Virus record (IMG/VR): IMGVR_UViG_3300030102_007485
Span: 1-64,000 of that record
Reading direction: 5' to 3' (one strand)
DNA from: a virus
DNA: 64,000 bases
Under the pieces are notes generated by a model. It ran no database searches and was not told where the DNA came from. It saw only the letters and a program-made list of their open reading frames with translations. How positions within the stretch are numbered: the first letter of the stretch is position 1; the number at the start of each line of letters is the position of its first letter. Both the position numbers and the translations under genes were made by a program. Below are positions 1 through 64,000 of this stretch, in pieces.

Positions 1-77
1 ATGTTTTTTTCTTGCTCGGGGACAAGATCGGTCATAGTGGTATCGGTCGTGTTCTTGACACTTTGTGGATTTTCTAA
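1..77 (+). CDS. 3' end of a membrane micro-protein gene (paralog of 2733-2843)
   Basis: Reading in the frame that stops with TAA at 75-77, the residues are VFFLLGDKIGH, then S-G-I-G-R-V-L-D-T-L-W-I-F. This matches the last 26 residues of the 36-residue protein at 2733-2843 almost residue for residue, so it is the truncated end of a second copy whose start lies before the window. A longer open frame from position 1 in another frame is not the gene here. Function is unknown; the hydrophobic stretch suggests membrane association. Confidence 0.7.
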   Translation, partial: VFFLLGDKIGHSGIGRVLDTLWIF

Positions 78-93
78 GAAAGGTTGTGATTTA

Positions 94-276
94 ATGAATT
101 TTCAAGAATGGATGAACGAAGTAGACAAAGAGTTGGTAATCGAGACCGGATTAGATTCAAGCGATTTACCGGATGTGTTTTATATGGGAATGTTTGAAGA
201 CAACGTATCACCCTGTGATGCCGCGGCTGAAGCATTAGACCATGCAGGTTTTTTTGACTGCTTAACTTTTGGATAG
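94..276 (+). CDS. Small phage protein, DUF5419-like
   Basis: This is a 60-residue acidic protein starting MNFQEWMNEVDKEL and containing SSDLPDV and a DDNVSP/CDAAAEAL-like segment. From memory this pattern (MxFxxWMxEVD, then DLPD, then a short C-terminal helix) is that of a widespread small phage family of unknown function, DUF5419. The start at 94 is chosen over an upstream in-frame ATG at position 1 because AAAGG precedes it and because the upstream stretch overlaps the truncated paralog that ends at 77. It is part of the early small-gene array. Confidence 0.65.
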   Translation: MNFQEWMNEVDKELVIETGLDSSDLPDVFYMGMFEDNVSPCDAAAEALDHAGFFDCLTFG

Positions 277-288
277 GAGGTGAGGGAA

Positions 289-357
289 ATGTCGCGACGA
301 AAAGCAAATAAGGTTGCCAGAAAAGTATGGGCAAGCGTAAAGAGAAAGAAAAAGTAA
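289..357 (+). CDS. 22-residue highly basic micropeptide
   Basis: A strong ribosome site (AGGAGGTGAGGG) lies directly before ATG 289. The peptide is 22 residues with ten Lys/Arg, starting MSRRKANKVARK and ending KRKKK, and only one aromatic residue (Trp14). The unusually good ribosome site for such a short frame and the promoter immediately downstream for the next gene support it being real. It could bind nucleic acid or an acidic host protein; nothing more can be said from the sequence. Confidence 0.55.
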   Translation: MSRRKANKVARKVWASVKRKKK

Positions 358-364
358 AAAACAT

Positions 365-393
365 TTGACATATTGAAATCTGTTTGATAAAGT
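365..393 (+). promoter_or_regulatory. Early promoter P1 (sigma70-like)
   Basis: TTGACA at 365-370 and TAAAGT at 388-393 are separated by 17 bp, with TGA directly before the -10. The flanks (ACATTTGAC, ...GTTTGATAAAGTA...ACACAATCAAGG) are nearly the same as at 668-696 and 1177-1205. It drives the gene at 429. Confidence 0.8.
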
Positions 394-428
394 ACATACA
401 CAATCAAGGAAACGTAAAGGGATATACA

Positions 429-659
429 ATGCGAAACGGACAAGTAATTGCAGCATGGTTGCGAGGTGACATTGCGGGAAGTGCGAACCTTACAACGAAT
501 GGTCAAGACATCTTTTCTTATCAGTTACAAATTGGAGAGACTCGCAACGGTGAAAAGGTTGCTTTTGACTATACTTCCGGCGGTCTTCGAGAATACTATT
601 CACAGACCACCTCAAAGCACGTTGGGATGATCAAAAGAGTCGCGGACATTATAGAATAA
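429..659 (+). CDS. Small early protein, DUF8033-like pattern
   Basis: The protein has 76 residues. ATG 429 follows AAAGGG at a suitable distance and is preferred over an upstream in-frame ATG at 384 that lies inside the promoter. The pattern (TTNGQDIFSYQLQIGE, then a short strand, then YSQTTSKHVGMIKR) resembles, from memory, a family of small phage and plasmid proteins of unknown function (DUF8033: NGxxLxSYxxxI...TTSKH). It lies between promoters P1 and P2 and probably forms its own transcript in early infection. Confidence 0.7.
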   Translation: MRNGQVIAAWLRGDIAGSANLTTNGQDIFSYQLQIGETRNGEKVAFDYTSGGLREYYSQTTSKHVGMIKRVADIIE

Positions 660-667
660 AAAAACAT

Positions 668-696
668 TTGACAGACTGAAAGTTGCTTGATAAAGT
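668..696 (+). promoter_or_regulatory. Early promoter P2 (sigma70-like)
   Basis: TTGACA at 668-673, 17-bp spacer, TAAAGT at 691-696 preceded by TGA. The downstream ATACACAATCAAGGAGG also gives the ribosome site of the gene at 724. Confidence 0.8.
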
Positions 697-723
697 ATAT
701 ACACAATCAAGGAGGCATGAACG

Positions 724-903
724 ATGCGAGTCCAAAATAGTTGGAAGAACAGAAAAGACTTGGCGATTGAAGTTGTTGGCGATATGACGCTTGAAGAGTT
801 GAAGACAATCGCTCTCGATCACATGATTGATATGTATGAGAAAGACTCCAAAGAATTCATTGCGGATTGGGTGCTTTATTACATGGATGAAAAAAAAGAA
901 TAA
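724..903 (+). CDS. Small acidic early protein, 59 residues
   Basis: ATG 724 follows AAGGAGGC. The protein begins MRVQNSWKNRKDLAIEVV and is mostly predicted helix, with a segment MTLEELKTIALDHMIDMYEK and an acidic-basic C terminus. It fills the interval between promoters P2 and P3 exactly. No family is recognised. The helical, charged character is typical of phage proteins that bind a host enzyme, but that is only inference. Confidence 0.65.
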   Translation: MRVQNSWKNRKDLAIEVVGDMTLEELKTIALDHMIDMYEKDSKEFIADWVLYYMDEKKE

Positions 904-909
904 AAGCAC

Positions 910-937
910 TTGACTTTGTTTGTGTGTTTGATATGAT
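910..937 (+). promoter_or_regulatory. Early promoter P3 (sigma70-like)
   Basis: TTGACT at 910-915, 16-bp spacer, TATGAT at 932-937 preceded by TTGA. It lies just after the stop of the 724 gene and drives the gene at 963 (ribosome site AAGGAGAG). Confidence 0.8.
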
Positions 938-962
938 GATATCACGAGTTAAGGAGAGATAA

Positions 963-1169
963 ATGATAAGCAACCACCAACACGTTCTTGCTCTTATTGA
1001 GAATGCAGTCTGCGATGCTCTAATGGATATCAGTGAAGACTCTGGATTGACCATCGCAGAAGCGCAGCGCCTAATCTTTAAGGAAGTCTTAACGGAGGAT
1101 GATGATAGTCTTGAGTATTCTGTCTTGCAGGGGTTGAACGCATATTTATGTGATGTCATGTTGGGGTAA
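963..1169 (+). CDS. Small early protein, 68 residues
   Basis: ATG 963 follows AAGGAGAGATAA. The protein is helical and acidic (VLALIENAVCDALMDI, then GLTIAEAQRLIFKEVL, then EDDDSLEY). The central part can be aligned loosely with the protein at 1680-1904 (GLSIEEANSIMEHVTL), so the two may be diverged paralogs. No known family is recognised. Confidence 0.7.
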   Translation: MISNHQHVLALIENAVCDALMDISEDSGLTIAEAQRLIFKEVLTEDDDSLEYSVLQGLNAYLCDVMLG

Positions 1170-1176
1170 AAAAGAT

Positions 1177-1205
1177 TTGACATAATCAAATCTGTTTGAT
1201 ATAGT
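1177..1205 (+). promoter_or_regulatory. Early promoter P4 (sigma70-like)
   Basis: TTGACA at 1177-1182, 17-bp spacer, TATAGT at 1200-1205 preceded by TTGA; downstream sequence ACACAATCAAGG is shared with P1 and P2. This is the best match to consensus in the set. Confidence 0.85.
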
Positions 1206-1237
1206 ATAAACACAATCAAGGAAAAAGGTTAAAACAA

Positions 1238-1453
1238 ATGAACAAGTTCAATTATCTTTATGTGCTTCAGGGTGATTATGGTTATGGTCATTGGGATGAC
1301 CTAAGCGCCGCCGAAAAAACCTTCAAGGGATGGAAAGAAATTAAAGCAGACAAGAAGTGTTATGTAGAGAATGAAGGTGGCAGATATAGAATCATTGAAC
1401 GCAGAGAGTTGAATCCAGAATGGATAAAATTCCAGAATGATAAAAATAAATAA
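1238..1453 (+). CDS. Small early protein of a common phage family
   Basis: The 71-residue product starts MNKFNYLYVLQGDYGYG and continues with HWDDLSAAEKTF. An N-terminal Y-V-[IL]-Q-G-x-Y-G-Y-G strand followed by a helix and a C-terminal YRIIERR strand is, as I recall, common in small phage proteins of unknown function. It has its own promoter (P4) and a ribosome site AAGGAAAAAGG. Confidence 0.75.
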   Translation: MNKFNYLYVLQGDYGYGHWDDLSAAEKTFKGWKEIKADKKCYVENEGGRYRIIERRELNPEWIKFQNDKNK

Positions 1454-1462
1454 AAAAAGTAT

Positions 1463-1491
1463 TTGACTTTCCGCGAATGCTTTGATATTAT
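1463..1491 (+). promoter_or_regulatory. Early promoter P5 (sigma70-like)
   Basis: TTGACT at 1463-1468, 17-bp spacer, TATTAT at 1486-1491 preceded by TTTGA. It drives the micro-gene at 1517 and perhaps 1680. Confidence 0.75.
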
Positions 1492-1516
1492 AGAGTCATA
1501 AGGTGAGGGGATTAGA

Positions 1517-1621
1517 ATGAAGTTTGAAATTGATTTACAGGAAGTCGTTGTCATTACAGTGGATACTTTAATTGTTGCATCTATTGGTTTACTATGTGTT
1601 ATTGCCCTTGGCATCCTATAG
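1517..1621 (+). CDS. 34-residue single-span membrane micropeptide
   Basis: ATG 1517 follows GGTGAGGGG. A short charged N terminus (MKFEIDLQEVVV) is followed by an uninterrupted hydrophobic segment to the C terminus (TLIVASIGLLCVIALGIL). It sits 26 bp after promoter P5. The promoter, ribosome site and clean membrane span make it more than a chance frame; its target is unknown. Confidence 0.55.
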   Translation: MKFEIDLQEVVVITVDTLIVASIGLLCVIALGIL

Positions 1622-1637
1622 ACCGAGAAACGCCGCC

Positions 1638-1664
1638 CGCGTGCGTTTACGCGCCAATTTTTTT
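1638..1664 (+). terminator. Possible weak rho-independent terminator
   Basis: CGCGT (1638-1642) pairs with ACGCG (1649-1653) around a 6-nt loop, followed by CCAA and a run of seven T (1658-1664). The GC-rich patch is unlike its AT-rich surroundings. The stem is only 5 bp and is set back from the T run, so termination may be partial. Confidence 0.4.
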
Positions 1665-1679
1665 CTAACAGGAGTTGTA

Positions 1680-1904
1680 ATGTCCGCAAATAAAAAAGAA
1701 GTTCAGCATATCCTTGACTCTATAGCGTATGCAACCTATAATGCTCTGGAGGAATTAGGTTTAAGCATTGAGGAAGCAAATAGTATTATGGAGCATGTAA
1801 CCTTGGATAGGCAGGTAGAGTCTAATGCTCGTCTAGGAATGTTGGACTATGAAAGAAAGTTAAGACTTTGCGGCGGACCTAGGCAACGCATTGTTAACCT
1901 GTAA
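1680..1904 (+). CDS. Small early protein, 74 residues
   Basis: ATG 1680 follows CAGGAGTTGTA. An in-frame upstream start at 1572 is rejected because it would run through the membrane micro-gene and the hairpin. The protein is helical (VQHILDSIAYATYNALEELG, then LSIEEANSIMEHV) and ends in a basic tail. It may be a paralog of the protein at 963. Function is unknown. Confidence 0.7.
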   Translation: MSANKKEVQHILDSIAYATYNALEELGLSIEEANSIMEHVTLDRQVESNARLGMLDYERKLRLCGGPRQRIVNL

Positions 1905-1940
1905 AGATTGCGAGACAGAAAAAGAAAAGGATTAAAACCA

Positions 1941-2249
1941 ATGAACCGTCAACAATACTTGAAGAGACTGGAAACATACAATAGATTGATTGATAACCTG
2001 CTACAGGAGACGCTATCGCTCAAGTATTGTTTAGCGGATAAGTATCAAGATCTAAACTTTGCAGACAAAAAAGAAATTCAGTTAAATGCTGATAAAGAGT
2101 TGTTGACATTAAAGAATCTATATGATAACTTCGAGAGACTAAAAGAAGAAAAGATAAACTTTCTTCAAGAGTATGGAATGAAGTTTAAGGTACCAGCGGG
2201 TTATTACTATGAACCGCTAAGAGACGATTTATATACAAGGGATGTATAA
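1941..2249 (+). CDS. Helical coiled-coil-like early protein
   Basis: The product has 102 residues and is charged and helix-rich, with heptad-like Leu spacing (YLKRLETYNRLIDNLLQETL, later LLTLKNLYDNFERLKEEKI) and a C-terminal aromatic patch AGYYYEPLRDDLY. ATG 1941 is preceded by AAAAGGA; an in-frame ATG at 1908 has no ribosome site. The stop at 2249 sits one base before the start of the next gene, so the two are translationally coupled. No family is recognised. Confidence 0.7.
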   Translation: MNRQQYLKRLETYNRLIDNLLQETLSLKYCLADKYQDLNFADKKEIQLNADKELLTLKNLYDNFERLKEEKINFLQEYGMKFKVPAGYYYEPLRDDLYTRDV

Positions 2250-2250
2250 C

Positions 2251-2520
2251 ATGGAAACTATATGGCGACCAAGCACAGGCGATTACATTCAGGTATGGGA
2301 TACTATGCCTTCATCTTGTCGCATTCAGAATCATGGCGAGTATGGTTTAATTGTCGGAGAGTCTAAGAAGACAGACTCATTCCTAAACGATAGGGGTGTA
2401 AGAGTTTATCTTAAACATATCATTGAGGGAGAAGTTTATAAGGTTCTATTGGATGGGCACGATGAAATAGTCCACGTTAGTCAATACTGGTTACGCAATG
2501 CTCATGGTGGTCATCGGTAG
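2251..2520 (+). CDS. Small early protein, 89 residues
   Basis: ATG 2251 is preceded by AAGGGA at 8 nt, which makes it a better start than the in-frame ATG at 2242. The protein starts METIWRPSTGDYIQVWD and contains alternating short strands (GLIVGES, VRVYLKHI, EVYKVLLDG), consistent with a small beta-barrel such as an SH3-like fold. No family is recognised. It is coupled to the upstream gene and is the last gene before a 150-bp non-coding gap. Confidence 0.65.
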   Translation: METIWRPSTGDYIQVWDTMPSSCRIQNHGEYGLIVGESKKTDSFLNDRGVRVYLKHIIEGEVYKVLLDGHDEIVHVSQYWLRNAHGGHR

Positions 2521-2672
2521 TCTATAGTATAATGAAAGGAAATGTTTATAAGTGAGAATACTTGTTAATATGTGGGTAAGTGTGGGATAGGGTGTTAGAC
2601 CTCATACACGTTCTATCTATCCATTGCAACAAGAAAAAGCAGAATAAAAACGCATTTATTTGAAAATAACGC
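2521..2672 (+). other. Non-coding gap with a stem-loop
   Basis: No frame of more than 12 codons with a ribosome site is seen here. GGATAG (2585-2590) pairs with CTATCC (2617-2622), and inside it GTGT can pair with ACAC, giving a bulged hairpin of about 38 nt. No T run follows, so it is not a simple terminator. It could be an mRNA 3' structure or a small RNA. Confidence 0.35.
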
Positions 2673-2700
2673 TTGACTTTCGCATATAACCTGATATGAT
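2673..2700 (+). promoter_or_regulatory. Early promoter P6 (sigma70-like)
   Basis: TTGACT at 2673-2678, 16-bp spacer, TATGAT at 2695-2700 preceded by CTGA. It drives the micro-gene at 2733. Confidence 0.75.
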
Positions 2701-2732
2701 GTATACACGTTAAACGATGAAAGGCATTCAAA

Positions 2733-2843
2733 ATGCTAGACAAGATCGGTGCAGTATCAATCCTTTATGTGTTCTTTCTACTTGGCGACAAGATCGGTCA
2801 TGGTGGAGTGGGCAAGGTTCTAAATACTTTGTGGATATTCTAA
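2733..2843 (+). CDS. 36-residue membrane micro-protein, full-length paralog of 1-77
   Basis: ATG 2733 follows GATGAAAGG. The product starts MLDKIGAVSILYVFFLLGDKIGH and ends NTLWIF. The first hydrophobic stretch is long enough for one membrane span, and the DKIG motif occurs twice. The same protein with four conservative changes ends at position 77, so the gene was duplicated and both copies kept the reading frame. Function unknown. Confidence 0.65.
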   Translation: MLDKIGAVSILYVFFLLGDKIGHGGVGKVLNTLWIF

Positions 2844-2862
2844 AAAAAAGTTAAATAAATAC

Positions 2863-2891
2863 TTGCTTTATTAGAATCAGTCCGATATAGT
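2863..2891 (+). promoter_or_regulatory. Early promoter P7 (sigma70-like)
   Basis: TTGCTT at 2863-2868, 17-bp spacer, TATAGT at 2886-2891 preceded by CCGA. The -35 is the weakest of the seven. It drives the run 2922-3316. Confidence 0.65.
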
Positions 2892-2921
2892 ATAAAAGTG
2901 ATCAGGGGAAAGGATACACAA

Positions 2922-3011
2922 ATGGGATACCTAAGCAACCAAGACGCAATACTCATCACAAAGATTCTCGGATACTTCGCGCTCATCATCGCGACCGTCT
3001 CAGTACTGTAA
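2922..3011 (+). CDS. 29-residue membrane micropeptide
   Basis: ATG 2922 follows AGGGGAAAGG. The peptide starts MGYLSNQDAILITK and continues with a hydrophobic run ILGYFALIIATVSVL to the end. It has its own promoter (P7) and a strong ribosome site and is followed within 10 bp by the next gene. Function is unknown. Confidence 0.55.
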   Translation: MGYLSNQDAILITKILGYFALIIATVSVL

Positions 3012-3021
3012 GGGGATTATC

Positions 3022-3198
3022 ATGTTAGAGCAAATCAAAGCGATCCAAGCAAAGGCAAACGCAATCGAGACCAAATGGTCTGCCCACTGGGAAGAACACC
3101 CGCACGGCGACATCATTCTAGGCAACGTTGACCCAATGGGTGAGGATAACGCAAACATCCTACCTGCACCTACATCAAGCGCCAAGGGAGATAAATAA
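3022..3198 (+). CDS. Small early protein, 58 residues
   Basis: ATG 3022 follows AAGGGGATTATC. The protein starts MLEQIKAIQAKANAIETKW and has a His-containing stretch HWEEHPHGD and a Pro/Ser-rich tail. No family is recognised. It is the second gene of the three-gene unit 2922-3316. Confidence 0.6.
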   Translation: MLEQIKAIQAKANAIETKWSAHWEEHPHGDIILGNVDPMGEDNANILPAPTSSAKGDK

Positions 3199-3199
3199 A

Positions 3200-3316
3200 A
3201 TGTTTAATTCTAGATCCGCAATGAATCGTTATCATAACTCTCACCGATATCAGCGCGCCTTGTACCGCAAGGTAAGGACAACGCGACCACAACCACCCAC
3301 AACGCCTACAATGTAG
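3200..3316 (+). CDS. 38-residue basic micropeptide
   Basis: ATG 3200 lies one base after the stop of the preceding gene and follows GGGAGATAAATAAA. The product is rich in Arg, Tyr and His (SAMNRYHNSHRYQRALYRK) and ends in a Thr/Pro-rich tail. The stop codon lies within a CCTACA-A-TGTAGG palindrome. Function is unknown. Confidence 0.5.
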   Translation: MFNSRSAMNRYHNSHRYQRALYRKVRTTRPQPPTTPTM

Positions 3317-3491
3317 GACACAGCACACACCATCTTACCTCCGCTTACTTTGTAGGTGGGGGTATTTTTTTATCTTACTTATCCTACATTGTTTTACATG
3401 TAGGTTCATTTCTTACAGTGTGTTTCTTTGTCTTACATGTGGGACCCCCTCCCCCCCCGGAATACATCTCGTACACTATCCTACCTGTAGG
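3305..3491 (+). repeat. Cluster of CCTACATGTAGG-like palindromes
   Basis: Palindromic or half-palindromic copies occur at 3305-3317 (CCTACA-A-TGTAGG), 3383-3404 (CCTACAT, 8-nt loop, ATGTAGG), 3433-3443 (CTTACATGTGGG-like) and 3480-3491 (CCTACCTGTAGG), with a half copy near 3344-3356. They sit in the longest gap between early and later genes. A pure C run occurs near 3451-3458. They could be operator sites for a dimeric regulator or RNA hairpins. Confidence 0.6.
3336..3371 (+). terminator. Rho-independent terminator after the early array
   Basis: TACCTCC (3336-3342) pairs with GGGGGTA (3358-3364), with one G-U pair, followed immediately by seven T (3365-3371). It closes the early small-gene array. 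Confidence 0.7.
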
Positions 3492-3530
3492 TGCGCGCCC
3501 AAATACACGAGCAACACGCGCCCAAAAATT

Positions 3531-3566
3531 TTGAGATTTTAAAAACGAAGCAAAACTAGTTATAAT
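3531..3566 (+). promoter_or_regulatory. Possible promoter with TATAAT
   Basis: TATAAT at 3561-3566 lies about 17 bp upstream of the GTG at 3583. No good -35 is seen at normal spacing, but TGAGATTTTAA upstream is repeated before the next gene (4060-4070, followed by TATATATTATAGG). The shared element may belong to a phage-specific promoter class. Confidence 0.4.
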
Positions 3567-3582
3567 AGCGCAGGGAGTGCAA

Positions 3583-4062
3583 GTGAGAAGATTACTAGTG
3601 GCAGTTTTAGCGGTAGGTACTTTGAGTTGTGAGATAAGACAAGTCAATAAAGTGGTACCAAACGAAGAGCAAGTCAAGACGGATCTATTCAAGATATACA
3701 ATAACGAACAAGATTACATCACCGGAAAAGATTGGAACACAATGCTAGAGTTGCGAAAAGAACTAGCAAAACCAGAGAACCCCAAACTTATAGTGATCAC
3801 GCAAGCACCATGCGCGAAGTCGATGCTACTGCATCGACAGATAAGGAAAAGCAACCTAAGAGACCAAGTGCAGATACTAGATTTGAAAGAAGAGTGGGTA
3901 TATAGACTACTGTTGGGCGTGGAAGATTTAGAACGAGTCCCAGCGTTGATAGTGTTTTGGGAAAACGGACCACACAAGTTAAAAGTAGTACATGAACCCC
4001 ATGAAATAATTCGCAAGGTCAGATATTGGTCAGTCAGAAAAAATCGCCAGCAAAAAAAATGA
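3583..4062 (+). CDS. Thioredoxin-like exported or lipoprotein with degenerate CxxC
   Basis: The 159-residue protein begins with a signal peptide (RRLLVAVLAVGTLSC, with a possible lipobox Cys at about 16). The later segment KLIVITQAPCAKSMLLH, then QILDLKEEWVYRLL, then VPALIVFWENG has the strand-helix order of a thioredoxin fold with the cis-Pro region VPALIVF. The usual CxxC is CAKS, so the second Cys is missing and redox activity is doubtful. The protein at 23756 has the same layout with an intact WCESC. Start GTG 3583 follows AGGGAG; GTG 3577 is possible. Confidence 0.6.
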   Translation: MRRLLVAVLAVGTLSCEIRQVNKVVPNEEQVKTDLFKIYNNEQDYITGKDWNTMLELRKELAKPENPKLIVITQAPCAKSMLLHRQIRKSNLRDQVQILDLKEEWVYRLLLGVEDLERVPALIVFWENGPHKLKVVHEPHEIIRKVRYWSVRKNRQQKK

Positions 4063-4097
4063 GATTTTAAGATATATATTATAGGCAAGGATACCCA

Positions 4098-5747
4098 ATG
4101 AGCGTTAAGAAAACAATAACCAACAACTATACAATCAACTTTAAAGAAGATGTGATACCTCAATACGGTGGTACTGAGACTTCAACCGCGGTAACAGACT
4201 TCGCTGTAACAGTGCGCAGGTCAGGATCCGATACAGCATCAGGTGATCGTGTAGGGTTTGTCACAAGAATGTGCAAACGCAAAAGCACTGCAGGCAGTTC
4301 GCCGTCGGATACAACAACAATACTTGCTTGGAGCGCGCCTAATTGGGATGGCGCTAAGGAAACAAACCTTGGCGCGGTATATCTCGTAAGTTCGAGTGCA
4401 GAAAGTTCCGTGGGCACTAACGGTAGTACCACGAATAGATGGGGAGATAACATAGGTCAATTCCCAGCAATGCGTTTAACTACATCTTTAGACACTAACC
4501 CTGGTAATGGTGGATCTGGCGGGCAGCGTACATTAGGTTCTATGCCAGGATGGGGAAGCACCTATTGGACTTCCCGACATCATGGTTTAACCGTTGACTG
4601 TAATATATGGGACAGCATTAACGGTTACTATATTAATCGAGTTATTGCTGGCGCTACCAGACACTACGGTGCCGCTGCTAATGGTAGCAATACTTATATA
4701 GGATGCGTTCATATCTGGGATATGCCCGCGGGTGTCGGTAATACAGATTTTATTACCGAGTATGTTGTTACCGCGTCTAATGCAGCATCTTCAGGGGATG
4801 AGTTCGGTGCAGAGGTCTGCGCAGTTTCAAACAATTTTGGTAGTTACTTTTTTGTATCTGAAGTCTCTAAGGACGTTGCCGGCAAGAATGCCATGGGACA
4901 AGTGCACGCATATGCTTTTAACAAGTCAAACGACCCACACCTTTACCTGGGTGCAATCAATTCTCCCGTTAGTGAGTCTAGTGCATACTGGGCAAGTTCC
5001 CTTGCTGCGGATGGAACAACATTGGTTGGCGGTATGTTGCAAAAATATAAAGCAGGCATCTTTAAACAAGTTGGATCAGCAGAATGGGCACACATACAAA
5101 CCCTTACTCACCCAAGTGGCGCAGGCGCATCAACATTCCAATATGGTTCGTCTGTGGCAGTTTGTGGGGAGTATGTTGCTGTTGGTGCACCTAGAGACGA
5201 AGAAACGGAAAGTTCCGGTTATGGTGCAGGTATGGTGTTTATATATAAGTCTGGTAGTTCTGGTTATGCACTCGAAGACGAACTTTACCTTACCGCTTCT
5301 GGTACCACTATCACCAAACTTAGTCATTTCGGTGCGCATGTCGAACTTGATACTAAAGGAACTGATAAGTATATTATCGTTGGCGCACCCCAATACGGCG
5401 AAACTGGAGAAGATCCTGGTCGTGTTGAGATCTTTAAAAGTGGATCCTCCGGATGGGCAACTCATAAGATTTACGCCCCTCATGGAGCAAACGATTACGA
5501 GTACTTAGGTTGTTCTGTTGATATTACTGGTGGCGTTGCTGTGGCAGGCGCTTATAACGATAGAGTAAGTGGAGATAGCAATAGCGGTGTGTTAGCGGGG
5601 CAAACTTATATATATGATGCAACCTCTGTTACTACCTCCACTACGACCAATAGTGGACACCCATTTAGGTTTGGCGCTAAGACTGTTTCTAACATTAGAG
5701 GGATCGGTGCTGGTACTAATATAAAGATCACTACGGATAACGAATAA
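4098..5747 (+). CDS. FG-GAP (integrin-like) beta-propeller virion or surface protein
   Basis: The protein has 549 residues, is rich in Gly, Ser, Thr and Asn, and has no signal peptide. Its second half has repeats of the FG-GAP type: FGAEVCAVSNNFG, FQYGSSVAVCGEYVAVGAPRD, FGAHVELDTKGTDKYIIVGAPQ and YLGCSVDITGGVAVAGAYND, each followed by a G-x-V/T-x-I-[YF] strand (FIYK, EIFK, YIYD). FG-GAP repeats form beta-propellers in integrins and in secreted bacterial proteins. The first 150 residues lack the repeat. In a phage the likely role is receptor binding or virion decoration. Ribosome site AAGGATACCCA. Confidence 0.7.
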   Translation: MSVKKTITNNYTINFKEDVIPQYGGTETSTAVTDFAVTVRRSGSDTASGDRVGFVTRMCKRKSTAGSSPSDTTTILAWSAPNWDGAKETNLGAVYLVSSSAESSVGTNGSTTNRWGDNIGQFPAMRLTTSLDTNPGNGGSGGQRTLGSMPGWGSTYWTSRHHGLTVDCNIWDSINGYYINRVIAGATRHYGAAANGSNTYIGCVHIWDMPAGVGNTDFITEYVVTASNAASSGDEFGAEVCAVSNNFGSYFFVSEVSKDVAGKNAMGQVHAYAFNKSNDPHLYLGAINSPVSESSAYWASSLAADGTTLVGGMLQKYKAGIFKQVGSAEWAHIQTLTHPSGAGASTFQYGSSVAVCGEYVAVGAPRDEETESSGYGAGMVFIYKSGSSGYALEDELYLTASGTTITKLSHFGAHVELDTKGTDKYIIVGAPQYGETGEDPGRVEIFKSGSSGWATHKIYAPHGANDYEYLGCSVDITGGVAVAGAYNDRVSGDSNSGVLAGQTYIYDATSVTTSTTTNSGHPFRFGAKTVSNIRGIGAGTNIKITTDNE

Positions 5748-5796
5748 CATAAAAATTTTTTCCCGCGAAAACGCGATAAAATAGACTAATTACAAT

Positions 5797-8103
5797 ATGA
5801 TTAAAATAAAAATTTCTCCCGAAGAAAAAATCGGCGGTTGTGGGACGCCACTTGTTGAAGCACGGGTTAAGGATGTTAAGGCAAAATATCCCGAACTAAC
5901 CCAATCCGATTGGATCGACTGGGCACGCAAAAACATTGCTGAAAAGATCAGCGATAAAGCAGTTTCTAAATATCTCCTCTATTGGGCAAAAGCAATGGAC
6001 GTCCAATTCAAAGGCGAAACGGCAGAAGAACTAAAGGGAAGCGATGATGTCATGGAGATTGCCAAAGTCATGCTTGACCTGATTGCCAAGTTTGAAGCAA
6101 ACCAGTCCCGCTTAAAAGAAAAAGATATCTATAAATACGATGTACCAGAACTTGAAAAAGCAATTAAAGATCTTGGTCTTTCATCGCGAGAAAAGAAATC
6201 AAAAGAAAAAGAAAAAGCGATTGAAGGATCCGAAATCGTATATGAAGAAGACGACATGTTTGCTGTCCGACCCTACACCGAAGGTGCTTCATGTTTCTAC
6301 GGAACAAACACCAGATGGTGCATTTCAGCAACACAATCTAGAAACTACTTTGCTCAGTACACCGAGGAAAGAAAAGGTTTCGTCATGGTTAGAATGGAAA
6401 ATTTACCAGAACAAGACGATGATAGAAGGATTGCTTTAGTGTTCGATCAATACGGTGATTTTGATGAGGCATATGATGCCCCCGACAATCAAATGGGATA
6501 TAAAGAAGTCCGCGATGTTATTGCAAGAAACTGGAGCGTTGGTCAAGGACAGGACGATAATTTATATAATAACCTTGAAGACGAAGATCAAGAGATAGTG
6601 CAATCAATTCTGGATAAACTTATGGATGCTGGCAGAGATAACATCCTAGATAACCCACCTGAAGGCGAAAGCATTGAGTCAAAATTAGAAGAATTAGAGC
6701 AAAGGTATGAATCAGAAATAGAACATGCTTATTTTAGTTCTGAGGCATACGATGATAGTTTTTGGTTTAGTGGTGGGTTTGACATTCAATTGGATCCAGA
6801 CAAACTAACAGCAGAACTTGACGACCAAGACTGGCGCGATCTTGCTGATGCTTCCGAAGAGATTCTGTCAAGTCTTGATAGGGAGTTGCAGATATATGCC
6901 TCTGAGGTTGATATCGAAGAAAGCGGCAGAGTCATGATCTCACTGAGCACTGATGAATTCGACCTTACTATTGATAGTTATGAGAATTTCCTGGAAGGAC
7001 TTGCAGAGGCAGACAAAAGATATAAAGGAATCTTAAGACTGATCGCAAAAGAGTTTATGGACCGCGGTTGGATGGGTGGCACCGACTACGACTCATTTAC
7101 TGAACAACTTAGCACCTTAAGTGATAAACTTACTAACTTTACAATCTCTCAAGATTCTGATCTAGGAGAAGAAGAAATTATTTTTAAATCTGAACCTTTT
7201 CGTGTCCCGGACGTTGATTATGGTTTTCTCAGGGACACTTTAAAAAGTGATTTGTCGAATCCAACAGTCAACGATAAAGTGTCAAAAGCAGTATCTGGTT
7301 TGAATAACAAGATCGTTTCTTTACTTAGAAAACAATTGCCCTTGCCAGGAATCCCACAAGCAAAGTTAAAAGAGTTCACTATCCCAGAGATGCTCAAGGT
7401 CAGACTTAAGTTTCATGACGGATCAGTGTGGGCACAAGTAAGATTAACAATTGATGATGTTGAAATTACAAAAGATTCTATAGATATGACTGTAGATGTT
7501 GCCAACTTTATTGACAACAATTTTCAAGAAATTGTAGAAATGGTAGTGAAAGTTGTGCATAGCGAAAGCGAAAATTATGTAAATCAAAACTCTTTAGATG
7601 AAGTAAAAAACAAGATTCGTGCAATGATCGAAGAAAAGATTGCTGCTAAACTTGCTGAGAAGAAAGATGCTTGCTATCATAAAGTAAAGTCAAGATATAA
7701 GGTTTGGCCCAGTGCATATGCCTCTGGCGCTCTAGTGAAGTGCAGAAAGGTCGGTGCTAAGAACTGGGGCAACAAATCCAAGAAAAAGGCAAACGAGTCT
7801 CACTGTACCGACGATGATGACAAAGATTCTGTAGACGAGAAAAGAAAACTAACTAAAAAACCAGGTTCTGAAAGCAATCTTGGGGACTGGTTTAAACGAA
7901 AGGGGGAGAAGGGATCCAAGAGCGGATGGGTTGACTGCAACACTTGTAGAAAAGATAAAAAAACAGGTAGAAAGACCTGCAAGGCATGTGGAAGATCTTC
8001 GGGCGAAAAGAGAGCAAAGTTTCCAAAGTGTCGCCCAACCCCTGGTGCTTGTAGTAAGAAAGGTAACTACGGCAAAAAGTCTAAAGCAGGAAAAAAGGGA
8101 TAG
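5797..8103 (+). CDS. Large multidomain phage protein with WC-motif domain and basic Cys C terminus
   Basis: The protein has 768 residues. Around residues 160-240 lies a conserved marine-phage segment (FYGTNTRWCISATQSRNYF, then GFVMVRM, then ALVFDQYGDFDEA); I recall this TRWC-type domain from phages but not a function. The middle is acidic and helical. From about residue 625 the protein turns strongly basic: YHKVKSRYKVWPSAYASGAL followed by VKCRK, then CNTCRKDKKTGRKTCKACGR and CRPTPGACSKKG. These resemble DUF5872-like motifs seen in marine phages and phycodnaviruses (from memory). It may be a virion protein carrying adaptor motifs. No real Shine-Dalgarno precedes ATG 5797. Confidence 0.6.
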   Translation: MIKIKISPEEKIGGCGTPLVEARVKDVKAKYPELTQSDWIDWARKNIAEKISDKAVSKYLLYWAKAMDVQFKGETAEELKGSDDVMEIAKVMLDLIAKFEANQSRLKEKDIYKYDVPELEKAIKDLGLSSREKKSKEKEKAIEGSEIVYEEDDMFAVRPYTEGASCFYGTNTRWCISATQSRNYFAQYTEERKGFVMVRMENLPEQDDDRRIALVFDQYGDFDEAYDAPDNQMGYKEVRDVIARNWSVGQGQDDNLYNNLEDEDQEIVQSILDKLMDAGRDNILDNPPEGESIESKLEELEQRYESEIEHAYFSSEAYDDSFWFSGGFDIQLDPDKLTAELDDQDWRDLADASEEILSSLDRELQIYASEVDIEESGRVMISLSTDEFDLTIDSYENFLEGLAEADKRYKGILRLIAKEFMDRGWMGGTDYDSFTEQLSTLSDKLTNFTISQDSDLGEEEIIFKSEPFRVPDVDYGFLRDTLKSDLSNPTVNDKVSKAVSGLNNKIVSLLRKQLPLPGIPQAKLKEFTIPEMLKVRLKFHDGSVWAQVRLTIDDVEITKDSIDMTVDVANFIDNNFQEIVEMVVKVVHSESENYVNQNSLDEVKNKIRAMIEEKIAAKLAEKKDACYHKVKSRYKVWPSAYASGALVKCRKVGAKNWGNKSKKKANESHCTDDDDKDSVDEKRKLTKKPGSESNLGDWFKRKGEKGSKSGWVDCNTCRKDKKTGRKTCKACGRSSGEKRAKFPKCRPTPGACSKKGNYGKKSKAGKKG

Positions 8104-8429
8104 TGAAAATCGTAATAGAAAATCGCAAAAACAAAGTAAACGAAGTGGAATTTAATCTTTCCATGGGCGATACTTCTCCAACAGATAAAGGTATTGACCG
8201 TACTTTTGACAAGATGTTGAGGGGAAAGTATTATGACGCTTATAAGATTTTGTACAATGATGGTGCTGGTTTTTTAGACCAACCCATCCCCAACCTGCTA
8301 AGAAAATACTGGAAGTTTGCAAGAAAATTTAGCAAAATTGATGGTAGGTTCGTGCCTCCACAGGTTTGGTTAGACGACATCAAAAAAGGAGACGCCTCTT
8401 ATTACAGACAATGGAACAGGAGAAATTAA
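8103..8429 (+). CDS. Unknown protein, 108 residues, tagged N terminus
   Basis: The GTG start at 8103 overlaps the TAG stop of the upstream gene. The protein begins MKIVIENRKNKVNEVEF, like several others in the region (see 8431, 9200, 14251). The rest has a basic helical core (LLRKYWKFARKFSKIDGRF) and a C-terminal YYRQWNRRN. No family is recognised. Confidence 0.6.
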   Translation: MKIVIENRKNKVNEVEFNLSMGDTSPTDKGIDRTFDKMLRGKYYDAYKILYNDGAGFLDQPIPNLLRKYWKFARKFSKIDGRFVPPQVWLDDIKKGDASYYRQWNRRN

Positions 8430-8430
8430 C

Positions 8431-8808
8431 ATGAAAATCATAATTGAAAACTCAAAAAATAACAATGAAAAGTATATGCACATATCTGACGGTCTGTATG
8501 AGGATGGAAGTCCTTTGGAAGAGGATTTTGAATTCCATGAACCTATGGACAACAGTGCCATTGAAGAGGCAGAGTACAGAGGCAGAAAGGTTAAACTAAA
8601 CAAACCCATGAGAGGGGATGTTAAAAAGTTTAAAGTATATGTAAAAGATCCAAAGACTGGAAACATCAAAAAGGTCAATTTTGGAGATCCAAACATGAGA
8701 ATAAAGAAATCTAACCCAAAAAGAAGGAAATCTTTCAGGGCAAGACATAATTGTGATAACCCAGGACCAAAAACAAAAGCAAGATACTGGTCCTGTAAAA
8801 AATGGTAA
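8431..8808 (+). CDS. Conserved marine-phage protein with basic Cys C-terminal domain
   Basis: The protein has 125 residues. It starts MKIIIENSKNNNEKY, has an acidic middle, then a basic domain: AEYRGRKVKLNKPMRGDVKK, a strand pair KFKVYVKDPKTGNIKKVNFG, a basic KSNPKRRKSFRAR, and CDNPGPKTKARYWSC. I recall this C-terminal module on several unrelated proteins in marine T4-like phages, function unknown. The two Cys with surrounding basic residues could bind metal or nucleic acid. The gene follows the 8103 gene by one base. Confidence 0.65.
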   Translation: MKIIIENSKNNNEKYMHISDGLYEDGSPLEEDFEFHEPMDNSAIEEAEYRGRKVKLNKPMRGDVKKFKVYVKDPKTGNIKKVNFGDPNMRIKKSNPKRRKSFRARHNCDNPGPKTKARYWSCKKW

Positions 8809-8833
8809 ATCTAATATCTTAAGGAGATTAAAC

Positions 8834-9184
8834 ATGAAAACTACAAAAGAAAAAATCGAAACCCTAATTCAAGAAGAAATTAAAAACTTAATTGAAGAAA
8901 AGGGTTTGACCGACGAAGCAGCAACCAGTATTCCCGGTGCTGCCACCACTGGTAAAAAAATTCCAAAACTTGACAACCTGCATCCAGTTAATTTGAAACA
9001 AATGATTGACAACATTGGAAGTTCGCTTGTTAAGGTAATGTATGACAAACCTGATCAATTAAGCATGGTCACTCTGTTTCAACAAGCGGGCAAGGAAGAT
9101 CTTGCCAAAAAGGCAGCAATGATTCGCGGACAGATTGAAGAGTTGTTGCCTGAGTTATCTGCACTGAAGGCGCTTAAAAAATAA
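8834..9184 (+). CDS. Unknown helical protein, 116 residues
   Basis: ATG 8834 follows TAAGGAGATTAAAC, which decides the start over an upstream in-frame ATG at 8753. The protein begins MKTTKEKIETLIQEEIKNLI and consists mainly of helices; a central LDNLHPVNLKQMIDNIGSSL segment and a C-terminal AMIRGQIEELLPELSALKAL can be seen. No family is recognised. It belongs to a run of small proteins that may be carried in the virion. Confidence 0.65.
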   Translation: MKTTKEKIETLIQEEIKNLIEEKGLTDEAATSIPGAATTGKKIPKLDNLHPVNLKQMIDNIGSSLVKVMYDKPDQLSMVTLFQQAGKEDLAKKAAMIRGQIEELLPELSALKALKK

Positions 9185-9199
9185 CAGGGGGACTTTAAA

Positions 9200-9517
9200 T
9201 TGAAACTTATACTGGAAGGTTGGAGGAAATTCATAACCGAAAGACATGAACCACTCTATAGTGTGGACGATGAAGTTGCGTATAACGAAAAATATGAAGA
9301 AGTAGACCAACTAATTGCCGCGGCAGAGGAAAAACAAGGCGAATTGGTCAAGATAAAGAATGGAATGTTCGTTATGTTTGATGGTGAACAGTACCTTGTA
9401 TATGACACTCCAACCCCAGCGGACACTGATGACTACAAGGATCTTTACTATTCCGAGGATCGAGACACTTTGTTGCAGGTTGCGATGGCAGATATCACAC
9501 AGGTGGACCTACAATGA
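9200..9517 (+). CDS. Unknown acidic protein with MKLILEGWRKFITE N terminus
   Basis: The TTG start at 9200 follows AGGGGGACTTTAAA. The first 14 residues MKLILEGWRKFITE are the clearest case of the N-terminal signature shared by proteins in this window, and resemble the MKTYQEFIAE capsid-targeting leader of T4 internal proteins (from memory). ITE would also fit a T4 gp21-type cleavage site. The rest (91 residues) is acidic with beta strands (GELVKIKNGMFVMFDGEQYL). No family is recognised. Confidence 0.65.
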   Translation: MKLILEGWRKFITERHEPLYSVDDEVAYNEKYEEVDQLIAAAEEKQGELVKIKNGMFVMFDGEQYLVYDTPTPADTDDYKDLYYSEDRDTLLQVAMADITQVDLQ

Positions 9518-9777
9518 GAGGAATGAGAGCAATTTTTGTCTTTTTTGTGCTTTTTGCTCTCTTTTTTTTACTAACTTATGGCACAGTTCTCGCAAAAGAG
9601 AAAACAAAGGTTAAGTTTTACAACTTTGATGACCTTTTGGTTGATGGGAAGGTGTCAAAACCCAAACTTCTTTATGTCGATTCAAGACAGAGGGTAAAAT
9701 TTGAAAAACTTCTTAAATTAAAAAAGGATTTTTTGCCCAAACTAAAAGAAACCGAACGTGATCCAGCACTAAGATGA
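9514..9777 (+). CDS. Exported or membrane-anchored small protein
   Basis: The 87-residue product begins with a signal peptide or anchor (MRGMRAIFVFFVLFALFFLL, then TYGTVLAKEK, with a possible signal peptidase site after VLA). The mature part is basic: KVKFYNFDDLLVDGKVSKPK, then LLYVDSRQRVKFEKLLKLKK, ending ETERDPALR. It overlaps the previous stop (ATGA) and the next start. I do not recognise the family; the mature part looks like a host-derived envelope protein rather than a typical phage protein. Confidence 0.65.
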   Translation: MRGMRAIFVFFVLFALFFLLTYGTVLAKEKTKVKFYNFDDLLVDGKVSKPKLLYVDSRQRVKFEKLLKLKKDFLPKLKETERDPALR

Positions 9778-10169
9778 CCATGCTTAAGATATTAATCCAA
9801 CCAAAAGACTCCAAAACTGTTTGCAAAGCGATTATCGTTGATAAAAAAGGCAGAGTTTTGCTGCTGAAACGCACTGAGTACATGAAAAAGTTTGCAAATA
9901 CTTGGGATTTGCCTGGTGGGCATGTACATGTTGGAGAATCCAACGTCGATGGGTTGCGAAGAGAAGTCAAAGAAGAGACTGATCTTGATTTGTCTGATGT
10001 AAAATTTGCCAAAACTGTAGATGGTAGGCACTTTTTTCTATGTAAAGTGGACAAATTTGACATAAAATTAAGCAATGAACACTCTGAATACCTATTTAGA
10101 GAAGTAGAAGAGTTGGATGTTCGTAACAAATTCGAAAAAATAGCGCAGGAGATACTAAAAAATGGATAA
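9774..10169 (+). CDS. Nudix hydrolase
   Basis: The Nudix box is complete: GGHVHVGESNVDGLRREVKE followed by ETDL (G-x5-E-x7-REVxEEx-L pattern). It is 131 residues, the usual length for a single-domain Nudix enzyme. Such enzymes hydrolyse nucleoside diphosphates linked to another group (damaged dNTPs, NAD(H), ADP-sugars, caps) using Mg2+; the substrate cannot be read from the sequence. The start ATG 9774 overlaps the previous stop; ATG 9780 is an alternative. Confidence 0.9.
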   Translation: MTMLKILIQPKDSKTVCKAIIVDKKGRVLLLKRTEYMKKFANTWDLPGGHVHVGESNVDGLRREVKEETDLDLSDVKFAKTVDGRHFFLCKVDKFDIKLSNEHSEYLFREVEELDVRNKFEKIAQEILKNG

Positions 10170-10452
10170 AGAACTACTAAAGCAGGTCATTTTAGAGACC
10201 CTCAAAGAAGAACTCGGTGCTCAACCCGAGGAGGCACCTGAAGAAGAGGGTGCTGGCATCACTACTAGTGAAATGAGGGAAGAATTGATCTCTTTGGCAA
10301 AAGATTCTAGAACTATTAGTTCTATTGCTGCTCCAGAAAGGCAGGTTATTGTTGCTGCAATCAAGGAAATGATGCAGTTGGCAGTGCAAAAAAACATTAC
10401 CAGCGGAAACGTTGCGACTTTATTAAACAAACTTTTCGCATTGAATAACTAG
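10162..10452 (+). CDS. Unknown helical protein, 96 residues
   Basis: The protein begins MDKELLKQVILETLKEELG, followed by an acidic linker (QPEEAPEEEGAG) and a helical C-terminal domain ending ITSGNVATLLNKLFALNN. It overlaps the Nudix gene by 8 bp, so it is translationally coupled. No family is recognised; the amphipathic N-terminal helix is loosely like the shared leader of its neighbours. Confidence 0.6.
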   Translation: MDKELLKQVILETLKEELGAQPEEAPEEEGAGITTSEMREELISLAKDSRTISSIAAPERQVIVAAIKEMMQLAVQKNITSGNVATLLNKLFALNN

Positions 10453-10463
10453 GAGAAAAACAA

Positions 10464-10967
10464 ATGTCAATAGGATCAGAATTTCATACACCTCAAAGTT
10501 GGGGAAAAACCCGCAGACCAAAAGCACTCAAAAGAGCTGGAGCAATTGCTGAGAAAGAGGCAGCAAGTGAGGTTGTACTCCTGAACGCTTCGCAATTAAG
10601 CGGTAGTATCGACTCTACGACCGGTGCTGGATATAACGGATATGCAACGGAAAACCAAAGATTTCTACACTTGCAAATTGAGAATAACGGTACCGGGGAT
10701 CACGTAAAGTTGTATGCTTACAATTATGCTTTTGGTTCTTGGTCGGAACTTTACTTGCCTTATGGTGCCGCTACTCAGTTGGATACTGGAGATGGAGACG
10801 GCGGTGCCCAAACAACTAATGACGTTTGGGTTGAAGCAAAATGGACATCAAAAAATGGAAAATTTATGGTAACCGTCCCTATTCACGGTATAGATCGTAT
10901 CGGTTTTGTGCACGATGGCACCAAAGGTAATGATCTCAAAGTCCGTGCTGCTTGTTCAAGTTTTTAA
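10464..10967 (+). CDS. Probable virion surface or decoration protein
   Basis: The protein has 167 residues with a basic N terminus (SWGKTRRPKALKRAG) and a beta-rich Gly/Thr/Asn body (LQIENNGTGDHVKLYAYNYA, then GSWSELYLPYG, then KFMVTVPIHGIDRIGFVHDG). The composition and strand pattern fit a small jelly-roll or decoration protein, but no family motif was recognised. ATG 10464 follows AGGAGAAAAACAA. Confidence 0.5.
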   Translation: MSIGSEFHTPQSWGKTRRPKALKRAGAIAEKEAASEVVLLNASQLSGSIDSTTGAGYNGYATENQRFLHLQIENNGTGDHVKLYAYNYAFGSWSELYLPYGAATQLDTGDGDGGAQTTNDVWVEAKWTSKNGKFMVTVPIHGIDRIGFVHDGTKGNDLKVRAACSSF

Positions 10968-10983
10968 AATTTCAAAGAACAAA

Positions 10984-11010
10984 TGATATAATAACATTAT
11001 ATGATATAAA
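10984..11010 (+). promoter_or_regulatory. Promoter region with two extended -10 elements
   Basis: TGATATAAT (10984-10992) and TGATATAAA (11002-11010) both carry the TGA-TATA form seen in the early promoters. A good -35 is not visible. They precede the gene at 11026. Confidence 0.5.
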
Positions 11011-11025
11011 AGTCAAGGAGAAATA

Positions 11026-11256
11026 ATGTTAACCACTCAATTTTTTGTTTTCGGCATGTTGACCGGTGCAATTATTTGTGCTGGCACATTCTGGATCTGC
11101 CTGAACTACCTCAACCAATTCAAAACCCGAAGAACATTCCACATCGAACTTGAATCACCTAAAGAATATCACAGAGGTTTGCTTCGTGTCAAGGAAATAA
11201 TCAATAAAAATGAAAATTTAGGCAATAAAGCGTTTGGATCTTTTAAAAAGAAATAA
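11026..11256 (+). CDS. Small membrane protein with one N-terminal span
   Basis: The 76-residue product has an N-terminal hydrophobic segment (FFVFGMLTGAIICAGTFWIC, residues 6-25) and a basic cytoplasmic-type tail (LRVKEIINKNENLGNKAFGS, then FKKK). ATG 11026 follows CAAGGAGAAATA. Small N-terminally anchored proteins of this kind are common in marine T4-like phages; function is unknown. Confidence 0.65.
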   Translation: MLTTQFFVFGMLTGAIICAGTFWICLNYLNQFKTRRTFHIELESPKEYHRGLLRVKEIINKNENLGNKAFGSFKKK

Positions 11257-11262
11257 AAGTAC

Positions 11263-11316
11263 TTTACAACTCTAAAAAAATATGCTATGCTAAAGAAGTT
11301 ATACGCTTTTACTTCT
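11263..11316 (+). promoter_or_regulatory. Promoter with a leader hairpin upstream of the RNase H-like gene
   Basis: TTTACA (11263-11268) and TATGCT (11286-11291) are 17 bp apart. Directly downstream AGAAGT (11294-11299) pairs perfectly with ACTTCT (11311-11316). The hairpin would lie at the very 5' end of the mRNA, where it could protect against decay. The rest of the leader up to 11357 is AT-rich and without a clear ribosome site. Confidence 0.55.
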
Positions 11317-11357
11317 AAACTTTTAAATTTATTAGTATGTATTAATATTTAAAATAG

Positions 11358-11840
11358 ATGACTATTTTCAAAACAGGATCAGGTCAGAATGCTTCTCTTG
11401 AAGAGATAGAAAGTATCTGTAAAGATTATGTTTCGAAAGGTGCTAGAATATTTATTGGTACTGATTCATTTATGAGCAAGAAAAAAGTTTGCTTTGCTAC
11501 CGTTATTTGTCTACACGGAAACGGAAACAAAGGAAAATATTTCTTTTTAAGAGATGTCATACCCATAACGCACTATAAGGTGTTAGTTAATAGAATAACT
11601 GAAGAAGTCAGAAGATCTATTGAATGGGCAGACAAAATAAGAGAAGACTTCAAAATCCCTCAAAATAGCATAGAAGTACATATCGACGCCTCACCAGTTG
11701 AGGCAAAAATGAAAACTTCTAGGTTTATTGAAATGCTCCAGGGTTATGTTGCTGGTGCTGGGTTTGCTTATAAGATCAAACCTAATGCCTGGGCAAGTCA
11801 GACTGTTGCGGACAAACACTCTAAATCAGTAAGAATTTGA
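11358..11840 (+). CDS. RNase H-like YkuK/DUF458 family protein
   Basis: The protein has 160 residues. IFIGTDSFMSKKKVCFATVI is the first RNase H-like beta hairpin with its Asp. HYKVLVNRITEEVRRSIEWA, VHIDASPVEAKMKTSRFIEM and GFAYKIKPNAWASQTVADKH match, as I recall, the DUF458/YkuK family, which has an RNase H-like fold. The biochemical activity of the family is unclear. The gene has its own promoter. No ribosome site is obvious before ATG 11358. Confidence 0.75.
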   Translation: MTIFKTGSGQNASLEEIESICKDYVSKGARIFIGTDSFMSKKKVCFATVICLHGNGNKGKYFFLRDVIPITHYKVLVNRITEEVRRSIEWADKIREDFKIPQNSIEVHIDASPVEAKMKTSRFIEMLQGYVAGAGFAYKIKPNAWASQTVADKHSKSVRI

Positions 11841-11841
11841 C

Positions 11842-12156
11842 ATGAATAGTAGAATTGATGGTTATTCTATCTCCAGAGATGATCTAGTGGAGAGTTATGT
11901 TAGGAAACACTACGATCTTGGCACGATTATTGTAATGTTTAACGTACAAAACCACCTAGATTATCTTAAACAAAAAGGTTTTACAATACATAATACATAT
12001 GTGTGGGATAACGAGATAATGATCTTTGAATTTCGAGACGTCGAGGAAGCAAAATTTATATTAGACTATGTATCTGGTGAGGACTGTCCTTTCACTCAGG
12101 TCTGGAGTCATGGTAAGTTAATATGCGACAATCTTGATCGACTTGCAAAATCTTAG
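11842..12156 (+). CDS. Unknown protein, 104 residues
   Basis: The product (MNSRIDGYSISRDDLVESYV...) has an alternating helix-strand pattern with a run of hydrophobic strands (GTIIVMFNVQNHLDYL, then NEIMIFEFRDVEEAKFIL) and a C-terminal tail LICDNLDRLAKS. It follows the RNase H-like gene after one base and has no separate ribosome site, so it probably depends on coupled translation. No family is recognised. Confidence 0.6.
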   Translation: MNSRIDGYSISRDDLVESYVRKHYDLGTIIVMFNVQNHLDYLKQKGFTIHNTYVWDNEIMIFEFRDVEEAKFILDYVSGEDCPFTQVWSHGKLICDNLDRLAKS

Positions 12157-12180
12157 ACTATTTATAATTGGAGAAAGATT

Positions 12181-13014
12181 ATGGAATCATACAGCAAAAA
12201 GTGGAACACGTTTATAAAGGAAGGTGGGTTTGACCCCTCTAAATTTATCATACAGAAGACTTTAAATGCCAAAATTTGGAAAAACGGTGAAATAAAGTCA
12301 GATGTACAAAGTGCATTGATGGAGATTGCCAAGGAATTTTACGAACATCTTTCAAAAGAGGTGGACGACATACCAGAACTAGAAGATGTAATATTCACAG
12401 GTTCTGTTGCAAGTTATAATTACCACGATTTGTCAGACATAGATTTGCATCTAATTTTGGACTTTTCAAAGTTCAAGAAAAATCCTGAACTCTTAGAGAA
12501 ATATTTCACTGCAAAAAGAATTAATTGGAATAAGGTTCACAACATAATGGTAAATGGTCATGAGGTTGAGATTTATATTCAAGATGCAAACGAAGATCAC
12601 ATGGCAAGTGGGATATATTCTTTGCAAGACGATGAGTGGATAAAGAAACCTAAAAGAGAAGAGGTTTCGATTGATTTTGAAACAGCAAAGAAGAAATACA
12701 ATTCCTTGTCAAATGAGATTGCAGAATTGCAAAAAATGTTTTATGATGGTGAATATAGAAAGGTACATGATCATACAATTAAACTTAAAGATAAGATTAA
12801 GAAAATGAGGACCTCGGGATTGAGAGACGAGGGGATATATTCTAGTGAAAACTTGGCGTTTAAGATGCTGAGAATTAATTTAGATTTAGAGAGACTAAGT
12901 TCTCTTAAGACAGATTCTTATGATAGGATGATGTCTGTGACAAATTCTGAAAAAGTCAAGATTAAAGTACAAGAAGTTTGGCGGAACTTCGTGGCAAAAG
13001 GAGAAGTAAAATGA
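12181..13014 (+). CDS. Nucleotidyltransferase-fold protein
   Basis: The protein has 277 residues. The polymerase-beta-type nucleotidyltransferase signature is clear: GSVASYNYHDLSDIDLHLIL with Gly74-Ser75 and Asp86/Asp88, followed by HEVEIYIQD as the likely third acidic strand. Such enzymes transfer a nucleotide to a protein, RNA or small molecule; the target here is unknown. The C-terminal part is a helical domain. The N terminus MESYSKKWNTFIKEGG resembles the leader shared by neighbouring proteins. ATG 12181 follows TTGGAGAAAGATT. Confidence 0.75.
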   Translation: MESYSKKWNTFIKEGGFDPSKFIIQKTLNAKIWKNGEIKSDVQSALMEIAKEFYEHLSKEVDDIPELEDVIFTGSVASYNYHDLSDIDLHLILDFSKFKKNPELLEKYFTAKRINWNKVHNIMVNGHEVEIYIQDANEDHMASGIYSLQDDEWIKKPKREEVSIDFETAKKKYNSLSNEIAELQKMFYDGEYRKVHDHTIKLKDKIKKMRTSGLRDEGIYSSENLAFKMLRINLDLERLSSLKTDSYDRMMSVTNSEKVKIKVQEVWRNFVAKGEVK

Positions 13015-13913
13015 TAGACCCAGACACCCCATACGGTGTTGTAGATAACGACACAGGAGAGGTTGTTTATAAGACAACTTATAAAAATAGAAATAAAGCA
13101 CGTTCGATAAAAGACAAAAAAGATCTAAAGCACGGTAAAGTTAAGTACAGTGTAAAAGTTTTGGAGGAAGAGAGCATGAGAGAAGGATCAATGAAAAAGA
13201 CCAGTCGCTTCAAGGAAGGAGACAAAGTCGAGCACAAAGAAGAGAAACGCGGCGTAGGCACTGTTGTTTCTAGGTCTGGTGATACTGTGGGTGTTAGATG
13301 GCCATCGGGTCAAGAGTCTCATAACCATGGTATGCTTAGAAAGACTGGTGTGAAGGAGGGTCATGAAGATTCATTTTCTTATTACGATGATGAAGAGGAA
13401 CCCTACGACTATGATGGGGGAGAACCCTATGACTATGATGGTGATGAAGATGATTTAGATTACGAGTTGCGTGATAGGATGCGCGCCATCAAGGCAAAAG
13501 AAAAGGAAGAAAGAGAGAAAAAATCTGTCAAAGAAGTCAATAAAGGGCAAAAAAAGGAACTTAAAAAGATTTCTAAGGAACTTGCCAATGCATCTAAGAT
13601 GCACAAGGGGCAATCTGACAGAATCTCAGATCTTTTAGACAAGGACGACGAAAAAGAGGACATTGAAGAAGGCAAGGCAAAAAATTGCGGATGTGGACAA
13701 GATCCTTGCGTCACATATGGCATTGCTGAAGAGTTGGAAAACCCTGAGAAGGCAGACCTTGACAAGGACGGAGAACTAAGTTCTTACGAAAAAAAGAGAG
13801 GCAAAGCGATTGAGAAATCGATGAAAAAACAAAAAGGTCTAAAAGAAAAACTTTATGAGTCAAGAGACACCAAGTTGTTTCAGAAGTTACTTAAAAAGTG
13901 GACAAAGAAATAA
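13011..13913 (+). CDS. Acidic multidomain protein with EF-hand-like loop and LLKKWTKK tail
   Basis: ATG 13011 overlaps the previous stop (ATGA). The 300-residue protein has a small beta-barrel-like segment (RFKEGDKVEHKEEKRGVGTV, then VGVRWPSGQES), a Tyr/Asp/Glu-rich repeat (EEEPYDYDGGEPYDYDGDED), and NCGCGQDPC. A segment KADLDKDGELSSYEKKRGKA looks like an EF-hand or dockerin Ca2+ loop and is, as I recall, common in marine phage proteins. The C terminus LYESRDTKLFQKLLKKWTKK is nearly the same as that of the zincin at 16034. Confidence 0.6.
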   Translation: MIDPDTPYGVVDNDTGEVVYKTTYKNRNKARSIKDKKDLKHGKVKYSVKVLEEESMREGSMKKTSRFKEGDKVEHKEEKRGVGTVVSRSGDTVGVRWPSGQESHNHGMLRKTGVKEGHEDSFSYYDDEEEPYDYDGGEPYDYDGDEDDLDYELRDRMRAIKAKEKEEREKKSVKEVNKGQKKELKKISKELANASKMHKGQSDRISDLLDKDDEKEDIEEGKAKNCGCGQDPCVTYGIAEELENPEKADLDKDGELSSYEKKRGKAIEKSMKKQKGLKEKLYESRDTKLFQKLLKKWTKK

Positions 13914-14251
13914 AAACAAGATATAAAGCAAAATTGATCCGGGTTGTCGATGGAGACACTATCGACGCCCAGATTGATTTGGGTTTCGATATCTTTGTTA
14001 ATAAAAGAATACGTTTATGGGGAATTAATGCCCCTGAGACGCGTTCAAAGGACAAGGATGAGGTTAGTGCTGGAAAGAAGACTTTGATGCGTCTAGCGTC
14101 CATTCTCGCCCTCTCAGGTGGAGAGTTTGAGGTAATCACTCACGGTGATGGCAAGTATGGTCGGTGTTTGGGCGAAATATACGTGGAAGACTTCCAAGAA
14201 AGTGTAAATCAACTACTAATCAATGAAGGTCTAGCAAAGGAATATATATAA
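13898..14251 (+). CDS. Staphylococcal-nuclease-like (SNase) nuclease
   Basis: The 117-residue protein has the SNase core: LIRVVDGDTIDAQIDLGF, RIRLWGINAPETR, GKYGRCLGEIYV and NQLLINEGLAKEY. The three catalytic residues of the family (Arg in IRLWG, Glu in APET, Arg in KYGR) and the metal Asp (DGDT) are all present. The enzyme cuts DNA or RNA in a Ca2+-dependent way. The GTG start at 13898 overlaps the previous gene by 16 bp. No signal peptide is seen, so it probably acts in the cytoplasm or is carried in the virion. Confidence 0.85.
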   Translation: MDKEIKTRYKAKLIRVVDGDTIDAQIDLGFDIFVNKRIRLWGINAPETRSKDKDEVSAGKKTLMRLASILALSGGEFEVITHGDGKYGRCLGEIYVEDFQESVNQLLINEGLAKEYI

Positions 14252-14592
14252 TGAAAAAGATTGTTGAAAATTTTCGTAAATTCGCAGATTCGGGTGATGA
14301 AATTGATAAATTGGTTGCGAAATACTATTCTGACCTGAGTGATGACGCCCGTCAGGAGAAGGTAGACTTTTTCAAGAAAAGGATGAAAGCGTCAGTTCGG
14401 ACCAATGGAGAATGGATTCGCAAAACTATGCTTCATTCTTTTGAGCAAAAAATGAAAGCAGAACGGCAAAGAAGAGAAAGGACACCAGAAGAGACCGCCG
14501 CAGCAAAGGCAGCATCAGAAAAATCAAAATTAAAATCAGATGAAAGAGAAAGGGAGATGAGAAGAAAGTACGGCAGAAGGTGGAATAAGTAA
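14251..14592 (+). CDS. Basic helical protein with tagged N terminus
   Basis: The start overlaps the stop of the nuclease gene by one base. The protein has 113 residues, begins MKKIVENFRKFADSGDEIDK and is otherwise a long, highly charged helix (RTNGEWIRKTMLHSFEQKMK, then AERQRRERTPEETAAAKAAS) ending KYGRRWNK. It may bind DNA or RNA. The N-terminal 12 residues fit the shared leader signature of the region. Confidence 0.6.
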   Translation: MKKIVENFRKFADSGDEIDKLVAKYYSDLSDDARQEKVDFFKKRMKASVRTNGEWIRKTMLHSFEQKMKAERQRRERTPEETAAAKAASEKSKLKSDEREREMRRKYGRRWNK

Positions 14593-14593
14593 G

Positions 14594-14770
14594 ATGTGTA
14601 TAATTTGTGTTGAGTTGGAGAAGAACAGACTTACTGTTATCGAAGCGCGTAGGAATTATTGTGAAATGAAACCATTTCTAGGGGATCATGCTGAAGAGGT
14701 CGAAAAGTTGATGTTAGAGAAAGAGATAGAGGAAATATTACAAGGTTATATAGAATTCGAGGAGGATTAG
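14594..14770 (+). CDS. Small conserved phage protein with MCxxC start
   Basis: This 58-residue product starts MCIICVELEKNRLTVIEARR and has an acidic C terminus. I recall similar small proteins (N-terminal CxxC, then a helix with T-x-x-E-A-R-R) in marine T4-like phages, function unknown. The Cys pair could bind a metal or be a redox site. It lies one base after the stop of the upstream gene. Confidence 0.65.
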   Translation: MCIICVELEKNRLTVIEARRNYCEMKPFLGDHAEEVEKLMLEKEIEEILQGYIEFEED

Positions 14771-14771
14771 T

Positions 14772-14933
14772 ATGAGTATTGAGATGGTGTTGTTAATTGT
14801 TGCAGTCGCGATACAATTTTTAAACAACAGAAGGATTGATAAAAAATTAGAAGAACTAGAAGACAGGACAATCCTCACAATAAGAAACCCAGTAATGGCG
14901 AGAAGAAGTCTTTTAAGAAAAGAAAAAAAATAG
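14772..14933 (+). CDS. Small single-span membrane protein, 53 residues
   Basis: ATG 14772 follows CGAGGAGGATTAGT, a strong ribosome site. The N terminus is hydrophobic (MSIEMVLLIVAVAIQFL) and the rest is basic and helical (NNRRIDKKLEELEDRT, later RNPVMARRSLLRKEKK). It is the last gene before a new promoter. Function is unknown. Confidence 0.6.
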   Translation: MSIEMVLLIVAVAIQFLNNRRIDKKLEELEDRTILTIRNPVMARRSLLRKEKK

Positions 14934-14962
14934 TTACATTGCTTGCTTCTTTGTGATAATAT
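14934..14962 (+). promoter_or_regulatory. Promoter for the PurA-like gene
   Basis: TTACAT (14934-14939), 17-bp spacer, TAATAT (14957-14962), preceded by GTGA. It lies about 30 bp upstream of the ATG at 14994. Confidence 0.6.
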
Positions 14963-14993
14963 CAATCTACATTAACAAAGGAAGATAAAAAAC

Positions 14994-15995
14994 ATGTATG
15001 CAGATGTAGTAGTTGATCTACAGTTTGGTGATTGTGGCAAGGGGAAGGTGGCACACCATCTTTGTAAGACCGGAGACTACACTCACGTAGTGCGATATAA
15101 TGGCGGATGTAACGCTGGTCATACAATTTACCATGAAGGTAAGAGATTTATAACACACCACATACCATGTGGTGTTTTTTTTGGCATTAGGTCCATTATT
15201 GGACCTGGTTGTGTTGTCAACACTGAGCGGTTCTTGTCCGAAGTAGAAGAACTTGAGAGTGCCGGAATAGATACCAGAAGTCTTATTGGGATAGCATCAA
15301 ATGCCCACATAATTACAGACTTCCATGTATCGGAAGACAGTAGGGACACAGAGATTGGAACCACCAAACGCGGAAATGGTCCTGCGTATAGAGATAAGTA
15401 TGCCCGACGAGGTGTGCGTGCTTTAGAAGACCCAAGACTTGCCGAATACATAGTTGACATCTATGAAGAATTCCACAACAACCCAAACTTTAAAGAAATA
15501 GGGGTTTTGTTTGAAGGTGCACAAGGATTTGGATTAGACGTGGACTGGGGCGACTACCCCTATGTGACATCGTCTCATTGCACCGTTGGTTCAGCGATCT
15601 TGAACGGTATTCCACCAAGTTGTATTAGAAATGTTTGGGGTGTTGCTAAGGTTTATGAGACCTATGTTGGCGCAAAAGAGTTTCAGGGTGATGATCCTGA
15701 CTTTGATATTATCAGAGAACTTGGAGAAGAGTATGGGGCGACTACTGGTCGCCCTCGGCAAGTAAACTGGTTTGACTTAGATCGAATTGAGATGGCAGTC
15801 AATATCAACGGAGTCAACAAGTTGGTTATAAACAAAGTGGATGTTTTAAAAGAGTTGGGTCGCTGGGCAGTATACCACGGTCCAGATGTGCTCGAATTTG
15901 AAACAGCAAGTGATATGAATGGGTATATTATGGAAAATGTACGATCACCCACAGACATTGAGTATTACTTTTCCGAGAGCAAGCACAGAATTTAA
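14994..15995 (+). CDS. Short adenylosuccinate synthetase-family enzyme (PurA or PurZ-like)
   Basis: The protein has 333 residues against about 430 for bacterial PurA, close to archaeal PurA and phage PurZ. Family motifs are clear: VVVDLQFGDCGKGKV with Asp13 at the catalytic position, Lys16 and Lys18; RYNGGCNAGHTI with His43; GIGTTKRGNGPAYRDK-type loop; LFEGAQGFGLDVDWGDYPYV; GATTGRPRQVNWFD; NKVDVL. PurA joins IMP and aspartate using GTP. PurZ uses dGMP and makes the precursor of 2-aminoadenine (Z) DNA. As I recall, typical PurZ lacks the catalytic Asp, while PurZ0-type enzymes keep it, so the sequence alone does not decide. It has its own promoter. Confidence 0.85.
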   Translation: MYADVVVDLQFGDCGKGKVAHHLCKTGDYTHVVRYNGGCNAGHTIYHEGKRFITHHIPCGVFFGIRSIIGPGCVVNTERFLSEVEELESAGIDTRSLIGIASNAHIITDFHVSEDSRDTEIGTTKRGNGPAYRDKYARRGVRALEDPRLAEYIVDIYEEFHNNPNFKEIGVLFEGAQGFGLDVDWGDYPYVTSSHCTVGSAILNGIPPSCIRNVWGVAKVYETYVGAKEFQGDDPDFDIIRELGEEYGATTGRPRQVNWFDLDRIEMAVNINGVNKLVINKVDVLKELGRWAVYHGPDVLEFETASDMNGYIMENVRSPTDIEYYFSESKHRI

Positions 15996-16033
15996 AAGTT
16001 TTGTTGTTTTGATTCGATATACCTATTTATTGT

Positions 16034-16531
16034 ATGGATTTACACAAACTACAAGACTTAACTGAAGAGTTTCTTCGCTTCTTTGCTGAACAGAGGCAAA
16101 TCAATCTTGATGACATGCCACAGGTAAATTTTGTCATGGATGAAAAGTTTGCAAACGATCCCTTCGGAATGACTGGGTATTACAATCCTGAAAACTCAGA
16201 AATTTACGCATTCGTTCCAGGGCGTCACTATAAAGACATTATGAGAACTGTCGCGCATGAGTGCATACATCATGTGCAAAATCTACGCGGTGATCTTTCG
16301 GAAATGGGAGACATGGGGGAAGGTTATGCACAAAATAACCAAAAGATGAGAGAGATGGAGAAAGAGGCGTACCTTGAGGGGAATATGCTTTTTCGAGATT
16401 GGACCGACACGCGCAAAGAAGGATACAAAAAAAAGAAGTTGATGAAAGAAAATCGCGACTTGCAACCTACAAGCAAGAGTGAAGTTTTGTACAAAAGACT
16501 TTTGAAAAAATGGACGAGACACGACCGATGA
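16034..16531 (+). CDS. Zinc metallopeptidase (HExxH) with LLKKWT tail
   Basis: The protein has 165 residues. AHECIHHVQNLRGDL gives the zincin HExxH motif (His75, Glu76, His79), followed by a helix with EKEAYLEGN, where the Glu in EAYLEG could be the third ligand. Proteins of this size and motif occur in marine phages, substrate unknown. The C terminus EVLYKRLLKKWTRHDR repeats the tail of the 13011 protein. A likely role is proteolysis during head maturation or after injection, but this is inference. Confidence 0.75.
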   Translation: MDLHKLQDLTEEFLRFFAEQRQINLDDMPQVNFVMDEKFANDPFGMTGYYNPENSEIYAFVPGRHYKDIMRTVAHECIHHVQNLRGDLSEMGDMGEGYAQNNQKMREMEKEAYLEGNMLFRDWTDTRKEGYKKKKLMKENRDLQPTSKSEVLYKRLLKKWTRHDR

Positions 16532-16779
16532 ATTACGATGACATGAACCAAATAACAAAAAAGTTTCTGCTAAATGAAGGCGAAACTTCCATCAAAGAGT
16601 ATGTTCAATCTCTTATGGAAATAATAAATTCCTTGACTTTAACCACTCAGCGTGATATAAATAGAAGAAAGATAGCGAATAGTCACGTTAAAGAAATTAG
16701 AAGAAGATGTCGGAGACTGGAAGAAAGAATCGGTCTCTTGGAAGAACAGATAACTATCCTGGAAGAAACCAAGGAGTAG
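16528..16779 (+). CDS. Coiled-coil protein, 83 residues
   Basis: ATG 16528 overlaps the stop of the zincin gene (ATGA), which supports this start over an upstream ATG at 16510. The first part is MNYDDMNQITKKFLLNEGE. From about residue 45 there is a heptad-like charged helix (RRRCRRLEERIGLLEEQITI). No family is recognised; a small assembly or chaperone factor is possible. Confidence 0.6.
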   Translation: MNYDDMNQITKKFLLNEGETSIKEYVQSLMEIINSLTLTTQRDINRRKIANSHVKEIRRRCRRLEERIGLLEEQITILEETKE

Positions 16780-16783
16780 AAAC

Positions 16784-18886
16784 ATGAGTGGTCTCGGTGG
16801 TCACATGCCTCATATTCATGAGGATTATAATCTTACTTTTTTTCAACTAAAAAAAATCTTAAAGGAATTATCAAACGGTAATACGACCGGAACTGAAAAG
16901 TTAGACGGTCAAAATTTATATATCTCGTACTCTCTTTCTGAGGGTTGTGCCAAGGCGGCACGAAATAAGACAAACATCAAAGACGGCGGTTTAAATTCTG
17001 CTGAACTAGCAAGTAAATTTTTTGGACGTGGAGACCTAGAGTCATCTTTCAACGATGCTTTTGCTCGCTTTGAAGAAGTGGTTTCAAAAATGTCTGACGA
17101 TGAAAAGCGCACTGTCTTTGGAGAAAGTGCTGACATTTACTATAATGTAGAAATAATTGATCCACGAACTCAAAACATCATTGAATATAACACGACTGCA
17201 ATGGTGATCCACCGCTCTAATCACATTTGTGTTAACGGTAAGCATAATTTCAATAAACTAGAAGAGATTTTAAATAGAGTCAATTCCTTCGATCACAAGG
17301 TGGTGACAAACCCAATCAGAAAAATTGGACCACTATCTGAGTCGAAGACTGTGGAGTATCTTTCCCGAATTGACGCTGCCTATCAAGAGGTTGGGTTAAA
17401 GGAGACTTCCACAATCGCTGAATATCTTGTGCACAAGTGTTTGCCTAAAGTTATGGAATTGGGTTTGTCTAAAGAGAAAAATTCTTCAATCTTGAAGAGA
17501 CTTGTTACGAGAAAGTTCCCAAACCTAAATGAAATTAAAAAAGGACTCACTGCCGAACAGAAAAAGTCAGTATCTAAGTTGATCAATGACAAATCCACTG
17601 TACGAGATGCTATGTTTGTCGTCGAGAGCGTACTGCACGATTTCTCAGTTTCATTATTGTCTACCTTTACTAGCGGTTACTCGAACAACACAGGCGGCAA
17701 AGGACTATATGAAAGGTTTGTGACCGCCAAGTCCAAGATTGAAACAAGTGAGTATGATAAGGCAAGAAGTATCTTAAAACTTAACATGTCTAAGATTTCT
17801 CAATTAGAGGACGTAATTTTCGAGACTGAGGGTTTTGTCTTCAATAGTGGCGACATGGTGTACAAGATCACTGGCAACTTTGCTCCAGTTAATCAGATTT
17901 TAGGATTGTTTACATTTGGTCGCGGTGAGGTGCCACCACTTAGGGAGGTGGAGGAGAAGGAAGAGGATCCCAAACCAGAGGTACCCAGTCAAAAGATTGC
18001 TGTATTTCCAGGTGCTTTTAAACCACCGCACATGGGTCACCTCAAGGTGGTTGATCATTTCCTTGAGGACAAAAATGTGGACAAGGTGGTGGTCTTAATT
18101 TCAGATCCTAGTTCAAGGCAATCACAAAGGTCCATATCTCCTGCTAGAGATATCACCGCAAATGACTCCAAAGAGATTTGGGAGAAGATGACATCTGGTC
18201 GAAGCGGCATTGAGATCGTAGTTTCATCAGCACCCAGTCCAGTGTCCTCGACCTTTGAGTACATCGGAGAAGATGGATCAGCGCCAAAAAACGCAACCAT
18301 TCTTCTCGCATCTAGTGATAAGGACAACGACAGTCGTTTCAGGTCCGTAGAAAGGTATGCTAGAGGCGACTTAGACGTGGTAGTTGATACTATCCCTTCA
18401 ACAAACCATTCGACGTCTTATATGCAAAATTTATCGCAAGATAAGAAGATTTTAAATGATCTGCCTTCCTTGCAGTCAGGAAAGGATCCAAGTTTGTTTC
18501 ACGCTTCAGACATGAGATATCTTATTGGTCTAGCGCAAGAAGGAAATAAGAATGCAACATTTTTGCTTGGGGACTTTTTGCCAGAAAATGTAATTCAGTA
18601 TGTACTAAGACTTTTCTCAGTAGATTTGTCAGAAGATTTTCAGTCAAAGATGAAAAAGAGGTTGTCTAAGTCGCATGTGGATCTTTTAGATCAGGGGGGT
18701 CAACCAAATTCTTCGCCCTATAACCAAAAGCGACCAAAAGACAAATCTAACGCTTTTTTGGCAAAAGAAGAGGAAGAGTTAGAAGAGATCTCTGCGATGG
18801 GGGCAGGTGCCGTTTCTGGTTATTCTGCTCCGGTTGGACAGAAGAAAAGGAAAAAAAGAAAAAAAAATCCTAATTACAAGGATTGA
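16784..18886 (+). CDS. Fusion of ligase-like nucleotidyltransferase and HxGH adenylyltransferase
   Basis: The protein has 700 residues in two enzyme domains. Residues 1-370 have covalent nucleotidyltransferase (DNA/RNA ligase) motifs: motif I EKLDGQN with Lys39, YNVEIIDP as motif III, ETEGFVF near 345 as motif IV and VYKITG as motif V. Residues 405-600 have a nucleotidylyltransferase domain: FPGAFKPPHMGHLKVVDHFL (HxGH) and SDPSSRQSQRSISPARDITA as the second substrate motif, as in NMN or phosphopantetheine adenylyltransferases. The basic tail includes EEISAMGAGAVSGYSA, a motif I recall on other phage proteins. Substrates may be NAD-related or RNA ends. Confidence 0.75.
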   Translation: MSGLGGHMPHIHEDYNLTFFQLKKILKELSNGNTTGTEKLDGQNLYISYSLSEGCAKAARNKTNIKDGGLNSAELASKFFGRGDLESSFNDAFARFEEVVSKMSDDEKRTVFGESADIYYNVEIIDPRTQNIIEYNTTAMVIHRSNHICVNGKHNFNKLEEILNRVNSFDHKVVTNPIRKIGPLSESKTVEYLSRIDAAYQEVGLKETSTIAEYLVHKCLPKVMELGLSKEKNSSILKRLVTRKFPNLNEIKKGLTAEQKKSVSKLINDKSTVRDAMFVVESVLHDFSVSLLSTFTSGYSNNTGGKGLYERFVTAKSKIETSEYDKARSILKLNMSKISQLEDVIFETEGFVFNSGDMVYKITGNFAPVNQILGLFTFGRGEVPPLREVEEKEEDPKPEVPSQKIAVFPGAFKPPHMGHLKVVDHFLEDKNVDKVVVLISDPSSRQSQRSISPARDITANDSKEIWEKMTSGRSGIEIVVSSAPSPVSSTFEYIGEDGSAPKNATILLASSDKDNDSRFRSVERYARGDLDVVVDTIPSTNHSTSYMQNLSQDKKILNDLPSLQSGKDPSLFHASDMRYLIGLAQEGNKNATFLLGDFLPENVIQYVLRLFSVDLSEDFQSKMKKRLSKSHVDLLDQGGQPNSSPYNQKRPKDKSNAFLAKEEEELEEISAMGAGAVSGYSAPVGQKKRKKRKKNPNYKD

Positions 18887-18896
18887 GGGTTTAGAC

Positions 18897-19592
18897 ATGA
18901 TTTCTAGAGAAGAGATGCATAAAGAATTTGTACTAAGAGAAAGTATAAAAAAGACAATTAAAAACAAAATAGAGACGAGTTTGAGGGCAAAAAAGACCGA
19001 CCTTATTGAAGAGATTAAATTAAGGTCTGCCATAAACAAGATTCTCAGAGAAGCAGAACAAGACCCAAGTTCAGATCCTCATCCAAATACTGGTATAAAT
19101 TTTTTAAAGGTCCTATTCAAGAATACAAATTTTCTTGCCTCCCTAGAAGAAGCGTATAAGTCCCTAACCACTACAGACGAACAAAGAAAGTCATTTGAGT
19201 CTCACATATTCAAGGGAATAGAGATGACATTTTCTCGACTAGACGACATGGACACAGAAGATATCAAAGAAGAGGTGGACCTAGACATTGCACCAGAAGA
19301 GACTCCAGGGTATGTTGAGAAAAATTCAAAGACTAAAAAAGATGAAGAAAACGATGAGCGCGAAGAGTTTGACATTGTAGGGACAGATGAGACAGGAAGA
19401 AACGTTGCGTTTGAGACATACAAGAAGGTAGAAAAGTCCCTGATAGATCAATATGTGTCTATGGGAGACGATGATGATCGTGCCGCCTTCAAGAAGTATT
19501 TGATGTTAAATTTACAGCATTATTTTGATCAGTGGGAGTCAGAACTATCACCCACTGAACCTTCAGAAGAAGAACAGTTTGACGAAGTTTAG
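18897..19592 (+). CDS. Conserved acidic marine-phage protein, 231 residues
   Basis: ATG 18897 is chosen over an upstream in-frame ATG at 18807 that would overlap the previous gene by 80 bp. The protein starts MISREEMHKEFVLRESIKK, is acidic and helical throughout, and ends in KKYLMLNLQHYFDQWESELS plus an acidic tail. From memory a similar C-terminal segment is found in proteins of marine T4-like phages, function unknown. A rho-independent terminator follows directly. Confidence 0.6.
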   Translation: MISREEMHKEFVLRESIKKTIKNKIETSLRAKKTDLIEEIKLRSAINKILREAEQDPSSDPHPNTGINFLKVLFKNTNFLASLEEAYKSLTTTDEQRKSFESHIFKGIEMTFSRLDDMDTEDIKEEVDLDIAPEETPGYVEKNSKTKKDEENDEREEFDIVGTDETGRNVAFETYKKVEKSLIDQYVSMGDDDDRAAFKKYLMLNLQHYFDQWESELSPTEPSEEEQFDEV

Positions 19593-19611
19593 TTCGTACG
19601 AAATTCTTTAA

Positions 19612-19642
19612 AAAGAGCAAGTCTTAACTTGCTCTTTTTTTT
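19612..19642 (+). terminator. Strong rho-independent terminator
   Basis: AAAGAGCAAGT (19612-19622) pairs perfectly with ACTTGCTCTTT (19627-19637) around a 4-nt CTTA loop, and the T run continues to 19642. It ends the transcript of the 14994-19592 unit. Confidence 0.9.
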
Positions 19643-19652
19643 ATGGTATAAT
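19624..19652 (+). promoter_or_regulatory. Promoter overlapping the terminator; leaderless start
   Basis: TATAAT at 19647-19652 has TTAACT at 19624-19629 17 bp upstream, which lies in the loop and 3' arm of the terminator. Transcription would begin at about 19659, exactly the A of the next ATG, so the mRNA is probably leaderless. No Shine-Dalgarno is present. Confidence 0.6.
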
Positions 19653-19658
19653 CCTTTT

Positions 19659-20033
19659 ATGAAAAAGCAAGAAGTCTTAAAGCGCCGCCGCGGAAAAAAT
19701 TACTATACATCTTTATCTAAAGATTTAAAAAAAAGTGGTAAGATTGATTCTTTTTTTGAAATTCAATTAGCACAACTAACGATTGAAGACATACTGGCAC
19801 TTAAATTGGAATTGGCAGCAAAGTCTTTTAACGGCAAGTTGTACGGATATCCTGTTATACAAAACATTACAAATATAGTGAGAGAGGCATCAATAAAGTT
19901 TGCACTCTCTGTGACTCCTTCTAAGGGTGAAGCAAGTAATCTGCTTGGTTGTACCTTGGAGGATCTAAACAATTACATAAAAAAGTATCATCTACAAGAA
20001 TTTTGTGAAGCAATAATTACAAAAAGGAATTAA
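19659..20033 (+). CDS. Probable DNA-binding or regulatory protein, leaderless
   Basis: The protein has 124 residues with a basic N terminus (MKKQEVLKRRRGKNYYTSLS), a central helix pair (QLTIEDILALKLELAAKS), and a C-terminal segment SKGEASNLLGCTLEDLNNYI, then KKYHL, that reads like a helix-turn-helix of the Fis or Hin type. A gene regulator is plausible. There is no ribosome site; ATG 19659 coincides with the predicted transcription start. Confidence 0.6.
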   Translation: MKKQEVLKRRRGKNYYTSLSKDLKKSGKIDSFFEIQLAQLTIEDILALKLELAAKSFNGKLYGYPVIQNITNIVREASIKFALSVTPSKGEASNLLGCTLEDLNNYIKKYHLQEFCEAIITKRN

Positions 20034-20037
20034 ATAT

Positions 20038-20787
20038 ATGACGATTGACCCCTACAGAACGATATATGTTTTTGATATTGACGGCACATTAACCGAACCA
20101 CGACAAAAAATGACCGAAGATTTTTGCTTCTTGTTCTCGGATTGGTCTCAGACAAGGGAAGTGGTCCTTGCAACAGGAAGTGATTATCAGAAAGTAAAGC
20201 AACAATTACCTTCCAGCATACTTGACCGTTGTCAGTTGGTTTTCTGCTGCATGGGTAATGAAGTGAGAAATTCTGATGGTACGGTAATAGATACAAACTC
20301 CTTTACGTTGTCTGAGGAGATGGAAAATGACTTGAAAAATTTTTTGGTCAATTCTTCATACGCTGAAAAAGTGGGACGCCACATTGAATATCGCACCGGC
20401 ATGGTCAACTTTTCTGTAGTCGGCAGAAATGCTAGTCTTGAGCAACGCAAGCGATACAATTTGTGGGACAAAGTAAATCAGGAAAGAATGTCTATAGCGG
20501 AGGCAATAAATTCAAAATACCCTGAAATCGACGCAACCGTCGGAGGATCAATAAGTATTGACATCATAAAAAAAGGGGCAGACAAAGGACAGGTGGTAAA
20601 ATACCTGCAAGATCTTAAGGTTGAAAGACTTGTTTTTGTCGGTGATCGTTGCTATCCTGGAGGAAACGACTTTGGTATTGTAAGAGAGTTAGAGGTTAGT
20701 AGTTTAGTGTATGAGTGGTTTAATGTAGAAAGTCCCAAGGGAACTATTGATTTGATTTTAAATAATTCTGCATTTAAAAGATTTTAG
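20038..20787 (+). CDS. Eukaryotic-type phosphomannomutase (HAD family)
   Basis: The protein has 249 residues, the length of human-type PMM. Motifs: FDIDGTLTEPRQKMTEDF with nucleophile Asp13 and Asp15, a GSDYQKVKQQL segment, YRTGMVNFSVVGRNASLEQR for sugar-phosphate binding, GGSISIDIIKKGADKGQVVK, and VFVGDRCYPGGNDFGIV for Mg2+. The enzyme converts mannose 6-phosphate to mannose 1-phosphate for GDP-mannose synthesis. It fits with the GDP-mannose 4,6-dehydratase at 45448 and the cupin at 35923. This PMM type is unusual in bacteria and phages. Ribosome site AAAAAGGAATT. Confidence 0.9.
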   Translation: MTIDPYRTIYVFDIDGTLTEPRQKMTEDFCFLFSDWSQTREVVLATGSDYQKVKQQLPSSILDRCQLVFCCMGNEVRNSDGTVIDTNSFTLSEEMENDLKNFLVNSSYAEKVGRHIEYRTGMVNFSVVGRNASLEQRKRYNLWDKVNQERMSIAEAINSKYPEIDATVGGSISIDIIKKGADKGQVVKYLQDLKVERLVFVGDRCYPGGNDFGIVRELEVSSLVYEWFNVESPKGTIDLILNNSAFKRF

Positions 20788-20836
20788 TGTGTCACATAGG
20801 AATTGAGCATAATAATTAAACCGGGAGGTATTAGAT

Positions 20837-20905
20837 ATGAGTGATTCAAAGAAATGCAGTTGTTGCGAGTGTTGCACATGTACTTGTGAAAAGTGCTGCG
20901 AATAA
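20837..20905 (+). CDS. 22-residue Cys-rich micropeptide, metallothionein-like
   Basis: ATG 20837 follows GGGAGGTATTAGAT. The peptide has nine Cys in 22 residues, at positions 7, 9, 10, 12, 13, 15, 17, 20 and 21, between a polar start MSDSKK and a final Glu. The density of CxC and CC matches metallothionein-type metal binding. It ends only 6 bp before the tmRNA, so both are likely on the same primary transcript. It may bind Zn, Cu or Fe-S. The ribosome site and clean stop support a real gene. Confidence 0.55.
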   Translation: MSDSKKCSCCECCTCTCEKCCE

Positions 20906-20911
20906 AGATTT

Positions 20912-21222
<311 letters not shown>

Positions 21223-21245
21223 TTTTTAACATTGGAGACTATTTG

Positions 21246-21428
21246 ATGAAGCATTTAAAACAAAATAATATATCTTATATTAAGCATTTTTTCAGAGGGG
21301 TTGGTTTTGTTTTTTGGTCCTTGAAAATGTTAGGTGTATGTCTTATCCATGCTGTTTTCCCATTTTGGCATGAAGACACCTTTTCCAGAGAAGTTGGTAA
21401 ATTATCATCACGATTAAAAAATTTGTAA
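21246..21428 (+). CDS. DUF6356-like small protein
   Basis: ATG 21246 follows TTGGAGACTATTTG. The 60-residue protein reads MKHLKQNNISYIKHFFRGVG with a hydrophobic middle and LIHAVFPFWHEDTFSREVGK. The pattern (MKHLxENxxSYxxHFxRAxxF, then HAxxPFxFxxT) is, as I recall, that of DUF6356 proteins, often annotated as capsule biosynthesis protein in phages without evidence. The middle could be one membrane segment. The upstream extension of the same frame lies in the tmRNA and is not coding. Confidence 0.7.
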   Translation: MKHLKQNNISYIKHFFRGVGFVFWSLKMLGVCLIHAVFPFWHEDTFSREVGKLSSRLKNL

Positions 21429-21504
21429 GTTTGTATCACTTTTTGATTTAGAATCAGGCAGCACCTAGGCAACGTCTTTTATGAACTTGGCAACTATTTA
21501 AACC

Positions 21505-22092
21505 ATGCAGATCTTAATCGAAAAGTGGTCCAAGAAATATAAGAGATCAATTGATTGTAACAATCCAAAAGGTTTTTCTCAAAAAGCACACTGTCAAAGC
21601 AGAAAAAAGAGAGAAAATCTTACCTTAAATCAAATAATTCAAATTATTGATGAAGAAATACAAAATTTTCTAGATGAAAGGTGTCAAAAAGGTTACAAAA
21701 CTCACCCTACAAGAAAAACTAAGAAAATGTTTGGTAGGACTTACAGAAATTGTGTCAAAGCAGATGAAAGTTCTGATCCAAAAAAGGGAACTGGTAAAAA
21801 ACCAAAGGGATCTGGTAGAAGACTTTACACTGATGAAGACCCAAGTGACACTGTGAGTGTTAAGTTTCGAACTGTTTCTGACATAAAAGACACCTTTTCA
21901 AAGTCAAGTTTTAAAAGCAAGTCACATAAAAGACAATCTCAGATTATAAACCTAGTCCATCAGCGAGTTAGGGCAGCATATAATAATGCGAAAGACCCAG
22001 AAACCAAAGCAAGACTCAAGAAAGCACTTGATTATGCTAAGAAAAAGAAAGAGTCTTCAAAAGAGAAGACAAAGAGGATGAATAGAAAATGA
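21505..22092 (+). CDS. Basic protein with Cys motifs and tagged N terminus
   Basis: The 195-residue protein begins MQILIEKWSKKYKRSIDCNN, followed by PKGFSQKAHCQSRKKR. A second motif is CQKGYKTHPTRKTKKMFGRT, then YRNC. I recall both (IDCNNPKGFSQKAHC and CxKGYK...NC) as short modules on many marine-phage proteins. The rest is very basic and helical, typical of a packaged or nucleic-acid-binding protein. It overlaps the next gene by 4 bp. No ribosome site is clear. Confidence 0.65.
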   Translation: MQILIEKWSKKYKRSIDCNNPKGFSQKAHCQSRKKRENLTLNQIIQIIDEEIQNFLDERCQKGYKTHPTRKTKKMFGRTYRNCVKADESSDPKKGTGKKPKGSGRRLYTDEDPSDTVSVKFRTVSDIKDTFSKSSFKSKSHKRQSQIINLVHQRVRAAYNNAKDPETKARLKKALDYAKKKKESSKEKTKRMNRK

Positions 22093-22511
22093 AAAAGATT
22101 ATAATAAAGATTATGAAAAAAGTAAAAGACTATATTTGCCCTCCTGCAACTCAAGATTTGAAACTAAACACTAAAAATCGTGATGCTACAATCAAACAAT
22201 ACAACTATGGTCCACTAAATGTTGATGAACCTGATGATTATTGGAAAGATATTGCAAAATATTGGAAAACTTCAGAGAAGGCAGCAAAGAAATCGAACTG
22301 TGGTAATTGCGTCGCCTTCGACATATCCCCAAGGATGAAAGATTGTATGCCGGGTGATACATTTGATAAGGATGGTCAACTCGGATATTGCTGGATGCAC
22401 CACTTTAAATGCCATTCCGCTAGGTCTTGCCACACTTGGGCGAAGGGTGGACCAATCAAGATAGACGATGAGTCTCATAAGTGGCAAGACAAGAATAAGT
22501 TTGGCAAGTGA
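22089..22511 (+). CDS. Cys-rich conserved marine-phage protein, putative Fe-S or metal protein
   Basis: The 140-residue protein has a basic N terminus with ICPPATQDLKL, a segment NYGPLNVDEPDDYWKDIAKY, and a Cys-rich C-terminal part: CGNCVAFDISPRMKDCMPG, GYCWMHHFKCHSARSCHTW. The C-x2-C, C, C, C, C arrangement with Trp and Gly is compatible with a small Fe-S cluster, and I recall this family as conserved in marine phages with a high-potential iron-sulfur-like look. The gene lies directly upstream of IscU, which supports a link to Fe-S assembly. Confidence 0.65.
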   Translation: MKKIIIKIMKKVKDYICPPATQDLKLNTKNRDATIKQYNYGPLNVDEPDDYWKDIAKYWKTSEKAAKKSNCGNCVAFDISPRMKDCMPGDTFDKDGQLGYCWMHHFKCHSARSCHTWAKGGPIKIDDESHKWQDKNKFGK

Positions 22512-22516
22512 TTTGT

Positions 22517-22900
22517 ATGGCGTATTCAAAACAAGTGATTGATCATTTTGAAAATCCAAGAAATGTAGGTTCTTTTGATAAGGACGACACATCTGTTGGT
22601 ACGGGTATCGTAGGTGCACCTGCTTGTGGAGACGTAATGAAGTTGCAAATAAAGGTGGACGAGAATGGCATAATTCAGGACGCAAAGTTCAAAACATATG
22701 GTTGTGGTTCTGCCATTGCTTCATCTTCTCTTGTCACAGAGTGGATAAAGGGTCGCTCTCTGGATGATGCCCTTATGATTAAAAATGTGGAAATAGCAAA
22801 TCATCTTTCCCTCCCCCCAGTCAAGATTCATTGCTCTGTTTTAGCGGAGGATGCAATAAAGTCTGCAATTGAAGACTACAAATCAAAATTAACAAACTAA
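22517..22900 (+). CDS. iscU: IscU Fe-S cluster assembly scaffold
   Basis: The 127-residue protein matches bacterial IscU along its whole length with the same numbering: GAPACGD (Cys37, Asp39), TYGCGSAIASSSLVTEW (Cys63), KIHCSVLAEDAI (His105, Cys106), and LPPVK at 99-103, the HscA-binding motif. IscU receives sulfur from IscS and iron, assembles a [2Fe-2S] cluster and passes it on. No IscS, IscA, HscA or HscB is seen here, so it must use host partners. ATG 22517 begins MAYSKQVIDHFENPRNVGSF; the start also fits IscU family length. Upstream neighbour is a Cys-rich protein. Confidence 0.95.
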   Translation: MAYSKQVIDHFENPRNVGSFDKDDTSVGTGIVGAPACGDVMKLQIKVDENGIIQDAKFKTYGCGSAIASSSLVTEWIKGRSLDDALMIKNVEIANHLSLPPVKIHCSVLAEDAIKSAIEDYKSKLTN

Positions 22901-22939
22901 TTAAGTTAAAAATTATTGTTTTTATAGGGAGATTAATCG

Positions 22940-23740
22940 ATGAAGTTATTGATGGAACAGTGGAGAGTGTACCAAGAACAGGTAAAGGAAGACGATAAAT
23001 TTAATCACCTTCTTACAGAAATATTAAATTCAAAAGAGGAAAAACAGATTGATGCTTTGATCTCCGAGTGGATTAGCGAGCAAGAGCAAATTTTAAATGA
23101 AATTGATTTTAAAGGCGCAATTGCGAAGGGTATGGAGTTTATAAGTAGAAAAGTCAACGAGGTGCTTTTAAGAGTGTACTTTAAGGCGGTTGATATTGTG
23201 GGCAACAGGATATCTGCCATAGGGCAAAAACATCCTGTACTTGCAAGGGTTGGTACAGTTGCGCTGATAACTGTCTGTATGTTGTGTGCTTCCGCTATCG
23301 CAAACACTGCAATGGCATCTGGTGCAGAAGGAAACCCAGAACTCGACAAATATGTAGACATGTTACAGGGAATTATGACCGATAAGATAACTGACCTAGG
23401 ACAGTACGGCGCTCAAGATTTGTTAAAAGATAGTGATCCAGAGATAAAGGCAAAATTGGCAGATGCGATAAACCACTTGGAAGGAATGAAGGGGTCTCTA
23501 AACAGTCTTGCTGATTTGAAAAAGGTTGACGGTGAAATTGGAAAGACAATAAAGACCACCAGTGATTGGATGGTGGACCTCTATCAGAATCCGCCAGAGG
23601 GTATGGATCGAGATTCTGTTAAGACCGCGTTGGAAAACTGGCAACGAGTAGGTGAGCAAATCGAACAGGTTCATTACGAATATAGCGAATACACTTCCGG
23701 TGGTACCACTCGTTCATCTGAAAAGTTCAAGAGCAACTAG
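22940..23740 (+). CDS. Membrane-segment protein with tagged N terminus
   Basis: The 266-residue protein begins MKLLMEQWRVYQEQVKED, the shared leader signature. A strong hydrophobic segment lies at about 104-127 (VLARVGTVALITVCMLCASA, then IANTAMASG), preceded by basic helices and followed by a long polar helical region. The topology (packaged N terminus, one membrane-inserting segment) would suit an ejected protein that enters the host membrane, but no family is recognised. ATG 22940 follows TAGGGAGATTAATCG. Confidence 0.6.
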   Translation: MKLLMEQWRVYQEQVKEDDKFNHLLTEILNSKEEKQIDALISEWISEQEQILNEIDFKGAIAKGMEFISRKVNEVLLRVYFKAVDIVGNRISAIGQKHPVLARVGTVALITVCMLCASAIANTAMASGAEGNPELDKYVDMLQGIMTDKITDLGQYGAQDLLKDSDPEIKAKLADAINHLEGMKGSLNSLADLKKVDGEIGKTIKTTSDWMVDLYQNPPEGMDRDSVKTALENWQRVGEQIEQVHYEYSEYTSGGTTRSSEKFKSN

Positions 23741-23755
23741 GGGGTGTGGTGGTTA

Positions 23756-24190
23756 ATGAGGTGGACAAGATACATTTTGCTTTTTTTTATGTTTGCTTGT
23801 GCATCTTCAACACAACCAAAGGAAAGCGGAAACACCGAACTTATAGTGACATATGAAGGTCGAGAGGTTCACCGATCTGGGTCTAGATACAATAGTATGC
23901 AAGACTTGTCAAATGCGATAAATTATTCTTCTTCTGAGGTGTACATAATATTTGGTGCAAAGTGGTGCGAAAGTTGCACCCTTTTATACAAAGCGCTTGA
24001 GCAGTCGGGACACTTGGAAAAAGTTTTGATCCTAAATGTTGATGAACCCTGGGTTGCAAAGTTGGCATCCGCAGGTGGTGTCAAGGCGGTGCCAACCATG
24101 TTTGTAGTGGGGTCAGACGGAAAACCTATTGCAATAAAGGGCGGCGCATCACAGATTGTACTTTATCTAGTGATAAACCTAAAAGTGTAA
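23756..24190 (+). CDS. Thioredoxin-fold lipoprotein with WCESC active site
   Basis: The start ATG 23756 follows GGGGGTG. Residues 1-15 form a lipoprotein-type signal (RYILLFFMFACASS). The thioredoxin domain is clear: YIIFGAKWCESCTLLYKALE with the active-site CxxC, a second strand LILNVDEPW, and cis-Pro VPTMFVVGSDGKP. The protein has 144 residues. It would work in the periplasm as a disulfide exchanger or reductase, attached to a membrane. The 3583 protein is a paralog in which the second Cys is lost. Confidence 0.8.
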   Translation: MRWTRYILLFFMFACASSTQPKESGNTELIVTYEGREVHRSGSRYNSMQDLSNAINYSSSEVYIIFGAKWCESCTLLYKALEQSGHLEKVLILNVDEPWVAKLASAGGVKAVPTMFVVGSDGKPIAIKGGASQIVLYLVINLKV

Positions 24191-24699
24191 TGGACTTTGC
24201 TATTTTACCACACATCATATGTCTCACCATGGCATCTCCAGAATTTCATTTAAATAAATCTAAACAAGATTTGGTCTGTAAGTTTGCAAACCAAATTGTT
24301 GATCAATCCATAGAGAATGGGATTGATCCGACCTTAACTGTGGCACTAATATATATTGAAAGTGGTTGGGATAAGGACGCGGTCAGTCATGCAGGTGCTT
24401 GTGGTTTATCACAGGTTATCCCCAAATATACTGGGAGCAAGTTGACAAAAACCAAAAGATACACTTGTGAGCAACTAAAGAATCCAAAAAATTCTATTAG
24501 TGCAGGAATAAAGACACTCAGGTATTGGGTTCATGAGTATGGCAAGGGCAGGGTTCGAGTTGGTTTATGTGGGTACTCATCAGGATTTAGGTGCAAGGGT
24601 AAGGGAAAATTAAAAAGGGGTTATCGATATGCAAAAAAAGTTCTTAAGGTTAAAAGCAAAATAGACAGGGCATACAAAAATCGCTTAAAAATACCATAA
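24190..24699 (+). CDS. Lytic transglycosylase (SLT-type)
   Basis: The 169-residue protein has the SLT core: ALIYIESGWDKDAVSHAGAC with the catalytic Glu (about 57), GLSQVIPKYTG, and a later NPKNSISAGIKTLRYWVHEY. It cleaves the beta-1,4 bond of peptidoglycan to a 1,6-anhydro product. The N terminus (MDFAILPHIICLTMAS) looks like a short signal or anchor. It starts in the stop codon of the thioredoxin gene, so both are translated together. It could be a lysis enzyme or act on the cell wall at infection. Confidence 0.85.
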   Translation: MDFAILPHIICLTMASPEFHLNKSKQDLVCKFANQIVDQSIENGIDPTLTVALIYIESGWDKDAVSHAGACGLSQVIPKYTGSKLTKTKRYTCEQLKNPKNSISAGIKTLRYWVHEYGKGRVRVGLCGYSSGFRCKGKGKLKRGYRYAKKVLKVKSKIDRAYKNRLKIP

Positions 24700-24719
24700 T
24701 TTTGTAATAAGATTCTAGT

Positions 24720-24893
24720 ATGAGAAAATTTGATATAACAATAAAAAATAAAACAACTTTAGAAAAGAAAAACTTTTTTGAGCAATATTATACATTTGCT
24801 GAAGCATTCAGGTTTGCTTTTCTGCAGTGTCACAATGGAATGTCCCGTGAGTGGGAAATAATGTCGATTAAACAAGCGGAGATTGCTCAATGA
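24720..24893 (+). CDS. Unknown small protein, 57 residues
   Basis: The product starts MRKFDITIKNKTTLEKKNFF and has an aromatic central part (EQYYTFAEAFRFAFLQCHNG). It overlaps the start of the ClpP-like gene (ATGA), which supports it being translated. The pattern of an N-terminal strand followed by a helix (TFAEAFRFA) resembles small conserved marine-phage proteins. Ribosome site is weak. Confidence 0.55.
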   Translation: MRKFDITIKNKTTLEKKNFFEQYYTFAEAFRFAFLQCHNGMSREWEIMSIKQAEIAQ

Positions 24894-25534
24894 AGGATCA
24901 TTTTTGGGGAAATGAAACAGAAGAGATATCCGAGGAGAAAAAAATGACTCCTCACGAGTATGCCTCGGAATCTAAAACAGGTCATGCAGCAACAGACAAT
25001 GACCAAGTCGAATTTAGTCACAATAGAATATATTTTTACTCTGCTGTGACTAGACCAAAAATATTAAAGTTAAACAAAGGCATTTTTAATATGAATGTTA
25101 ATCTAACTTCACGAACAACTATGATGGATTACCAACCACCCCCAATCAAGTTGCATATAAATAGTTATGGGGGGTCTGTGTTCGCTGGACTCTCTGCTGT
25201 TGATTATATCAAGAATTCAAAAATACCAATACATAGTGTTATTGATGGTTGCGCTGCATCTGCTGCCACTCTAATGTCAGTTGTTGCTGATAGGAGATAT
25301 ATGCACAAAAATGCCTGCATGTTGGTCCACGAATTGTCAGGATTGATGTGGGGTAAATTCAAAGACATGAAGGATGACATGGAGAACTCAAGCATGTTGA
25401 TGGATAAGATTCGAAAAATATACAAGGAGCACACAAAGATACCAAAAAATGAGTTGGAGAAGATTCTGCAACATGACATTTGGTGGGAAGCAGATAAGTG
25501 CCTAGAGTATGGATTGGTGGATGAGATAATATGA
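24890..25534 (+). CDS. ClpP-like serine protease
   Basis: The 214-residue protein follows the ClpP pattern: IKLHINSYGGSVFAGLSAVD, then IPIHSVIDGCAASAATLMSV (Ser near 124), NACMLVHELSG (His near 147), and WWEADKCLEYGLVDEII (Asp). This is the full Ser-His-Asp triad in ClpP order. Such proteases form ring-shaped compartments or act as prohead proteases in some phages. The first 50 residues are an acidic extension not usual in ClpP. No Clp ATPase is seen in this window, so it may use host ClpX or ClpA, or serve head maturation. Confidence 0.85.
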   Translation: MKDHFWGNETEEISEEKKMTPHEYASESKTGHAATDNDQVEFSHNRIYFYSAVTRPKILKLNKGIFNMNVNLTSRTTMMDYQPPPIKLHINSYGGSVFAGLSAVDYIKNSKIPIHSVIDGCAASAATLMSVVADRRYMHKNACMLVHELSGLMWGKFKDMKDDMENSSMLMDKIRKIYKEHTKIPKNELEKILQHDIWWEADKCLEYGLVDEII

Positions 25535-25860
25535 CAACAAAAAAACCCGCAACAAGAAAAAGGGCGACCACAAAAAGTCGTAAAACAAAAAATAAAGAAA
25601 TAGATTTTGACACAGCAAAAGAGATCGTAACCACTGTGTTAAAAAGCAGAGAAGAGTTTCTTGGAATAAATTGGAACAACTTTAGAAAGATTGACGACCT
25701 ATATCAGACTACTATGGAAAAGATGTCACTGGACGCGTTAATCACCTTATTGGAGCATCCAGATGTAAAAAATGTGTACTTCCACCCTTCCGTTGCCCCG
25801 CCAGGTTCAGGCGTTGATGGTATTGCACTTAGGTACAGGGTTTATTTTGAGTTTAATTGA
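25531..25860 (+). CDS. Unknown protein with basic N terminus, 109 residues
   Basis: The first 24 residues are Lys/Arg/Thr-rich (TTKKPATRKRATTKSRKTKN), followed by a helical part (FDTAKEIVTTVLKSREEFLG) and a C-terminal beta part (KNVYFHPSVAPPGSGVDGIA, then LRYRVYFEFN). It overlaps the ClpP-like gene by 4 bp and converges with the minus-strand protease gene, overlapping by 19 bp. No family is recognised. Confidence 0.6.
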   Translation: MTTKKPATRKRATTKSRKTKNKEIDFDTAKEIVTTVLKSREEFLGINWNNFRKIDDLYQTTMEKMSLDALITLLEHPDVKNVYFHPSVAPPGSGVDGIALRYRVYFEFN

Positions 25861-26597
25861 TTGATCACTCGTCTTCCTTCTTCTAGGAATTCTACTAGAT
25901 CTTCGTGCCTAACCGAAAGAGTCACATGATGAAAGTTGCGAACAGAAGCAAAAACTATGCCTATCAGTTCATAATCTTCATTAAAGATCCCACTTCCAGA
26001 GGAACCTCCAATAGCAGGAATACTGTACAGGTCTGAGTTCACGTCCTCCGCATGTCCAGAGTATATGCCATGTAATATGGGCACTGCAGGAAGGTGTGTA
26101 ACTCCTCCCGGCGCTGCAATATTGTAACTTTGATCTCCCACGGTGGGTTTTTTGCCAACCTTAACGGCGTCCGCATCAATTTTTATTTTTGTTGCCATTA
26201 GGCATATATCTTTTTTTTCTAAAAGCGGATTTGTAGAAATTATTATCACTGACTCTATAAACCTTTTTTCATGGTCTATGACAAAAACTGAAGATTTTAA
26301 TATTTCTACATTTCTTTTGACGTCGTCGTCAATTAGGACCTGACAGACATGCGCCGCCGTAAGAATTAGAGTGTTTTTCTTGGTGTGACCAACGATGATC
26401 CCAGACCCAGTTGAAAAATACTTGCCTGGTGTACAGTTTGAGTTTTTTCTGCATTTCACAACCTCCACTTGTTTGATGATCTTTACAAAAGATGTCATTG
26501 GTGGTTTTGCCTTATTTCTTACGGATGTGGTGATACAAGAGGTTAATCCAAATAGGCAACAAATACCTATTAATTTAATGATCATAACTTTACCCAT
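25842..26597 (-). CDS. Trypsin-like serine protease lipoprotein
   Basis: This is the only gene I find on the minus strand. The 251-residue protein starts with a lipoprotein signal (IKLIGICCLFGLTSC, lipobox L-T-S-C). The chymotrypsin-fold triad is visible: LTAAHVC (His), KKDICLM (Asp), GGSSGSGIFN (Ser). Such proteases act outside the inner membrane. The start could be ATG at 26597 or the Met four residues later. Both ends overlap or abut convergent or divergent neighbours. It could degrade host envelope proteins or block superinfection. Confidence 0.8.
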   Translation of the reverse strand: MGKVMIIKLIGICCLFGLTSCITTSVRNKAKPPMTSFVKIIKQVEVVKCRKNSNCTPGKYFSTGSGIIVGHTKKNTLILTAAHVCQVLIDDDVKRNVEILKSSVFVIDHEKRFIESVIIISTNPLLEKKDICLMATKIKIDADAVKVGKKPTVGDQSYNIAAPGGVTHLPAVPILHGIYSGHAEDVNSDLYSIPAIGGSSGSGIFNEDYELIGIVFASVRNFHHVTLSVRHEDLVEFLEEGRRVINQLNSK

Positions 26598-26645
26598 ATA
26601 CTAAGTATATTATAAAAATTAAATTTTATTTAGGAGAATTAGACA
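26598..26645. promoter_or_regulatory. Divergent AT-rich promoter region
   Basis: Between the minus-strand protease and the + gene at 26646 lies an AT-rich stretch containing TATAAT read on the minus strand, about 11 bp before the protease ATG, and TATATTATAAAA read on the + strand. AGGAGAATTAGACA gives the + ribosome site. -35 elements are not clear. Confidence 0.45.
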
Positions 26646-26876
26646 ATGATAAATCCAGTAATGTTTTTATCCCTATGTGTGTTTGGCACACTACCACATC
26701 AGGCGTTAGTGCAATCCCCCAATCCTCACCAGAGGCAGAACGAGGTTGACGACTTGTTTTACAAAAGAAACAATTATAAGATTCTTACAGATGAGCAAAA
26801 AAGGAACAATTTTGTCAACATTGAGTACACCGCTTTGCCAACCAATTGGAAAAAACAACGCGTTACTTCTAATTAA
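26646..26876 (+). CDS. Small exported protein, 76 residues
   Basis: ATG 26646 follows AGGAGAATTAGACA. A signal peptide is likely (MINPVMFLSLCVFGTLPHQA, cleavage possibly after QA). The mature part is polar (PNPHQRQNEVDDLFYKRNNY, then ALPTNWKKQRVTSN). No family is recognised. It lies opposite the minus-strand protease, so both may work in the periplasm. Confidence 0.6.
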   Translation: MINPVMFLSLCVFGTLPHQALVQSPNPHQRQNEVDDLFYKRNNYKILTDEQKRNNFVNIEYTALPTNWKKQRVTSN

Positions 26877-26897
26877 AGAAGAACACTAGGAGAAGTT

Positions 26898-28208
26898 TTG
26901 GCAAAGAAAAATTACGTTCTAGACACCAGCGTGTGTTTGACAGATTCACAATCAATTTATAATTTTAAAAACAATGACATCGTCATACCTTTAAAGGTTT
27001 TGGACGAAATAGATAACCACAAAAAAAGACAAGATTCCGTCGGCGTCCAGGCAAGAAACATTATACGCATATTGGACCAACTAAGGGATAGGGGCAATCT
27101 ATTTCGAGGGGTTCGAATAGAGAAGGGCAAAGGAATGTTGATTGTAAAAAAGTACAACCCGTTTGTACTCCCCGATGATCTAGATTTGGACGACCCAGAT
27201 AACCAAATTATTGCAACTGCGCTCACTAGTCAAGACGAGAATAAAAAAAGAAAAGTCATAATGATATCTAGGGATATAAATATGAGAGTCAAGTGTGATG
27301 CTCTGGGTATTGAGTCCATGGATTATGATCTGGAACAGGTGGTAGAAGATCCAGACGTCTTGTTTGCAGGTAGTTCTTCCTTGCAGGTTTCAGATAGTAG
27401 GGTGGACGAATTTTATTCTAGTTCTACAAGTATTAGTAAAAAAGACGGAAAATTTTACCCAAATCAGTTTATAATGTTAACATCGGATGAGAGCGAAAAG
27501 AAGACAGCACTTTCAAAGTTTAGGGACTATGACACTCCTTTGGAAAAGGTTGCCACTATTAAGTCAACGGTTTGGGGCGTCCGAGGTAGAAACAGAGAAC
27601 AAGTGTACGCACTGGATCTTCTGATGGATGATACCATCCCAGTTGTAACGCTAGTTGGGCAAGCAGGGTCTGGGAAAACTCTTCTTGCTCTTTGTGCAGG
27701 ATTAGAACAAACGTTTGGTGCAGATCCCAAGTATAAAAAGATAGTTGTAACTAAACCAATACAACCCGTTGGAAAGGAAATAGGATTTTTACCTGGAACC
27801 ATGGAAGAAAAAATGTTGCCTTGGTTGGCACCCATACAAGATAACTTGCAATACTTGTTTGGAAACGACAAGATGACTCTTGACATGTATGTTGATGAGG
27901 GTAAGATTGAAGTCGAAGCGATGACATTTATTCGAGGGCGATCAATAGCAAATGCGTACATTATAGTAGACGAAGTTCAGAACATGACTCAACACGAGAT
28001 AAAGACAATCCTCACCCGCGTTGGCGAGGGTACCAAAGTGATTTTAACTGGCGACATAGATCAAATAGATAACGTGTACATTGATGCAACCAATAATGGA
28101 CTTACCTATGTGGTAGAGAGGTTTAAAGACCAGTCCATAAGTGGTCACATAACTTTGAAAAAGGGAGAGAGGTCTGATGTGGCAACTATTGCTGCTAAGA
28201 TTTTGTAG
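26898..28208 (+). CDS. phoH: PIN-PhoH ATPase (PhoH2 type)
   Basis: The 436-residue protein has an N-terminal PIN nuclease domain (NYVLDTSVCLTD, DIVIPLKVLDEIDNHKK, DDPDNQIIATAL, ISRDINMRVKCDALGI, with the acidic residues expected) and a C-terminal PhoH ATPase (VVTLVGQAGSGKTLLALCAG as Walker A near 253, VVTKPIQPVGKEIGFLPGTM, AYIIVDEVQNM as Walker B, KVILTGDIDQID). PhoH2 proteins are RNA helicases with ribonuclease activity. The gene is common in marine phages. TTG 26898 follows AGGAGAAGT. Confidence 0.95.
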   Translation: MAKKNYVLDTSVCLTDSQSIYNFKNNDIVIPLKVLDEIDNHKKRQDSVGVQARNIIRILDQLRDRGNLFRGVRIEKGKGMLIVKKYNPFVLPDDLDLDDPDNQIIATALTSQDENKKRKVIMISRDINMRVKCDALGIESMDYDLEQVVEDPDVLFAGSSSLQVSDSRVDEFYSSSTSISKKDGKFYPNQFIMLTSDESEKKTALSKFRDYDTPLEKVATIKSTVWGVRGRNREQVYALDLLMDDTIPVVTLVGQAGSGKTLLALCAGLEQTFGADPKYKKIVVTKPIQPVGKEIGFLPGTMEEKMLPWLAPIQDNLQYLFGNDKMTLDMYVDEGKIEVEAMTFIRGRSIANAYIIVDEVQNMTQHEIKTILTRVGEGTKVILTGDIDQIDNVYIDATNNGLTYVVERFKDQSISGHITLKKGERSDVATIAAKIL

Positions 28209-28216
28209 ATTAGATT

Positions 28217-28504
28217 ATGAAAGTTTACTTTAAAGAGGGGGAAGGATTGATCAAAGAGGAGAGCACTAGAGTCTCTACAGAACTAAAGGATATTTTGGTA
28301 CAGTATGTTGGCAACAAGGTTTGTACCAATGGAGACACGGTCACAGTCGAAGACATAGTGGAGGTAGTGGCGGACGAGTTTCCAGAATTCCTGATGGTTG
28401 TGGCAGAAGAGAATTGGATTAGAGGATACACCCAGGCACTACAGGACAAGAAAAGCGTTTATAACGCAAGCAAGGTAAATGATGAGAAAGGTGATAAAGA
28501 GTAG
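28217..28504 (+). CDS. Unknown acidic protein, 95 residues
   Basis: The product (MKVYFKEGEGLIKEESTRVS...) is acidic and has a helical segment DIVEVVADEFPEFLMVVAEE followed by NWIRGYTQALQDKKS. It follows the PhoH gene by 8 bp and overlaps the next gene by 26 bp. I do not recognise a named family. No ribosome site is clear, so coupling to phoH is likely. Confidence 0.6.
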   Translation: MKVYFKEGEGLIKEESTRVSTELKDILVQYVGNKVCTNGDTVTVEDIVEVVADEFPEFLMVVAEENWIRGYTQALQDKKSVYNASKVNDEKGDKE

Positions 28505-29147
28505 GGAAAGGAATAGATCGAATTTTATGTTCGATGGAATACAAATTAGCATCAAGGATGCCCTCCCAAAAGAAGTCAATTTAAGAAAGGTACTCACCGC
28601 CGTCAAAAGTGTAGTACCAAATAAATATTTTAGGTACATAGATGCCATCTACATTGGTCAATTTGAGATGCTAAGAAAGAATGATTTCAGCGCTGTTTAC
28701 GACCAGGGGGCAATATTTCTTAGCAATAAACAAGTTTCTGAGGTTGACACCGTGTCTCACATGGTTCATGAGTTCGCTCATGCTGTTGAGCAAAATAACG
28801 CTTCCCTTGTCTACACGGATGGTGCTATAGAAAGAGAATTTATTTCGAAAAGAGAGCGGGTCCATTCTTTGCTCTCTTCAGAGGGTTTTGGTATTTCATT
28901 ATCGTCCTTTTACGATGTGGAGTATAATCCTCAACTTGATGATGTTCTTTATAATGACATTGGGTATCCAATGTTGGCAATGTTGACAACAAATATTTTC
29001 TACTCTCCTTACGCGATCACTTCGATTAATGAATATTTCGCAAATACGTTTGAGGTGTTTTATAACAAGAGGGATGTAGGGTTTGTTAAAAAGGTATGTC
29101 CTGAAGTGTATTATAAAATAATTGAACTGGAGAACAACAATGACTGA
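28479..29147 (+). CDS. Second zinc metallopeptidase-like protein (HExxH)
   Basis: The 222-residue protein has SHMVHEFAHAVEQN, an HExxH motif (His97, Glu98, His101), and a downstream segment ITSINEYFANTFEVFYN in which Glu could be the third zinc ligand. Family members with this SHxxHEFAHxxE...NEYFA layout are, as I recall, found in marine T4-like phages. Substrate is unknown. The start at 28479 has another ATG directly after it, and an ATG at 28527 is possible. Confidence 0.7.
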   Translation: MMRKVIKSRERNRSNFMFDGIQISIKDALPKEVNLRKVLTAVKSVVPNKYFRYIDAIYIGQFEMLRKNDFSAVYDQGAIFLSNKQVSEVDTVSHMVHEFAHAVEQNNASLVYTDGAIEREFISKRERVHSLLSSEGFGISLSSFYDVEYNPQLDDVLYNDIGYPMLAMLTTNIFYSPYAITSINEYFANTFEVFYNKRDVGFVKKVCPEVYYKIIELENNND

Positions 29148-29448
29148 TAGAGTTACTTATAAAATAAATGAATGTGATTCAAAAATTGAATTGCTAGTTG
29201 AGATTGCACCCCGATTTGTGGCGAAAGAGGATGTAACAACTGTTAGCACGGAAAGTGTTTTGAAAATTTTGCTTGACAAAAACTTAAAATATGATACAAT
29301 ATTATCGTGTCCTGCTGTGAGTTTGTGCAACAAAAACAAAGGGTCACTAACACATGGTAAGTGGGTTTTTTCTAAAAAGAAGGAGCAAAGTGAACCAACA
29401 AAACCAAAACCAAGAAGATCAAGAAAAACTACCAAGACCAAAGATTAG
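29140..29448 (+). CDS. Unknown basic-tailed protein, 102 residues
   Basis: ATG 29140 follows GGAGAACAACA and overlaps the previous stop by 8 bp, so it is preferred over 29122. The protein starts MTDRVTYKINECDSKIELLV, has a central helix, a Cys pair region (SCPAVSLCNKNKGSLTHGKW), and ends in a Lys/Arg/Pro-rich tail (KPKPRRSRKTTKTKD). The tail overlaps the start of the nuclease gene in another frame. No family is recognised. Confidence 0.6.
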   Translation: MTDRVTYKINECDSKIELLVEIAPRFVAKEDVTTVSTESVLKILLDKNLKYDTILSCPAVSLCNKNKGSLTHGKWVFSKKKEQSEPTKPKPRRSRKTTKTKD

Positions 29449-30217
29449 TTATTCTGAGTTTAAAACATTCCAAGATTGTGCCTTTAAACACAAACTTCAA
29501 TACATTGAGCAGGTTGCAAAGTTTGAGGGCAATGAATACACTGCTTTCGGCACTGCTATGCACCATGTTTGTGAGAATGTTGTAGAAAACAACAACCTCA
29601 CAAAAGACCAACTTCATGAAATTTTTATGCAAAAATTAGTGGAAGAGGTGACTCTTTTAAAAGAAAAGTCTATAGAATTCAACAAAAAAACCTTGCTAGA
29701 GATGAAAGATCAGGGTGTAAGCATGTTGACGGACATTTTACCATCCCTTCAGGAGTACTTTGGCGAATTTGAAGTTGTATCTGTCGAAGAGGAGATGTAT
29801 GAGAATATGTCTTTGATAGATATGGTTAAGACTAACTTTAAAGGATTTATAGATCTTGTAATAAAAACAACTGATGGCAAATATCATATAATTGACTGGA
29901 AGACGTGCTCGTGGGGTTGGAATATGAAAAAGAGATCTGACCCCTTGGTCAACTATCAGTTAACTTATTATAAGGTGTTCTTTTCACAAAAGCATAGCAT
30001 ACCACTTTCCGCCATTGAAACACATTTTGCGTTATTGAAGCGAACTGCAAAAAAAGATAGAGTTGAGATTTTTCGTGTCACGAGTGGAGAAAGAAAAATA
30101 AATAATTCCTTAAAACTTTTGCAGAAAACTGTTAAAAGTATTAATAACGGAGTTTCTTTCAAGAATAGGATGTCTTGCAAGTATTGCAACTTCTATAAAA
30201 CTGAACATTGTACATAG
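29390..30217 (+). CDS. PD-(D/E)XK nuclease with Fe-S cluster Cys (Cas4/RecB-like)
   Basis: The 275-residue protein has the PD-(D/E)XK core: GTAMHHVCENVVE, KGFIDLVIKTTDGKYHIIDW with Asp near 155, then DWK as the second half of the active site, and a QLTYYKVF helix. It also carries the four Cys of the AddB/Cas4-type [4Fe-4S] nucleases: Cys30 (FQDCAFKHKLQY) and C-x2-C-x7-C at the end (CKYCNFYKTEHC). It would degrade or trim DNA ends. GTG 29390 follows AAGGAGCAAA; an upstream in-frame start at 29354 lacks a ribosome site. It is the only Fe-S enzyme recognised in the window besides the Cys-rich protein beside IscU. Confidence 0.85.
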   Translation: MNQQNQNQEDQEKLPRPKISYSEFKTFQDCAFKHKLQYIEQVAKFEGNEYTAFGTAMHHVCENVVENNNLTKDQLHEIFMQKLVEEVTLLKEKSIEFNKKTLLEMKDQGVSMLTDILPSLQEYFGEFEVVSVEEEMYENMSLIDMVKTNFKGFIDLVIKTTDGKYHIIDWKTCSWGWNMKKRSDPLVNYQLTYYKVFFSQKHSIPLSAIETHFALLKRTAKKDRVEIFRVTSGERKINNSLKLLQKTVKSINNGVSFKNRMSCKYCNFYKTEHCT

Positions 30218-30225
30218 GAATTTAA

Positions 30226-31458
30226 ATGACAGAAAAAATAAAAATTATGACTATATCTGACTCGCCTTTTGCCCCCTCCGGAGTCGGAACTCAAACAAGA
30301 TACATGATCGAAGCACTTTTAAAGACAGGTAAGTTTTCTGTTTTTTCAATCGCAGGAGCAATTCAGCACGCAGATTATAGACTGATAAAAACAGATGAGT
30401 ATGGTGAGGATTGGATAACTCAACCCATTGATGGGTATGGAAACCCTGAAGTCATAAGGTCTATGGTGATGAATAAGAAACCAGATATCCTATGGTTTAT
30501 GACTGATCCAAGATTCTATGAATGGTTGTGGAATATGGACTCAGAAATTAGAAAAAACGTTCCTATGGTTTATTATCATGTTTGGGACAACTATCCATAT
30601 CCAACTTTTAATAGGAAGTGGTATCTTTCTAATGACTTTGTTGCAACAATCAGCAAAGTCACAGATGATATTGTAAAGACCGTTGCACCAGAGGTGGAAT
30701 CTCTTTATGTGCCTCATGCAGTTGAGTCTGAGGTTTTTTCAAAAAAAGATGTGCCAAAAAGAGAGGGGTTGAAAGATAAGTTTGTCTTCTTTTGGAATAA
30801 TAGGAATGCTAGGCGTAAACAGTCGGGTACTTTGATTTTCTGGTTTAAGGAGTTCCTTGATAAGGTTGGGCATGACAAGGCATCACTGATCATGCACACG
30901 GAACCAAATGATCAGCATGGGCAGGATTTAATTGCAATATTGGAAGAACTGGATTTAACAGACGGTCAGGTCTTGTTATCGACTCAAAAAATGCCATTAG
31001 AGCAGTTGGCAGGTCTTTACAACATGGCAGACTGCACTATAAACATTTCTGATGCTGAAGGGTTCGGATTGGCAACACTAGAGTCTTTGTCTTGTGAAAC
31101 GCCAATTATAGTTACGATGACAGGTGGATTACAAGAACAGGTAACCGATGGAGAAGAGTGGTTTGGTGTCGGAATAAATCCAACAGCAAAGGCGATCATC
31201 GGTTCTCAGCAGGTGCCATGGATATATGAAGATAGGATTTGCAAAGAGGACTTCCTAGCAGCGTTAGAAAGGATGTACAACATGTCAGACGAAGATCGTG
31301 CGACGATGGGAAGGAAGGGCAGAGAGCACGTAGAAAAGAATTATTCCTTCCCTCAGTATGAGTCTAAGTGGGTTGACCTTCTTGAGGACTTACATCAAAG
31401 ACATGGATCTTGGGAAACTAGAAAGAATTATCAAACTTGGGAGTTGACAGAATTATGA
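30226..31458 (+). CDS. Glycosyltransferase family 4-like (island start)
   Basis: The 410-residue protein has the GT-B layout: an N-terminal SDSPFAPSGVGTQTRYMIEA, then a C-terminal nucleotide-sugar domain with FFWNNRNARRKQSGT and the E-x7-E motif DAEGFGLATLESLSCETPII, followed by TMTGGLQEQ. GT4 enzymes use UDP-, GDP- or ADP-sugars and retain the anomer. It is the first gene of the glycan island and overlaps the next gene by ATGA. No membrane segment is seen. Confidence 0.85.
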   Translation: MTEKIKIMTISDSPFAPSGVGTQTRYMIEALLKTGKFSVFSIAGAIQHADYRLIKTDEYGEDWITQPIDGYGNPEVIRSMVMNKKPDILWFMTDPRFYEWLWNMDSEIRKNVPMVYYHVWDNYPYPTFNRKWYLSNDFVATISKVTDDIVKTVAPEVESLYVPHAVESEVFSKKDVPKREGLKDKFVFFWNNRNARRKQSGTLIFWFKEFLDKVGHDKASLIMHTEPNDQHGQDLIAILEELDLTDGQVLLSTQKMPLEQLAGLYNMADCTINISDAEGFGLATLESLSCETPIIVTMTGGLQEQVTDGEEWFGVGINPTAKAIIGSQQVPWIYEDRICKEDFLAALERMYNMSDEDRATMGRKGREHVEKNYSFPQYESKWVDLLEDLHQRHGSWETRKNYQTWELTEL

Positions 31459-32729
31459 AAATACTATTAGAGGCACCAATCTTAACTCAATCTGGGTATG
31501 GAGAGCACGCAAGGTTTGTTTTTCGCGCACTTGAGCAAATTCCAGGTATAGACGTATACATTAATCCTCTGTCGTGGGGAACAACTAGTTGGGTTTCCGA
31601 CGCTAACTCTGAGAGAGGGGCAATCGATGAAAACATAAGAAAGAATGTTTTGTATGTTCAAAATTGTAAAAATGCGTCTGTAGAACCTCAATATGATGTG
31701 CAGATTCATGTTGGCATTCCAAATGAATTTCAAAAAAAGGCAAAATATTCAGTTTGTGTTACTGCTGGAATTGAAACGGACAAGGTTCACCCCAAGTGGA
31801 TTGCAAACATTGCGTCTGGCATAGACAAAATAATTGTGCCATCTGAACATGCAAAGTCTGGGTTTGTGAGCACTGAATATCAGTTTCAGCAGCAGGATGG
31901 TCAGGCGATCACTTTAGGTTGCCGAGCACCTGTCGAGGTTGTTCCTTATCCCGTTAAGGATTTGAAATCAGACCCAATAGACGTTCAGTTTGAGCATGAT
32001 TTTAATTTCTTGACGGTTGCTATGTGGGGCAAGAGAAAGAACTTAGAAAACACAATAAAATGGTTTGTTGAGGAGTTTAGGGAGGAAGAGGTTGGACTGA
32101 TCCTGAAAACCAACCTATCTAGAAACTCGACACCAGATAGAGAGTTGTCTAAGGCATCTATATCAAGCATCTTGTCGAATATGGGAGAAAGAAAGTGCAA
32201 GGTGTACCTATTGCATGGAGAACTCTCTGAGGAGCAACTACATTCCTTATATGAACACCCCAAGGTCAAAGCATATGTCACAGCAACGCATGGGGAGGGT
32301 TTTGGTCTTCCTCTTTTTGAGGCGGCATATTCAGGACTGCCGATTGTTGCGACGGATTGGAGCGGTCACTTGGACTTTTTAACCGCAGAAGTCAAGGACA
32401 AGAAATCAAAAAAGTTAAAATTAAAAAAACTTTTTGCCAAAGTAGATTATAATCTAGATAACGTGCCACAAGACGTAGTTTGGGAAAACATCATATATCA
32501 AGATTCCAAGTGGGCGTTTCCGAAAGAAAAGTCTTTTAAAGATCAGATTAGAAAGTGCTATAAGCAATATGGTGTTTATAAGTCGTTTGCTAAGACCTTA
32601 AAAGAGTCCGTAGTGGAAGAGTATGAGTATTCAAAGGTGTTGGAGCAAATGAAGACCGCACTTATTCCCGCCGAGATGCTTCCAGACCCTGCTTGGGCAG
32701 ACGCTTTATCGTCAATAGAGATATTGTGA
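31455..32729 (+). CDS. Glycosyltransferase family 4-like
   Basis: The 424-residue protein has an N-terminal MKILLEAPILTQSGYGEHAR (Gly-rich donor or acceptor loop), a basic motif in VAMWGKRKNLENTI, and the E-x7-E box ATHGEGFGLPLFEAAYSGLP, followed by IVATDWSGHLDF. ATG 31455 overlaps the previous stop. The donor sugar cannot be read; the neighbours suggest ADP-heptose or a GDP-sugar. It shares the layout, but little sequence, with the 30226 protein. Confidence 0.8.
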   Translation: MKILLEAPILTQSGYGEHARFVFRALEQIPGIDVYINPLSWGTTSWVSDANSERGAIDENIRKNVLYVQNCKNASVEPQYDVQIHVGIPNEFQKKAKYSVCVTAGIETDKVHPKWIANIASGIDKIIVPSEHAKSGFVSTEYQFQQQDGQAITLGCRAPVEVVPYPVKDLKSDPIDVQFEHDFNFLTVAMWGKRKNLENTIKWFVEEFREEEVGLILKTNLSRNSTPDRELSKASISSILSNMGERKCKVYLLHGELSEEQLHSLYEHPKVKAYVTATHGEGFGLPLFEAAYSGLPIVATDWSGHLDFLTAEVKDKKSKKLKLKKLFAKVDYNLDNVPQDVVWENIIYQDSKWAFPKEKSFKDQIRKCYKQYGVYKSFAKTLKESVVEEYEYSKVLEQMKTALIPAEMLPDPAWADALSSIEIL

Positions 32730-33562
32730 AAATAGGATTTTTGTCAGATTTTTTTGAGCAACACTTGCTTGGCGGCGCTGAACTGAATGATGGTGTTTTG
32801 ATAGATCACTTACAGAAAAGTCATCAAGTTATCCGCTTGATTAGTTCTGCTACAACCAAATCTGACATTGATTCTGTTGATTTTGTAATAGTCTCCAATT
32901 TCGCAAGTGCGAACCCTCAGTTGCTAGACTACATCATATTTTCTAAACCTTATTTGGTGTACGAGCATGATCACAAATATGTTACAAATAGGGATCCATC
33001 TAAATTCAAAAATTTTAATATCCCAAACGAATTTATTGTAAATAGGGAGTTGTACGCTTCGGCAAGAAAAGTAGTTTGTCTGAGCAGTAGTCAGACTTCT
33101 ATAATTGAATCAAATTTAGGTTTAAAGAATTTGGAAAATATATCTTGTAGTTTGTGGAGTCAAAAGAGACTAAACCTTCTAAGAGAACTTAGTAAGGTTG
33201 AAAAAAATCAAATTTTTGCAATAATGGATTCTGCCAATCCTATAAAAAATACTGTGCTCGCTCAAAAGATGTGTGAACAAAAAAGCATTCCTTACGAACT
33301 TATAAGCAGTAAAGACCAAGAGCAGTTTATAAGAATTCTATCTAGGTATGAGGGTTTGGTATTTATCCCTGGCGTTCTGGAGTCGTTGTCTCGATTGGTT
33401 ACCGAGGCAAAAATGATGAATTGTAAAATAATTACAACTCCAAAGATGCTGGGTGCTTCTTACGAAGATTGGTTTTCTCTCTCTGGTGAACCCCTTATAG
33501 ACGTCATAGAGGAGAACGTCGCCCGTGCATTGAATCTTTTTGGAGAAATTATAGAACAATGA
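32726..33562 (+). CDS. Glycosyltransferase-like protein
   Basis: The GTG start at 32726 overlaps the upstream TGA. The 278-residue protein starts MKIGFLSDFFEQHLLGGAEL, a typical N-terminal GT-B strand and Gly loop, with a central SKPYLVYEHDHKYVTNRDPS and a C-terminal RYEGLVFIPGVLESLSRLVT followed by EAKMMNCKIITTP, a variant of the nucleotide-sugar site. Shorter than full GT-B enzymes. It lies directly upstream of hldD. Function as a transferase is likely but the family number is uncertain. Confidence 0.7.
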   Translation: MKIGFLSDFFEQHLLGGAELNDGVLIDHLQKSHQVIRLISSATTKSDIDSVDFVIVSNFASANPQLLDYIIFSKPYLVYEHDHKYVTNRDPSKFKNFNIPNEFIVNRELYASARKVVCLSSSQTSIIESNLGLKNLENISCSLWSQKRLNLLRELSKVEKNQIFAIMDSANPIKNTVLAQKMCEQKSIPYELISSKDQEQFIRILSRYEGLVFIPGVLESLSRLVTEAKMMNCKIITTPKMLGASYEDWFSLSGEPLIDVIEENVARALNLFGEIIEQ

Positions 33563-34467
33563 TTGTTATAACTGGAGCAAATGGGTTTATAGGCAAGAAC
33601 TTGTTGAAAAGTTTTCCTAAAAATCAAGACATTATTGCTGTTGATTACTCACACAATAATCTAAAGCAGGAAATAAAGCAACGAAAAAAGCATTTATATT
33701 TGTTAAGTCCAAAGGACTTTTTGGACATGTTTAGATCAGGACCTTGTTCGATAAGTTTTGTGTTTCACCAAGGTGCTTGCACAGATACTACCTGCCACGA
33801 CACAGCGTACATGCTTGAAAGAAACTACGACTACACGTACAAACTAATAAACTTATGCGTGTCATCCTCAACACCTTTAGTGTATGCAAGTTCTGCCTCG
33901 GTTTATGGTGACGGACCTTTTAGCGAAACGTCTCAAATGAATCCTAAAAACATTTATGCAAAATCAAAAAGTATGATCGACGATTATGTGTCCGTTATAA
34001 GTCAGACCACTAAATCGCAAATTACCGGACTGAGGTATTTTAACGTGTATGGTCCCTTTGAAGAGAGCAAGGGTAAAATGTCTTCTGTATTGAATCAGTT
34101 TAAAAAGCAGATCGATACAACGGGAACTATAAAAATATTTGAAAACAGTCAGGCATATAAAAGAGATTTTATATTTGTGAATGATATTGTAAAAATAAAC
34201 AAGCATTTTTATGAAAGCGGACATTCGGGTATATTCAATTGTGGCACCGGACAGGCAGAAAGATTTACTGAAATACCAAGAGTCTTAAAAAAATATTATG
34301 AGTTTGATATAATTGAGATACCAATGCCGCAAACTTTGATTGGTAAATATCAAGAGTTTACAGAATCTGACACAGCAAATCTGAGAGGTTTTGGGGAATA
34401 CAAGGAGGGGTTCCTTTCCCTTGAGCAGGGAATTGAGGAGTACGTCAAATATTGGGAAAAAGAGTAG
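33559..34467 (+). CDS. hldD: ADP-L-glycero-D-manno-heptose 6-epimerase (HldD-like)
   Basis: The 302-residue SDR enzyme follows E. coli HldD closely: MIVITGANGFIGKNLLKSF for NAD(P), FVFHQGACTDTT, LVYASSASVYGD, YAKSK (Tyr-x3-Lys), GLRYFNVYGPFEESKGKMSS, KRDFIFVNDIVKIN and GIFNCGTGQAERF. It converts ADP-D-glycero- to ADP-L-glycero-manno-heptose, the donor of LPS core heptose. It is followed by both hldE-type activities, in overlapping order. ATG 33559 overlaps the previous stop by 4 bp. Confidence 0.9.
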   Translation: MIVITGANGFIGKNLLKSFPKNQDIIAVDYSHNNLKQEIKQRKKHLYLLSPKDFLDMFRSGPCSISFVFHQGACTDTTCHDTAYMLERNYDYTYKLINLCVSSSTPLVYASSASVYGDGPFSETSQMNPKNIYAKSKSMIDDYVSVISQTTKSQITGLRYFNVYGPFEESKGKMSSVLNQFKKQIDTTGTIKIFENSQAYKRDFIFVNDIVKINKHFYESGHSGIFNCGTGQAERFTEIPRVLKKYYEFDIIEIPMPQTLIGKYQEFTESDTANLRGFGEYKEGFLSLEQGIEEYVKYWEKE

Positions 34468-34856
34468 CGTTTGTTAACGGGTGTTTTGATGTTTTACACT
34501 TTGGTCATTTGAAGTTGTTAGAGTTTGCCCGCAATGATGCGGATTTTTTAATTGTGGCAATCGACAGCGATTCTCGTGTAAAAGAGTCAAAGGGTGACTC
34601 AAGACCCTTCAACAAGCAAGAGGTAAGAAAATACTTTTTACAGTCCTTGAGGTTTGTAGATCGTGTAGAGGTTTTTGCATCGGATTCAGAACTTGAGCAA
34701 CTAGTTAGGTTGAACAATCCAGATGTGATGATCGTTGGGTCTGATTATCGCAATAAAACGGTGATTGGTTCCCAATATGCTAAGGAACTAAAGTTTTTTG
34801 AGAGAATAGATGACCATTCAACAACAAAAATATTGCAGCATACTTCTAATAGGTGA
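34452..34856 (+). CDS. Heptose 1-phosphate adenylyltransferase (HldE C-terminal domain as separate gene)
   Basis: The 134-residue protein has RVAFVNGCFDVLHFGHLKLL with HxGH (His16, His19), then VAIDSDSRVKESKGDSRPFN and ILQHTSNR-type C terminus. The full layout matches the HldE C-terminal domain (rfaE2), which makes ADP-heptose from heptose 1-phosphate and ATP. In E. coli the domain is fused C-terminal to the kinase; here it is separate and lies upstream of the kinase. The TTG start at 34452 overlaps hldD by 16 bp. The related glycerol-3-phosphate cytidylyltransferases share HxGH, so substrate is set mainly by context. Confidence 0.85.
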   Translation: MGKRVAFVNGCFDVLHFGHLKLLEFARNDADFLIVAIDSDSRVKESKGDSRPFNKQEVRKYFLQSLRFVDRVEVFASDSELEQLVRLNNPDVMIVGSDYRNKTVIGSQYAKELKFFERIDDHSTTKILQHTSNR

Positions 34857-35607
34857 TTCGTGTGTGGACAAGTTCCACTATGGCACTTGTGATAGGATAA
34901 GTCCAGAGGCACCAGTATCTGTATTTAAGCATATTAAGACTGAAGAAAGAGACGGCATGTGCCTGAATGTCAAGATGAATCTATTGGCATTCGGTTTTGC
35001 AGAAATTTCTGTTATTACCAATGCAGAGAGTATTTCCAAGGAAAGGTTTATAGATGCCAATTCTGGACAGCATTTATTGAGAACTGATTTCGGTGAAAGG
35101 GAGAAATTAAAACCCTTTATGGTTACCTCAAATGTAGAGAAGGATATAGCAGGTTATGACTATGTGGTTATTTCGGACTATGAAAAAGGGTTTATTACCT
35201 ATGAGACCGCTGAGAAAATAGTCACTTCATGTGTTAAAAATGGTGTTCCTGTTTTTGTTGACTCTAAAAAGCGAGACCTGTCTTGTTTTGACGGTGCAAT
35301 TATAAAAATAAATGAAAAAGAATTCGATGTCCTAGATAAGACAACTGTCAATAAGGAAAACTTGGTTGTTACTTATGGAAAGGGCGGCGCGAAATGGAAA
35401 GGGATTTCTTATCCCACCAACGTGGTAGAAGTCTCAGATGTGAGTGGTGCAGGAGATACCTTTCTTGCCGCATTGGTCTATGGACACTACGCGTTTGGAA
35501 GTATGGACGAAGCAATAAGGTTAGCAAACAGGTGTTCCGGGTTTGTTGTTCAGAAAAGTGGAACGTATGCGCTGAGTTGGCAAGATGTACAAGACATATG
35601 TAATTGA
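34810..35607 (+). CDS. Heptose 7-phosphate kinase (HldE N-terminal domain as separate gene)
   Basis: The 265-residue PfkB-family protein has ILLIGDSCVDKFHYGTCDRI followed by SPEAPVSVFK, a hallmark of HldE, and SDVSGAGDTFLAALVYGHYA with the catalytic Asp near 212. It phosphorylates D-glycero-D-manno-heptose 7-phosphate to the 1,7-bisphosphate. It overlaps the adenylyltransferase gene by 47 bp and the HAD gene by 23 bp. A few canonical segments (a shortened middle) are missing compared with the roughly 310-residue bacterial domain. Confidence 0.85.
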   Translation: MTIQQQKYCSILLIGDSCVDKFHYGTCDRISPEAPVSVFKHIKTEERDGMCLNVKMNLLAFGFAEISVITNAESISKERFIDANSGQHLLRTDFGEREKLKPFMVTSNVEKDIAGYDYVVISDYEKGFITYETAEKIVTSCVKNGVPVFVDSKKRDLSCFDGAIIKINEKEFDVLDKTTVNKENLVVTYGKGGAKWKGISYPTNVVEVSDVSGAGDTFLAALVYGHYAFGSMDEAIRLANRCSGFVVQKSGTYALSWQDVQDICN

Positions 35608-35926
35608 TATAGACGGTACAATATGTACCAAAACTGATGGAGATTATCGAGATGCCCGCCCTTTTGAAGACAGGATTGCGGTGCTAAACGAATTGCATGA
35701 TCGAGGTCATCAGATAATATATTTAACCGCTAGGGGAATGGGTCGCTTTAACAATGATGAATATTTGGCGAATAGGATGTTTTACAAACTTACAAAAGAT
35801 CAACTAGAGCAGTGGGGTGTCAAGTATACTTCCCTGTTTTTGGGCAAACCCGCGGGAGATATATATGTCGATGACAAAGGGTGCAGTGACGTTGATTTCT
35901 TTAGTACCAGGAGATTTGAACAATGA
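35585..35926 (+). CDS. HAD-family phosphatase
   Basis: The 113-residue protein starts MYKTYVIDIDGTICTKTDGD (nucleophile DxD), followed by HQIIYLTARGMG (motif II Thr) and GKPAGDIYVDDKGCSDVDF (Lys and the acidic motif). It is a cap-less, compact HAD enzyme. In this position it could supply the heptose 1,7-bisphosphate phosphatase step (normally GmhB), although it does not resemble GmhB closely; it looks more like HAD proteins of capsule loci. It overlaps both neighbours. Confidence 0.75.
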   Translation: MYKTYVIDIDGTICTKTDGDYRDARPFEDRIAVLNELHDRGHQIIYLTARGMGRFNNDEYLANRMFYKLTKDQLEQWGVKYTSLFLGKPAGDIYVDDKGCSDVDFFSTRRFEQ

Positions 35927-36288
35927 CCGACAAAACACATTTGGATATGCATTTTGTCCCAAAGGGTTGGGGGTTTGAGAAGTGGATTGTAAACTGTGAT
36001 GAGTATTGTGGTAAGTTATTGTATTTTGTAAAGGGTAAAAGGTGCTCATGGCACTATCACGAATTAAAAGACGAGGTGTTCTACATACAGTCTGGAAAGA
36101 TATTAGTGAAATACTCAGAGTCAGATGACATAGGATCTGCACAAGAGAGGGTCCTGGCAAGGGGTGATAACTTCCATGTATACAGGGGATTGAGGCATCA
36201 AATGATCGCACTAGAGGACACAGAATTGTTTGAGTTCTCGACACAACATTTCGATTCGGATAGTTATAGGATTCAAAAGGGGGACTAA
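35923..36288 (+). CDS. Cupin, mannose-6-phosphate isomerase type
   Basis: The 121-residue single-domain cupin has CSWHYHELKDEVFYIQSGKI (metal ligands H-x-H and E), then ARGDNFHVYRGLRHQMIALE with the second-half His. The sequence around GWGFEKWIVN and KGKRCSWHYH is like the C-terminal domain of type II mannose-6-phosphate isomerases, as I recall. It could convert fructose 6-phosphate to mannose 6-phosphate for the phosphomannomutase at 20038, or act on another sugar. ATG 35923 overlaps the previous stop by 4 bp. Confidence 0.75.
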   Translation: MTDKTHLDMHFVPKGWGFEKWIVNCDEYCGKLLYFVKGKRCSWHYHELKDEVFYIQSGKILVKYSESDDIGSAQERVLARGDNFHVYRGLRHQMIALEDTELFEFSTQHFDSDSYRIQKGD

Positions 36289-36289
36289 A

Positions 36290-37105
36290 TTGAATTATCT
36301 TTTTATATGCATGAAGCGAGGCGGGCAGCACGGTGTTGTCAATTGGTTTGCTCAACAGAACAGGCACAGTACCCTTCACTTAAATAATTGTATCAAGGGT
36401 TGGGAGCAAAATAGACTTCTCCCTATGAAAGAGCACATGGTTGTCCACTATAGATATGCAGGACAAAACCACGATATTAAAAACTATTTTGTCGATCACA
36501 AATTTGATCCCAAGAACAGCAAAGAGTTGAGGGAGCAATTTTATAAAGCAGATTTTTCAGATGTTGTAGATAAGATTTATAACATAGAAGATCTGACGAT
36601 CAGAGAATTCAATCAAAGGCAAATGTGGGATTATGAGGACATGGGGGCAAATAGTAAGTCGATAATTATTTTGCGAGATCCGTATAACTTTATTGCCTCG
36701 TGCCTTCAGCGACTTGTGAACCCCCCTGATCCTGGCGCAACGGACGTTGGGTTAGAATTACCAAGAAGAATGGAGGATTGGAAGGAGCACGCAAAGCAGG
36801 TCTTAGACGGCACCGAGACCACCCAAGAAACAGAGTTTATTAGTTTCAATGAGTGGTTCGCCAGCAAAGATTACAGAGAGTCCATTTGTGACAATTTGGA
36901 TTTGACTTTTACAGATTTTGGAATCAACGATGTTATGAATTTTGGCAGTGGTAGTTCTTTTGATAGGCAAAAGTTTGATGGATCTGCCCAAAAGATGAGC
37001 GTCCTATCCAGGTACGAATCATGGAAAGATCATTCTGCGTTTAAGCATTTGGTAGATGATGAGGTTGAGTATTATGCAAAAGAAATTTTTGGTATAAAGT
37101 TGTGA
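36290..37105 (+). CDS. Sulfotransferase-like protein
   Basis: The TTG start at 36290 follows AAAAGGGGGAC. The 271-residue protein starts LFICMKRGGQHGVVNWF, in which the first loop resembles the 5'-phosphosulfate loop of PAPS sulfotransferases, and later has SKSIIILRDPYNFIASCLQR, which matches the 3'-phosphate-binding motif (RDPxxxxxS). It would transfer sulfate from PAPS to a glycan hydroxyl. It sits in the middle of the island between a cupin and a heptosyltransferase-like gene. Assigned by two motifs only. Confidence 0.6.
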   Translation: MNYLFICMKRGGQHGVVNWFAQQNRHSTLHLNNCIKGWEQNRLLPMKEHMVVHYRYAGQNHDIKNYFVDHKFDPKNSKELREQFYKADFSDVVDKIYNIEDLTIREFNQRQMWDYEDMGANSKSIIILRDPYNFIASCLQRLVNPPDPGATDVGLELPRRMEDWKEHAKQVLDGTETTQETEFISFNEWFASKDYRESICDNLDLTFTDFGINDVMNFGSGSSFDRQKFDGSAQKMSVLSRYESWKDHSAFKHLVDDEVEYYAKEIFGIKL

Positions 37106-37857
37106 AAGACCTTCTGATTCTTTATCCCCATGGATTGGGTGACTGTATTTTGTTGACCCCGGCGATAAGAGAGTTTTACTACAAAACAGGTAATAAGGTA
37201 CACATTGCAACTCTAGAGAGATTTAGAACAGCAAAGTTTTTTGAGAACAATCCCTATGTTGATAAAATTTTTTACACAAAGGACGCTTGGCACGATTATC
37301 CCAACTCTCAAGTAGGGTTTTTCTCTCTCAAGGAAGAATGGAAGCAGTTCGCAAAAGATAATGGATTTTCCGGGTTCGTGATGCCAATGCACTCAGAACC
37401 AATAAATAAGATAGTGCTAAACTGTCAACATCTGGGAATCACAAAGGCATCAAGTTACAAGACTGAAGTTTATACGAGCAAGCAGGATGCGGAAAGGGCA
37501 AAAGAGTTGGTGAGTAGTTTGGTGAGTGACTCAAATTATGGGTTTGTTCAGACTACAACGGGCGTCCCAAGCAAGGATCTGCCTCAAGGGTACGGCAGGA
37601 AGTACCTTAATGACATGGGTATTGAAAGTGTTATCGAGATAGGAAAAGAGATAAATTTTCTGGACGAAAACATAAACGTTCAGTTTGAGATTCTCCGCAC
37701 TGCAGCAGCAGTGTGTATACCAGATTCGGTATTTTATCACGCATGTCACGCCATGGACAAGAAGGTTGATTTTGCTTATTTTGGAAGAGGTCCTGGTGTC
37801 TACGAGAGGGTGCGCCCACTTCATGAAGTGCAAGAGAGGATAGTGTACAAATTGTAG
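37102..37857 (+). CDS. GT9-type (heptosyltransferase-like) protein
   Basis: The 251-residue protein begins LLILYPHGLGDCILLTPAIR, close to the start of ADP-heptose:LPS heptosyltransferases (R-x-GDxxLTxP), and then follows with a short GT-B second half ending in AAVCIPDSVFYHACHAMDKK, the GT9-type donor site (xPDSxxxH). It is shorter than bacterial WaaC or WaaF (about 330 residues). Together with hldD and the hldE-type genes it suggests transfer of heptose. It overlaps its neighbour by 4 bp. Confidence 0.75.
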   Translation: MKDLLILYPHGLGDCILLTPAIREFYYKTGNKVHIATLERFRTAKFFENNPYVDKIFYTKDAWHDYPNSQVGFFSLKEEWKQFAKDNGFSGFVMPMHSEPINKIVLNCQHLGITKASSYKTEVYTSKQDAERAKELVSSLVSDSNYGFVQTTTGVPSKDLPQGYGRKYLNDMGIESVIEIGKEINFLDENINVQFEILRTAAAVCIPDSVFYHACHAMDKKVDFAYFGRGPGVYERVRPLHEVQERIVYKL

Positions 37858-37867
37858 GGGGGTTAGA

Positions 37868-38467
37868 ATGTCTGATTACATAAAGATAATAAAAACAAAT
37901 AAAAAAAATATACAATTTGACATCCGACATAGGAGTGTTATAGACAGTTTTCCTGTCTATGACCCTGTAAGAACAGTCTTAGATGTTGGGTGTGGTCACG
38001 CCGCCGTCCCTAGGGAGTTGAGTGCCATGGGATTCACTGTCGATGCCATAGACATCGAGGAGAAAAGCAGTTGGAGTGAACCCACAGGCGTAAATTTTAT
38101 TCAGGATGATTTTATGGTTTCTAATAAGATTAAAAATGAGTATGACGTTGTTATGTGTTGTGAGGTGTTGGAGCATTTGACAAATTACAAAGAATTTTTT
38201 AACAAACTAATCAGTCTCGCAAAGCACAGACTGATCATCACTGTACCTTGGGAAAGATCCTACGACATGCCAGGTGATCCACCCATAGGTCATTGTAATT
38301 TTTGGTCAGATCAAGAAACTGGTAGTTTTAAGTCGATTGATGAGTTTTTGGATTTTGCAGAACCCTATTCTGTTTCCATATCAAAAATCTTAACAAAACC
38401 AAGAGATGTTTCTATGAAGCAAAAGGATTACCTAATCATCATAGACAAAAGGCAGACACATGGTTAG
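37868..38467 (+). CDS. SAM-dependent methyltransferase
   Basis: The 199-residue protein has the class I methyltransferase signature: VLDVGCGHAAVPRELSAMGF (motif I), VDAIDIEEK (motif II) and VVMCCEVLEHL (motif IV). In the glycan island it probably methylates a sugar hydroxyl or an intermediate. ATG 37868 follows AGGGGGGTTAGA. It overlaps the next gene by 8 bp. Confidence 0.85.
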   Translation: MSDYIKIIKTNKKNIQFDIRHRSVIDSFPVYDPVRTVLDVGCGHAAVPRELSAMGFTVDAIDIEEKSSWSEPTGVNFIQDDFMVSNKIKNEYDVVMCCEVLEHLTNYKEFFNKLISLAKHRLIITVPWERSYDMPGDPPIGHCNFWSDQETGSFKSIDEFLDFAEPYSVSISKILTKPRDVSMKQKDYLIIIDKRQTHG

Positions 38468-39332
38468 TGTCCTATTCGTGGGAGTTTTTGATAAAACCCG
38501 AACCTCAACAAATACATCTCAAATATTGTCATTTAAGAACATAGGTTGCGAGGTTGTTGGATATGACTATAGAAGGCGCGCACTAGAAATTGGCAATTCC
38601 AATAGAGACGTTGAGATTGTAGACCTTGTGAGGAAGAGGTCGTTTGACCTTGTTGTTTACAGTAAGTGTAGTGAGGTTTCAAGTGAAGTCTTTGTTGAAA
38701 ATGCAAAAACAACTAAAACATGTATGTGGTTTATGGACCCGCTTATTTCATACAGCGACGAGATGCGCCAAAAAACTCGACTAGTAGACTATTTTTGTTG
38801 TGATAAGGAGAATGTGCTGGAAGAGGCAAAAAAATATAATGAAAAAAGTTTTCATGTGTGCGAAGGGTACGATGAAGAAGTAGACAAACCAGTGCATGTA
38901 GATGTCAAGTACGATGTCAGTTTTATAGGCGATACATATGGTGATCGACTATCAAAGATCCGCAACATAAACACCCCAGTTCAGGTTATCAATGGTGTTT
39001 ATGGTAAGAAACACGCTGAAGCGGTTTGCAGTACAAGGATAAATTTAAACTTTTGCACCTCAGACGGCGCTTCTGACAGGGTTTACAAGATCATGGCATC
39101 CGGTGGGTTTTTGTTGTCTGATGATTGGAAAGGTCGCGAAAAACACTTTAAAGATGGTCAAGAAATTGTTATATTTAAATCTGTGGAAGATCTCAACGAA
39201 AAGATAGATTATTATCTAAAAAATCCACAACAAAGAAAAGACATAGCAAACAGTGCTTTGAAGAAAGTTAAAAAATTCAATAGAGCAAACTGGGCAAAAA
39301 GAATAATCGACATATATGAGCAAATTAGATAA
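38460..39332 (+). CDS. CgeB-like glycosyltransferase
   Basis: The 290-residue protein has the CgeB or spore-type GT layout: TCMWFMDPLISYSDEM, VKYDVSFIGDTYGDR, STRINLNFCTSDGASDRVYK, and IMASGGFLLSDDWKGREKHF, followed by DGQEIVIFKSVEDLNEKIDY. This C-terminal pattern (MASGGFLL...F.DG.EIVxF...L..K) is the mark of the family of GT-B enzymes called glycos_transf_1_2. It starts inside the methyltransferase stop region and overlaps the next gene by 17 bp. Confidence 0.75.
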   Translation: MVSVLFVGVFDKTRTSTNTSQILSFKNIGCEVVGYDYRRRALEIGNSNRDVEIVDLVRKRSFDLVVYSKCSEVSSEVFVENAKTTKTCMWFMDPLISYSDEMRQKTRLVDYFCCDKENVLEEAKKYNEKSFHVCEGYDEEVDKPVHVDVKYDVSFIGDTYGDRLSKIRNINTPVQVINGVYGKKHAEAVCSTRINLNFCTSDGASDRVYKIMASGGFLLSDDWKGREKHFKDGQEIVIFKSVEDLNEKIDYYLKNPQQRKDIANSALKKVKKFNRANWAKRIIDIYEQIR

Positions 39333-40140
39333 GCATTTGGTCGCTGGTCCTTGGATTGGTGAGTTTGGTTGGGAATTATTTGCTTGGCAGGCATACATCA
39401 GGGCAATGTCAAGACTTTATGAAAAAACAACAATAATTTGTAGAAGCAGTTCTGTGCACTTGTATGAAGATTTTTCAAATGACTTTATTGACTGCAGTCC
39501 CACTGACGGACAAGCAGATTCTTTTTTTATGAATGGGGTAGACTTGAATTTACTTTGCAATAAAGTGCTTAGGGAGAATCGTCAACTTCTAGGTCCAAAA
39601 ACAGTGTTTGTGCCACCCAGGCGAGTGGGTTTTCCGCCACAAACCTCTTATTTGGAGGCAATTTCTTTTGGACAGCATTCTGTAAAACCGGAATATATAA
39701 AGTACGGACGTAAGAACAAGAGGCAATACGACTATGTTTTCCACATCAGGAGCAGAGAACTTAGAAAGCAGGATAATTGGAGTATTGAAAATTGGCAAAA
39801 CTTAAGAAAACTTTTGGGAGACGACAAAAGAATTGCGTGCATTGGGACGAAAAGGTCTTCAGGTATCATTGGGGATGTTGACGACCTCAGAGATCAACCT
39901 CTGAAGGAGGTTTGTGATGTTCTGTACAATTCCAGTTGTGCATTTGGTCCTTCTTCTGGACCTATGCATCTTGCAAGTTTGTGTGGTACTCCACATGTTG
40001 TCTGGTCTCGACCCGAGAACAAAAATAGGTACGAAATTACATGGAATCCACTAAGTACAAAAGTGTTGTTCATGGGTGATCATTCGTGGCATCCTAGTTC
40101 AGAGTATGTGTATGAAAATTATAAAAAATGGAGTGAGTAA
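39316..40140 (+). CDS. GT9-like glycosyltransferase
   Basis: The 274-residue protein starts HLVAGPWIGEFGWELFAWQA and has the GT9-type donor site SSCAFGPSSGPMHLASLCGT, followed by PHVVWS. The same motif (PxSGxMHLAxxxGxPxVxxW) marks heptosyltransferases. A second heptose-like transfer is therefore likely; the acceptor is unknown. It overlaps the preceding gene and ends directly before the carbamoyltransferase. Confidence 0.75.
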   Translation: MSKLDKHLVAGPWIGEFGWELFAWQAYIRAMSRLYEKTTIICRSSSVHLYEDFSNDFIDCSPTDGQADSFFMNGVDLNLLCNKVLRENRQLLGPKTVFVPPRRVGFPPQTSYLEAISFGQHSVKPEYIKYGRKNKRQYDYVFHIRSRELRKQDNWSIENWQNLRKLLGDDKRIACIGTKRSSGIIGDVDDLRDQPLKEVCDVLYNSSCAFGPSSGPMHLASLCGTPHVVWSRPENKNRYEITWNPLSTKVLFMGDHSWHPSSEYVYENYKKWSE

Positions 40141-41742
40141 GTGAAGATAGTAGGTTTTCAGTCTGGACATGATGTTTCGTACTGTATTTTAGAAAATGGA
40201 GTGCCCATAGTGCACGAAGAGTTGGAGAGGGTCATAAGAAAGAAAGAACCAGGTGGTGATGGTTTAGAATTCTTTTTTGAAAGAAACAAAGATTTGCAGG
40301 ATATCAAGCATTTCGCCTTTGGTTGTTTTGGTTCGAGGAGCGAGTATTGGTCTAAGCGAGCGCGATTTGATCCATTTAAAAAAGAGTTTGATAAAAAAAT
40401 GAAGGACGTTTTGAGGTCGTCTGGAGGGAGGTATTATGAACTGGGTCACCATTTGAGTCATGCAGCAAACGCATACTATACAAGTCCATTTGATGAGGCA
40501 ATGATAATAACAGTCGATGGAGGCGGTTCAGAGTCTCCTGGACAAACAACCGCACTGACTATAAATTATGGCATACAAAACAAGATAAATAGACTACACA
40601 TATATCCAGAACATCAGGTAAATTTAGGGAGTTTATGGTTCAAATTTACAGGAGAGATCTTTGGTCTTTCCACTGGTTATCCAATAGGAAATCAGGCAGG
40701 TTCGGTCATGGCAATGGCAACCATGGGTGAGGCAAAGTACCTAGACTTGATGCACCTAAACATGGCGTACGATACAAATATGCCTAATTTTATAAAATTA
40801 AAAGAAATTGCTTCAAGGTCAGAACAAGACTCTTTTGATGTCGCAGCAACTTTGCAAGTCTATACAGAGACTACATTTAGAGATGCAATAGAGTTTTGGA
40901 TGAACAAGTACAAACCCAACAATGTCTGCTTTTCGGGAGGAGTGTCTCTTAATTGTGTAATGCTTGGTAAAATAAAAGACTGGTTTCCTTTTGTAAAGCA
41001 TATTTTTTGTGACCCTGTGCCTTATGACGGCGGATTATCGCTAGGATCAGCAAGGTATGTCTGGCATCACTTGTTGGATAATCCAAAAATAAAGTCTGCG
41101 GAAAATATGACGCCATATCTTGGCAGACCATACAATGAAAATGAAATCACTGCATCCATTGAGGAATACAGGTCATCAGGCAAAATAAGGACAAAAAGCA
41201 CTACAGATGACGAAGTTTTAGATCTTCTTGATTCTCAAAAGATAGTTGCTGTATTTGGTGGCGCATCCGAATCTGGTCGCCGCGCTCTTGGTAATAGGAG
41301 TATACTGGCAGACCCTAGATCTGATAAGATGAAAGACACGATTAATCAGAGAGTCAAGCATCGTCAGTGGTACAGACCCTTTGCCCCTTCAATCTTGATA
41401 GAGGACACCAAGGATTGGTTTGAGGACGCCGTTTACAGTCCTTATATGTCATTTGCACTAAAATTTAAAAAAGACAAGGCGTCACAAGTCCCAGCGGTGG
41501 TGCATGAAGACGGAACAGGAAGGTTGCAAACGGTACAATCTTCTCTTAACCCATGGTACCACAATTTTATTACAAAATGGAAAGAAAAGTCAGGAGTGCC
41601 AATATTGCTGAACACCAGTTTTAATGACAGGGAACCAATAGTTGAGACTCCAGAGGATGCAATCAAGTGCTTTATTGGAACTGATATTGATTATTTGTAC
41701 TTTTATGAAACTGGTAATCTGGTCTCGAAAGGGGACGTTTAG
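40141..41742 (+). CDS. NodU/CmcH-family O-carbamoyltransferase
   Basis: The 533-residue protein has both domains of the family: YELGHHLSHAANAYYTSPFD (metal-binding His), MIITVDGGGSESPGQTTALT, NVCFSGGVSLNCVMLGKI, then the C-terminal FGGASESGRRALGNRSILAD, QRVKHRQWYRPFAPSIL and VPILLNTSFNDREPIVETP. Such enzymes transfer carbamoyl from carbamoyl phosphate via carbamoyl-adenylate to a hydroxyl, as on Nod factors or cephalosporins. Here a sugar of the phage glycan is the likely acceptor. GTG 40141 directly follows the previous stop. Confidence 0.9.
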   Translation: MKIVGFQSGHDVSYCILENGVPIVHEELERVIRKKEPGGDGLEFFFERNKDLQDIKHFAFGCFGSRSEYWSKRARFDPFKKEFDKKMKDVLRSSGGRYYELGHHLSHAANAYYTSPFDEAMIITVDGGGSESPGQTTALTINYGIQNKINRLHIYPEHQVNLGSLWFKFTGEIFGLSTGYPIGNQAGSVMAMATMGEAKYLDLMHLNMAYDTNMPNFIKLKEIASRSEQDSFDVAATLQVYTETTFRDAIEFWMNKYKPNNVCFSGGVSLNCVMLGKIKDWFPFVKHIFCDPVPYDGGLSLGSARYVWHHLLDNPKIKSAENMTPYLGRPYNENEITASIEEYRSSGKIRTKSTTDDEVLDLLDSQKIVAVFGGASESGRRALGNRSILADPRSDKMKDTINQRVKHRQWYRPFAPSILIEDTKDWFEDAVYSPYMSFALKFKKDKASQVPAVVHEDGTGRLQTVQSSLNPWYHNFITKWKEKSGVPILLNTSFNDREPIVETPEDAIKCFIGTDIDYLYFYETGNLVSKGDV

Positions 41743-42476
41743 TGAAAAGGTTTTTGTGCACAAGCAATAAGTATGTAGATATTGTGGCAGATCACGCGCT
41801 TCTTTATAATAAGTTCTCTTCAGAAAGGAGGGAAGTAGAAGTCTTAGGGTTTGACCCTCCCTCGGTTGAATATCCGGATAATTACAAGTTTGTCTCCATG
41901 GGTAAGCAAGAGGACTTTCCTAATAAGGACTGGTCTACTCCAATTTTGCCTTTTATTGATGCAATAGAGGGTAGGTGTTTTGAGTTTTGGTGGGATGACA
42001 TGTTTCCAATTAGACCGTTCCGAGAAGACTTGTATGAAGAGGGGTCACGATTGATTGAGGATGGGAAGGTTCAAAAAGTCCATTTTTTCATGGGGTCGAA
42101 AGAACAATACTATTCGTGCAAACCTTATAACCAAAACTTTATGGTACTTTCGCAAGAAGCAGAGTACCGCTCAGGATTACCCGCCGCTTTTTGGGACAAG
42201 GAATATTTTTTAAAAAACTTAAAACCAGGCATGACTCCATGGCAATATGAAATACACAATCAACCAAAAATGTATCGCGATGGTGCGATACAATTGATAC
42301 CAAAAAATGAACCAATTGTGGGATGGGTCAACATGTTTAGGCAGGGAAAGTTTAATGATTGGATGTGGAACAATTACAAGAATAGTGAAACTGGTCATTT
42401 TGCTTGGAATAAGTTTCAAAAATTGACGCCCGACGTGGCAGCAATCGTGGGATCCTATGAAGGAAAGGAATTGTGA
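41742..42476 (+). CDS. Unknown protein of the glycan island, 244 residues
   Basis: The protein starts MKRFLCTSNKYVDIVADHAL and has RCFEFWWDDMFPIRPFREDL, with a DDxxP-like acidic motif, and a C-terminal NDWMWNNYKNSETGHFAWNK. The aromatic and acidic clusters suggest a GT-A-like transferase, since DD or DxD motifs bind metal and nucleotide-sugar, but no family is recognised. The GTG start overlaps the carbamoyltransferase stop, and the end overlaps the next start. Confidence 0.55.
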   Translation: MKRFLCTSNKYVDIVADHALLYNKFSSERREVEVLGFDPPSVEYPDNYKFVSMGKQEDFPNKDWSTPILPFIDAIEGRCFEFWWDDMFPIRPFREDLYEEGSRLIEDGKVQKVHFFMGSKEQYYSCKPYNQNFMVLSQEAEYRSGLPAAFWDKEYFLKNLKPGMTPWQYEIHNQPKMYRDGAIQLIPKNEPIVGWVNMFRQGKFNDWMWNNYKNSETGHFAWNKFQKLTPDVAAIVGSYEGKEL

Positions 42477-43576
42477 TGAAAATACCTCAGTTTATGCCTC
42501 TCGTCGGAAAGGACGAATATACTGCAATTAAGAAATGCTTTGAAGATAATTGGATTACCGAAGGACCACAGGCGAAAATTTTTAAAGAAAAGTTGTTAAA
42601 GTTGATTGGGTCCAAGCACGGTGAGTTCGCTCCAAACGGCACACTGGCAATCTACTTAGCATTAAAGGCGGCGGGGGTCCAACCGGGTGATGAGGTGTTG
42701 GTACCTAATTTCACCTTTATTGCATCTGCTACATCTGTTGTCATGGTTGGTGCAACTCCAATTTTTGTGGATGTAGACGAGAACTTGCAAATAGATCTAA
42801 GTAAGTGTGGTGCACGCCTATCTGACAAGACCACGGCGATTATGACCGCTCACATGTACGGCACTTGTGGAGATATGCCATCGGTTATGCAGTTTGCAAG
42901 AAAGCATGGACTTGTTGTTGTTGAGGACGCCGCACAAGCACTCGGAGTTACTTGGGACGGTCAGCACGCTGGGACTTTTGGAGATGTTGCAACTTTTTCT
43001 TTTTTTGCTGATAAGACAATCACTTGTGGCGAAGGTGGTTTTGTAATCACAAACGACGACAACGTGGCAGAAGAGTTAGTTTATCTAAGAAATCAAGGAA
43101 GGATAAACAGGGGCACCTTTGTCCATCCAGAGATAGGGTATAACTTCAGAATAACAGACATGCACGCAGCAATGGGCAATGTTCAAATAGGCAAACTAGA
43201 TTGGATAGTGGGTAGAAAACTAGAGATATACCAGGCGTATAAAAAAAGATTGCAAAGCAATTCAAGGTTTTCTTTTTTTGGTCCCATGAAAAAGTCTGGG
43301 TTTATACCATTTAGAGTTTGTATTATTGATAAACTGGGGCAAGCGTCAAACGTGATGGATAAGTTGCAAGAACATGGCGTTGAACCACGAACTTTTTTCT
43401 ACCCAATGCACAAGCAACCATGTTTTTCGGACATTGTCAAAAAAGCAAACTACTCAGAGGACGAGTTCTCTGTGTCTAATAAAATGTATGAAAGTGGTGT
43501 TTGTCTTCCCACCTTTTTGCAAATTACGGATGAAGAAATAGACTACATTTGTGATATAATCAATAGTAATTTTTAG
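42476..43576 (+). CDS. DegT/DnrJ-family sugar aminotransferase, perosamine synthetase-like
   Basis: The 366-residue protein has the PLP fold type I layout of sugar aminotransferases: EFAPNGTLAIYLALKAAGVQ, VVVEDAAQALGVTWDG, FSFFADKTITCGEGGFVIT with the Schiff-base Lys near 180, and GVEPRTFFYPMHKQPCF. This last segment is typical of GDP-perosamine synthetase and close relatives. With GDP-mannose 4,6-dehydratase nearby, GDP-4-keto-6-deoxymannose to GDP-perosamine is a likely reaction. ATG 42476 is preferred over GTG 42473 for spacing from AAGGAAAGG. Confidence 0.85.
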   Translation: MKIPQFMPLVGKDEYTAIKKCFEDNWITEGPQAKIFKEKLLKLIGSKHGEFAPNGTLAIYLALKAAGVQPGDEVLVPNFTFIASATSVVMVGATPIFVDVDENLQIDLSKCGARLSDKTTAIMTAHMYGTCGDMPSVMQFARKHGLVVVEDAAQALGVTWDGQHAGTFGDVATFSFFADKTITCGEGGFVITNDDNVAEELVYLRNQGRINRGTFVHPEIGYNFRITDMHAAMGNVQIGKLDWIVGRKLEIYQAYKKRLQSNSRFSFFGPMKKSGFIPFRVCIIDKLGQASNVMDKLQEHGVEPRTFFYPMHKQPCFSDIVKKANYSEDEFSVSNKMYESGVCLPTFLQITDEEIDYICDIINSNF

Positions 43577-43587
43577 GAGGTTATATT

Positions 43588-44745
43588 ATGAAATACCCGT
43601 TGGTCAAAGACACAATACGTGATAGCGACATAGATTCTCTTTGTGAGTGGTTGAAGACGTATCCAAGGTTATCTAAGGGTCCTTTGACGCCTGTCTTTGA
43701 GGACAAGTGGTCAAAGTGGTTAGGTTCAAAATATTCTGTTTATGTAAATTCTGGTTCTTCTGCAAATTTACTTATATTAAGCGCTCTTGTGGAGACAGGT
43801 AGAATCTCTAGGGACGCAAAGGTCGTAGTGCCTGCTGTTAGTTGGGCAACTGACCTCGCCCCAGTGATGCAACTAGGGTTGTCACCTGTTTTGTGTGATT
43901 GTAATATGGAGGATCTTTCAATAGACCTGGAGCAGTTTGAAAAGGTTTGCCAAGTCGAACGACCTCAAGCAATAATTTTTGTCAGTGTTCTTGGATTGGT
44001 GCCAGATATGGAGCGTTTGACGTCCATTTGCGAGAGATATGGAGTTATTCTTATAGAAGATACTTGTGAATCCTTCGGCAGCGAGTACCAGGGTAAAAAG
44101 TTGGGTACTTTTGGACTCGCTTCCACGTTTAGTTTGTATTTTGGTCATCACCTGTCAACGATTGAGGGTGGAATTGTCTCCACTGACGATGCTGATCTGT
44201 ACAATGCTCTGTTAAGTATTCGGAGTCATGGTTGGATGCGAGATTGCGAAAGTGAATACGCACTAAAAAAACACAAAGAGTGGCAAACAGAAGAATTTAA
44301 CAGTTGTTATACTTTTTACTACCCAGGGTTCAACCTTCGCAGTACTGATCTCCAGGCACATATCGGAATTAGACAGATGGATTATGCAGATACCGTGAAT
44401 CGCACTCGTGAACAAAATTTTAGATATTATTTGCAATCGATTTCAGATGAAATTTGGAAACCGATGTATCGTGAGGGTTGTTTTGTCTCTAATTTTTGCT
44501 ATCCTTTGGTAGTAGACAACCGACAGACTGTGTGTGACCACCTAGAACGAAACGGCATTGAAACAAGACCGCTTATTGCGGGGTCTATGTCTAGTCAACC
44601 ATTTTATGTTCAAAGATATGGTGAAAGTTTGATGCCAAATGCAGACAGAGTACACAAAAATGGTCTGTATATACCAAATAATCATGCTATGACACCACAG
44701 CAGGTAGGTTTTATATCATCTGTCGTAAATCGATCCATTCAGTAA
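43588..44745 (+). CDS. ColD-like GDP-4-keto-6-deoxymannose 3-dehydratase (His in place of Lys)
   Basis: The 385-residue protein has the DegT-family fold (NSGSSANLLILSALVE, IEDTCESFGSEYQGKKLGTF) but the active-site Lys is replaced: TFSLYFGHHLSTIEGGIVST, with His187 and His188. This is the mark of PMP-dependent 3-dehydratases such as ColD, whose catalytic His is at 188 as I recall, and RfbH (but without the Fe-S Cys of RfbH). It would remove the 3-hydroxyl from GDP-4-keto-6-deoxymannose, the first committed step to GDP-colitose. ATG 43588 follows TAGGAGGTTATATT. Confidence 0.85.
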   Translation: MKYPLVKDTIRDSDIDSLCEWLKTYPRLSKGPLTPVFEDKWSKWLGSKYSVYVNSGSSANLLILSALVETGRISRDAKVVVPAVSWATDLAPVMQLGLSPVLCDCNMEDLSIDLEQFEKVCQVERPQAIIFVSVLGLVPDMERLTSICERYGVILIEDTCESFGSEYQGKKLGTFGLASTFSLYFGHHLSTIEGGIVSTDDADLYNALLSIRSHGWMRDCESEYALKKHKEWQTEEFNSCYTFYYPGFNLRSTDLQAHIGIRQMDYADTVNRTREQNFRYYLQSISDEIWKPMYREGCFVSNFCYPLVVDNRQTVCDHLERNGIETRPLIAGSMSSQPFYVQRYGESLMPNADRVHKNGLYIPNNHAMTPQQVGFISSVVNRSIQ

Positions 44746-45245
44746 TGAATTTTCCTAAAAAACAGGCAAAAACCCAATCTTTTGATGGTCTGGTCATCGA
44801 TAATCCAGATTGTTACCATGATTTTAGAGGATATTACTGGACAGTCTGCAAAGATGATGAGAAAATATACAATCATGACAAGATCACTGTCTCAAAAAGG
44901 AATGTTCTTAGGGGGATCCATGGTGACTTTAACACCGTCAAGATGGTATCGTGCGTATACGGTGAAATCTACTGTGTGGTTGTGGACAAGAGACCAGATT
45001 CCAAGACATACGACCAGTGGCGCTGGATAATGCTCAGTCACACCAATAGAACAACCGTAAAAATCCCCGCAGGTGTTGGATTGTCCTATCTTGTAACCAG
45101 TGACGAGGCGACAGTGCTTTATAAACTCTCTTATAGAGGGTCTTATCAGGATTCAGACAACCAATTTACATACAAGTGGGACGACCCAAATTTGGGGATA
45201 GATTGGCCAATTAGTTCTCCAATATTGCAAAAAAGAGATAAATAA
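44745..45245 (+). CDS. RmlC-like sugar epimerase (cupin)
   Basis: The 166-residue protein has the RmlC fold pattern: DCYHDFRGYYWTVC, NVLRGIHGDFNTVKMVSCVY with the catalytic His near 58 (RGxH), GEIYCVVVDKRPDSKTYDQW, and a Tyr/Val-rich VGLSYLVTSDEATVLYKLSY. RmlC epimerises 4-keto sugars at C3 and C5. No dTDP pathway is seen, so the substrate may be a GDP-4-keto sugar. ATG 44745 overlaps the ColD-like stop. Confidence 0.8.
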   Translation: MNFPKKQAKTQSFDGLVIDNPDCYHDFRGYYWTVCKDDEKIYNHDKITVSKRNVLRGIHGDFNTVKMVSCVYGEIYCVVVDKRPDSKTYDQWRWIMLSHTNRTTVKIPAGVGLSYLVTSDEATVLYKLSYRGSYQDSDNQFTYKWDDPNLGIDWPISSPILQKRDK

Positions 45246-45283
45246 AGAAAAAAAAACATAAATATATGGTAGTATGGTGTAGT

Positions 45284-45451
45284 ATGACTTACGAATTATG
45301 GCAACTGGTGACTTATGGAGAGGGAGAACCGCCGACCCCCTTGTTTAAGATCGCAGAATCTAAAGAATTTGAAGATATTTATAGACTATTCATGAAAGAG
45401 GTAAAAACTAAGTTGTGTGTAATAGTCCTACAAAAGGAGGGCAAGAATTGA
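45284..45451 (+). CDS. Small protein in the glycan island, 55 residues
   Basis: The product (MTYELWQLVTYGEGEPPTPL...) is a small alpha/beta protein ending LCVIVLQKEGKN. The pattern MxYELxQLVTYGEGE resembles small marine-phage proteins, as I recall. Its stop overlaps the TTG start of GMD. ATG 45284 is the likely start, but an in-frame ATG at 45266 is possible; neither has a strong ribosome site. Confidence 0.55.
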   Translation: MTYELWQLVTYGEGEPPTPLFKIAESKEFEDIYRLFMKEVKTKLCVIVLQKEGKN

Positions 45452-46413
45452 AGCGAGCACTCATAACTGGCATTAGCGGACAGGACGGAAGTTACTTGGC
45501 AGAGTATCTACTTGGTTTGGGATATGAAGTCCACGGCACCGTCCGACGCCACTCTGTTTCTGAGAATCAGACAGCAAGACTTAAAGACATAGAGAACAGC
45601 ATACAGACTCATTATGCGGATCTAACAGATCACCACTCCCTCAGAAGGGTCTTCAATGTCTCACAACCAGATGAGATCTACAACCTTGCCGCTATGAGTC
45701 ATGTTAGGGTTAGTTTCGATATGCCAGCATACACAATACAAACGAATGCACTGGGTGTTCTTAATATGTTGGAGATTTACAGAGAGAGTTTTCCAAAAGC
45801 AAAGTTCTATCAAGCATCATCATCTGAAATGTTTGGAAACTCGATAGATTCGGATGGAATTCAAAGACTTAGCACCCCAATGAACCCTGTCAGTCCGTAT
45901 GGGTGCTCTAAGGTTATGGGATATAATCTGGTTAGGCACTATAGAAATGCTTACGGATTACATGCCTGTAATGGCGTTTTGTTCAATCATGAGTCGCCTC
46001 GTAGAGGAACAAACTTTGTGACCAACAAGGTTGTAAAAACCGCGGTACAAATAAAAAAAGGCGTTGTAGACAAATTAGAACTTGGGAACCTAGACGCAAA
46101 AAGGGATTGGGGTCACTCTCTTGACTACGTCAGAGCAATGCATATGATCACAAATCACACCACACCAGATGAGTTTGTCATTGCAACTGGGATAACTCAT
46201 TCTGTCAGAGACTTGTGTGAAACCGTTTTTTCTAAACTGGGCATGAATTATAAAGATTATGTCGTACAAAATCAAAAATATATGCGACCAGAAGAGTTGG
46301 AATATCTCAAAGGTGATCCAACTCGCGCCAAAGAAATTTTAGGATGGGAACCAGAGTATACCTTTGATTCTATGATCGAAGAGATGATAGCAAGATGGAT
46401 GCGCGAGATCTGA
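45448..46413 (+). CDS. gmd: GDP-mannose 4,6-dehydratase
   Basis: The 321-residue SDR enzyme starts KRALITGISGQDGSYLAEYL (NADP-binding GxxGxDG), followed by GTVRRHS, DLTDHHSLRRVF, YNLAAMSHVRVSFDMPAYT, FYQASSSEMFGN (SSE catalytic), SPYGCSKVMGYN (Tyr-x3-Lys), NHESPRRGTNFVTNKV and NLDAKRDWGHSLDYVRAMH. These are the standard GMD motifs. It converts GDP-mannose to GDP-4-keto-6-deoxymannose, the substrate of the ColD-like and perosamine-synthetase-like enzymes. The start is TTG 45448 with AAAGGAGGG upstream, overlapping the previous stop. Confidence 0.95.
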   Translation: MKRALITGISGQDGSYLAEYLLGLGYEVHGTVRRHSVSENQTARLKDIENSIQTHYADLTDHHSLRRVFNVSQPDEIYNLAAMSHVRVSFDMPAYTIQTNALGVLNMLEIYRESFPKAKFYQASSSEMFGNSIDSDGIQRLSTPMNPVSPYGCSKVMGYNLVRHYRNAYGLHACNGVLFNHESPRRGTNFVTNKVVKTAVQIKKGVVDKLELGNLDAKRDWGHSLDYVRAMHMITNHTTPDEFVIATGITHSVRDLCETVFSKLGMNYKDYVVQNQKYMRPEELEYLKGDPTRAKEILGWEPEYTFDSMIEEMIARWMREI

Positions 46414-46536
46414 GGTATGTATAAGAAGATACTTAAAACCGTTTTGGGGTTTCCCAAAAATACCAATTTTTATAGCACCGCAGCAAAAGAGGTGCTTTCT
46501 AGGAAAATAACAGAGACTATTAAGGAGAAAATAGAA

Positions 46537-46737
46537 ATGAGATTATCAAACCAGGCATTAGGTGCTATTATGATGGCGCTGCAAAACTCACTTATGAATC
46601 AGACTGACATTGTTCCAGTCTTGCAGGGACTTCACTTTCAATTGACTGACAACGAAGAACTTAAAGTGTTAAACCCGCCAGCAGTTAAGGCGTCTGACGT
46701 AACACCTGAAACAAATAATACAACAGGCAGCGACTAA
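46537..46737 (+). CDS. Conserved small marine-phage protein, 66 residues
   Basis: The product (MRLSNQALGAIMMALQNSLM, NQTDIVPVLQGLHFQLTDNE, then LKVLNPP) follows a pattern that I recall from T4-like marine phages: LSN.ALG.LM.AL...., then a strand and NPP. ATG 46537 follows AAGGAGAAAATAGAA. The frame is open upstream to ATG 46417 (40 more residues, MYKKILKTVLGFPKNTNFYS...), so a longer form is possible. 46414-46536 otherwise holds nothing obvious. Confidence 0.65.
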   Translation: MRLSNQALGAIMMALQNSLMNQTDIVPVLQGLHFQLTDNEELKVLNPPAVKASDVTPETNNTTGSD

Positions 46738-46740
46738 GAA

Positions 46741-46992
46741 GTGCCTCAGTATCTTTATGAGTGTAAGGTGTGCAAGCACCGTATGGATGTTTGGCATTCC
46801 ATGACTGTCAAACTAACAGACTGTGAAGAGTGTGGTGCACCAAACTCCCTGTTTCGTTTACCGTCCATGGATAATACGTCCATTAGCGTGCTGAATAAAA
46901 AAAAGACGGGGCAAATAGTTGATCAATACATAAAAGATACTAAAGAATCCATAAGAAAACAAAAAAAGGAAATGAAGAGCACAAAGTTATGA
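46741..46992 (+). CDS. FmdB-like zinc-ribbon protein
   Basis: The 83-residue protein starts MPQYLYECKVCKHRMDVWHS with CxxC and has DCEECGAPNSLFRLPS with a second CxxC, the FmdB or phage zinc-ribbon pattern. A basic helical tail follows (KDTKESIRKQKKEMKSTKL). Such small proteins are frequent near gp55 in T4-like marine phages. The GTG start at 46741 has no strong ribosome site. It overlaps the next gene by 4 bp. Confidence 0.8.
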   Translation: MPQYLYECKVCKHRMDVWHSMTVKLTDCEECGAPNSLFRLPSMDNTSISVLNKKKTGQIVDQYIKDTKESIRKQKKEMKSTKL

Positions 46993-47303
46993 TAGAGTTG
47001 TTTTTAGTATTGTCAGTATGTCTAAACCTTTTCGGATTCATCTATGTTAGATGGGTCTTGAGGCAATTCAATGACTTAAACGATAATTTAAAATCTCTGT
47101 TTGATGATTTGATGATGTATGGCGTGCATGTTGACTCAATCCACCAAACAGAGATGTATTACGGAGACTCTACCCTGAAAATGCTAATAGACCACACTAA
47201 GGAATTGACAAAACAAATAGAGGAGTATAAAGATTACCTTTTTCCGGGTGAAGAAACAGACGAATATGAAGCAAACGACGACACGACGACGCAAGAGAAC
47301 TAA
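46989..47303 (+). CDS. Small membrane protein, conserved in T4-like marine phages
   Basis: The 104-residue protein has a single N-terminal hydrophobic segment (IELFLVLSVCLNLFGFIYVR) followed by a helical region with DLNDNLKSLFDDLMMYGVHV and an acidic tail. I recall the same order (zinc ribbon, membrane protein with a YGVHVDSIHxxEMYYGD-like segment, sigma factor) in cyanophages. Function is unknown. Confidence 0.7.
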   Translation: MIELFLVLSVCLNLFGFIYVRWVLRQFNDLNDNLKSLFDDLMMYGVHVDSIHQTEMYYGDSTLKMLIDHTKELTKQIEEYKDYLFPGEETDEYEANDDTTTQEN

Positions 47304-47976
47304 GAACAACTATTTTACAAAAGTTCATGAAAATGCCATTGTAGAATATACGCATACCGACTGCCCTAAGCGTAGGACTGAACTTTATGTAGATTTCATT
47401 GGACCCGCATTCAATGAGATGGTTGATAAAATAACCTATACATATAAGTTTTCAAATCTTCCAAACATTGATCCACTAAAAGAAGAGTGTAAAATATGGT
47501 TAACAACCATATTAGATAAGTATGATCAGAGTAAAGGTTCGAAAGCATTTTCGTACTTTAGTGTGGTCACGAAGCATTGGTTCTTTCACAAGGTAAAGAA
47601 AAACGCCACACGACAAAGGAGAGAAGTTTCCTATGAGGAGTTAAATGAAACCTCTGGTTCAGACCTCAAAGAAGTGCGCATCGACGGTCAAGAATACCTC
47701 TCACAAAGAGAGGAAGCAGAGTTCTGGAACAGTTTATTTTCCCAGGTCAACAGGTGGGACGACAACAATCTTAAAGAAAATGAGAAAAAAGTTTTAGATG
47801 CTGTTAGGATATTGATGGAAAACGTAGATGAAATTGACATGTTTAACAAAAAAGCAATTTACCTATATCTAAGGGAAATAACGGGACTAAAAACCAAACA
47901 AGTCGTTAGTAATTTGAAAAAGATACGAGAAAAATATAGGATATTTAAGATTAAGTGGGATCGTGGTGAAGTATAA
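47266..47976 (+). CDS. Late sigma factor, gp55-like
   Basis: The 236-residue protein has a sigma-factor-type region 2: CKIWLTTILDKYDQSKGSKA, FSYFSVVTKHWFFHKVKK, with the pattern Y-D-x-SKGSKAFSYF that I recall from gp55-like sigma factors of marine T4-like phages. The C-terminal part is helical (LYLREITGLKTKQVVSNLKK, like an HTH). It would direct RNA polymerase to late promoters. It overlaps the upstream membrane-protein gene. GTG 47248 is an alternative start. Confidence 0.8.
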   Translation: MKQTTTRRRKRTKNNYFTKVHENAIVEYTHTDCPKRRTELYVDFIGPAFNEMVDKITYTYKFSNLPNIDPLKEECKIWLTTILDKYDQSKGSKAFSYFSVVTKHWFFHKVKKNATRQRREVSYEELNETSGSDLKEVRIDGQEYLSQREEAEFWNSLFSQVNRWDDNNLKENEKKVLDAVRILMENVDEIDMFNKKAIYLYLREITGLKTKQVVSNLKKIREKYRIFKIKWDRGEV

Positions 47977-48000
47977 TTATAGAACAGCGATAATTACAAC

Positions 48001-48288
48001 ATGAAAGAAGTACAAGAATACTTAGAAGAAGCAATTCAAAATATCAAGCACGACCGTGCAGCAACAAAATCATTGTTGATGACTTTGATGAAGTACATGC
48101 AAATATCCGAAGATCGACATAAAGAGGTCGGTCTAATTGCTGCGAAGTACCTTGAGACGTTGCAACGTTCAAACGAGCAGTTGGTCAAGATCACCGGGAT
48201 AGTCTCCAGGAAGGCATCAATCTCAGATACAATAACAGAACAGGATAAGCAGGACTTGTTTGATATTATAAACTCAGAGGAGGAATAG
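48001..48288 (+). CDS. Conserved small marine-phage protein near the baseplate genes
   Basis: The 95-residue protein is all-helical and charged (MKEVQEYLEEAIQNIKHDRA, YMQISEDRHKEVGLIAAKYL, ETLQRSNEQLVKI). I recall a similar protein between gp55 and the baseplate cluster in cyanophages, with no function assigned. TATAATTATAG about 25 bp upstream (47972-47982) may be its promoter. It ends a base before the next gene. Confidence 0.65.
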   Translation: MKEVQEYLEEAIQNIKHDRAATKSLLMTLMKYMQISEDRHKEVGLIAAKYLETLQRSNEQLVKITGIVSRKASISDTITEQDKQDLFDIINSEEE

Positions 48289-48290
48289 AT

Positions 48291-50030
48291 GTGTCGCTGG
48301 ATGATTTCTTGGTGCCTGATGGGTTGAATCCACGGTCTAAAAAAGATTTTCTTTTTAACGGCGTTGCAGTGTCAACTATCCCTGGAACCCACTTGGGTCC
48401 TAACATTTTGGCAGAAGCCGCAAGACTATCAAAAGAAGATAATACAAAAATATTGAATGAAAACTCGAACTTTGCTTTGGCGGTTGTACTCAGAGCAGAG
48501 ATCGCGGAAGATCCGCGATCTGCATCTGCCTGGTTGCGCGGTCACGCCAGGAGGTTTCAATTGCAACCTCCCGAGGGTAGTTCACTAGTTATATGCCAGG
48601 TGTATGCTGCCAGTGATAAATATCATTGTGGCGCTGGCAGTGTTCGGATAGATGGTTCTTCAACTCCAGTTTCTTCCCAGGTTGCTAAATCTGCCGAACC
48701 CTTCACTTCACAACCCATTCAAACAAATAACGACGGGCATGAACAGTTTTCACCAGCATTTTATGCCTTGGTGCCACCTGCAAGTGTGCCACCCGTAGGA
48801 TCTGTCATTGAGGTTAGGTACTTGTCAGATGAACCTTATGGTTCTGGCGTATGGCGTCTCCACGGCGGACAATTATCCAATATCCCAGGAATTTTTGAAA
48901 ACAATGCTCTAAGTTCTATGGGTCTTGCTGAAAATGGATTGCCTTACTTCGGAGGCGAAATGTCGCCAAAGGATCCAGGTCATCGTTGGGAGGTAAAGGT
49001 CAATGACCCGCCACAGGTAAAGGTCGCAAAACAAGAGTATAACAAGTGGGGACCTACAGGGGCAAAGCAGTATTGTAATTCGTGGGCACACAAAAAAGAT
49101 CTCTGTGGAGACAAGGATTATTACTATAGGGATTGGAACTATCAAACCTGGAACGCCATCGCAATGTACTGGAAAGATGGTGCAAAATCAAAATTTTGCG
49201 TAAATTTAACAATTGAGGATCAAATTTATCTTAAAAACAATATCGTTAGACTGCCTAACGGTAGCACTCGTTCTCGCGCTGATATGCATTGGAGTGGTGC
49301 TTTTATACAGTTCTGTATGAGGACTGATCCGTTTTTCAAGGACATGGTGTGGCCAACAGAGGATCGACAAGGCGTAAAACAGGCAGAAAACAGGGGATTG
49401 CACTCAAGATACATACGCGGATCAATGTATAATACGTTCAAGGTTTTAGATGGTTACGATCTTAAACCAGGCGAGTATGTGTATATCCCAATGACAAGTA
49501 AAATGTCCCCCCTCTATATGAAAAGAGACCATGGATTCGGATCCCAGTTGCAAAAGTTAGGTGTCAACGCCAAGGCAATGGTGAAAGGCAATTACGCCAC
49601 CGAAGAGGTAATGAGGTACAAGAGTGGTGATATATGTCAAAAAATATCTAAATTGCCGAAATCTAAAAAGGATAAGACCTTAATTGACAAATATCATGGA
49701 GACATTGCGGTGGAGGACCAACCAGATGGAAAGACCATCCCAGGTGATAGACCCGAGAATTGGAAACTAGTTGGAAAAGTCTCAGACAAGAGGTTCACAG
49801 ATGCAAAGTTAAAGAAACTACATGGTTTTCGAATCGGTGGAAATGTTGGCGGTGCTGTCGCGCCCCAGTTAACTGCACCGTGTGCAGGGTATACAACCAA
49901 CAGAAGAGAGGTTATTGAAGCGCTTCGAAAACTTGGCAAAGATTTGCGCGGCAAGGGCACAAATATAATAACGTGGTTCAGGGCTCCAGAAAACCTTGGC
50001 AAAAGCGCAGACCAAAGGGCAACATACTAG
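48291..50030 (+). CDS. Baseplate-associated protein with DUF2272-like peptidoglycan hydrolase domain
   Basis: The 579-residue protein precedes the baseplate genes. Its centre has WSGAFIQFCMRTDPFF, then LHSRYIRGSMYNTFKVLDGY and GEYVYIP, which resembles DUF2272 cell-wall hydrolases (CHAP- or NlpC-like, W-S-A-A-F-I pattern) as I recall. The N-terminal part is Pro/Ser-rich with beta strands (LVICQVYAASDKYHCGAGSV). It may be a hub or tail lysin used to cross peptidoglycan. The GTG start 48291 follows GAGGAGGAATAGAT. Confidence 0.6.
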   Translation: MSLDDFLVPDGLNPRSKKDFLFNGVAVSTIPGTHLGPNILAEAARLSKEDNTKILNENSNFALAVVLRAEIAEDPRSASAWLRGHARRFQLQPPEGSSLVICQVYAASDKYHCGAGSVRIDGSSTPVSSQVAKSAEPFTSQPIQTNNDGHEQFSPAFYALVPPASVPPVGSVIEVRYLSDEPYGSGVWRLHGGQLSNIPGIFENNALSSMGLAENGLPYFGGEMSPKDPGHRWEVKVNDPPQVKVAKQEYNKWGPTGAKQYCNSWAHKKDLCGDKDYYYRDWNYQTWNAIAMYWKDGAKSKFCVNLTIEDQIYLKNNIVRLPNGSTRSRADMHWSGAFIQFCMRTDPFFKDMVWPTEDRQGVKQAENRGLHSRYIRGSMYNTFKVLDGYDLKPGEYVYIPMTSKMSPLYMKRDHGFGSQLQKLGVNAKAMVKGNYATEEVMRYKSGDICQKISKLPKSKKDKTLIDKYHGDIAVEDQPDGKTIPGDRPENWKLVGKVSDKRFTDAKLKKLHGFRIGGNVGGAVAPQLTAPCAGYTTNRREVIEALRKLGKDLRGKGTNIITWFRAPENLGKSADQRATY

Positions 50031-50031
50031 G

Positions 50032-51102
50032 ATGAGTACTAAGGCAATTAGGGGTCCGGTCGTATTAAAGAAGGAGGGGGTTGGATACTCTGAAAAGGCA
50101 GAAGAGTGTCCAGAGTATAACGCACGCGATGGCGATTGTGTGATAGACGGCCGCGGCATTGTAAACAAGGGAACTGCTTATGCAAATAATAACGCGTCAA
50201 TTGTTCTAGGTCGCGACCGAGGAATGACAGGGACTGTGTTATCGGGATACGGCGGTGCTGCCGACGAGGGCACCGGTACAATTGATATTGTAGCAGGAAG
50301 AATGTCTCCAGTTCCAAAAAGTAAATCTCCGAGTGGTCAAAAATACATTAATGATCCAATATTTACATACGCTTTTGCAGCAAAGGAAGGAATCAAAGAT
50401 GATCGAGGTAATACAGTAAACTACTTTACCGACGCTTCTAGAATCTATGTAAGTCAAAAAACCGATGTAGACTATAATTTTAGAATCTCTGCTGGACGTG
50501 TAAACCCTTCGCCAAGCCGCGGTCAGAACCCGGCAAGTGCAATAGTCTTGCAATCAGACGACTTAAGGTTCGTTTCAAGAAGAGGTATTAAACTAGTAAC
50601 GTTAGGATCTAGAGGGTATGGAGAGATCCCTGTTCAAACATCATTGGGTGCAAGGGTAACGAAAACTTATGGTATTGAACTGCTTGCAGGCAATGGATAT
50701 GACGCAAATGGTGAGGCACTTGAGGCAGAACCACTGGTAAGAGGAAAGCAACTTGCGCACTGTTTTAATGAACTTGCAGTACGAATAGAAGAGGTGCAAG
50801 ATGGATTTTTTAAGTTTATGAAAGATCAGATACAATTAAATAATCTTCTGATGAACCACACTCATGGGGAGACTTTTGCCGGCGCAATTACCCTTTGGTC
50901 TCCATCTGCCCAAGGTGGTGCTTTGCACGCGAACATTAGTGCCATAAAGAATGCTTTTTCGCAACTCCATTCAGGTATGAATTTGTTGGACTGGAGAAAA
51001 GAGTGGTTGGGTCTAGAAATAAAGAATACTGTCTCTGGAGAAACCAATTCTGCTGTTGGCGCATCTGCTAAATTTAATAGCAAATATAATTCAACTAATT
51101 AG
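50032..51102 (+). CDS. Probable baseplate or tail structural protein
   Basis: The 356-residue protein has a beta-rich Gly-rich N-terminal part (GDCVIDGRGIVNKGTAYANN, TGTVLSGYGGAADEGTGTID) and a helical C-terminal part (FNELAVRIEEVQDGFFKFMK, LLMNHTHGETFAGAITLWSP). ATG 50032 is two bases after the upstream stop. The HTHGE-like segment with an MNHTH turn is common in T4-like baseplate spike or hub proteins, as I recall. It precedes the giant gene by 38 bp. Confidence 0.6.
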   Translation: MSTKAIRGPVVLKKEGVGYSEKAEECPEYNARDGDCVIDGRGIVNKGTAYANNNASIVLGRDRGMTGTVLSGYGGAADEGTGTIDIVAGRMSPVPKSKSPSGQKYINDPIFTYAFAAKEGIKDDRGNTVNYFTDASRIYVSQKTDVDYNFRISAGRVNPSPSRGQNPASAIVLQSDDLRFVSRRGIKLVTLGSRGYGEIPVQTSLGARVTKTYGIELLAGNGYDANGEALEAEPLVRGKQLAHCFNELAVRIEEVQDGFFKFMKDQIQLNNLLMNHTHGETFAGAITLWSPSAQGGALHANISAIKNAFSQLHSGMNLLDWRKEWLGLEIKNTVSGETNSAVGASAKFNSKYNSTN

Positions 51103-51140
51103 TAATTATATGTAGTAATACACAAGTGAATTAAAGGGTT

Positions 51141-54100
51141 ATGACTCAAAAAGTACACATTGGATTGTCAAAGATAAAGTTTGAACCATCTTTAGGTTTC
51201 TCCTTCTCAGCAGACGAGTATATGACTCCTGGTGAGCACCATGTGGATTTCCTTGTCTTTAAGGATTTTCTTTCAAGGAAGGTTTTAAAGTCACTATATG
51301 TCTTTGGATCTGTTGATGGGATGCTTGGAAATAGATCCACGGAATCTGCACGACCCTCAATGAGAAAACTCTCCATGGATGAGGGTAATAGGTTTTGTGA
51401 AAAGACTGTAAGAGCAATCAAGGCATACCAACTATTAAACAGAAGGTCAATATTGCATTATGGTCAAAAACATTTTTCCTGGGCATCAACAACCCCAGAG
51501 CAATCAAAAAGTCTGCACCCCGGAGAAGTTTCAAAAATAATGACCAATGACTTCAAGATTGCGTCAACTCCCGACTTTTCCAAAGAGTTCGGTTTGTTGG
51601 GACCAGCAACAATTGCTGTTATGTTGGGTTATCGCTTTCATAGGACTCACATTAATCCTGATTGGAACAAAGGTCTTGTTGTAGACAATGGTGTTGCTGC
51701 GTATGGGTCTATGGTGGAATCAGACCAATCCAACAACTTCTTTTCAAGTTTGTCATCAAGGCAAAAAAGAAGAGCGGAAGAGTTTGATCGAATTTATAGT
51801 CTGAGAAAAGAATACCAGGAATATAAGAAAAACTCGCCCGCCCCTTCAGAGCAAGATAAAAAGAATTTCTTAGACGCAAAAGGCGTAAAGTATCAGTTCA
51901 TGGAAGATTTGGGTGACACCACATTTTCACTCATTGAACAAGAGGCGGATGTCAGGATTTCATACACACCAATGACCGATACTCCTGATGACGGTGAGAT
52001 TTTAGTCGTCGAATCGGTCATGACAAGAAAGTTGTACGACAAGGTCTATAAAAGTTCACCAACCATGAAGTTTTCACCTGCAACTGCTAGTAGTCTACTT
52101 GATTCCTTGCGGGCTTTTGTGAACCGCCGAAAAGGTCTTGAGGGTGCAAACGGGTCTTCTGTTTCTCGATCTGGCATGACTGCAAAAAAGGCGGTTGATA
52201 TATTATCAAAACCGCAACCTTCCGCACAAGGAGACGATCCTTGGATCGGAACTGGAGAGGTCAAAAATTTTGTGCACATATATGTAGACTCTGACTACAC
52301 CATTGAAGAAGAAGCGGAACTATATGCCCGCTTTGGGGGCAAGGTTGCAACGAAGACTCCTCCTTTAAGAAAGCGTAAGCAGAAGGGACTAAAAAAAGAT
52401 GATGCCTTTGTCAAGGAGATTCAGTTTGCCCTTCTTGTCAACGGTGTTTTAGACTCTTTTGATGTACCTGTGATAGAGTCAGAAAAGGAGCGAGTTCAAC
52501 TGAGAGTGGAGGATTCATCAGATGCTGTTGTTAGTCTTTTTAAAGAATCTGGGGTTGATCTCGACTCGGCCCGAATAGCGGTCGCACAACAAAACGATCA
52601 ATTACCGCCAGATGCACAGGGTGACATGAGTTTTTCTTTCGACATTGGTGATGCTGACAAGGAGGGTCACACTGTCCCGGTTTCAGAGTTCAAAAACAGA
52701 CCCACGGGACATATAACATACCTTGAGTACTTGCTGTATGTTGATGGAAAGTTTGGACAAGGTACAGAGTCTGCCGTAAAAAGTTTTCAGTCTAACCATG
52801 GGTTGAAGTCTGATGGGGTTGTAGGTACTCTAACTTATCGCAAGATCTATCAAGTCCATGGAGACAAACTGAGCAAATATGGTTTTGAGAGCATTAAGGA
52901 CACCCTTGGTGCCAGAGCGGAAGTTGCAAACAAGAAGCATGACTACAAGTACTTGACAAGAGATTTGTCTCGTAAAGCGCTGCAGAAAGTTTTTGCTTAT
53001 TATAAAAAAGAAACAACCTGGAAGTTAAATCTTGCTGACCCTGAGATAAATGACATATATCCTGGAAAGTACAACCCAACTTTGACACAACCAGTCACTT
53101 TATCAATCAACGATGACACTTTATTTGATTTTGAGGACGTTGATGCAGAACCATTTAGAACCATTCACGAAGAAATTGACCTTCCAGAATCTTTTTGTAC
53201 AGTAAGGTCGCAACTCAGACCACTTTCTGACATTATGGCAAACTTATCTAATGATGTCGAAGCAAAAAGGAGTTATTGGGCAACAGAGTCTGTAGCAGAC
53301 TTTTTTATACCTCCAACTAGACCTGGAGGTTATTTTATGGTTGAATATGTGATAGATCGTAAAAAATTAGATCTTGTTTTATCGAAAACAGATGCAAAGG
53401 TTGTTGATGCAGTAGATGCTGGGATTATGGCATTTGAGACTGCTGCTGTTATTTATGACAAGGTTTCAAAGTTCTTGGAAGACCCCTCCGCGGCATATGA
53501 ATTAGCAGAAGAAAAGGTTTCCAAGGCAATTGACGACTATGCTTCCGCTAAAATTGAAGCAATAAGTGAATACAAGAGAGATGCAATCAAGAATGCAGGA
53601 AAGAATACAAGAAATGCTTGGAAAAAACTAAGGAAGAAAAAACAAAAAGATCGAAGGAACCGTTTACTCAAAGAGCGCGCTGCCAAAAATGCAAGTCAAA
53701 TACAATCAAGAGATGTTCAACTTTTGGGTGGAACAGCAAAGTTTGAAACTCGCTTGTTTAGGAAAAAGATAGACAAGGTTGCCAACAAGATGATTGATCT
53801 GAATCAATCTTTTCAGGACATGAAAAAGGAGCAGAGCAACATCCAAGCAACAAACAAAGACTTGGGCGCTAGAGGGTACTCTCACAAAAAAAAGGAAGAC
53901 CCATTTCAGTCTTATAGCGACTTTTTAAATATGAAACCCGAATTAGATTTAAAGAAGGATGCAGAGAGATTGAGGGAAATACCTGGTGCTATGGAGACTT
54001 TTTTAAAGTTAAATGGACAACATCTTGAAGATAAGTTCAATAGGTTTTTGGAGTTTGATTTTGCAAAAGTCCGTGATAGGTACGGCAATATATTGGGTGC

Positions 54101-57100
54101 AAAAATCAAGAGCATATATTTTGTCGGACAAAAACCAGCGGACTATATTGATGAACAGGTCTCCACCGCCGCGGCCTTTGCGGGATCAGAAGAGTCTTTT
54201 CGTGCGTCCCGTCGCAAGTTGGAGCACGGGTTTGATGCACTTATTAAAAAGTCTCCTTTTAACGATCATAGGATAATGTCCTACTTTGCGCAAATGAATG
54301 TTATCGATAAGGAACTGTTCAAATCTGCCTGGGGTTCCCGCTGCGGCGAATATGAGACACTGCCTGTCATGGACTTTATCAGCAAGTATGTTTATCCTGC
54401 ACCTGGTATCTCTTCATTGACTAACGATGCCACGCCTGTAAATAAAAAGACAAGTTCAGGAAAGCCTGTAATTACAGTAAAGGAGAATATAGAAGAGAAT
54501 GTAGGGTTGATGTTCTCTCAGTTAAAGACGTCTGCTCAGCGATTGACTGAGCAAGCGTCTGTTACTGCTCAAAATGTGGACTCTTTGGTGCAATTTAAAA
54601 AAGGAAAAACATATGACGCAAACGACCTGTTACCACTTGGCGAGTTGTGTACGTGGGAAGAGATAACTCAAAAGTTCATAAACACTTTCGATTTTAAGTC
54701 GTACTGGTGTGAATTTAGTGCGTGCTTGCCTGATATACCGTGGCCAATTGTTATTGATTTGACGTTTGATATCCCAAAACTTCCAAAACTTCCAACTTTA
54801 AAGCAGTTGAGGATCATATTCGACCAACTCTATATCAGTTTGGTGGAGATGCTGGTGCGCTTTTTTTGCACTTTGATTAATAAATTGCTTGATTTAATTA
54901 GATTTCCAAACTGTGATGAAATTTTTGAGGCAGCACTTTTTGGTGCAGCAAGTCTTGTGAACGCAATTCAGGAGCACGACAGTATGGAGACCCCTGTGCC
55001 AATTGGGTCTTACGACATTTCATCGCAGTTTTTGAGAGGGGTCGACCAGTCTAATTTTAATTCCAGCAAAACGAAGGTTCAAAAAAAGATGTTAAACTCT
55101 TTGACGTCTTATGGGATTCCTGCAGAACTTTTATCTGACCCAGACTCTGGAGTTAACGGATCTTCGATGACTGATATGATAAATGATCTTTCTGCCCTGA
55201 TGAGACCAACAGAACTGACCTCTCTTCTGCGCGGTAATGCAACCCCAGAAGTTTTGACAATAATCGTAAATTACATAGATATGAACATACCTGCTTTGTC
55301 TGAATATCTAAGTAGTGAAAATTCAATACAAGATTTTTTCTCTAACTTGGGTGGACTGATTGATGTAGAGGTTTTGAACAGAATAGACAAGATACCTCAA
55401 ATTCTGGCAGAGAACAGGTTCTGTCCGGAAACCGTTGACGCAAGATCCAGAATTATAATGGGTGATCTTTCTGAGGATCAACTCAGGTCGGCAATAAATG
55501 CACACAACTCAAAGAGTACTCAAACTGCTGAAGCAGTCCGAGCGATGATGACCGACAATCCGATTGCAAGTGCTATGGGTGACCTTTATAATCCAGGAGA
55601 TCCTAATGCAATTATCTCCGACGTGCCTGCACCGATGGTTGAGATAATTGAGAGTACAGCAAAATCAATCTTTGAAGTGCCAAAATTTTCTTTTATTGCC
55701 GATGTTTCAAGGTATACAGACCTGTTGTACGATCAGGCGAGCAGACCACTGGAGTACGAAGACCCAGAATTTAATTTAGATATAGAAAACAAAGCATTAG
55801 AAGCGATAGAGATTCTAACAAAAAACGAGGCAGAAATAAGAAACGCCCTTACAGGTGCAAATGTTGTTCGTAAATGGAGGTTGCGAGAACGACTTTACGA
55901 AAAATTCCATTATGATGTTTTTGTGGTCGAAAAGAAATTCAAAACCCAAAGGCGTAAACGCAACCGTCAAGGGTCTACAAAACTGGTTACTACAGTTAAA
56001 TTGTATCCGGAAGTTTCTGATGAGTTGATGCAACAACTTAAGAGTGGTGCACTGACTGACAGTTGTGGTGGCGTTACCGATTTGAACGAAAATGGAAGAA
56101 CCGAATTTCATTTTCTAATAAAAAGAATTGGTTCCTATAACTCAGATCTTTCCCCTGGTGTCCCTTCTTTTGAGAACTTGCAGTTAGAATTGGTAAACCA
56201 AGTGTTTAAGTTGTCGAATTATGTACCAGACTTTTTACCAACAGGTGCTTCCCTCATGGTTAAACCCCAAAAAGAAGACGAAGATGGGATTTTAATCCCT
56301 AATGCTCCGATTCTGCGCCGCGATGATGGTACTGCTATAAAATCAAGTTTGAACATGAACGACGTGTCGGAATCGGAAAAGACTGGATTGATTCGTCAAA
56401 TTACTGACTCAATTGTAACCAGGATCACTGAATTGCAAAATGCTGTAATGAGGCACCTGGAAGTAAACATGTCAGATAAGAATGATTCTGCTCTTCTCCC
56501 CGAGATCAGAAAGTACTATGATCGATCTGAAGAGACCAGAAGAGAGAGAGGTCTGGTCGGTGACGAAGAAGAGTTCTTTAGGGTGGTACCAAGCGCAACA
56601 GCAGACGGTTTTAGTTTTGAGTTGTCTTTGCCAAAAAGATTTCAGTCGTCTCTGGTTTATGAGGAGGTGGCTTCTGAGGGAGACGAAGACTTGTACAGAA
56701 TAGTCATAAACGATCAGGTGCTGATGAAATCCTCAGAGAATTTTTATGGATGTGACATTTTACCACAAGAATATGCCCGTCCCCCCGGCGTGTCTTCTCT
56801 TGCCAAGAAGGGAATATACGTGGATATTGTGCGTCGTTCGATGGTAGATCATTTTAAAAGGTATCAAAGGAGTGAGGGATACGGTGCGGCACTGTCCAGT
56901 CTTAGACGGGCATTTACCCGAGATTTAGAATCCCCTGGTCAAATTGCAGATCAATTGCACGAAGACTCGTACAACAGTACTTTTGAAATGTTTTTTGAAG
57001 AAATCATGGACCAAATGTCTGACTCTAGAATCTTTAATGATCCTGAGTATATAGAAAAACTAGATGTCAGAATAAGAGGTGCAAGAGAGTATGATAAAAA

Positions 57101-60100
57101 TGGATGCCTAGTTAGATCAACTAAGGGTCTTATAGATTTTGAGGAAATTGTAAAAAGTGCTTCTTCTCGTGTTCTTTCGGCATTTAATGACCCCTCCTTC
57201 CATCCGTCCAAGATGGAATTTAATGCTGGGTCCATGGGTCCGTTTGAGAAGGGTATAATTCATTCTGCGATATATTTGATGGTCAATTTTTTGCTAATCG
57301 AATTTGCGCTGCGAGGCGGCATTGCCTTTTCATCATTTTCTCCAAATGCTCTGTTTGGAAAAGAATCAAGTGGTGCAAACGATAATTTTCTTCATAATTA
57401 TTTGGTCAATTTTATATCAAATAGTCTGTCGCAAGTGATGGTTAGTGCAAACGTAGCGTTCCCTGAATCAACTAAGATAACAGACAAGACTCTTTTGTAC
57501 CCATTCAGAGATGTCTTTATGAATCACTGCGTAGAGTACGTTCGAGTTGTATCTCCAAGCACTGTTAGCACGAGTGATAAATCTGCAAATCAAAAGAGTG
57601 CAATTTCCTATATTGTCAACGAGGTGATAAAAGAAGGTCAACTAATTGATATGATTGAGGGGCTTTTTCACGGCACAGAGCAGGAAAAGAAACCCTTTGT
57701 TAAAACTTTCCTGGAAAATTCACAAATTTTGTCCATACCAGAGGAGACCACTCCAGATGGAATGTGGAAACTAAGTGATGTGGAAGAACCAGAAAATGCC
57801 ATAGAAAAGGGTCGGTTCTTGTTGCAAAAGTATATAAGGGTTACAGGACCTGCCGCTTCAAGAGATTTGTCTCAATATACTTTTAGTGAGGAGTTCTTGT
57901 CTAAAAAGGATGAAATACTTCAGCGTCTTAGGGAGGTGGATCCCAATCAAGATTTGTTGGTAGATGATCCAGTTGCTGTCGCTGATCGAATTGATGCAAG
58001 AATTGATGTTCTTGAGGAAATGGAACCTCTACCTGGCGCTGCCGACGATGATTACAGAACACCTTTGGAGAATGAGCAAACGGAAGTAGTTTCAATCGAG
58101 GAACTCAATAGTTATTTGAGAAACTCGTACCAAGGGTCCTTTAATGAAGAATTGTGTAACTTGTTAGGTCTCATTTACACAGAAGACCCAGAGAACCCCT
58201 GTTTTTTGATGCCGGAAGCATTCACTCGTTTTCCAGGCAAACTTATTAAGAAAAACTTTAAAAGATATAAGATTGACAGAGGTTTTACCGTTCGTAATCA
58301 AGGTCAGATTGAGGGAATTGGACTTCGCTTCCGATACAGGGATTGGGTTGGCCGAGGGCGCAGTGGGTGGAAAGACGAGGAAGAACTACTTGCATACAAT
58401 GCAAATCCTCCTCTAGACCAAGCTGGTCGCCCAATGGTCGGGGGTTTTAACGATAGAAATGTTGTAAGATCCCGCGATGTGCGTTTTTCCTATGAAGTTG
58501 ATCAGCAAAACGGAGATCGAGGATTCTTCAATGATGTTTTTGACCAATCCCTACTATCAGATGCTAATCAACCGGAATCCTCTCTTTATAGTACAGGTAT
58601 ATTCTCGAAACTTGGTCGCGCAGGACAATTGGGGGCACTTGTTCATGTGGAGGATGCTGATCCTGAATATTTAATGCTTGAAGAAGATGTTTGCAAGATC
58701 TCATCTGATTTCGGAAAAGAGGGCATAACTAAGATTTTTGAGGGGTATTCTGCTGGTGGTTTTGTAGCCGAGCGAGAAGATCTGTTACTAACTGCAGAAA
58801 TGAAAAACTTTTCGGAATCTTTTACACCAATCATCGGGGCAGGAATTCAAAAACCTAAAGGACCGGAAACATTCTCTCTACTCAGCATGGGTCAGGGCGA
58901 GAAATTGAAACAAGGAGTGGTCGATGCAGTGCCCTTTATGGACAGTGCCTTTAACACATACCAGAATTCTCCAGACTTGATTCCGCTCGACATGCTCACT
59001 AACCGGTCTAATTCTTTGCAAGAAGGTGGGGACTACAGTTACGGATCATCCCACCCTAAAATTGAGGATCTTGGTCCTCGCGGTATGAGGAGGATGGAGC
59101 AAAATGACAATCCTCAAGAACAGTTGTTTGGTTGGAAGAAGGGAAAGATAACCGAAGAAGAATTCAATCAATATAGGTCCATGGAAAACCTTTCGGATGG
59201 TTTAAGACCTAGGTTGCAAAACGATATTAAAATACTAGGTCCAAACGATGTTTATGAGGAATGGACACATTACCTTATAGAGGATCCAGGATACGTTTTT
59301 GGACATCCCGGAGAATCTTTGCACCATCCAGAAAGCATGGGGTGCATGATGGACCCATATCACTTTGATGGAACCGACGCCCCCCGCGATGAATATGGTG
59401 ATGACTGGTCGTACGTCCATCGTCATTGGGTAGATAGAGCGTTTTTAGAATGTTGTCGTGCCATTGAGGACAAATCTCTCTTGACTGATGAGAGTAAAAA
59501 GCAATCTCGGGTTGGTCAATATTGGGGTTGGGGTTTTGCAAGGTTTAAGCGCCATGGTACCGGGCAAGGACGTAACACCGACCGGTACAATCCGGGACAT
59601 GGTCGCTATGATCAGGTTTTCCGATTTAACCATGAAAAGCGTTGGGACGGCAGTAAGGAGAAAGCCACAGAGCATCGACGGAGAATTAGACAGTTTCCTA
59701 ATCGTGCGGCAATCATGGTCAGACCATTGGGGTACCAAAACGAGTCTTACGAGCATGAAAAGACTAACGAATTAGGGGCAAACGAGTATGCTTCCCCTTT
59801 AAAGATATTGGTAACCAGGATAGACTATAAGATTGGGGATACAGTTTTACACTCTGATGTTTACATGGGGTCAGAATATAATGACGGCGGTATATTGGCA
59901 GGGTCTGATCTTCGTGCCTCGCATACGGAGAACGAATATCGCTCCTTAATGCTGTCCGAAGCAATAAACAGACTTATGATGGAGTGGGTTGAGAATAATA
60001 CATCTGCAATTAATCTTTATAATGGAGAGGTGTCTAGCGATTTTCTTCGTGACAACTTGCGAAAAAGAATTGAAGAATATGTAAGTATGTATGTTTCTAA

Positions 60101-62864
60101 TGGACTCGGTCCCACCCGCGCAGTCAACGAGGAAGATAAAGCGATCTTGTTTACTGTTTGCACCATTGGTACAATTAAATTCTATCTAGAAAACTTCCTT
60201 GGAATGACGCTCCCCTCCACTGTGGATTACGCTACGCCCCAAAGATGGTACAATGCTTTGGGTCGAGGTCAGTTTGCATTCACTCCTCGCGGTCAGGCAC
60301 AAATGCCTTCTGCTGAGTTTAGAGCGACGCTGATGATTTTAGTTGCGGATATAATAGCAAACGGTTTTTCTAATCTGGTCACAGAAGACGCCGTTCAAGC
60401 ATATATCGATTCTGAACTTTCAGATATTTCACAGTTTCCAGACAATTTTGCACCACAACAAGGCGTTGGAGCGATTGACGCTCGTGCATTCTTAGAACTT
60501 GGGCGCGCTTTGCAAGAGACGCCAGCAATTGAACTGATCCTTGACACTCGCATCAACGACCAGTTTCAGGTGATGGCAAAGTCGCTGTTTAATCTTCATG
60601 GAAATAATGAAGATTTTGGTCTTCGTCCGTTGTCGAGAACATATCAGTGGAAAAAGCAAGACCTAACCGCACCATTTGATTTTTCTAGATATAAGACTAA
60701 CATGTTGACTATTCCCAAAGTTTACAGTGCTGCTGCCCTAATAGCAGGAAATCTTAACGAAGTCACCCACCTACAACCTCCGTGGCGACAACCAGACTTT
60801 GAACCTATTGTATTTGGACACCCACAACCAAGAGTTAGTTCAACGAGAAGCAAGTTCGGGGGATATTCCCTAACACAGCAGTGCACTGCTTTATTCAATA
60901 AGTCAAACGCAGTCGATATCGGCGCTTCTGGTTGGGGTGACCAACGACTCTTTCGTTTTAGTGATCCGGAGCAAACGCTAGAACAAAAATTAGCAGTAAT
61001 TTGTAACAAGTATACTGAAGGTGTTTTGAATCAAAGAACTTATGAGGGATTCTGGGGATACACTAGTTCTCCAAATTACCTAGAGGGCATGTCTTTTCAC
61101 ACTTTAGTAAGTTATCATAAAGATTATGGTTATCGTATGCCATACTCTCGCGGCGCGGACATCGTCCGCGAAGGGGCGACGTCCAATAGAGAACTCGAAG
61201 AATATGATTGGAGCATTTTTCTTCAGGTTCAAGATACTTTCCCCGCGGTTTGTGATTTGCTTGGTGGAAACACTGGTGGCGATGATGACTACGGCACATA
61301 TGAAAATGAGTATGCCTTGGAAAGATTACCGTATCCCCAAGGTTTTCAGGGAGCGTTTGCGGGCAGAGATTTGCCCCCTGTTGGTAATTTGTCAGATCAC
61401 TATCTGATTGGAGATGGTTATGGACTACCAAGAGAAGAGGAGATTCAAAACTTTATAAGCGTTCGAGGAGATCACAACAAGTCTATCGCCGAAATGGCAA
61501 TTCTTTCACAAGATCAGGAACTCTTGACAGGATTTCGAGCATACATGATTAATCGTGGGATAGGTTTAGTCTTTAAGGCAGACTCTGACGAAAGAAAGTT
61601 CTGGAATACGGCAGGAGACCAACTTGCTACACCGAGAGATGAGGGTGATACTATGGCAAACTATGGTGGGCAACCCTTAAATCCTGCTGGTATATTTGAA
61701 GAATTAAATGCGGTTCTTAAAGAAGAACTTTCAACCAGATTGCAAAATATAATAGAAGGAAGCAATTATCAGGTAGGATTGCGCATGGTTCAGATATTGC
61801 CAAAAAGCGTTTCAGATTCAATGGATAATATTCTTAATAGTCTAGGTCCACAAGATCCACTCAGACTCGCACTTGAATTGCTCATGGTTGAAGAGAGGAT
61901 TGTAAAGGTAAAACTCGATATACCAGGTGATGCGCAGGAAGGGATTAGTTATGCACTGCCCATAGTGCATGTGGAAGAGGGGATGGATCGCTGCAACCTT
62001 AATTGGAGAAATATTTCAGTATCTGCAGGTACGATGATTCCAGAATTGTTGGATATGCTTTCTGCAGACGAGAGAATGGTGGATTTTATAGAAAAGTCTT
62101 TCCCCCTACAGAGACTATCTTTATTGTCTGGTCTATACTCTATTATGGCACTTTCGACAAAGGATGAGTTTAATGATTTCATGATGCCCTCAAAACTTTC
62201 TATAAGTGGGGTGTTTTCTTCGATCTTGACAAAGACCGAGTTTGAAGGTGTTCCGTCTGGTGTTGATCTGTGGATGATGGCGAATGGTTACATGACGTCT
62301 ACTGGTCCAAAACCCGATTTGGATTTGATGGGACAAATGGGTGACTTTTTCACGCAATTAATACTGAACGCCCTGAATACCCCAATAATTCTAATAAAGA
62401 ATTTGGCAGGTGGGTTAGATCCCGCTTATAAGTCAATGATGAAAAGTCAAGGACCTGGTTCCAAGCAGGTCAAGAGTCTAAACTATTCATCTATCAGTGC
62501 AAACGGGTTGGAATCCAGGATGAGTAACGGAGTTAATTGTGATGGGGAGTATGTACCGGTGAATCTTGGATTCCCAAGAGATCTGGCAGCGAACTTAGTT
62601 CCAATACCGAACAGGGATTTCTTCAGGGCGCTCAAGAAGTTTGCATTCTTTATAAGAAGAAAAAAGAGGGGAGGCGTTTTCGACAGTTATGGGGATTTCT
62701 TGGGACCATTCGGCGCTATCGCTTTGGCGCTACCTGATCTTAGGGGTGATACCCCCGCTGCGGTAGCGGCAAGGGCAAAGCAGACAACAAGAACACCTCC
62801 AGAGCAATGCGAACCAGCAGAGATTGTTGAAATTAGTGAAAATAACACAGAAGAAGATAATTAA
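51141..62864 (+). CDS. Giant baseplate protein, 3907 residues, with peptidoglycan-binding domain
   Basis: One uninterrupted frame of 11.7 kb lies between a structural gene and gp25. Near residues 530-575 a peptidoglycan-binding type-1 domain is clear: YVDGKFGQGTESAVKSFQSN followed by HGLKSDGVVGTLTYRKI. A weaker similar unit is at about 94-165 (TVRAIKAYQ, GLLGPATIAVML). Residues 770-910 are a basic, charged helical region. Hydrophobic helices occur near 1230-1260 and 2035-2060. The rest is acidic-mixed with no other domain recognised. The position suggests a central or peripheral baseplate component that touches the cell wall. ATG 51141 follows AAAGGGTT. Confidence 0.8.
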   Translation: MTQKVHIGLSKIKFEPSLGFSFSADEYMTPGEHHVDFLVFKDFLSRKVLKSLYVFGSVDGMLGNRSTESARPSMRKLSMDEGNRFCEKTVRAIKAYQLLNRRSILHYGQKHFSWASTTPEQSKSLHPGEVSKIMTNDFKIASTPDFSKEFGLLGPATIAVMLGYRFHRTHINPDWNKGLVVDNGVAAYGSMVESDQSNNFFSSLSSRQKRRAEEFDRIYSLRKEYQEYKKNSPAPSEQDKKNFLDAKGVKYQFMEDLGDTTFSLIEQEADVRISYTPMTDTPDDGEILVVESVMTRKLYDKVYKSSPTMKFSPATASSLLDSLRAFVNRRKGLEGANGSSVSRSGMTAKKAVDILSKPQPSAQGDDPWIGTGEVKNFVHIYVDSDYTIEEEAELYARFGGKVATKTPPLRKRKQKGLKKDDAFVKEIQFALLVNGVLDSFDVPVIESEKERVQLRVEDSSDAVVSLFKESGVDLDSARIAVAQQNDQLPPDAQGDMSFSFDIGDADKEGHTVPVSEFKNRPTGHITYLEYLLYVDGKFGQGTESAVKSFQSNHGLKSDGVVGTLTYRKIYQVHGDKLSKYGFESIKDTLGARAEVANKKHDYKYLTRDLSRKALQKVFAYYKKETTWKLNLADPEINDIYPGKYNPTLTQPVTLSINDDTLFDFEDVDAEPFRTIHEEIDLPESFCTVRSQLRPLSDIMANLSNDVEAKRSYWATESVADFFIPPTRPGGYFMVEYVIDRKKLDLVLSKTDAKVVDAVDAGIMAFETAAVIYDKVSKFLEDPSAAYELAEEKVSKAIDDYASAKIEAISEYKRDAIKNAGKNTRNAWKKLRKKKQKDRRNRLLKERAAKNASQIQSRDVQLLGGTAKFETRLFRKKIDKVANKMIDLNQSFQDMKKEQSNIQATNKDLGARGYSHKKKEDPFQSYSDFLNMKPELDLKKDAERLREIPGAMETFLKLNGQHLEDKFNRFLEFDFAKVRDRYGNILGAKIKSIYFVGQKPADYIDEQVSTAAAFAGSEESFRASRRKLEHGFDALIKKSPFNDHRIMSYFAQMNVIDKELFKSAWGSRCGEYETLPVMDFISKYVYPAPGISSLTNDATPVNKKTSSGKPVITVKENIEENVGLMFSQLKTSAQRLTEQASVTAQNVDSLVQFKKGKTYDANDLLPLGELCTWEEITQKFINTFDFKSYWCEFSACLPDIPWPIVIDLTFDIPKLPKLPTLKQLRIIFDQLYISLVEMLVRFFCTLINKLLDLIRFPNCDEIFEAALFGAASLVNAIQEHDSMETPVPIGSYDISSQFLRGVDQSNFNSSKTKVQKKMLNSLTSYGIPAELLSDPDSGVNGSSMTDMINDLSALMRPTELTSLLRGNATPEVLTIIVNYIDMNIPALSEYLSSENSIQDFFSNLGGLIDVEVLNRIDKIPQILAENRFCPETVDARSRIIMGDLSEDQLRSAINAHNSKSTQTAEAVRAMMTDNPIASAMGDLYNPGDPNAIISDVPAPMVEIIESTAKSIFEVPKFSFIADVSRYTDLLYDQASRPLEYEDPEFNLDIENKALEAIEILTKNEAEIRNALTGANVVRKWRLRERLYEKFHYDVFVVEKKFKTQRRKRNRQGSTKLVTTVKLYPEVSDELMQQLKSGALTDSCGGVTDLNENGRTEFHFLIKRIGSYNSDLSPGVPSFENLQLELVNQVFKLSNYVPDFLPTGASLMVKPQKEDEDGILIPNAPILRRDDGTAIKSSLNMNDVSESEKTGLIRQITDSIVTRITELQNAVMRHLEVNMSDKNDSALLPEIRKYYDRSEETRRERGLVGDEEEFFRVVPSATADGFSFELSLPKRFQSSLVYEEVASEGDEDLYRIVINDQVLMKSSENFYGCDILPQEYARPPGVSSLAKKGIYVDIVRRSMVDHFKRYQRSEGYGAALSSLRRAFTRDLESPGQIADQLHEDSYNSTFEMFFEEIMDQMSDSRIFNDPEYIEKLDVRIRGAREYDKNGCLVRSTKGLIDFEEIVKSASSRVLSAFNDPSFHPSKMEFNAGSMGPFEKGIIHSAIYLMVNFLLIEFALRGGIAFSSFSPNALFGKESSGANDNFLHNYLVNFISNSLSQVMVSANVAFPESTKITDKTLLYPFRDVFMNHCVEYVRVVSPSTVSTSDKSANQKSAISYIVNEVIKEGQLIDMIEGLFHGTEQEKKPFVKTFLENSQILSIPEETTPDGMWKLSDVEEPENAIEKGRFLLQKYIRVTGPAASRDLSQYTFSEEFLSKKDEILQRLREVDPNQDLLVDDPVAVADRIDARIDVLEEMEPLPGAADDDYRTPLENEQTEVVSIEELNSYLRNSYQGSFNEELCNLLGLIYTEDPENPCFLMPEAFTRFPGKLIKKNFKRYKIDRGFTVRNQGQIEGIGLRFRYRDWVGRGRSGWKDEEELLAYNANPPLDQAGRPMVGGFNDRNVVRSRDVRFSYEVDQQNGDRGFFNDVFDQSLLSDANQPESSLYSTGIFSKLGRAGQLGALVHVEDADPEYLMLEEDVCKISSDFGKEGITKIFEGYSAGGFVAEREDLLLTAEMKNFSESFTPIIGAGIQKPKGPETFSLLSMGQGEKLKQGVVDAVPFMDSAFNTYQNSPDLIPLDMLTNRSNSLQEGGDYSYGSSHPKIEDLGPRGMRRMEQNDNPQEQLFGWKKGKITEEEFNQYRSMENLSDGLRPRLQNDIKILGPNDVYEEWTHYLIEDPGYVFGHPGESLHHPESMGCMMDPYHFDGTDAPRDEYGDDWSYVHRHWVDRAFLECCRAIEDKSLLTDESKKQSRVGQYWGWGFARFKRHGTGQGRNTDRYNPGHGRYDQVFRFNHEKRWDGSKEKATEHRRRIRQFPNRAAIMVRPLGYQNESYEHEKTNELGANEYASPLKILVTRIDYKIGDTVLHSDVYMGSEYNDGGILAGSDLRASHTENEYRSLMLSEAINRLMMEWVENNTSAINLYNGEVSSDFLRDNLRKRIEEYVSMYVSNGLGPTRAVNEEDKAILFTVCTIGTIKFYLENFLGMTLPSTVDYATPQRWYNALGRGQFAFTPRGQAQMPSAEFRATLMILVADIIANGFSNLVTEDAVQAYIDSELSDISQFPDNFAPQQGVGAIDARAFLELGRALQETPAIELILDTRINDQFQVMAKSLFNLHGNNEDFGLRPLSRTYQWKKQDLTAPFDFSRYKTNMLTIPKVYSAAALIAGNLNEVTHLQPPWRQPDFEPIVFGHPQPRVSSTRSKFGGYSLTQQCTALFNKSNAVDIGASGWGDQRLFRFSDPEQTLEQKLAVICNKYTEGVLNQRTYEGFWGYTSSPNYLEGMSFHTLVSYHKDYGYRMPYSRGADIVREGATSNRELEEYDWSIFLQVQDTFPAVCDLLGGNTGGDDDYGTYENEYALERLPYPQGFQGAFAGRDLPPVGNLSDHYLIGDGYGLPREEEIQNFISVRGDHNKSIAEMAILSQDQELLTGFRAYMINRGIGLVFKADSDERKFWNTAGDQLATPRDEGDTMANYGGQPLNPAGIFEELNAVLKEELSTRLQNIIEGSNYQVGLRMVQILPKSVSDSMDNILNSLGPQDPLRLALELLMVEERIVKVKLDIPGDAQEGISYALPIVHVEEGMDRCNLNWRNISVSAGTMIPELLDMLSADERMVDFIEKSFPLQRLSLLSGLYSIMALSTKDEFNDFMMPSKLSISGVFSSILTKTEFEGVPSGVDLWMMANGYMTSTGPKPDLDLMGQMGDFFTQLILNALNTPIILIKNLAGGLDPAYKSMMKSQGPGSKQVKSLNYSSISANGLESRMSNGVNCDGEYVPVNLGFPRDLAANLVPIPNRDFFRALKKFAFFIRRKKRGGVFDSYGDFLGPFGAIALALPDLRGDTPAAVAARAKQTTRTPPEQCEPAEIVEISENNTEEDN

Positions 62865-62882
62865 TTCAACAGGAGGGTTCTT

Positions 62883-63284
62883 ATGTCTAGGGGATTAGCA
62901 GTAAAATTACCTTTGAGAATATCAGAAGAGTTTGGACCATACGACCTTCACACGGATATTAAGACAATGGTTCATCAAAATTTAAAGATGATTTTACTAA
63001 CAAATCCAGGAGAAAGAATAATGAATCCGGATTTTGGAGTTGGTCTTCAAACGTTTCTCCATGAACAAAACACGGCATCTTTGGTTGGTCGAATTTCATC
63101 CAAAATTCAAGAGCAGGTAGAAACGCACTTAGATTTTATAGAAATAACGGAAACATACATAGGTCCAGATCAAAATTCTCTTAATCCATCCGACAATGTT
63201 TTGTCCATAGTTATAAAATATAATATCATCCCAATCTCAGAAGAGGATATTCTATCAATTACTCTCTCAGATTTTGGTTTGTAA
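62883..63284 (+). CDS. Baseplate wedge protein gp25-like (GPW_gp25)
   Basis: The 133-residue protein starts SRGLAVKLPLRISEEFGPYD and has TDIKTMVHQNLKMILLTNPG followed by ERIMNPDFGVGLQTFL, the gp25/GPW signature (L-x-T-x-P-G-E-R-x-x-x-P-x-F-G). In T4 gp25 forms the wedge core with gp6 and gp53. ATG 62883 follows ACAGGAGGGTTCTT, a strong ribosome site. The gp6-like gene follows, as in other contractile phages. Confidence 0.95.
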   Translation: MSRGLAVKLPLRISEEFGPYDLHTDIKTMVHQNLKMILLTNPGERIMNPDFGVGLQTFLHEQNTASLVGRISSKIQEQVETHLDFIEITETYIGPDQNSLNPSDNVLSIVIKYNIIPISEEDILSITLSDFGL

Positions 63285-63317
63285 ACCTAATTATTTGGAA
63301 AGTTTTGAGGTTTTTTG

Positions 63318-64000
63318 ATGTCAATTAAGAAGATAGTTCCTATAGATTACACAAGTCGTGATTTTAATTCAATTAAAAACGACCTAATAGAATACACCAA
63401 AAGGTATTATCCAGAAATCTTTAGGGATTTTAATGAAGCAAGTTTTGGTTCCTTGATGCTGGATACGGTCTCATACATTGGGGATATTTTGTCCTTTTAC
63501 TTGGACTATCATGCCAATGAGTCTTTTATAGAAACATCTATAGAGTATTCAAACGTTTTAAACCACGCAAAGCAAATGGGTTACAAGCATTCAACCGCAC
63601 CATCATCGCATGGAGTGGTAGATATACACTGTCTTATCCCCGCCAGCACAACATCTACAGCACCCGATTTTCAGTATGTTCCAACCTTGAGAAAGGGTAC
63701 GACTTTTGGTACCAATTCTGGAAAGATATTTACCTTAAACGAGGACGTTAGTTTTGATCCTACCGGAAGAAACGAGGTGTACGTCTACTCAGAAACAGCA
63801 CAAGGACCATCTTACTATGTAGTCCGTTCATCAGGGCAAGTTGTTTCAGGACGTCTTGAGCGCAAGGAGGTTACCGTAGGGGATTTTCAAAGATTTTTAA
63901 GAGTTGGTCTTGGTGACTCTCAAGTGTCTGAAATCATTTCAGTGACAGATGCACAAGGAAATGTATACTATGAAGTTGATTATTTGTCTCAAAATATCAT
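63318..64000 (+). CDS. Baseplate wedge gp6-like / baseplate J protein, truncated by window end
   Basis: ATG 63318 follows TTTTGAGG. At least 227 residues are seen and the frame remains open at 64000. The start MSIKKIVPIDYTSRDFNSIK, then EASFGSLMLDTVSYIGDILS, FYLDYHANESFIETS and YSNVLNHAKQMGYK is the typical beginning of gp6-like baseplate J proteins. It forms the wedge ring with gp25. Confidence 0.9.
   Translation, partial: MSIKKIVPIDYTSRDFNSIKNDLIEYTKRYYPEIFRDFNEASFGSLMLDTVSYIGDILSFYLDYHANESFIETSIEYSNVLNHAKQMGYKHSTAPSSHGVVDIHCLIPASTTSTAPDFQYVPTLRKGTTFGTNSGKIFTLNEDVSFDPTGRNEVYVYSETAQGPSYYVVRSSGQVVSGRLERKEVTVGDFQRFLRVGLGDSQVSEIISVTDAQGNVYYEVDYLSQNI

What the first reader, a model, noticed from the sequence alone, without database searches (positions are those of the whole stretch)
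30226..46413. Phage-borne 16-kb glycan factory combining ADP-heptose, GDP-deoxy/amino-sugar, sulfation and carbamoylation genes
Seen: about 19 head-to-tail, mostly overlapping genes with no promoter or strand change, including HldD, both HldE activities, HAD, cupin, sulfotransferase-like, two GT9-like, several other GTs, methyltransferase, NodU-type carbamoyltransferase, perosamine-synthetase-like, ColD-like, RmlC-like and GMD. Known: these enzymes make and decorate LPS or O-antigen sugars. Inference: the phage builds a sugar structure of its own, perhaps on its virion (capsid or tail glycosylation), or remodels host LPS against superinfection. A set this complete in a T4-like phage is unusual.
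Basis: partly seen in the sequence, partly recalled or inferred. Interest (0 to 1): 0.9.

Follow-up and report, generated by a model that had tools for sequence, protein, structure and literature searches.

The report
Swappable sugar-making gene island in phages
A group of mostly aquatic viruses of bacteria carries, always at the same spot in the genome, a block of sugar-making genes that differs almost completely from one virus to the next, much as bacteria swap surface-sugar genes; the sugar probably coats the virus itself, although a change to the host's surface is not excluded.

Summary
The 16-kb block is real: 19 intact, overlapping, same-strand genes. Sulfotransferase and GT9 assignments are not supported.

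The block is not a conserved unit. It is one allele of a hypervariable glycan island at a fixed site in a Far-T4 phage lineage. In 49 related IMG/VR records holding both flanks, the left flank (nuclease, glycosyltransferases g1 and g2) and right flank (three small genes, sigma factor) are constant. Between them lie 0-27 genes, mostly recognisable as sugar-related; three sites are empty. Content overlap is unrelated to g1 identity (rho 0.03), and phages 82-85% identical in g1 share no island gene at 40% identity. Flavobacterium phage immuto and Microcystis phage Mel-JY01 carry sugar genes at the same place.

None of 776 island proteins has two or more predicted membrane segments; no flippase or phosphoglycosyl transferase was found in 51 records; TS-type hydroxymethylases are nearly absent.

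I favour soluble, cytoplasmic assembly of a lineage-specific oligosaccharide that core GTs g1/g2 help attach to a virion protein, as in chloroviruses (confidence 0.5). Host LPS-core remodelling is the main rival. Cyanophage and pelagimyophage sugar clusters are known; this fixed-site locus in Far-T4 phages was not found described.

The parts
26898..28208 (+). PIN-PhoH gene, conserved left anchor
   Evidence: 53-70% identity in 80 viral contigs; same order in g1-bearing loci
28479..29147 (+). conserved left-anchor protein of unknown function
   Evidence: present upstream of exo in nearly all g1-bearing loci
29354..30217 (+). PD-(D/E)XK-type nuclease (exo), conserved left anchor
   Evidence: homologues annotated PD-(D/E)XK nuclease in immuto and Mel-JY01
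30226..31458 (+). g1: core GT4-type glycosyltransferase (GT-B fold), present also where the island is empty
   Evidence: PF00534; about 60% identity in 80 contigs; model pLDDT 89.7, top PDB match by Foldseek chlorovirus NY-2A GT 3oy2
31455..32729 (+). g2: core GT4-type glycosyltransferase, left border of the island
   Evidence: PF00534; next to g1 in nearly all relatives
32705..33562 (+). g3: first insert gene, no profile match, often first in the island
   Evidence: no Pfam/PHROG match; homologues right after g2 in many islands
33559..34467 (+). g4: HldD-like ADP-heptose epimerase
   Evidence: TIGR02197 E 1.4e-85, over cut-off
34452..34856 (+). g5: HldE C-domain-like nucleotidyltransferase (HxGH motif)
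   Evidence: TIGR02199 E 1.1e-33, below cut-off; motif
34810..35607 (+). g6: HldE N-domain-like PfkB sugar kinase (GAGD motif)
   Evidence: TIGR02198 E 6.7e-48, below cut-off; motif
35585..35926 (+). g7: small HAD phosphatase (DxDGT), candidate GmhB substitute
   Evidence: TIGR01689 EcbF-BcbF E 1.3e-11; motif
35923..36288 (+). g8: cupin, most conserved insert gene
   Evidence: PF07883; up to 88% identity in other phages
   Evidence: no family match; 65% identical homologue in L200
37102..37857 (+). g10: unknown, possible GT
   Evidence: no family match; 63% identical homologue in L200
37868..38467 (+). g11: SAM methyltransferase
   Evidence: PF13489 E 1.7e-12
38460..39332 (+). g12: glycosyltransferase
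   Evidence: PF13524 E 2e-24
39316..40140 (+). g13: possible GT-B glycosyltransferase (GT9 only E 0.12)
40141..41742 (+). g14: Nol/NodU-type carbamoyltransferase
   Evidence: PF16861 5.6e-62, PF02543 5.3e-21; phrog_1601 2.8e-113
41742..42476 (+). g15: unknown
   Evidence: no family match; 36% identical homologue in L200
42473..43576 (+). g16: perosamine-synthase-like sugar aminotransferase, PLP lysine kept
   Evidence: PF01041 1.4e-99; PDB best match perosamine synthetase 2.4e-65
43588..44745 (+). g17: ColD-like 3-dehydratase, His in place of PLP lysine (FGHHLSTIEGG)
   Evidence: PDB best match WbdK/ColD 6.3e-61; motif
44745..45245 (+). g18: RmlC-family 3,5-epimerase-like
   Evidence: PF00908 9.1e-33
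45415..46413 (+). g20: GDP-mannose 4,6-dehydratase, right end of the insert
   Evidence: TIGR01472 3e-112, slightly below cut-off; 76% identical in L146
46417..47303 (+). post1-post3: three small conserved genes, right border (post2 is a zinc ribbon)
   Evidence: conserved downstream of almost all islands; PF09723
47248..47976 (+). gp55-like late sigma factor, right anchor
   Evidence: phrog_234 8.4e-6; found in 49 of 50 records tested
20038..20787 (+). eukaryotic-type phosphomannomutase, likely supplies mannose-1-phosphate to the GDP-sugar branch
   Evidence: PF03332 6.7e-29; PDB phosphomannomutase 2 6.8e-30

Best explanation
Shown: 30226-46413 is one allele of a hypervariable glycan-biosynthesis island at a fixed genomic site of a Far-T4-type phage lineage, bordered on the left by two core glycosyltransferases (g1, g2) and on the right by three small genes and a late sigma factor. 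Inferred: the phage makes its own activated sugars in the host cytoplasm. One branch is ADP-heptose (kinase g6, HAD g7, nucleotidyltransferase g5, epimerase g4), using host sedoheptulose-7-phosphate isomerase. The other is GDP-deoxyamino sugars from GDP-mannose (phosphomannomutase at 20038, GMD g20, 3-dehydratase g17, epimerase g18, 4-aminotransferase g16). Soluble glycosyltransferases join them, and g11 and g14 add methyl and carbamoyl groups. Because no membrane step is encoded, the acceptor is most likely a cytoplasmic one: a virion protein, with g1/g2 making a conserved inner part and the swappable genes the variable outer part, so that the locus works like a serotype locus of the virus particle.
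For: Fixed flanks with variable content in 49 records; g1-sigma interval 1.6-26 kb, median 16 kb. Content similarity unrelated to g1 identity (rho 0.03, p 0.26); pairs 82-85% identical in g1 share no island gene at 40% identity. 756 of 759 island genes on the anchor strand. 0 of 776 island proteins with two or more membrane segments, whereas the E. coli K-12 control shows 6 for Wzy and 9 for Wzx. PF02397 and PF01943 in 0 of 51 records, with positive controls. g1/g2 kept even where the island is empty. g1's top Foldseek PDB match is a chlorovirus GT. Chloroviruses glycosylate their capsid in the cytoplasm with virus enzymes, with a conserved core glycan (PMC7826918). g16-g17 adjacency recurs with the His signature. 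All insert genes look constrained.
Against: No acceptor protein, glycan or expression timing is known. ADP-heptose is the usual donor for LPS inner core, and LPS-core glycosyltransferases such as WaaG are soluble and act from the cytoplasm, so lack of membrane proteins does not exclude LPS. GT4 is a broad fold (Z of the chlorovirus GT is tied with sucrose-phosphate synthase). Published readings of comparable cyanophage and pelagimyophage clusters favour host-surface change against superinfection (PMC7824862, PMC7029224). g3, g9, g10, g13 and g15 have no assigned function.
Confidence: 0.5

Rival explanations
1. Host-surface remodelling: the phage's soluble transferases add heptose and deoxyamino sugars to the LPS core (or to a host lipid-linked intermediate that the host's own flippase exports), which hides receptors from competing phages or from reabsorption of progeny.
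For: HldD/HldE-type genes are LPS inner-core genes. The HldE2-HldE1-HAD-cupin module with carbamoyltransferase also occurs in cyanophage P-SSM2, and similar clusters have been read as LPS genes against superinfection (PMC7824862, PMC7029224). Hypervariability fits competition between phages.
Against: No membrane protein, flippase, polymerase, phosphoglycosyl transferase or O-acetylase-like membrane enzyme in any of 50 islands, although known serotype-converting phage loci (Gtr type, own knowledge) use membrane proteins. The island lies next to the late sigma factor; expression timing itself was not tested.
Confidence: 0.33
2. DNA hypermodification: g1/g2 and island transferases build a glycan on hydroxymethylated pyrimidines of the phage DNA against restriction.
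For: Phage glycosyltransferases can modify DNA; glycan-bearing phage DNA has been reported (Pyle et al. 2024, cited in PMC12619734).
Against: The thymidylate-synthase/hydroxymethylase family PF00303 was found in only 1 of 25 IMG/VR records searched (G050), and is absent from the other records of 170-204 kb and from Mel-JY01 and RM378; immuto has one. The heptose, deoxyamino and carbamoyl gene load is unlike the known DNA-glycosylation gene sets (own knowledge).
Confidence: 0.08
3. The island is a store of acquired host genes or an assembly chimera without a phage function.
For: Metagenome contig of unknown host; content differs in every relative.
Against: Same flanks in 49 records and, on the left side, in two sequenced isolates; genes intact, pN 0.09-0.44 against pS 0.75-0.95; close relatives of g1 in the genome collection lie only on phage-like stretches.
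Confidence: 0.03

Closest known systems
Cyanophage sugar clusters (Prochlorococcus phage P-SSM2, Synechococcus phages S-CAM1, S-SSM7, S-SCSM1)
   Same: HldE2-HldE1-HAD-cupin module in the same order, next to a Nol-like carbamoyltransferase, in T4-superfamily marine phages; GMD and GTs in S-SCSM1 (PMC9602691)
   Different: In P-SSM2 the module lies among tail-fibre genes; the g1 search of isolated phages hits no marine cyanomyophage; kinase proteins 35-44% identical
Pelagimyophage host recognition cluster (PMC7029224)
   Same: Large hypervariable island with glycosyltransferases at a fixed place between core genes
   Different: Lies between VrlC and gp14 and contains tail fibres; the present island lies between core GTs and the late sigma factor and consists mostly of sugar-type genes, with no tail fibre recognised
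Far-T4 phages (Roux et al. 2015, PMC4360716), RM378, immuto, Mel-JY01
   Same: gp23 43-50% identical to that of the nearest relative tested; immuto and Mel-JY01 have exo, g1, g2 and then sugar genes
   Different: The 2015 paper mentions no glycosyltransferase or LPS gene; RM378 has g1 but no sugar genes behind it
Chlorovirus capsid glycosylation
   Same: Virus-encoded GTs, conserved core glycan, made in the cytoplasm (PMC7826918); g1 resembles NY-2A GT 3oy2 in fold
   Different: Eukaryotic virus; only 18% identity; no evidence yet of a glycan on these phages
Bacterial O-antigen loci (E. coli K-12 rfb)
   Same: Fixed borders, strain-specific sugar genes, GMD/ColD/perosamine-synthase/RmlC-type enzymes
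   Different: No Wzx, Wzy or initiating phosphoglycosyl transferase

Membership tests
Far-T4 phage lineage | T4-type gp23 capsid protein closer to RM378/immuto than to cyano- or true T4 phages | tested here: met
   Met for relatives: PF07068 in 15 of 24 IMG/VR relatives searched; gp23 of G049 43-50% to immuto/Mel-JY01/RM378 and 31-35% to cyanophages. The window's own 77.9-kb record holds no gp23, so for it the assignment rests on g1, g2, gp6-like baseplate and flank synteny
Wzx/Wzy-type O-antigen locus | Flippase, polymerase and initiating phosphoglycosyl transferase | tested here: not met
   0 of 51 records for PF01943 and PF02397; no multi-membrane protein in 776
ADP-heptose pathway | HldD epimerase | tested here: met
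   TIGR02197 287.3 bits, cut-off 274.6
ADP-heptose pathway | Heptose kinase and nucleotidyltransferase (HldE) | tested here: inconclusive
   Best NCBIfam matches are the two rfaE domains but below cut-off; catalytic motifs kept
ADP-heptose pathway | GmhA isomerase in the phage | tested here: not met
   SIS_2 not found in the record; none over cut-off in 51 records; the host must supply it
GDP-colitose/perosamine-type pathway | GMD, ColD with His in place of PLP lysine, perosamine-synthase-like aminotransferase with lysine | tested here: met
GDP-colitose pathway | ColC-type C5 epimerase/C4 reductase | tested here: inconclusive
   None recognised in the block; g4 is HldD-like, g18 RmlC-like; not searched specifically
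T4-type hydroxymethyl-pyrimidine DNA glucosylation | TS-family hydroxymethylase in the lineage | tested here: not met
   PF00303 in 1 of 25 IMG/VR records searched; present in immuto
Virion glycosylation system | Glycan on a structural protein | not testable with these tools
   needs purified virions

The most novel reading that the evidence does not exclude
A widespread aquatic phage lineage carries a true 'serotype locus' of the virus particle: a fixed-site, frequently replaced gene island that gives each phage its own virion glycan built on a conserved core made by g1/g2, so that virions rather than cells have O-antigen-like diversity.
Probability: 0.42. Interest if true: 0.88.

Novelty: new variant of a known kind. 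Interest (0 to 1): 0.68.

Why it matters
Phage-borne LPS-like clusters have been treated as scattered auxiliary genes for host-surface change. A fixed-site, hypervariable, membrane-free glycan locus kept next to two core glycosyltransferases suggests that sugar diversity is a standing trait of a whole phage lineage. If the sugars coat virions, this would be a prokaryotic parallel to chlorovirus capsid glycans, with consequences for adsorption, grazing and phage competition. The question is testable now in an isolate that has the arrangement and a cultured host (immuto on Flavobacterium sp. LMO8).

Tried and rejected
Whole-block DNA match to isolated phages: none. Z-genome idea from phrog_1211 at 14994: rejected, the protein is PurA-like and its best matches are bacterial adenylosuccinate synthetases, PurZ far down. 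T4 late-promoter consensus TATAAATA to time the island: 6 matches against 3.1 expected, none just upstream of g1, uninformative. Host from the tmRNA tag: no match in genome contigs; close g1 hits only on phage-like stretches binned into unrelated MAGs, so the host stays unknown. Fold of g9: failed model, viral-contig scan by pattern empty although a 65% homologue sits in L200. GDP-mannose pyrophosphorylase: PF00483 absent from this record, present in 7 relatives. Paper searches for Far-T4 plus glycosyltransferase: none held; Freeman 2023 and Sullivan 2005 not held.
Full report
Observation. The window lies in a 77,879-bp linear virus record. Between 30226 and 46413, 19 genes on the + strand fill the DNA almost completely (16,143 coding bases over 16,188 bp), most neighbours overlapping by 1-47 bp. 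Family scans support HldD, separate HldE-type kinase and nucleotidyltransferase, a small HAD, a cupin, a methyltransferase, GT4-type transferases, a Nol-type carbamoyltransferase, two DegT-fold enzymes, an RmlC-family protein and GMD. g16 keeps the PLP lysine and is closest to perosamine synthetase; g17 has His in its place and is closest to ColD.

Not a unit but an allele. A search with g1 brought 80 viral contigs. Their left flank is constant (PhoH, a 222-aa protein, nuclease, g1, g2), but what follows g2 differs. For 49 records the right flank (sigma factor) is on the same contig; the g1-sigma distance runs from 1.6 to 26 kb, median 16.1 kb, against 15.8 kb here. I fetched these intervals and called genes: 759 of 100 aa or more, 0-27 per island, 756 on the anchor strand. 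Three sites are empty or nearly so (G044, G034, G050), with g2 next to the small right-flank genes (G044, G034) or to one small gene and sigma (G050). In G050 and its relatives L003 and L004, GMD and ColD lie left of the nuclease instead.

Turnover. At 40% identity the 776 proteins (window included) form 420 clusters, 301 of them singletons. Mean Jaccard overlap of content between phages is 0.04 and is not correlated with g1 identity (rho 0.03, p 0.26); several pairs 82-85% identical in g1 share nothing. Some modules recur: HldD-HldE2-HldE1-HAD-cupin after g3, or HldE1-HldE2-HAD-cupin before the right flank, and PerA next to a ColD-like protein in five other islands. Locus L200 carries homologues of most of the window's insert genes (g3-g10, g12, g13, g15 and a PerA-like gene) in nearly the same order. 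A Pfam scan of 150 representatives finds mostly epimerases/dehydratases, GT2, GT4 and GT11, methyltransferases, formyltransferases, radical SAM, aminotransferases and CTP-sugar transferases; many representatives are not assigned.

Lineage. gp23 of a close relative (G049) is 43-50% identical to those of immuto, Mel-JY01 and RM378 and 31-35% to cyanophage gp23, which is the Far-T4 group of Roux et al. (PMC4360716). Flavobacterium phage immuto has nuclease, g1, g2, then GTs, two aminotransferases, methyltransferase and epimerase; Microcystis phage Mel-JY01 has nuclease, GuaB, g1 (split), g2, then GTs and a methyltransferase; RM378 has g1 and no sugar genes. The arrangement thus spans phages of Bacteroidota and Cyanobacteria. 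The host of this phage is unknown.

Which acceptor? Three tests were made. (a) Membrane steps: 0 of 776 proteins have two or more hydrophobic segments, while the same counter gives 6 and 9 for Wzy and Wzx of E. coli K-12; phosphoglycosyl transferase and flippase families are absent from all 51 records with positive controls. The isolates' islands give the same result. This argues against a self-contained O-antigen route, but not against decoration of LPS core by soluble enzymes. (b) DNA: the TS/hydroxymethylase family is nearly absent. (c) Core transferase: g1 (model pLDDT 89.7) is a GT-B GT4 enzyme; a chlorovirus GT is the top Foldseek match and second by Z, tied with sucrose-phosphate synthase. 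With published chlorovirus work (PMC7826918) this makes a virion protein my favoured acceptor, at about even odds; it is an inference.

Pathways (inferred). Heptose: host GmhA, g6, g7, g5, g4; no SIS isomerase in the record. GDP sugars: a eukaryotic-type phosphomannomutase at 20038-20784, 10 kb to the left, with matches in 7 of 51 records, then a pyrophosphorylase from the host or from the unseen part of the genome (PF00483 absent here), GMD, ColD-like, RmlC-like and PerA-like steps, which could give a GDP-4-amino-3,4,6-trideoxyhexose or two separate sugars.

Selection. Against nearest homologues pN is 0.09-0.44 and pS 0.75-0.95 (saturated), so the genes are kept as functional proteins.

Known and new. 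Sugar clusters in cyanophages and pelagimyophages are known and have been read as host-surface genes (P-SSM2 module). I found no description of this fixed-site island in Far-T4 phages in the held library, which covers open-licence papers only.

Limits. Gene calls in the relatives come from a simple ORF picker of my own, and membrane segments from a hydropathy window, not a trained predictor. The 49 records were found through g1, so the sample is of one lineage; most are fragments.

Noticed in passing
20912-21220: One-piece tmRNA gene, tag ANDDVEIFEDYALAA; related phages carry tmRNAs upstream of PhoH with varying tags. No bacterial genome contig matched the tag pattern.
   Followed up: partly
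14994-15995: Phage adenylosuccinate synthetase of the PurA type (PHROG label suggests PurZ, but best PDB matches are bacterial PurA).
   Followed up: partly
22508-22900: NifU-like iron-sulfur scaffold protein (PF01592, E 1.2e-52) in a phage.
   Followed up: no
24890-25534: ClpP-like protease (PF00574), possibly a prohead protease or an auxiliary gene.
   Followed up: no
51141-62864 and L002:5670-15797: Two giant proteins of 3907 and 3375 aa in the structural region; only a short peptidoglycan-binding match in the first. Possible glycan acceptors or adhesins.
   Followed up: no
16784-18886: 700-aa protein with a nucleotidyltransferase-like HxGH stretch in its middle, function unknown.
   Followed up: no
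L366 (P-SSM2) 13737-14418: RefSeq names 'phosphoheptose isomerase' (PSSM2_311) and 'cysteine dioxygenase' (PSSM2_312) fall on the positions of the small HAD and the cupin; the labels look like carried-over misannotations.
   Followed up: partly
L327 (CP070664.1, WOR-3 MAG chromosome): PhoH, nuclease and a truncated g1 of this phage lineage inside a MAG 'chromosome': phage sequence in the assembly, by chimerism or integration.
   Followed up: partly
L328, L329 (Halobacteriovorax MAG contigs): Two contigs of one MAG carry GMD, nuclease, g1, g2 and sigma with the island site empty, like G050: a deep branch of the same lineage.
   Followed up: no
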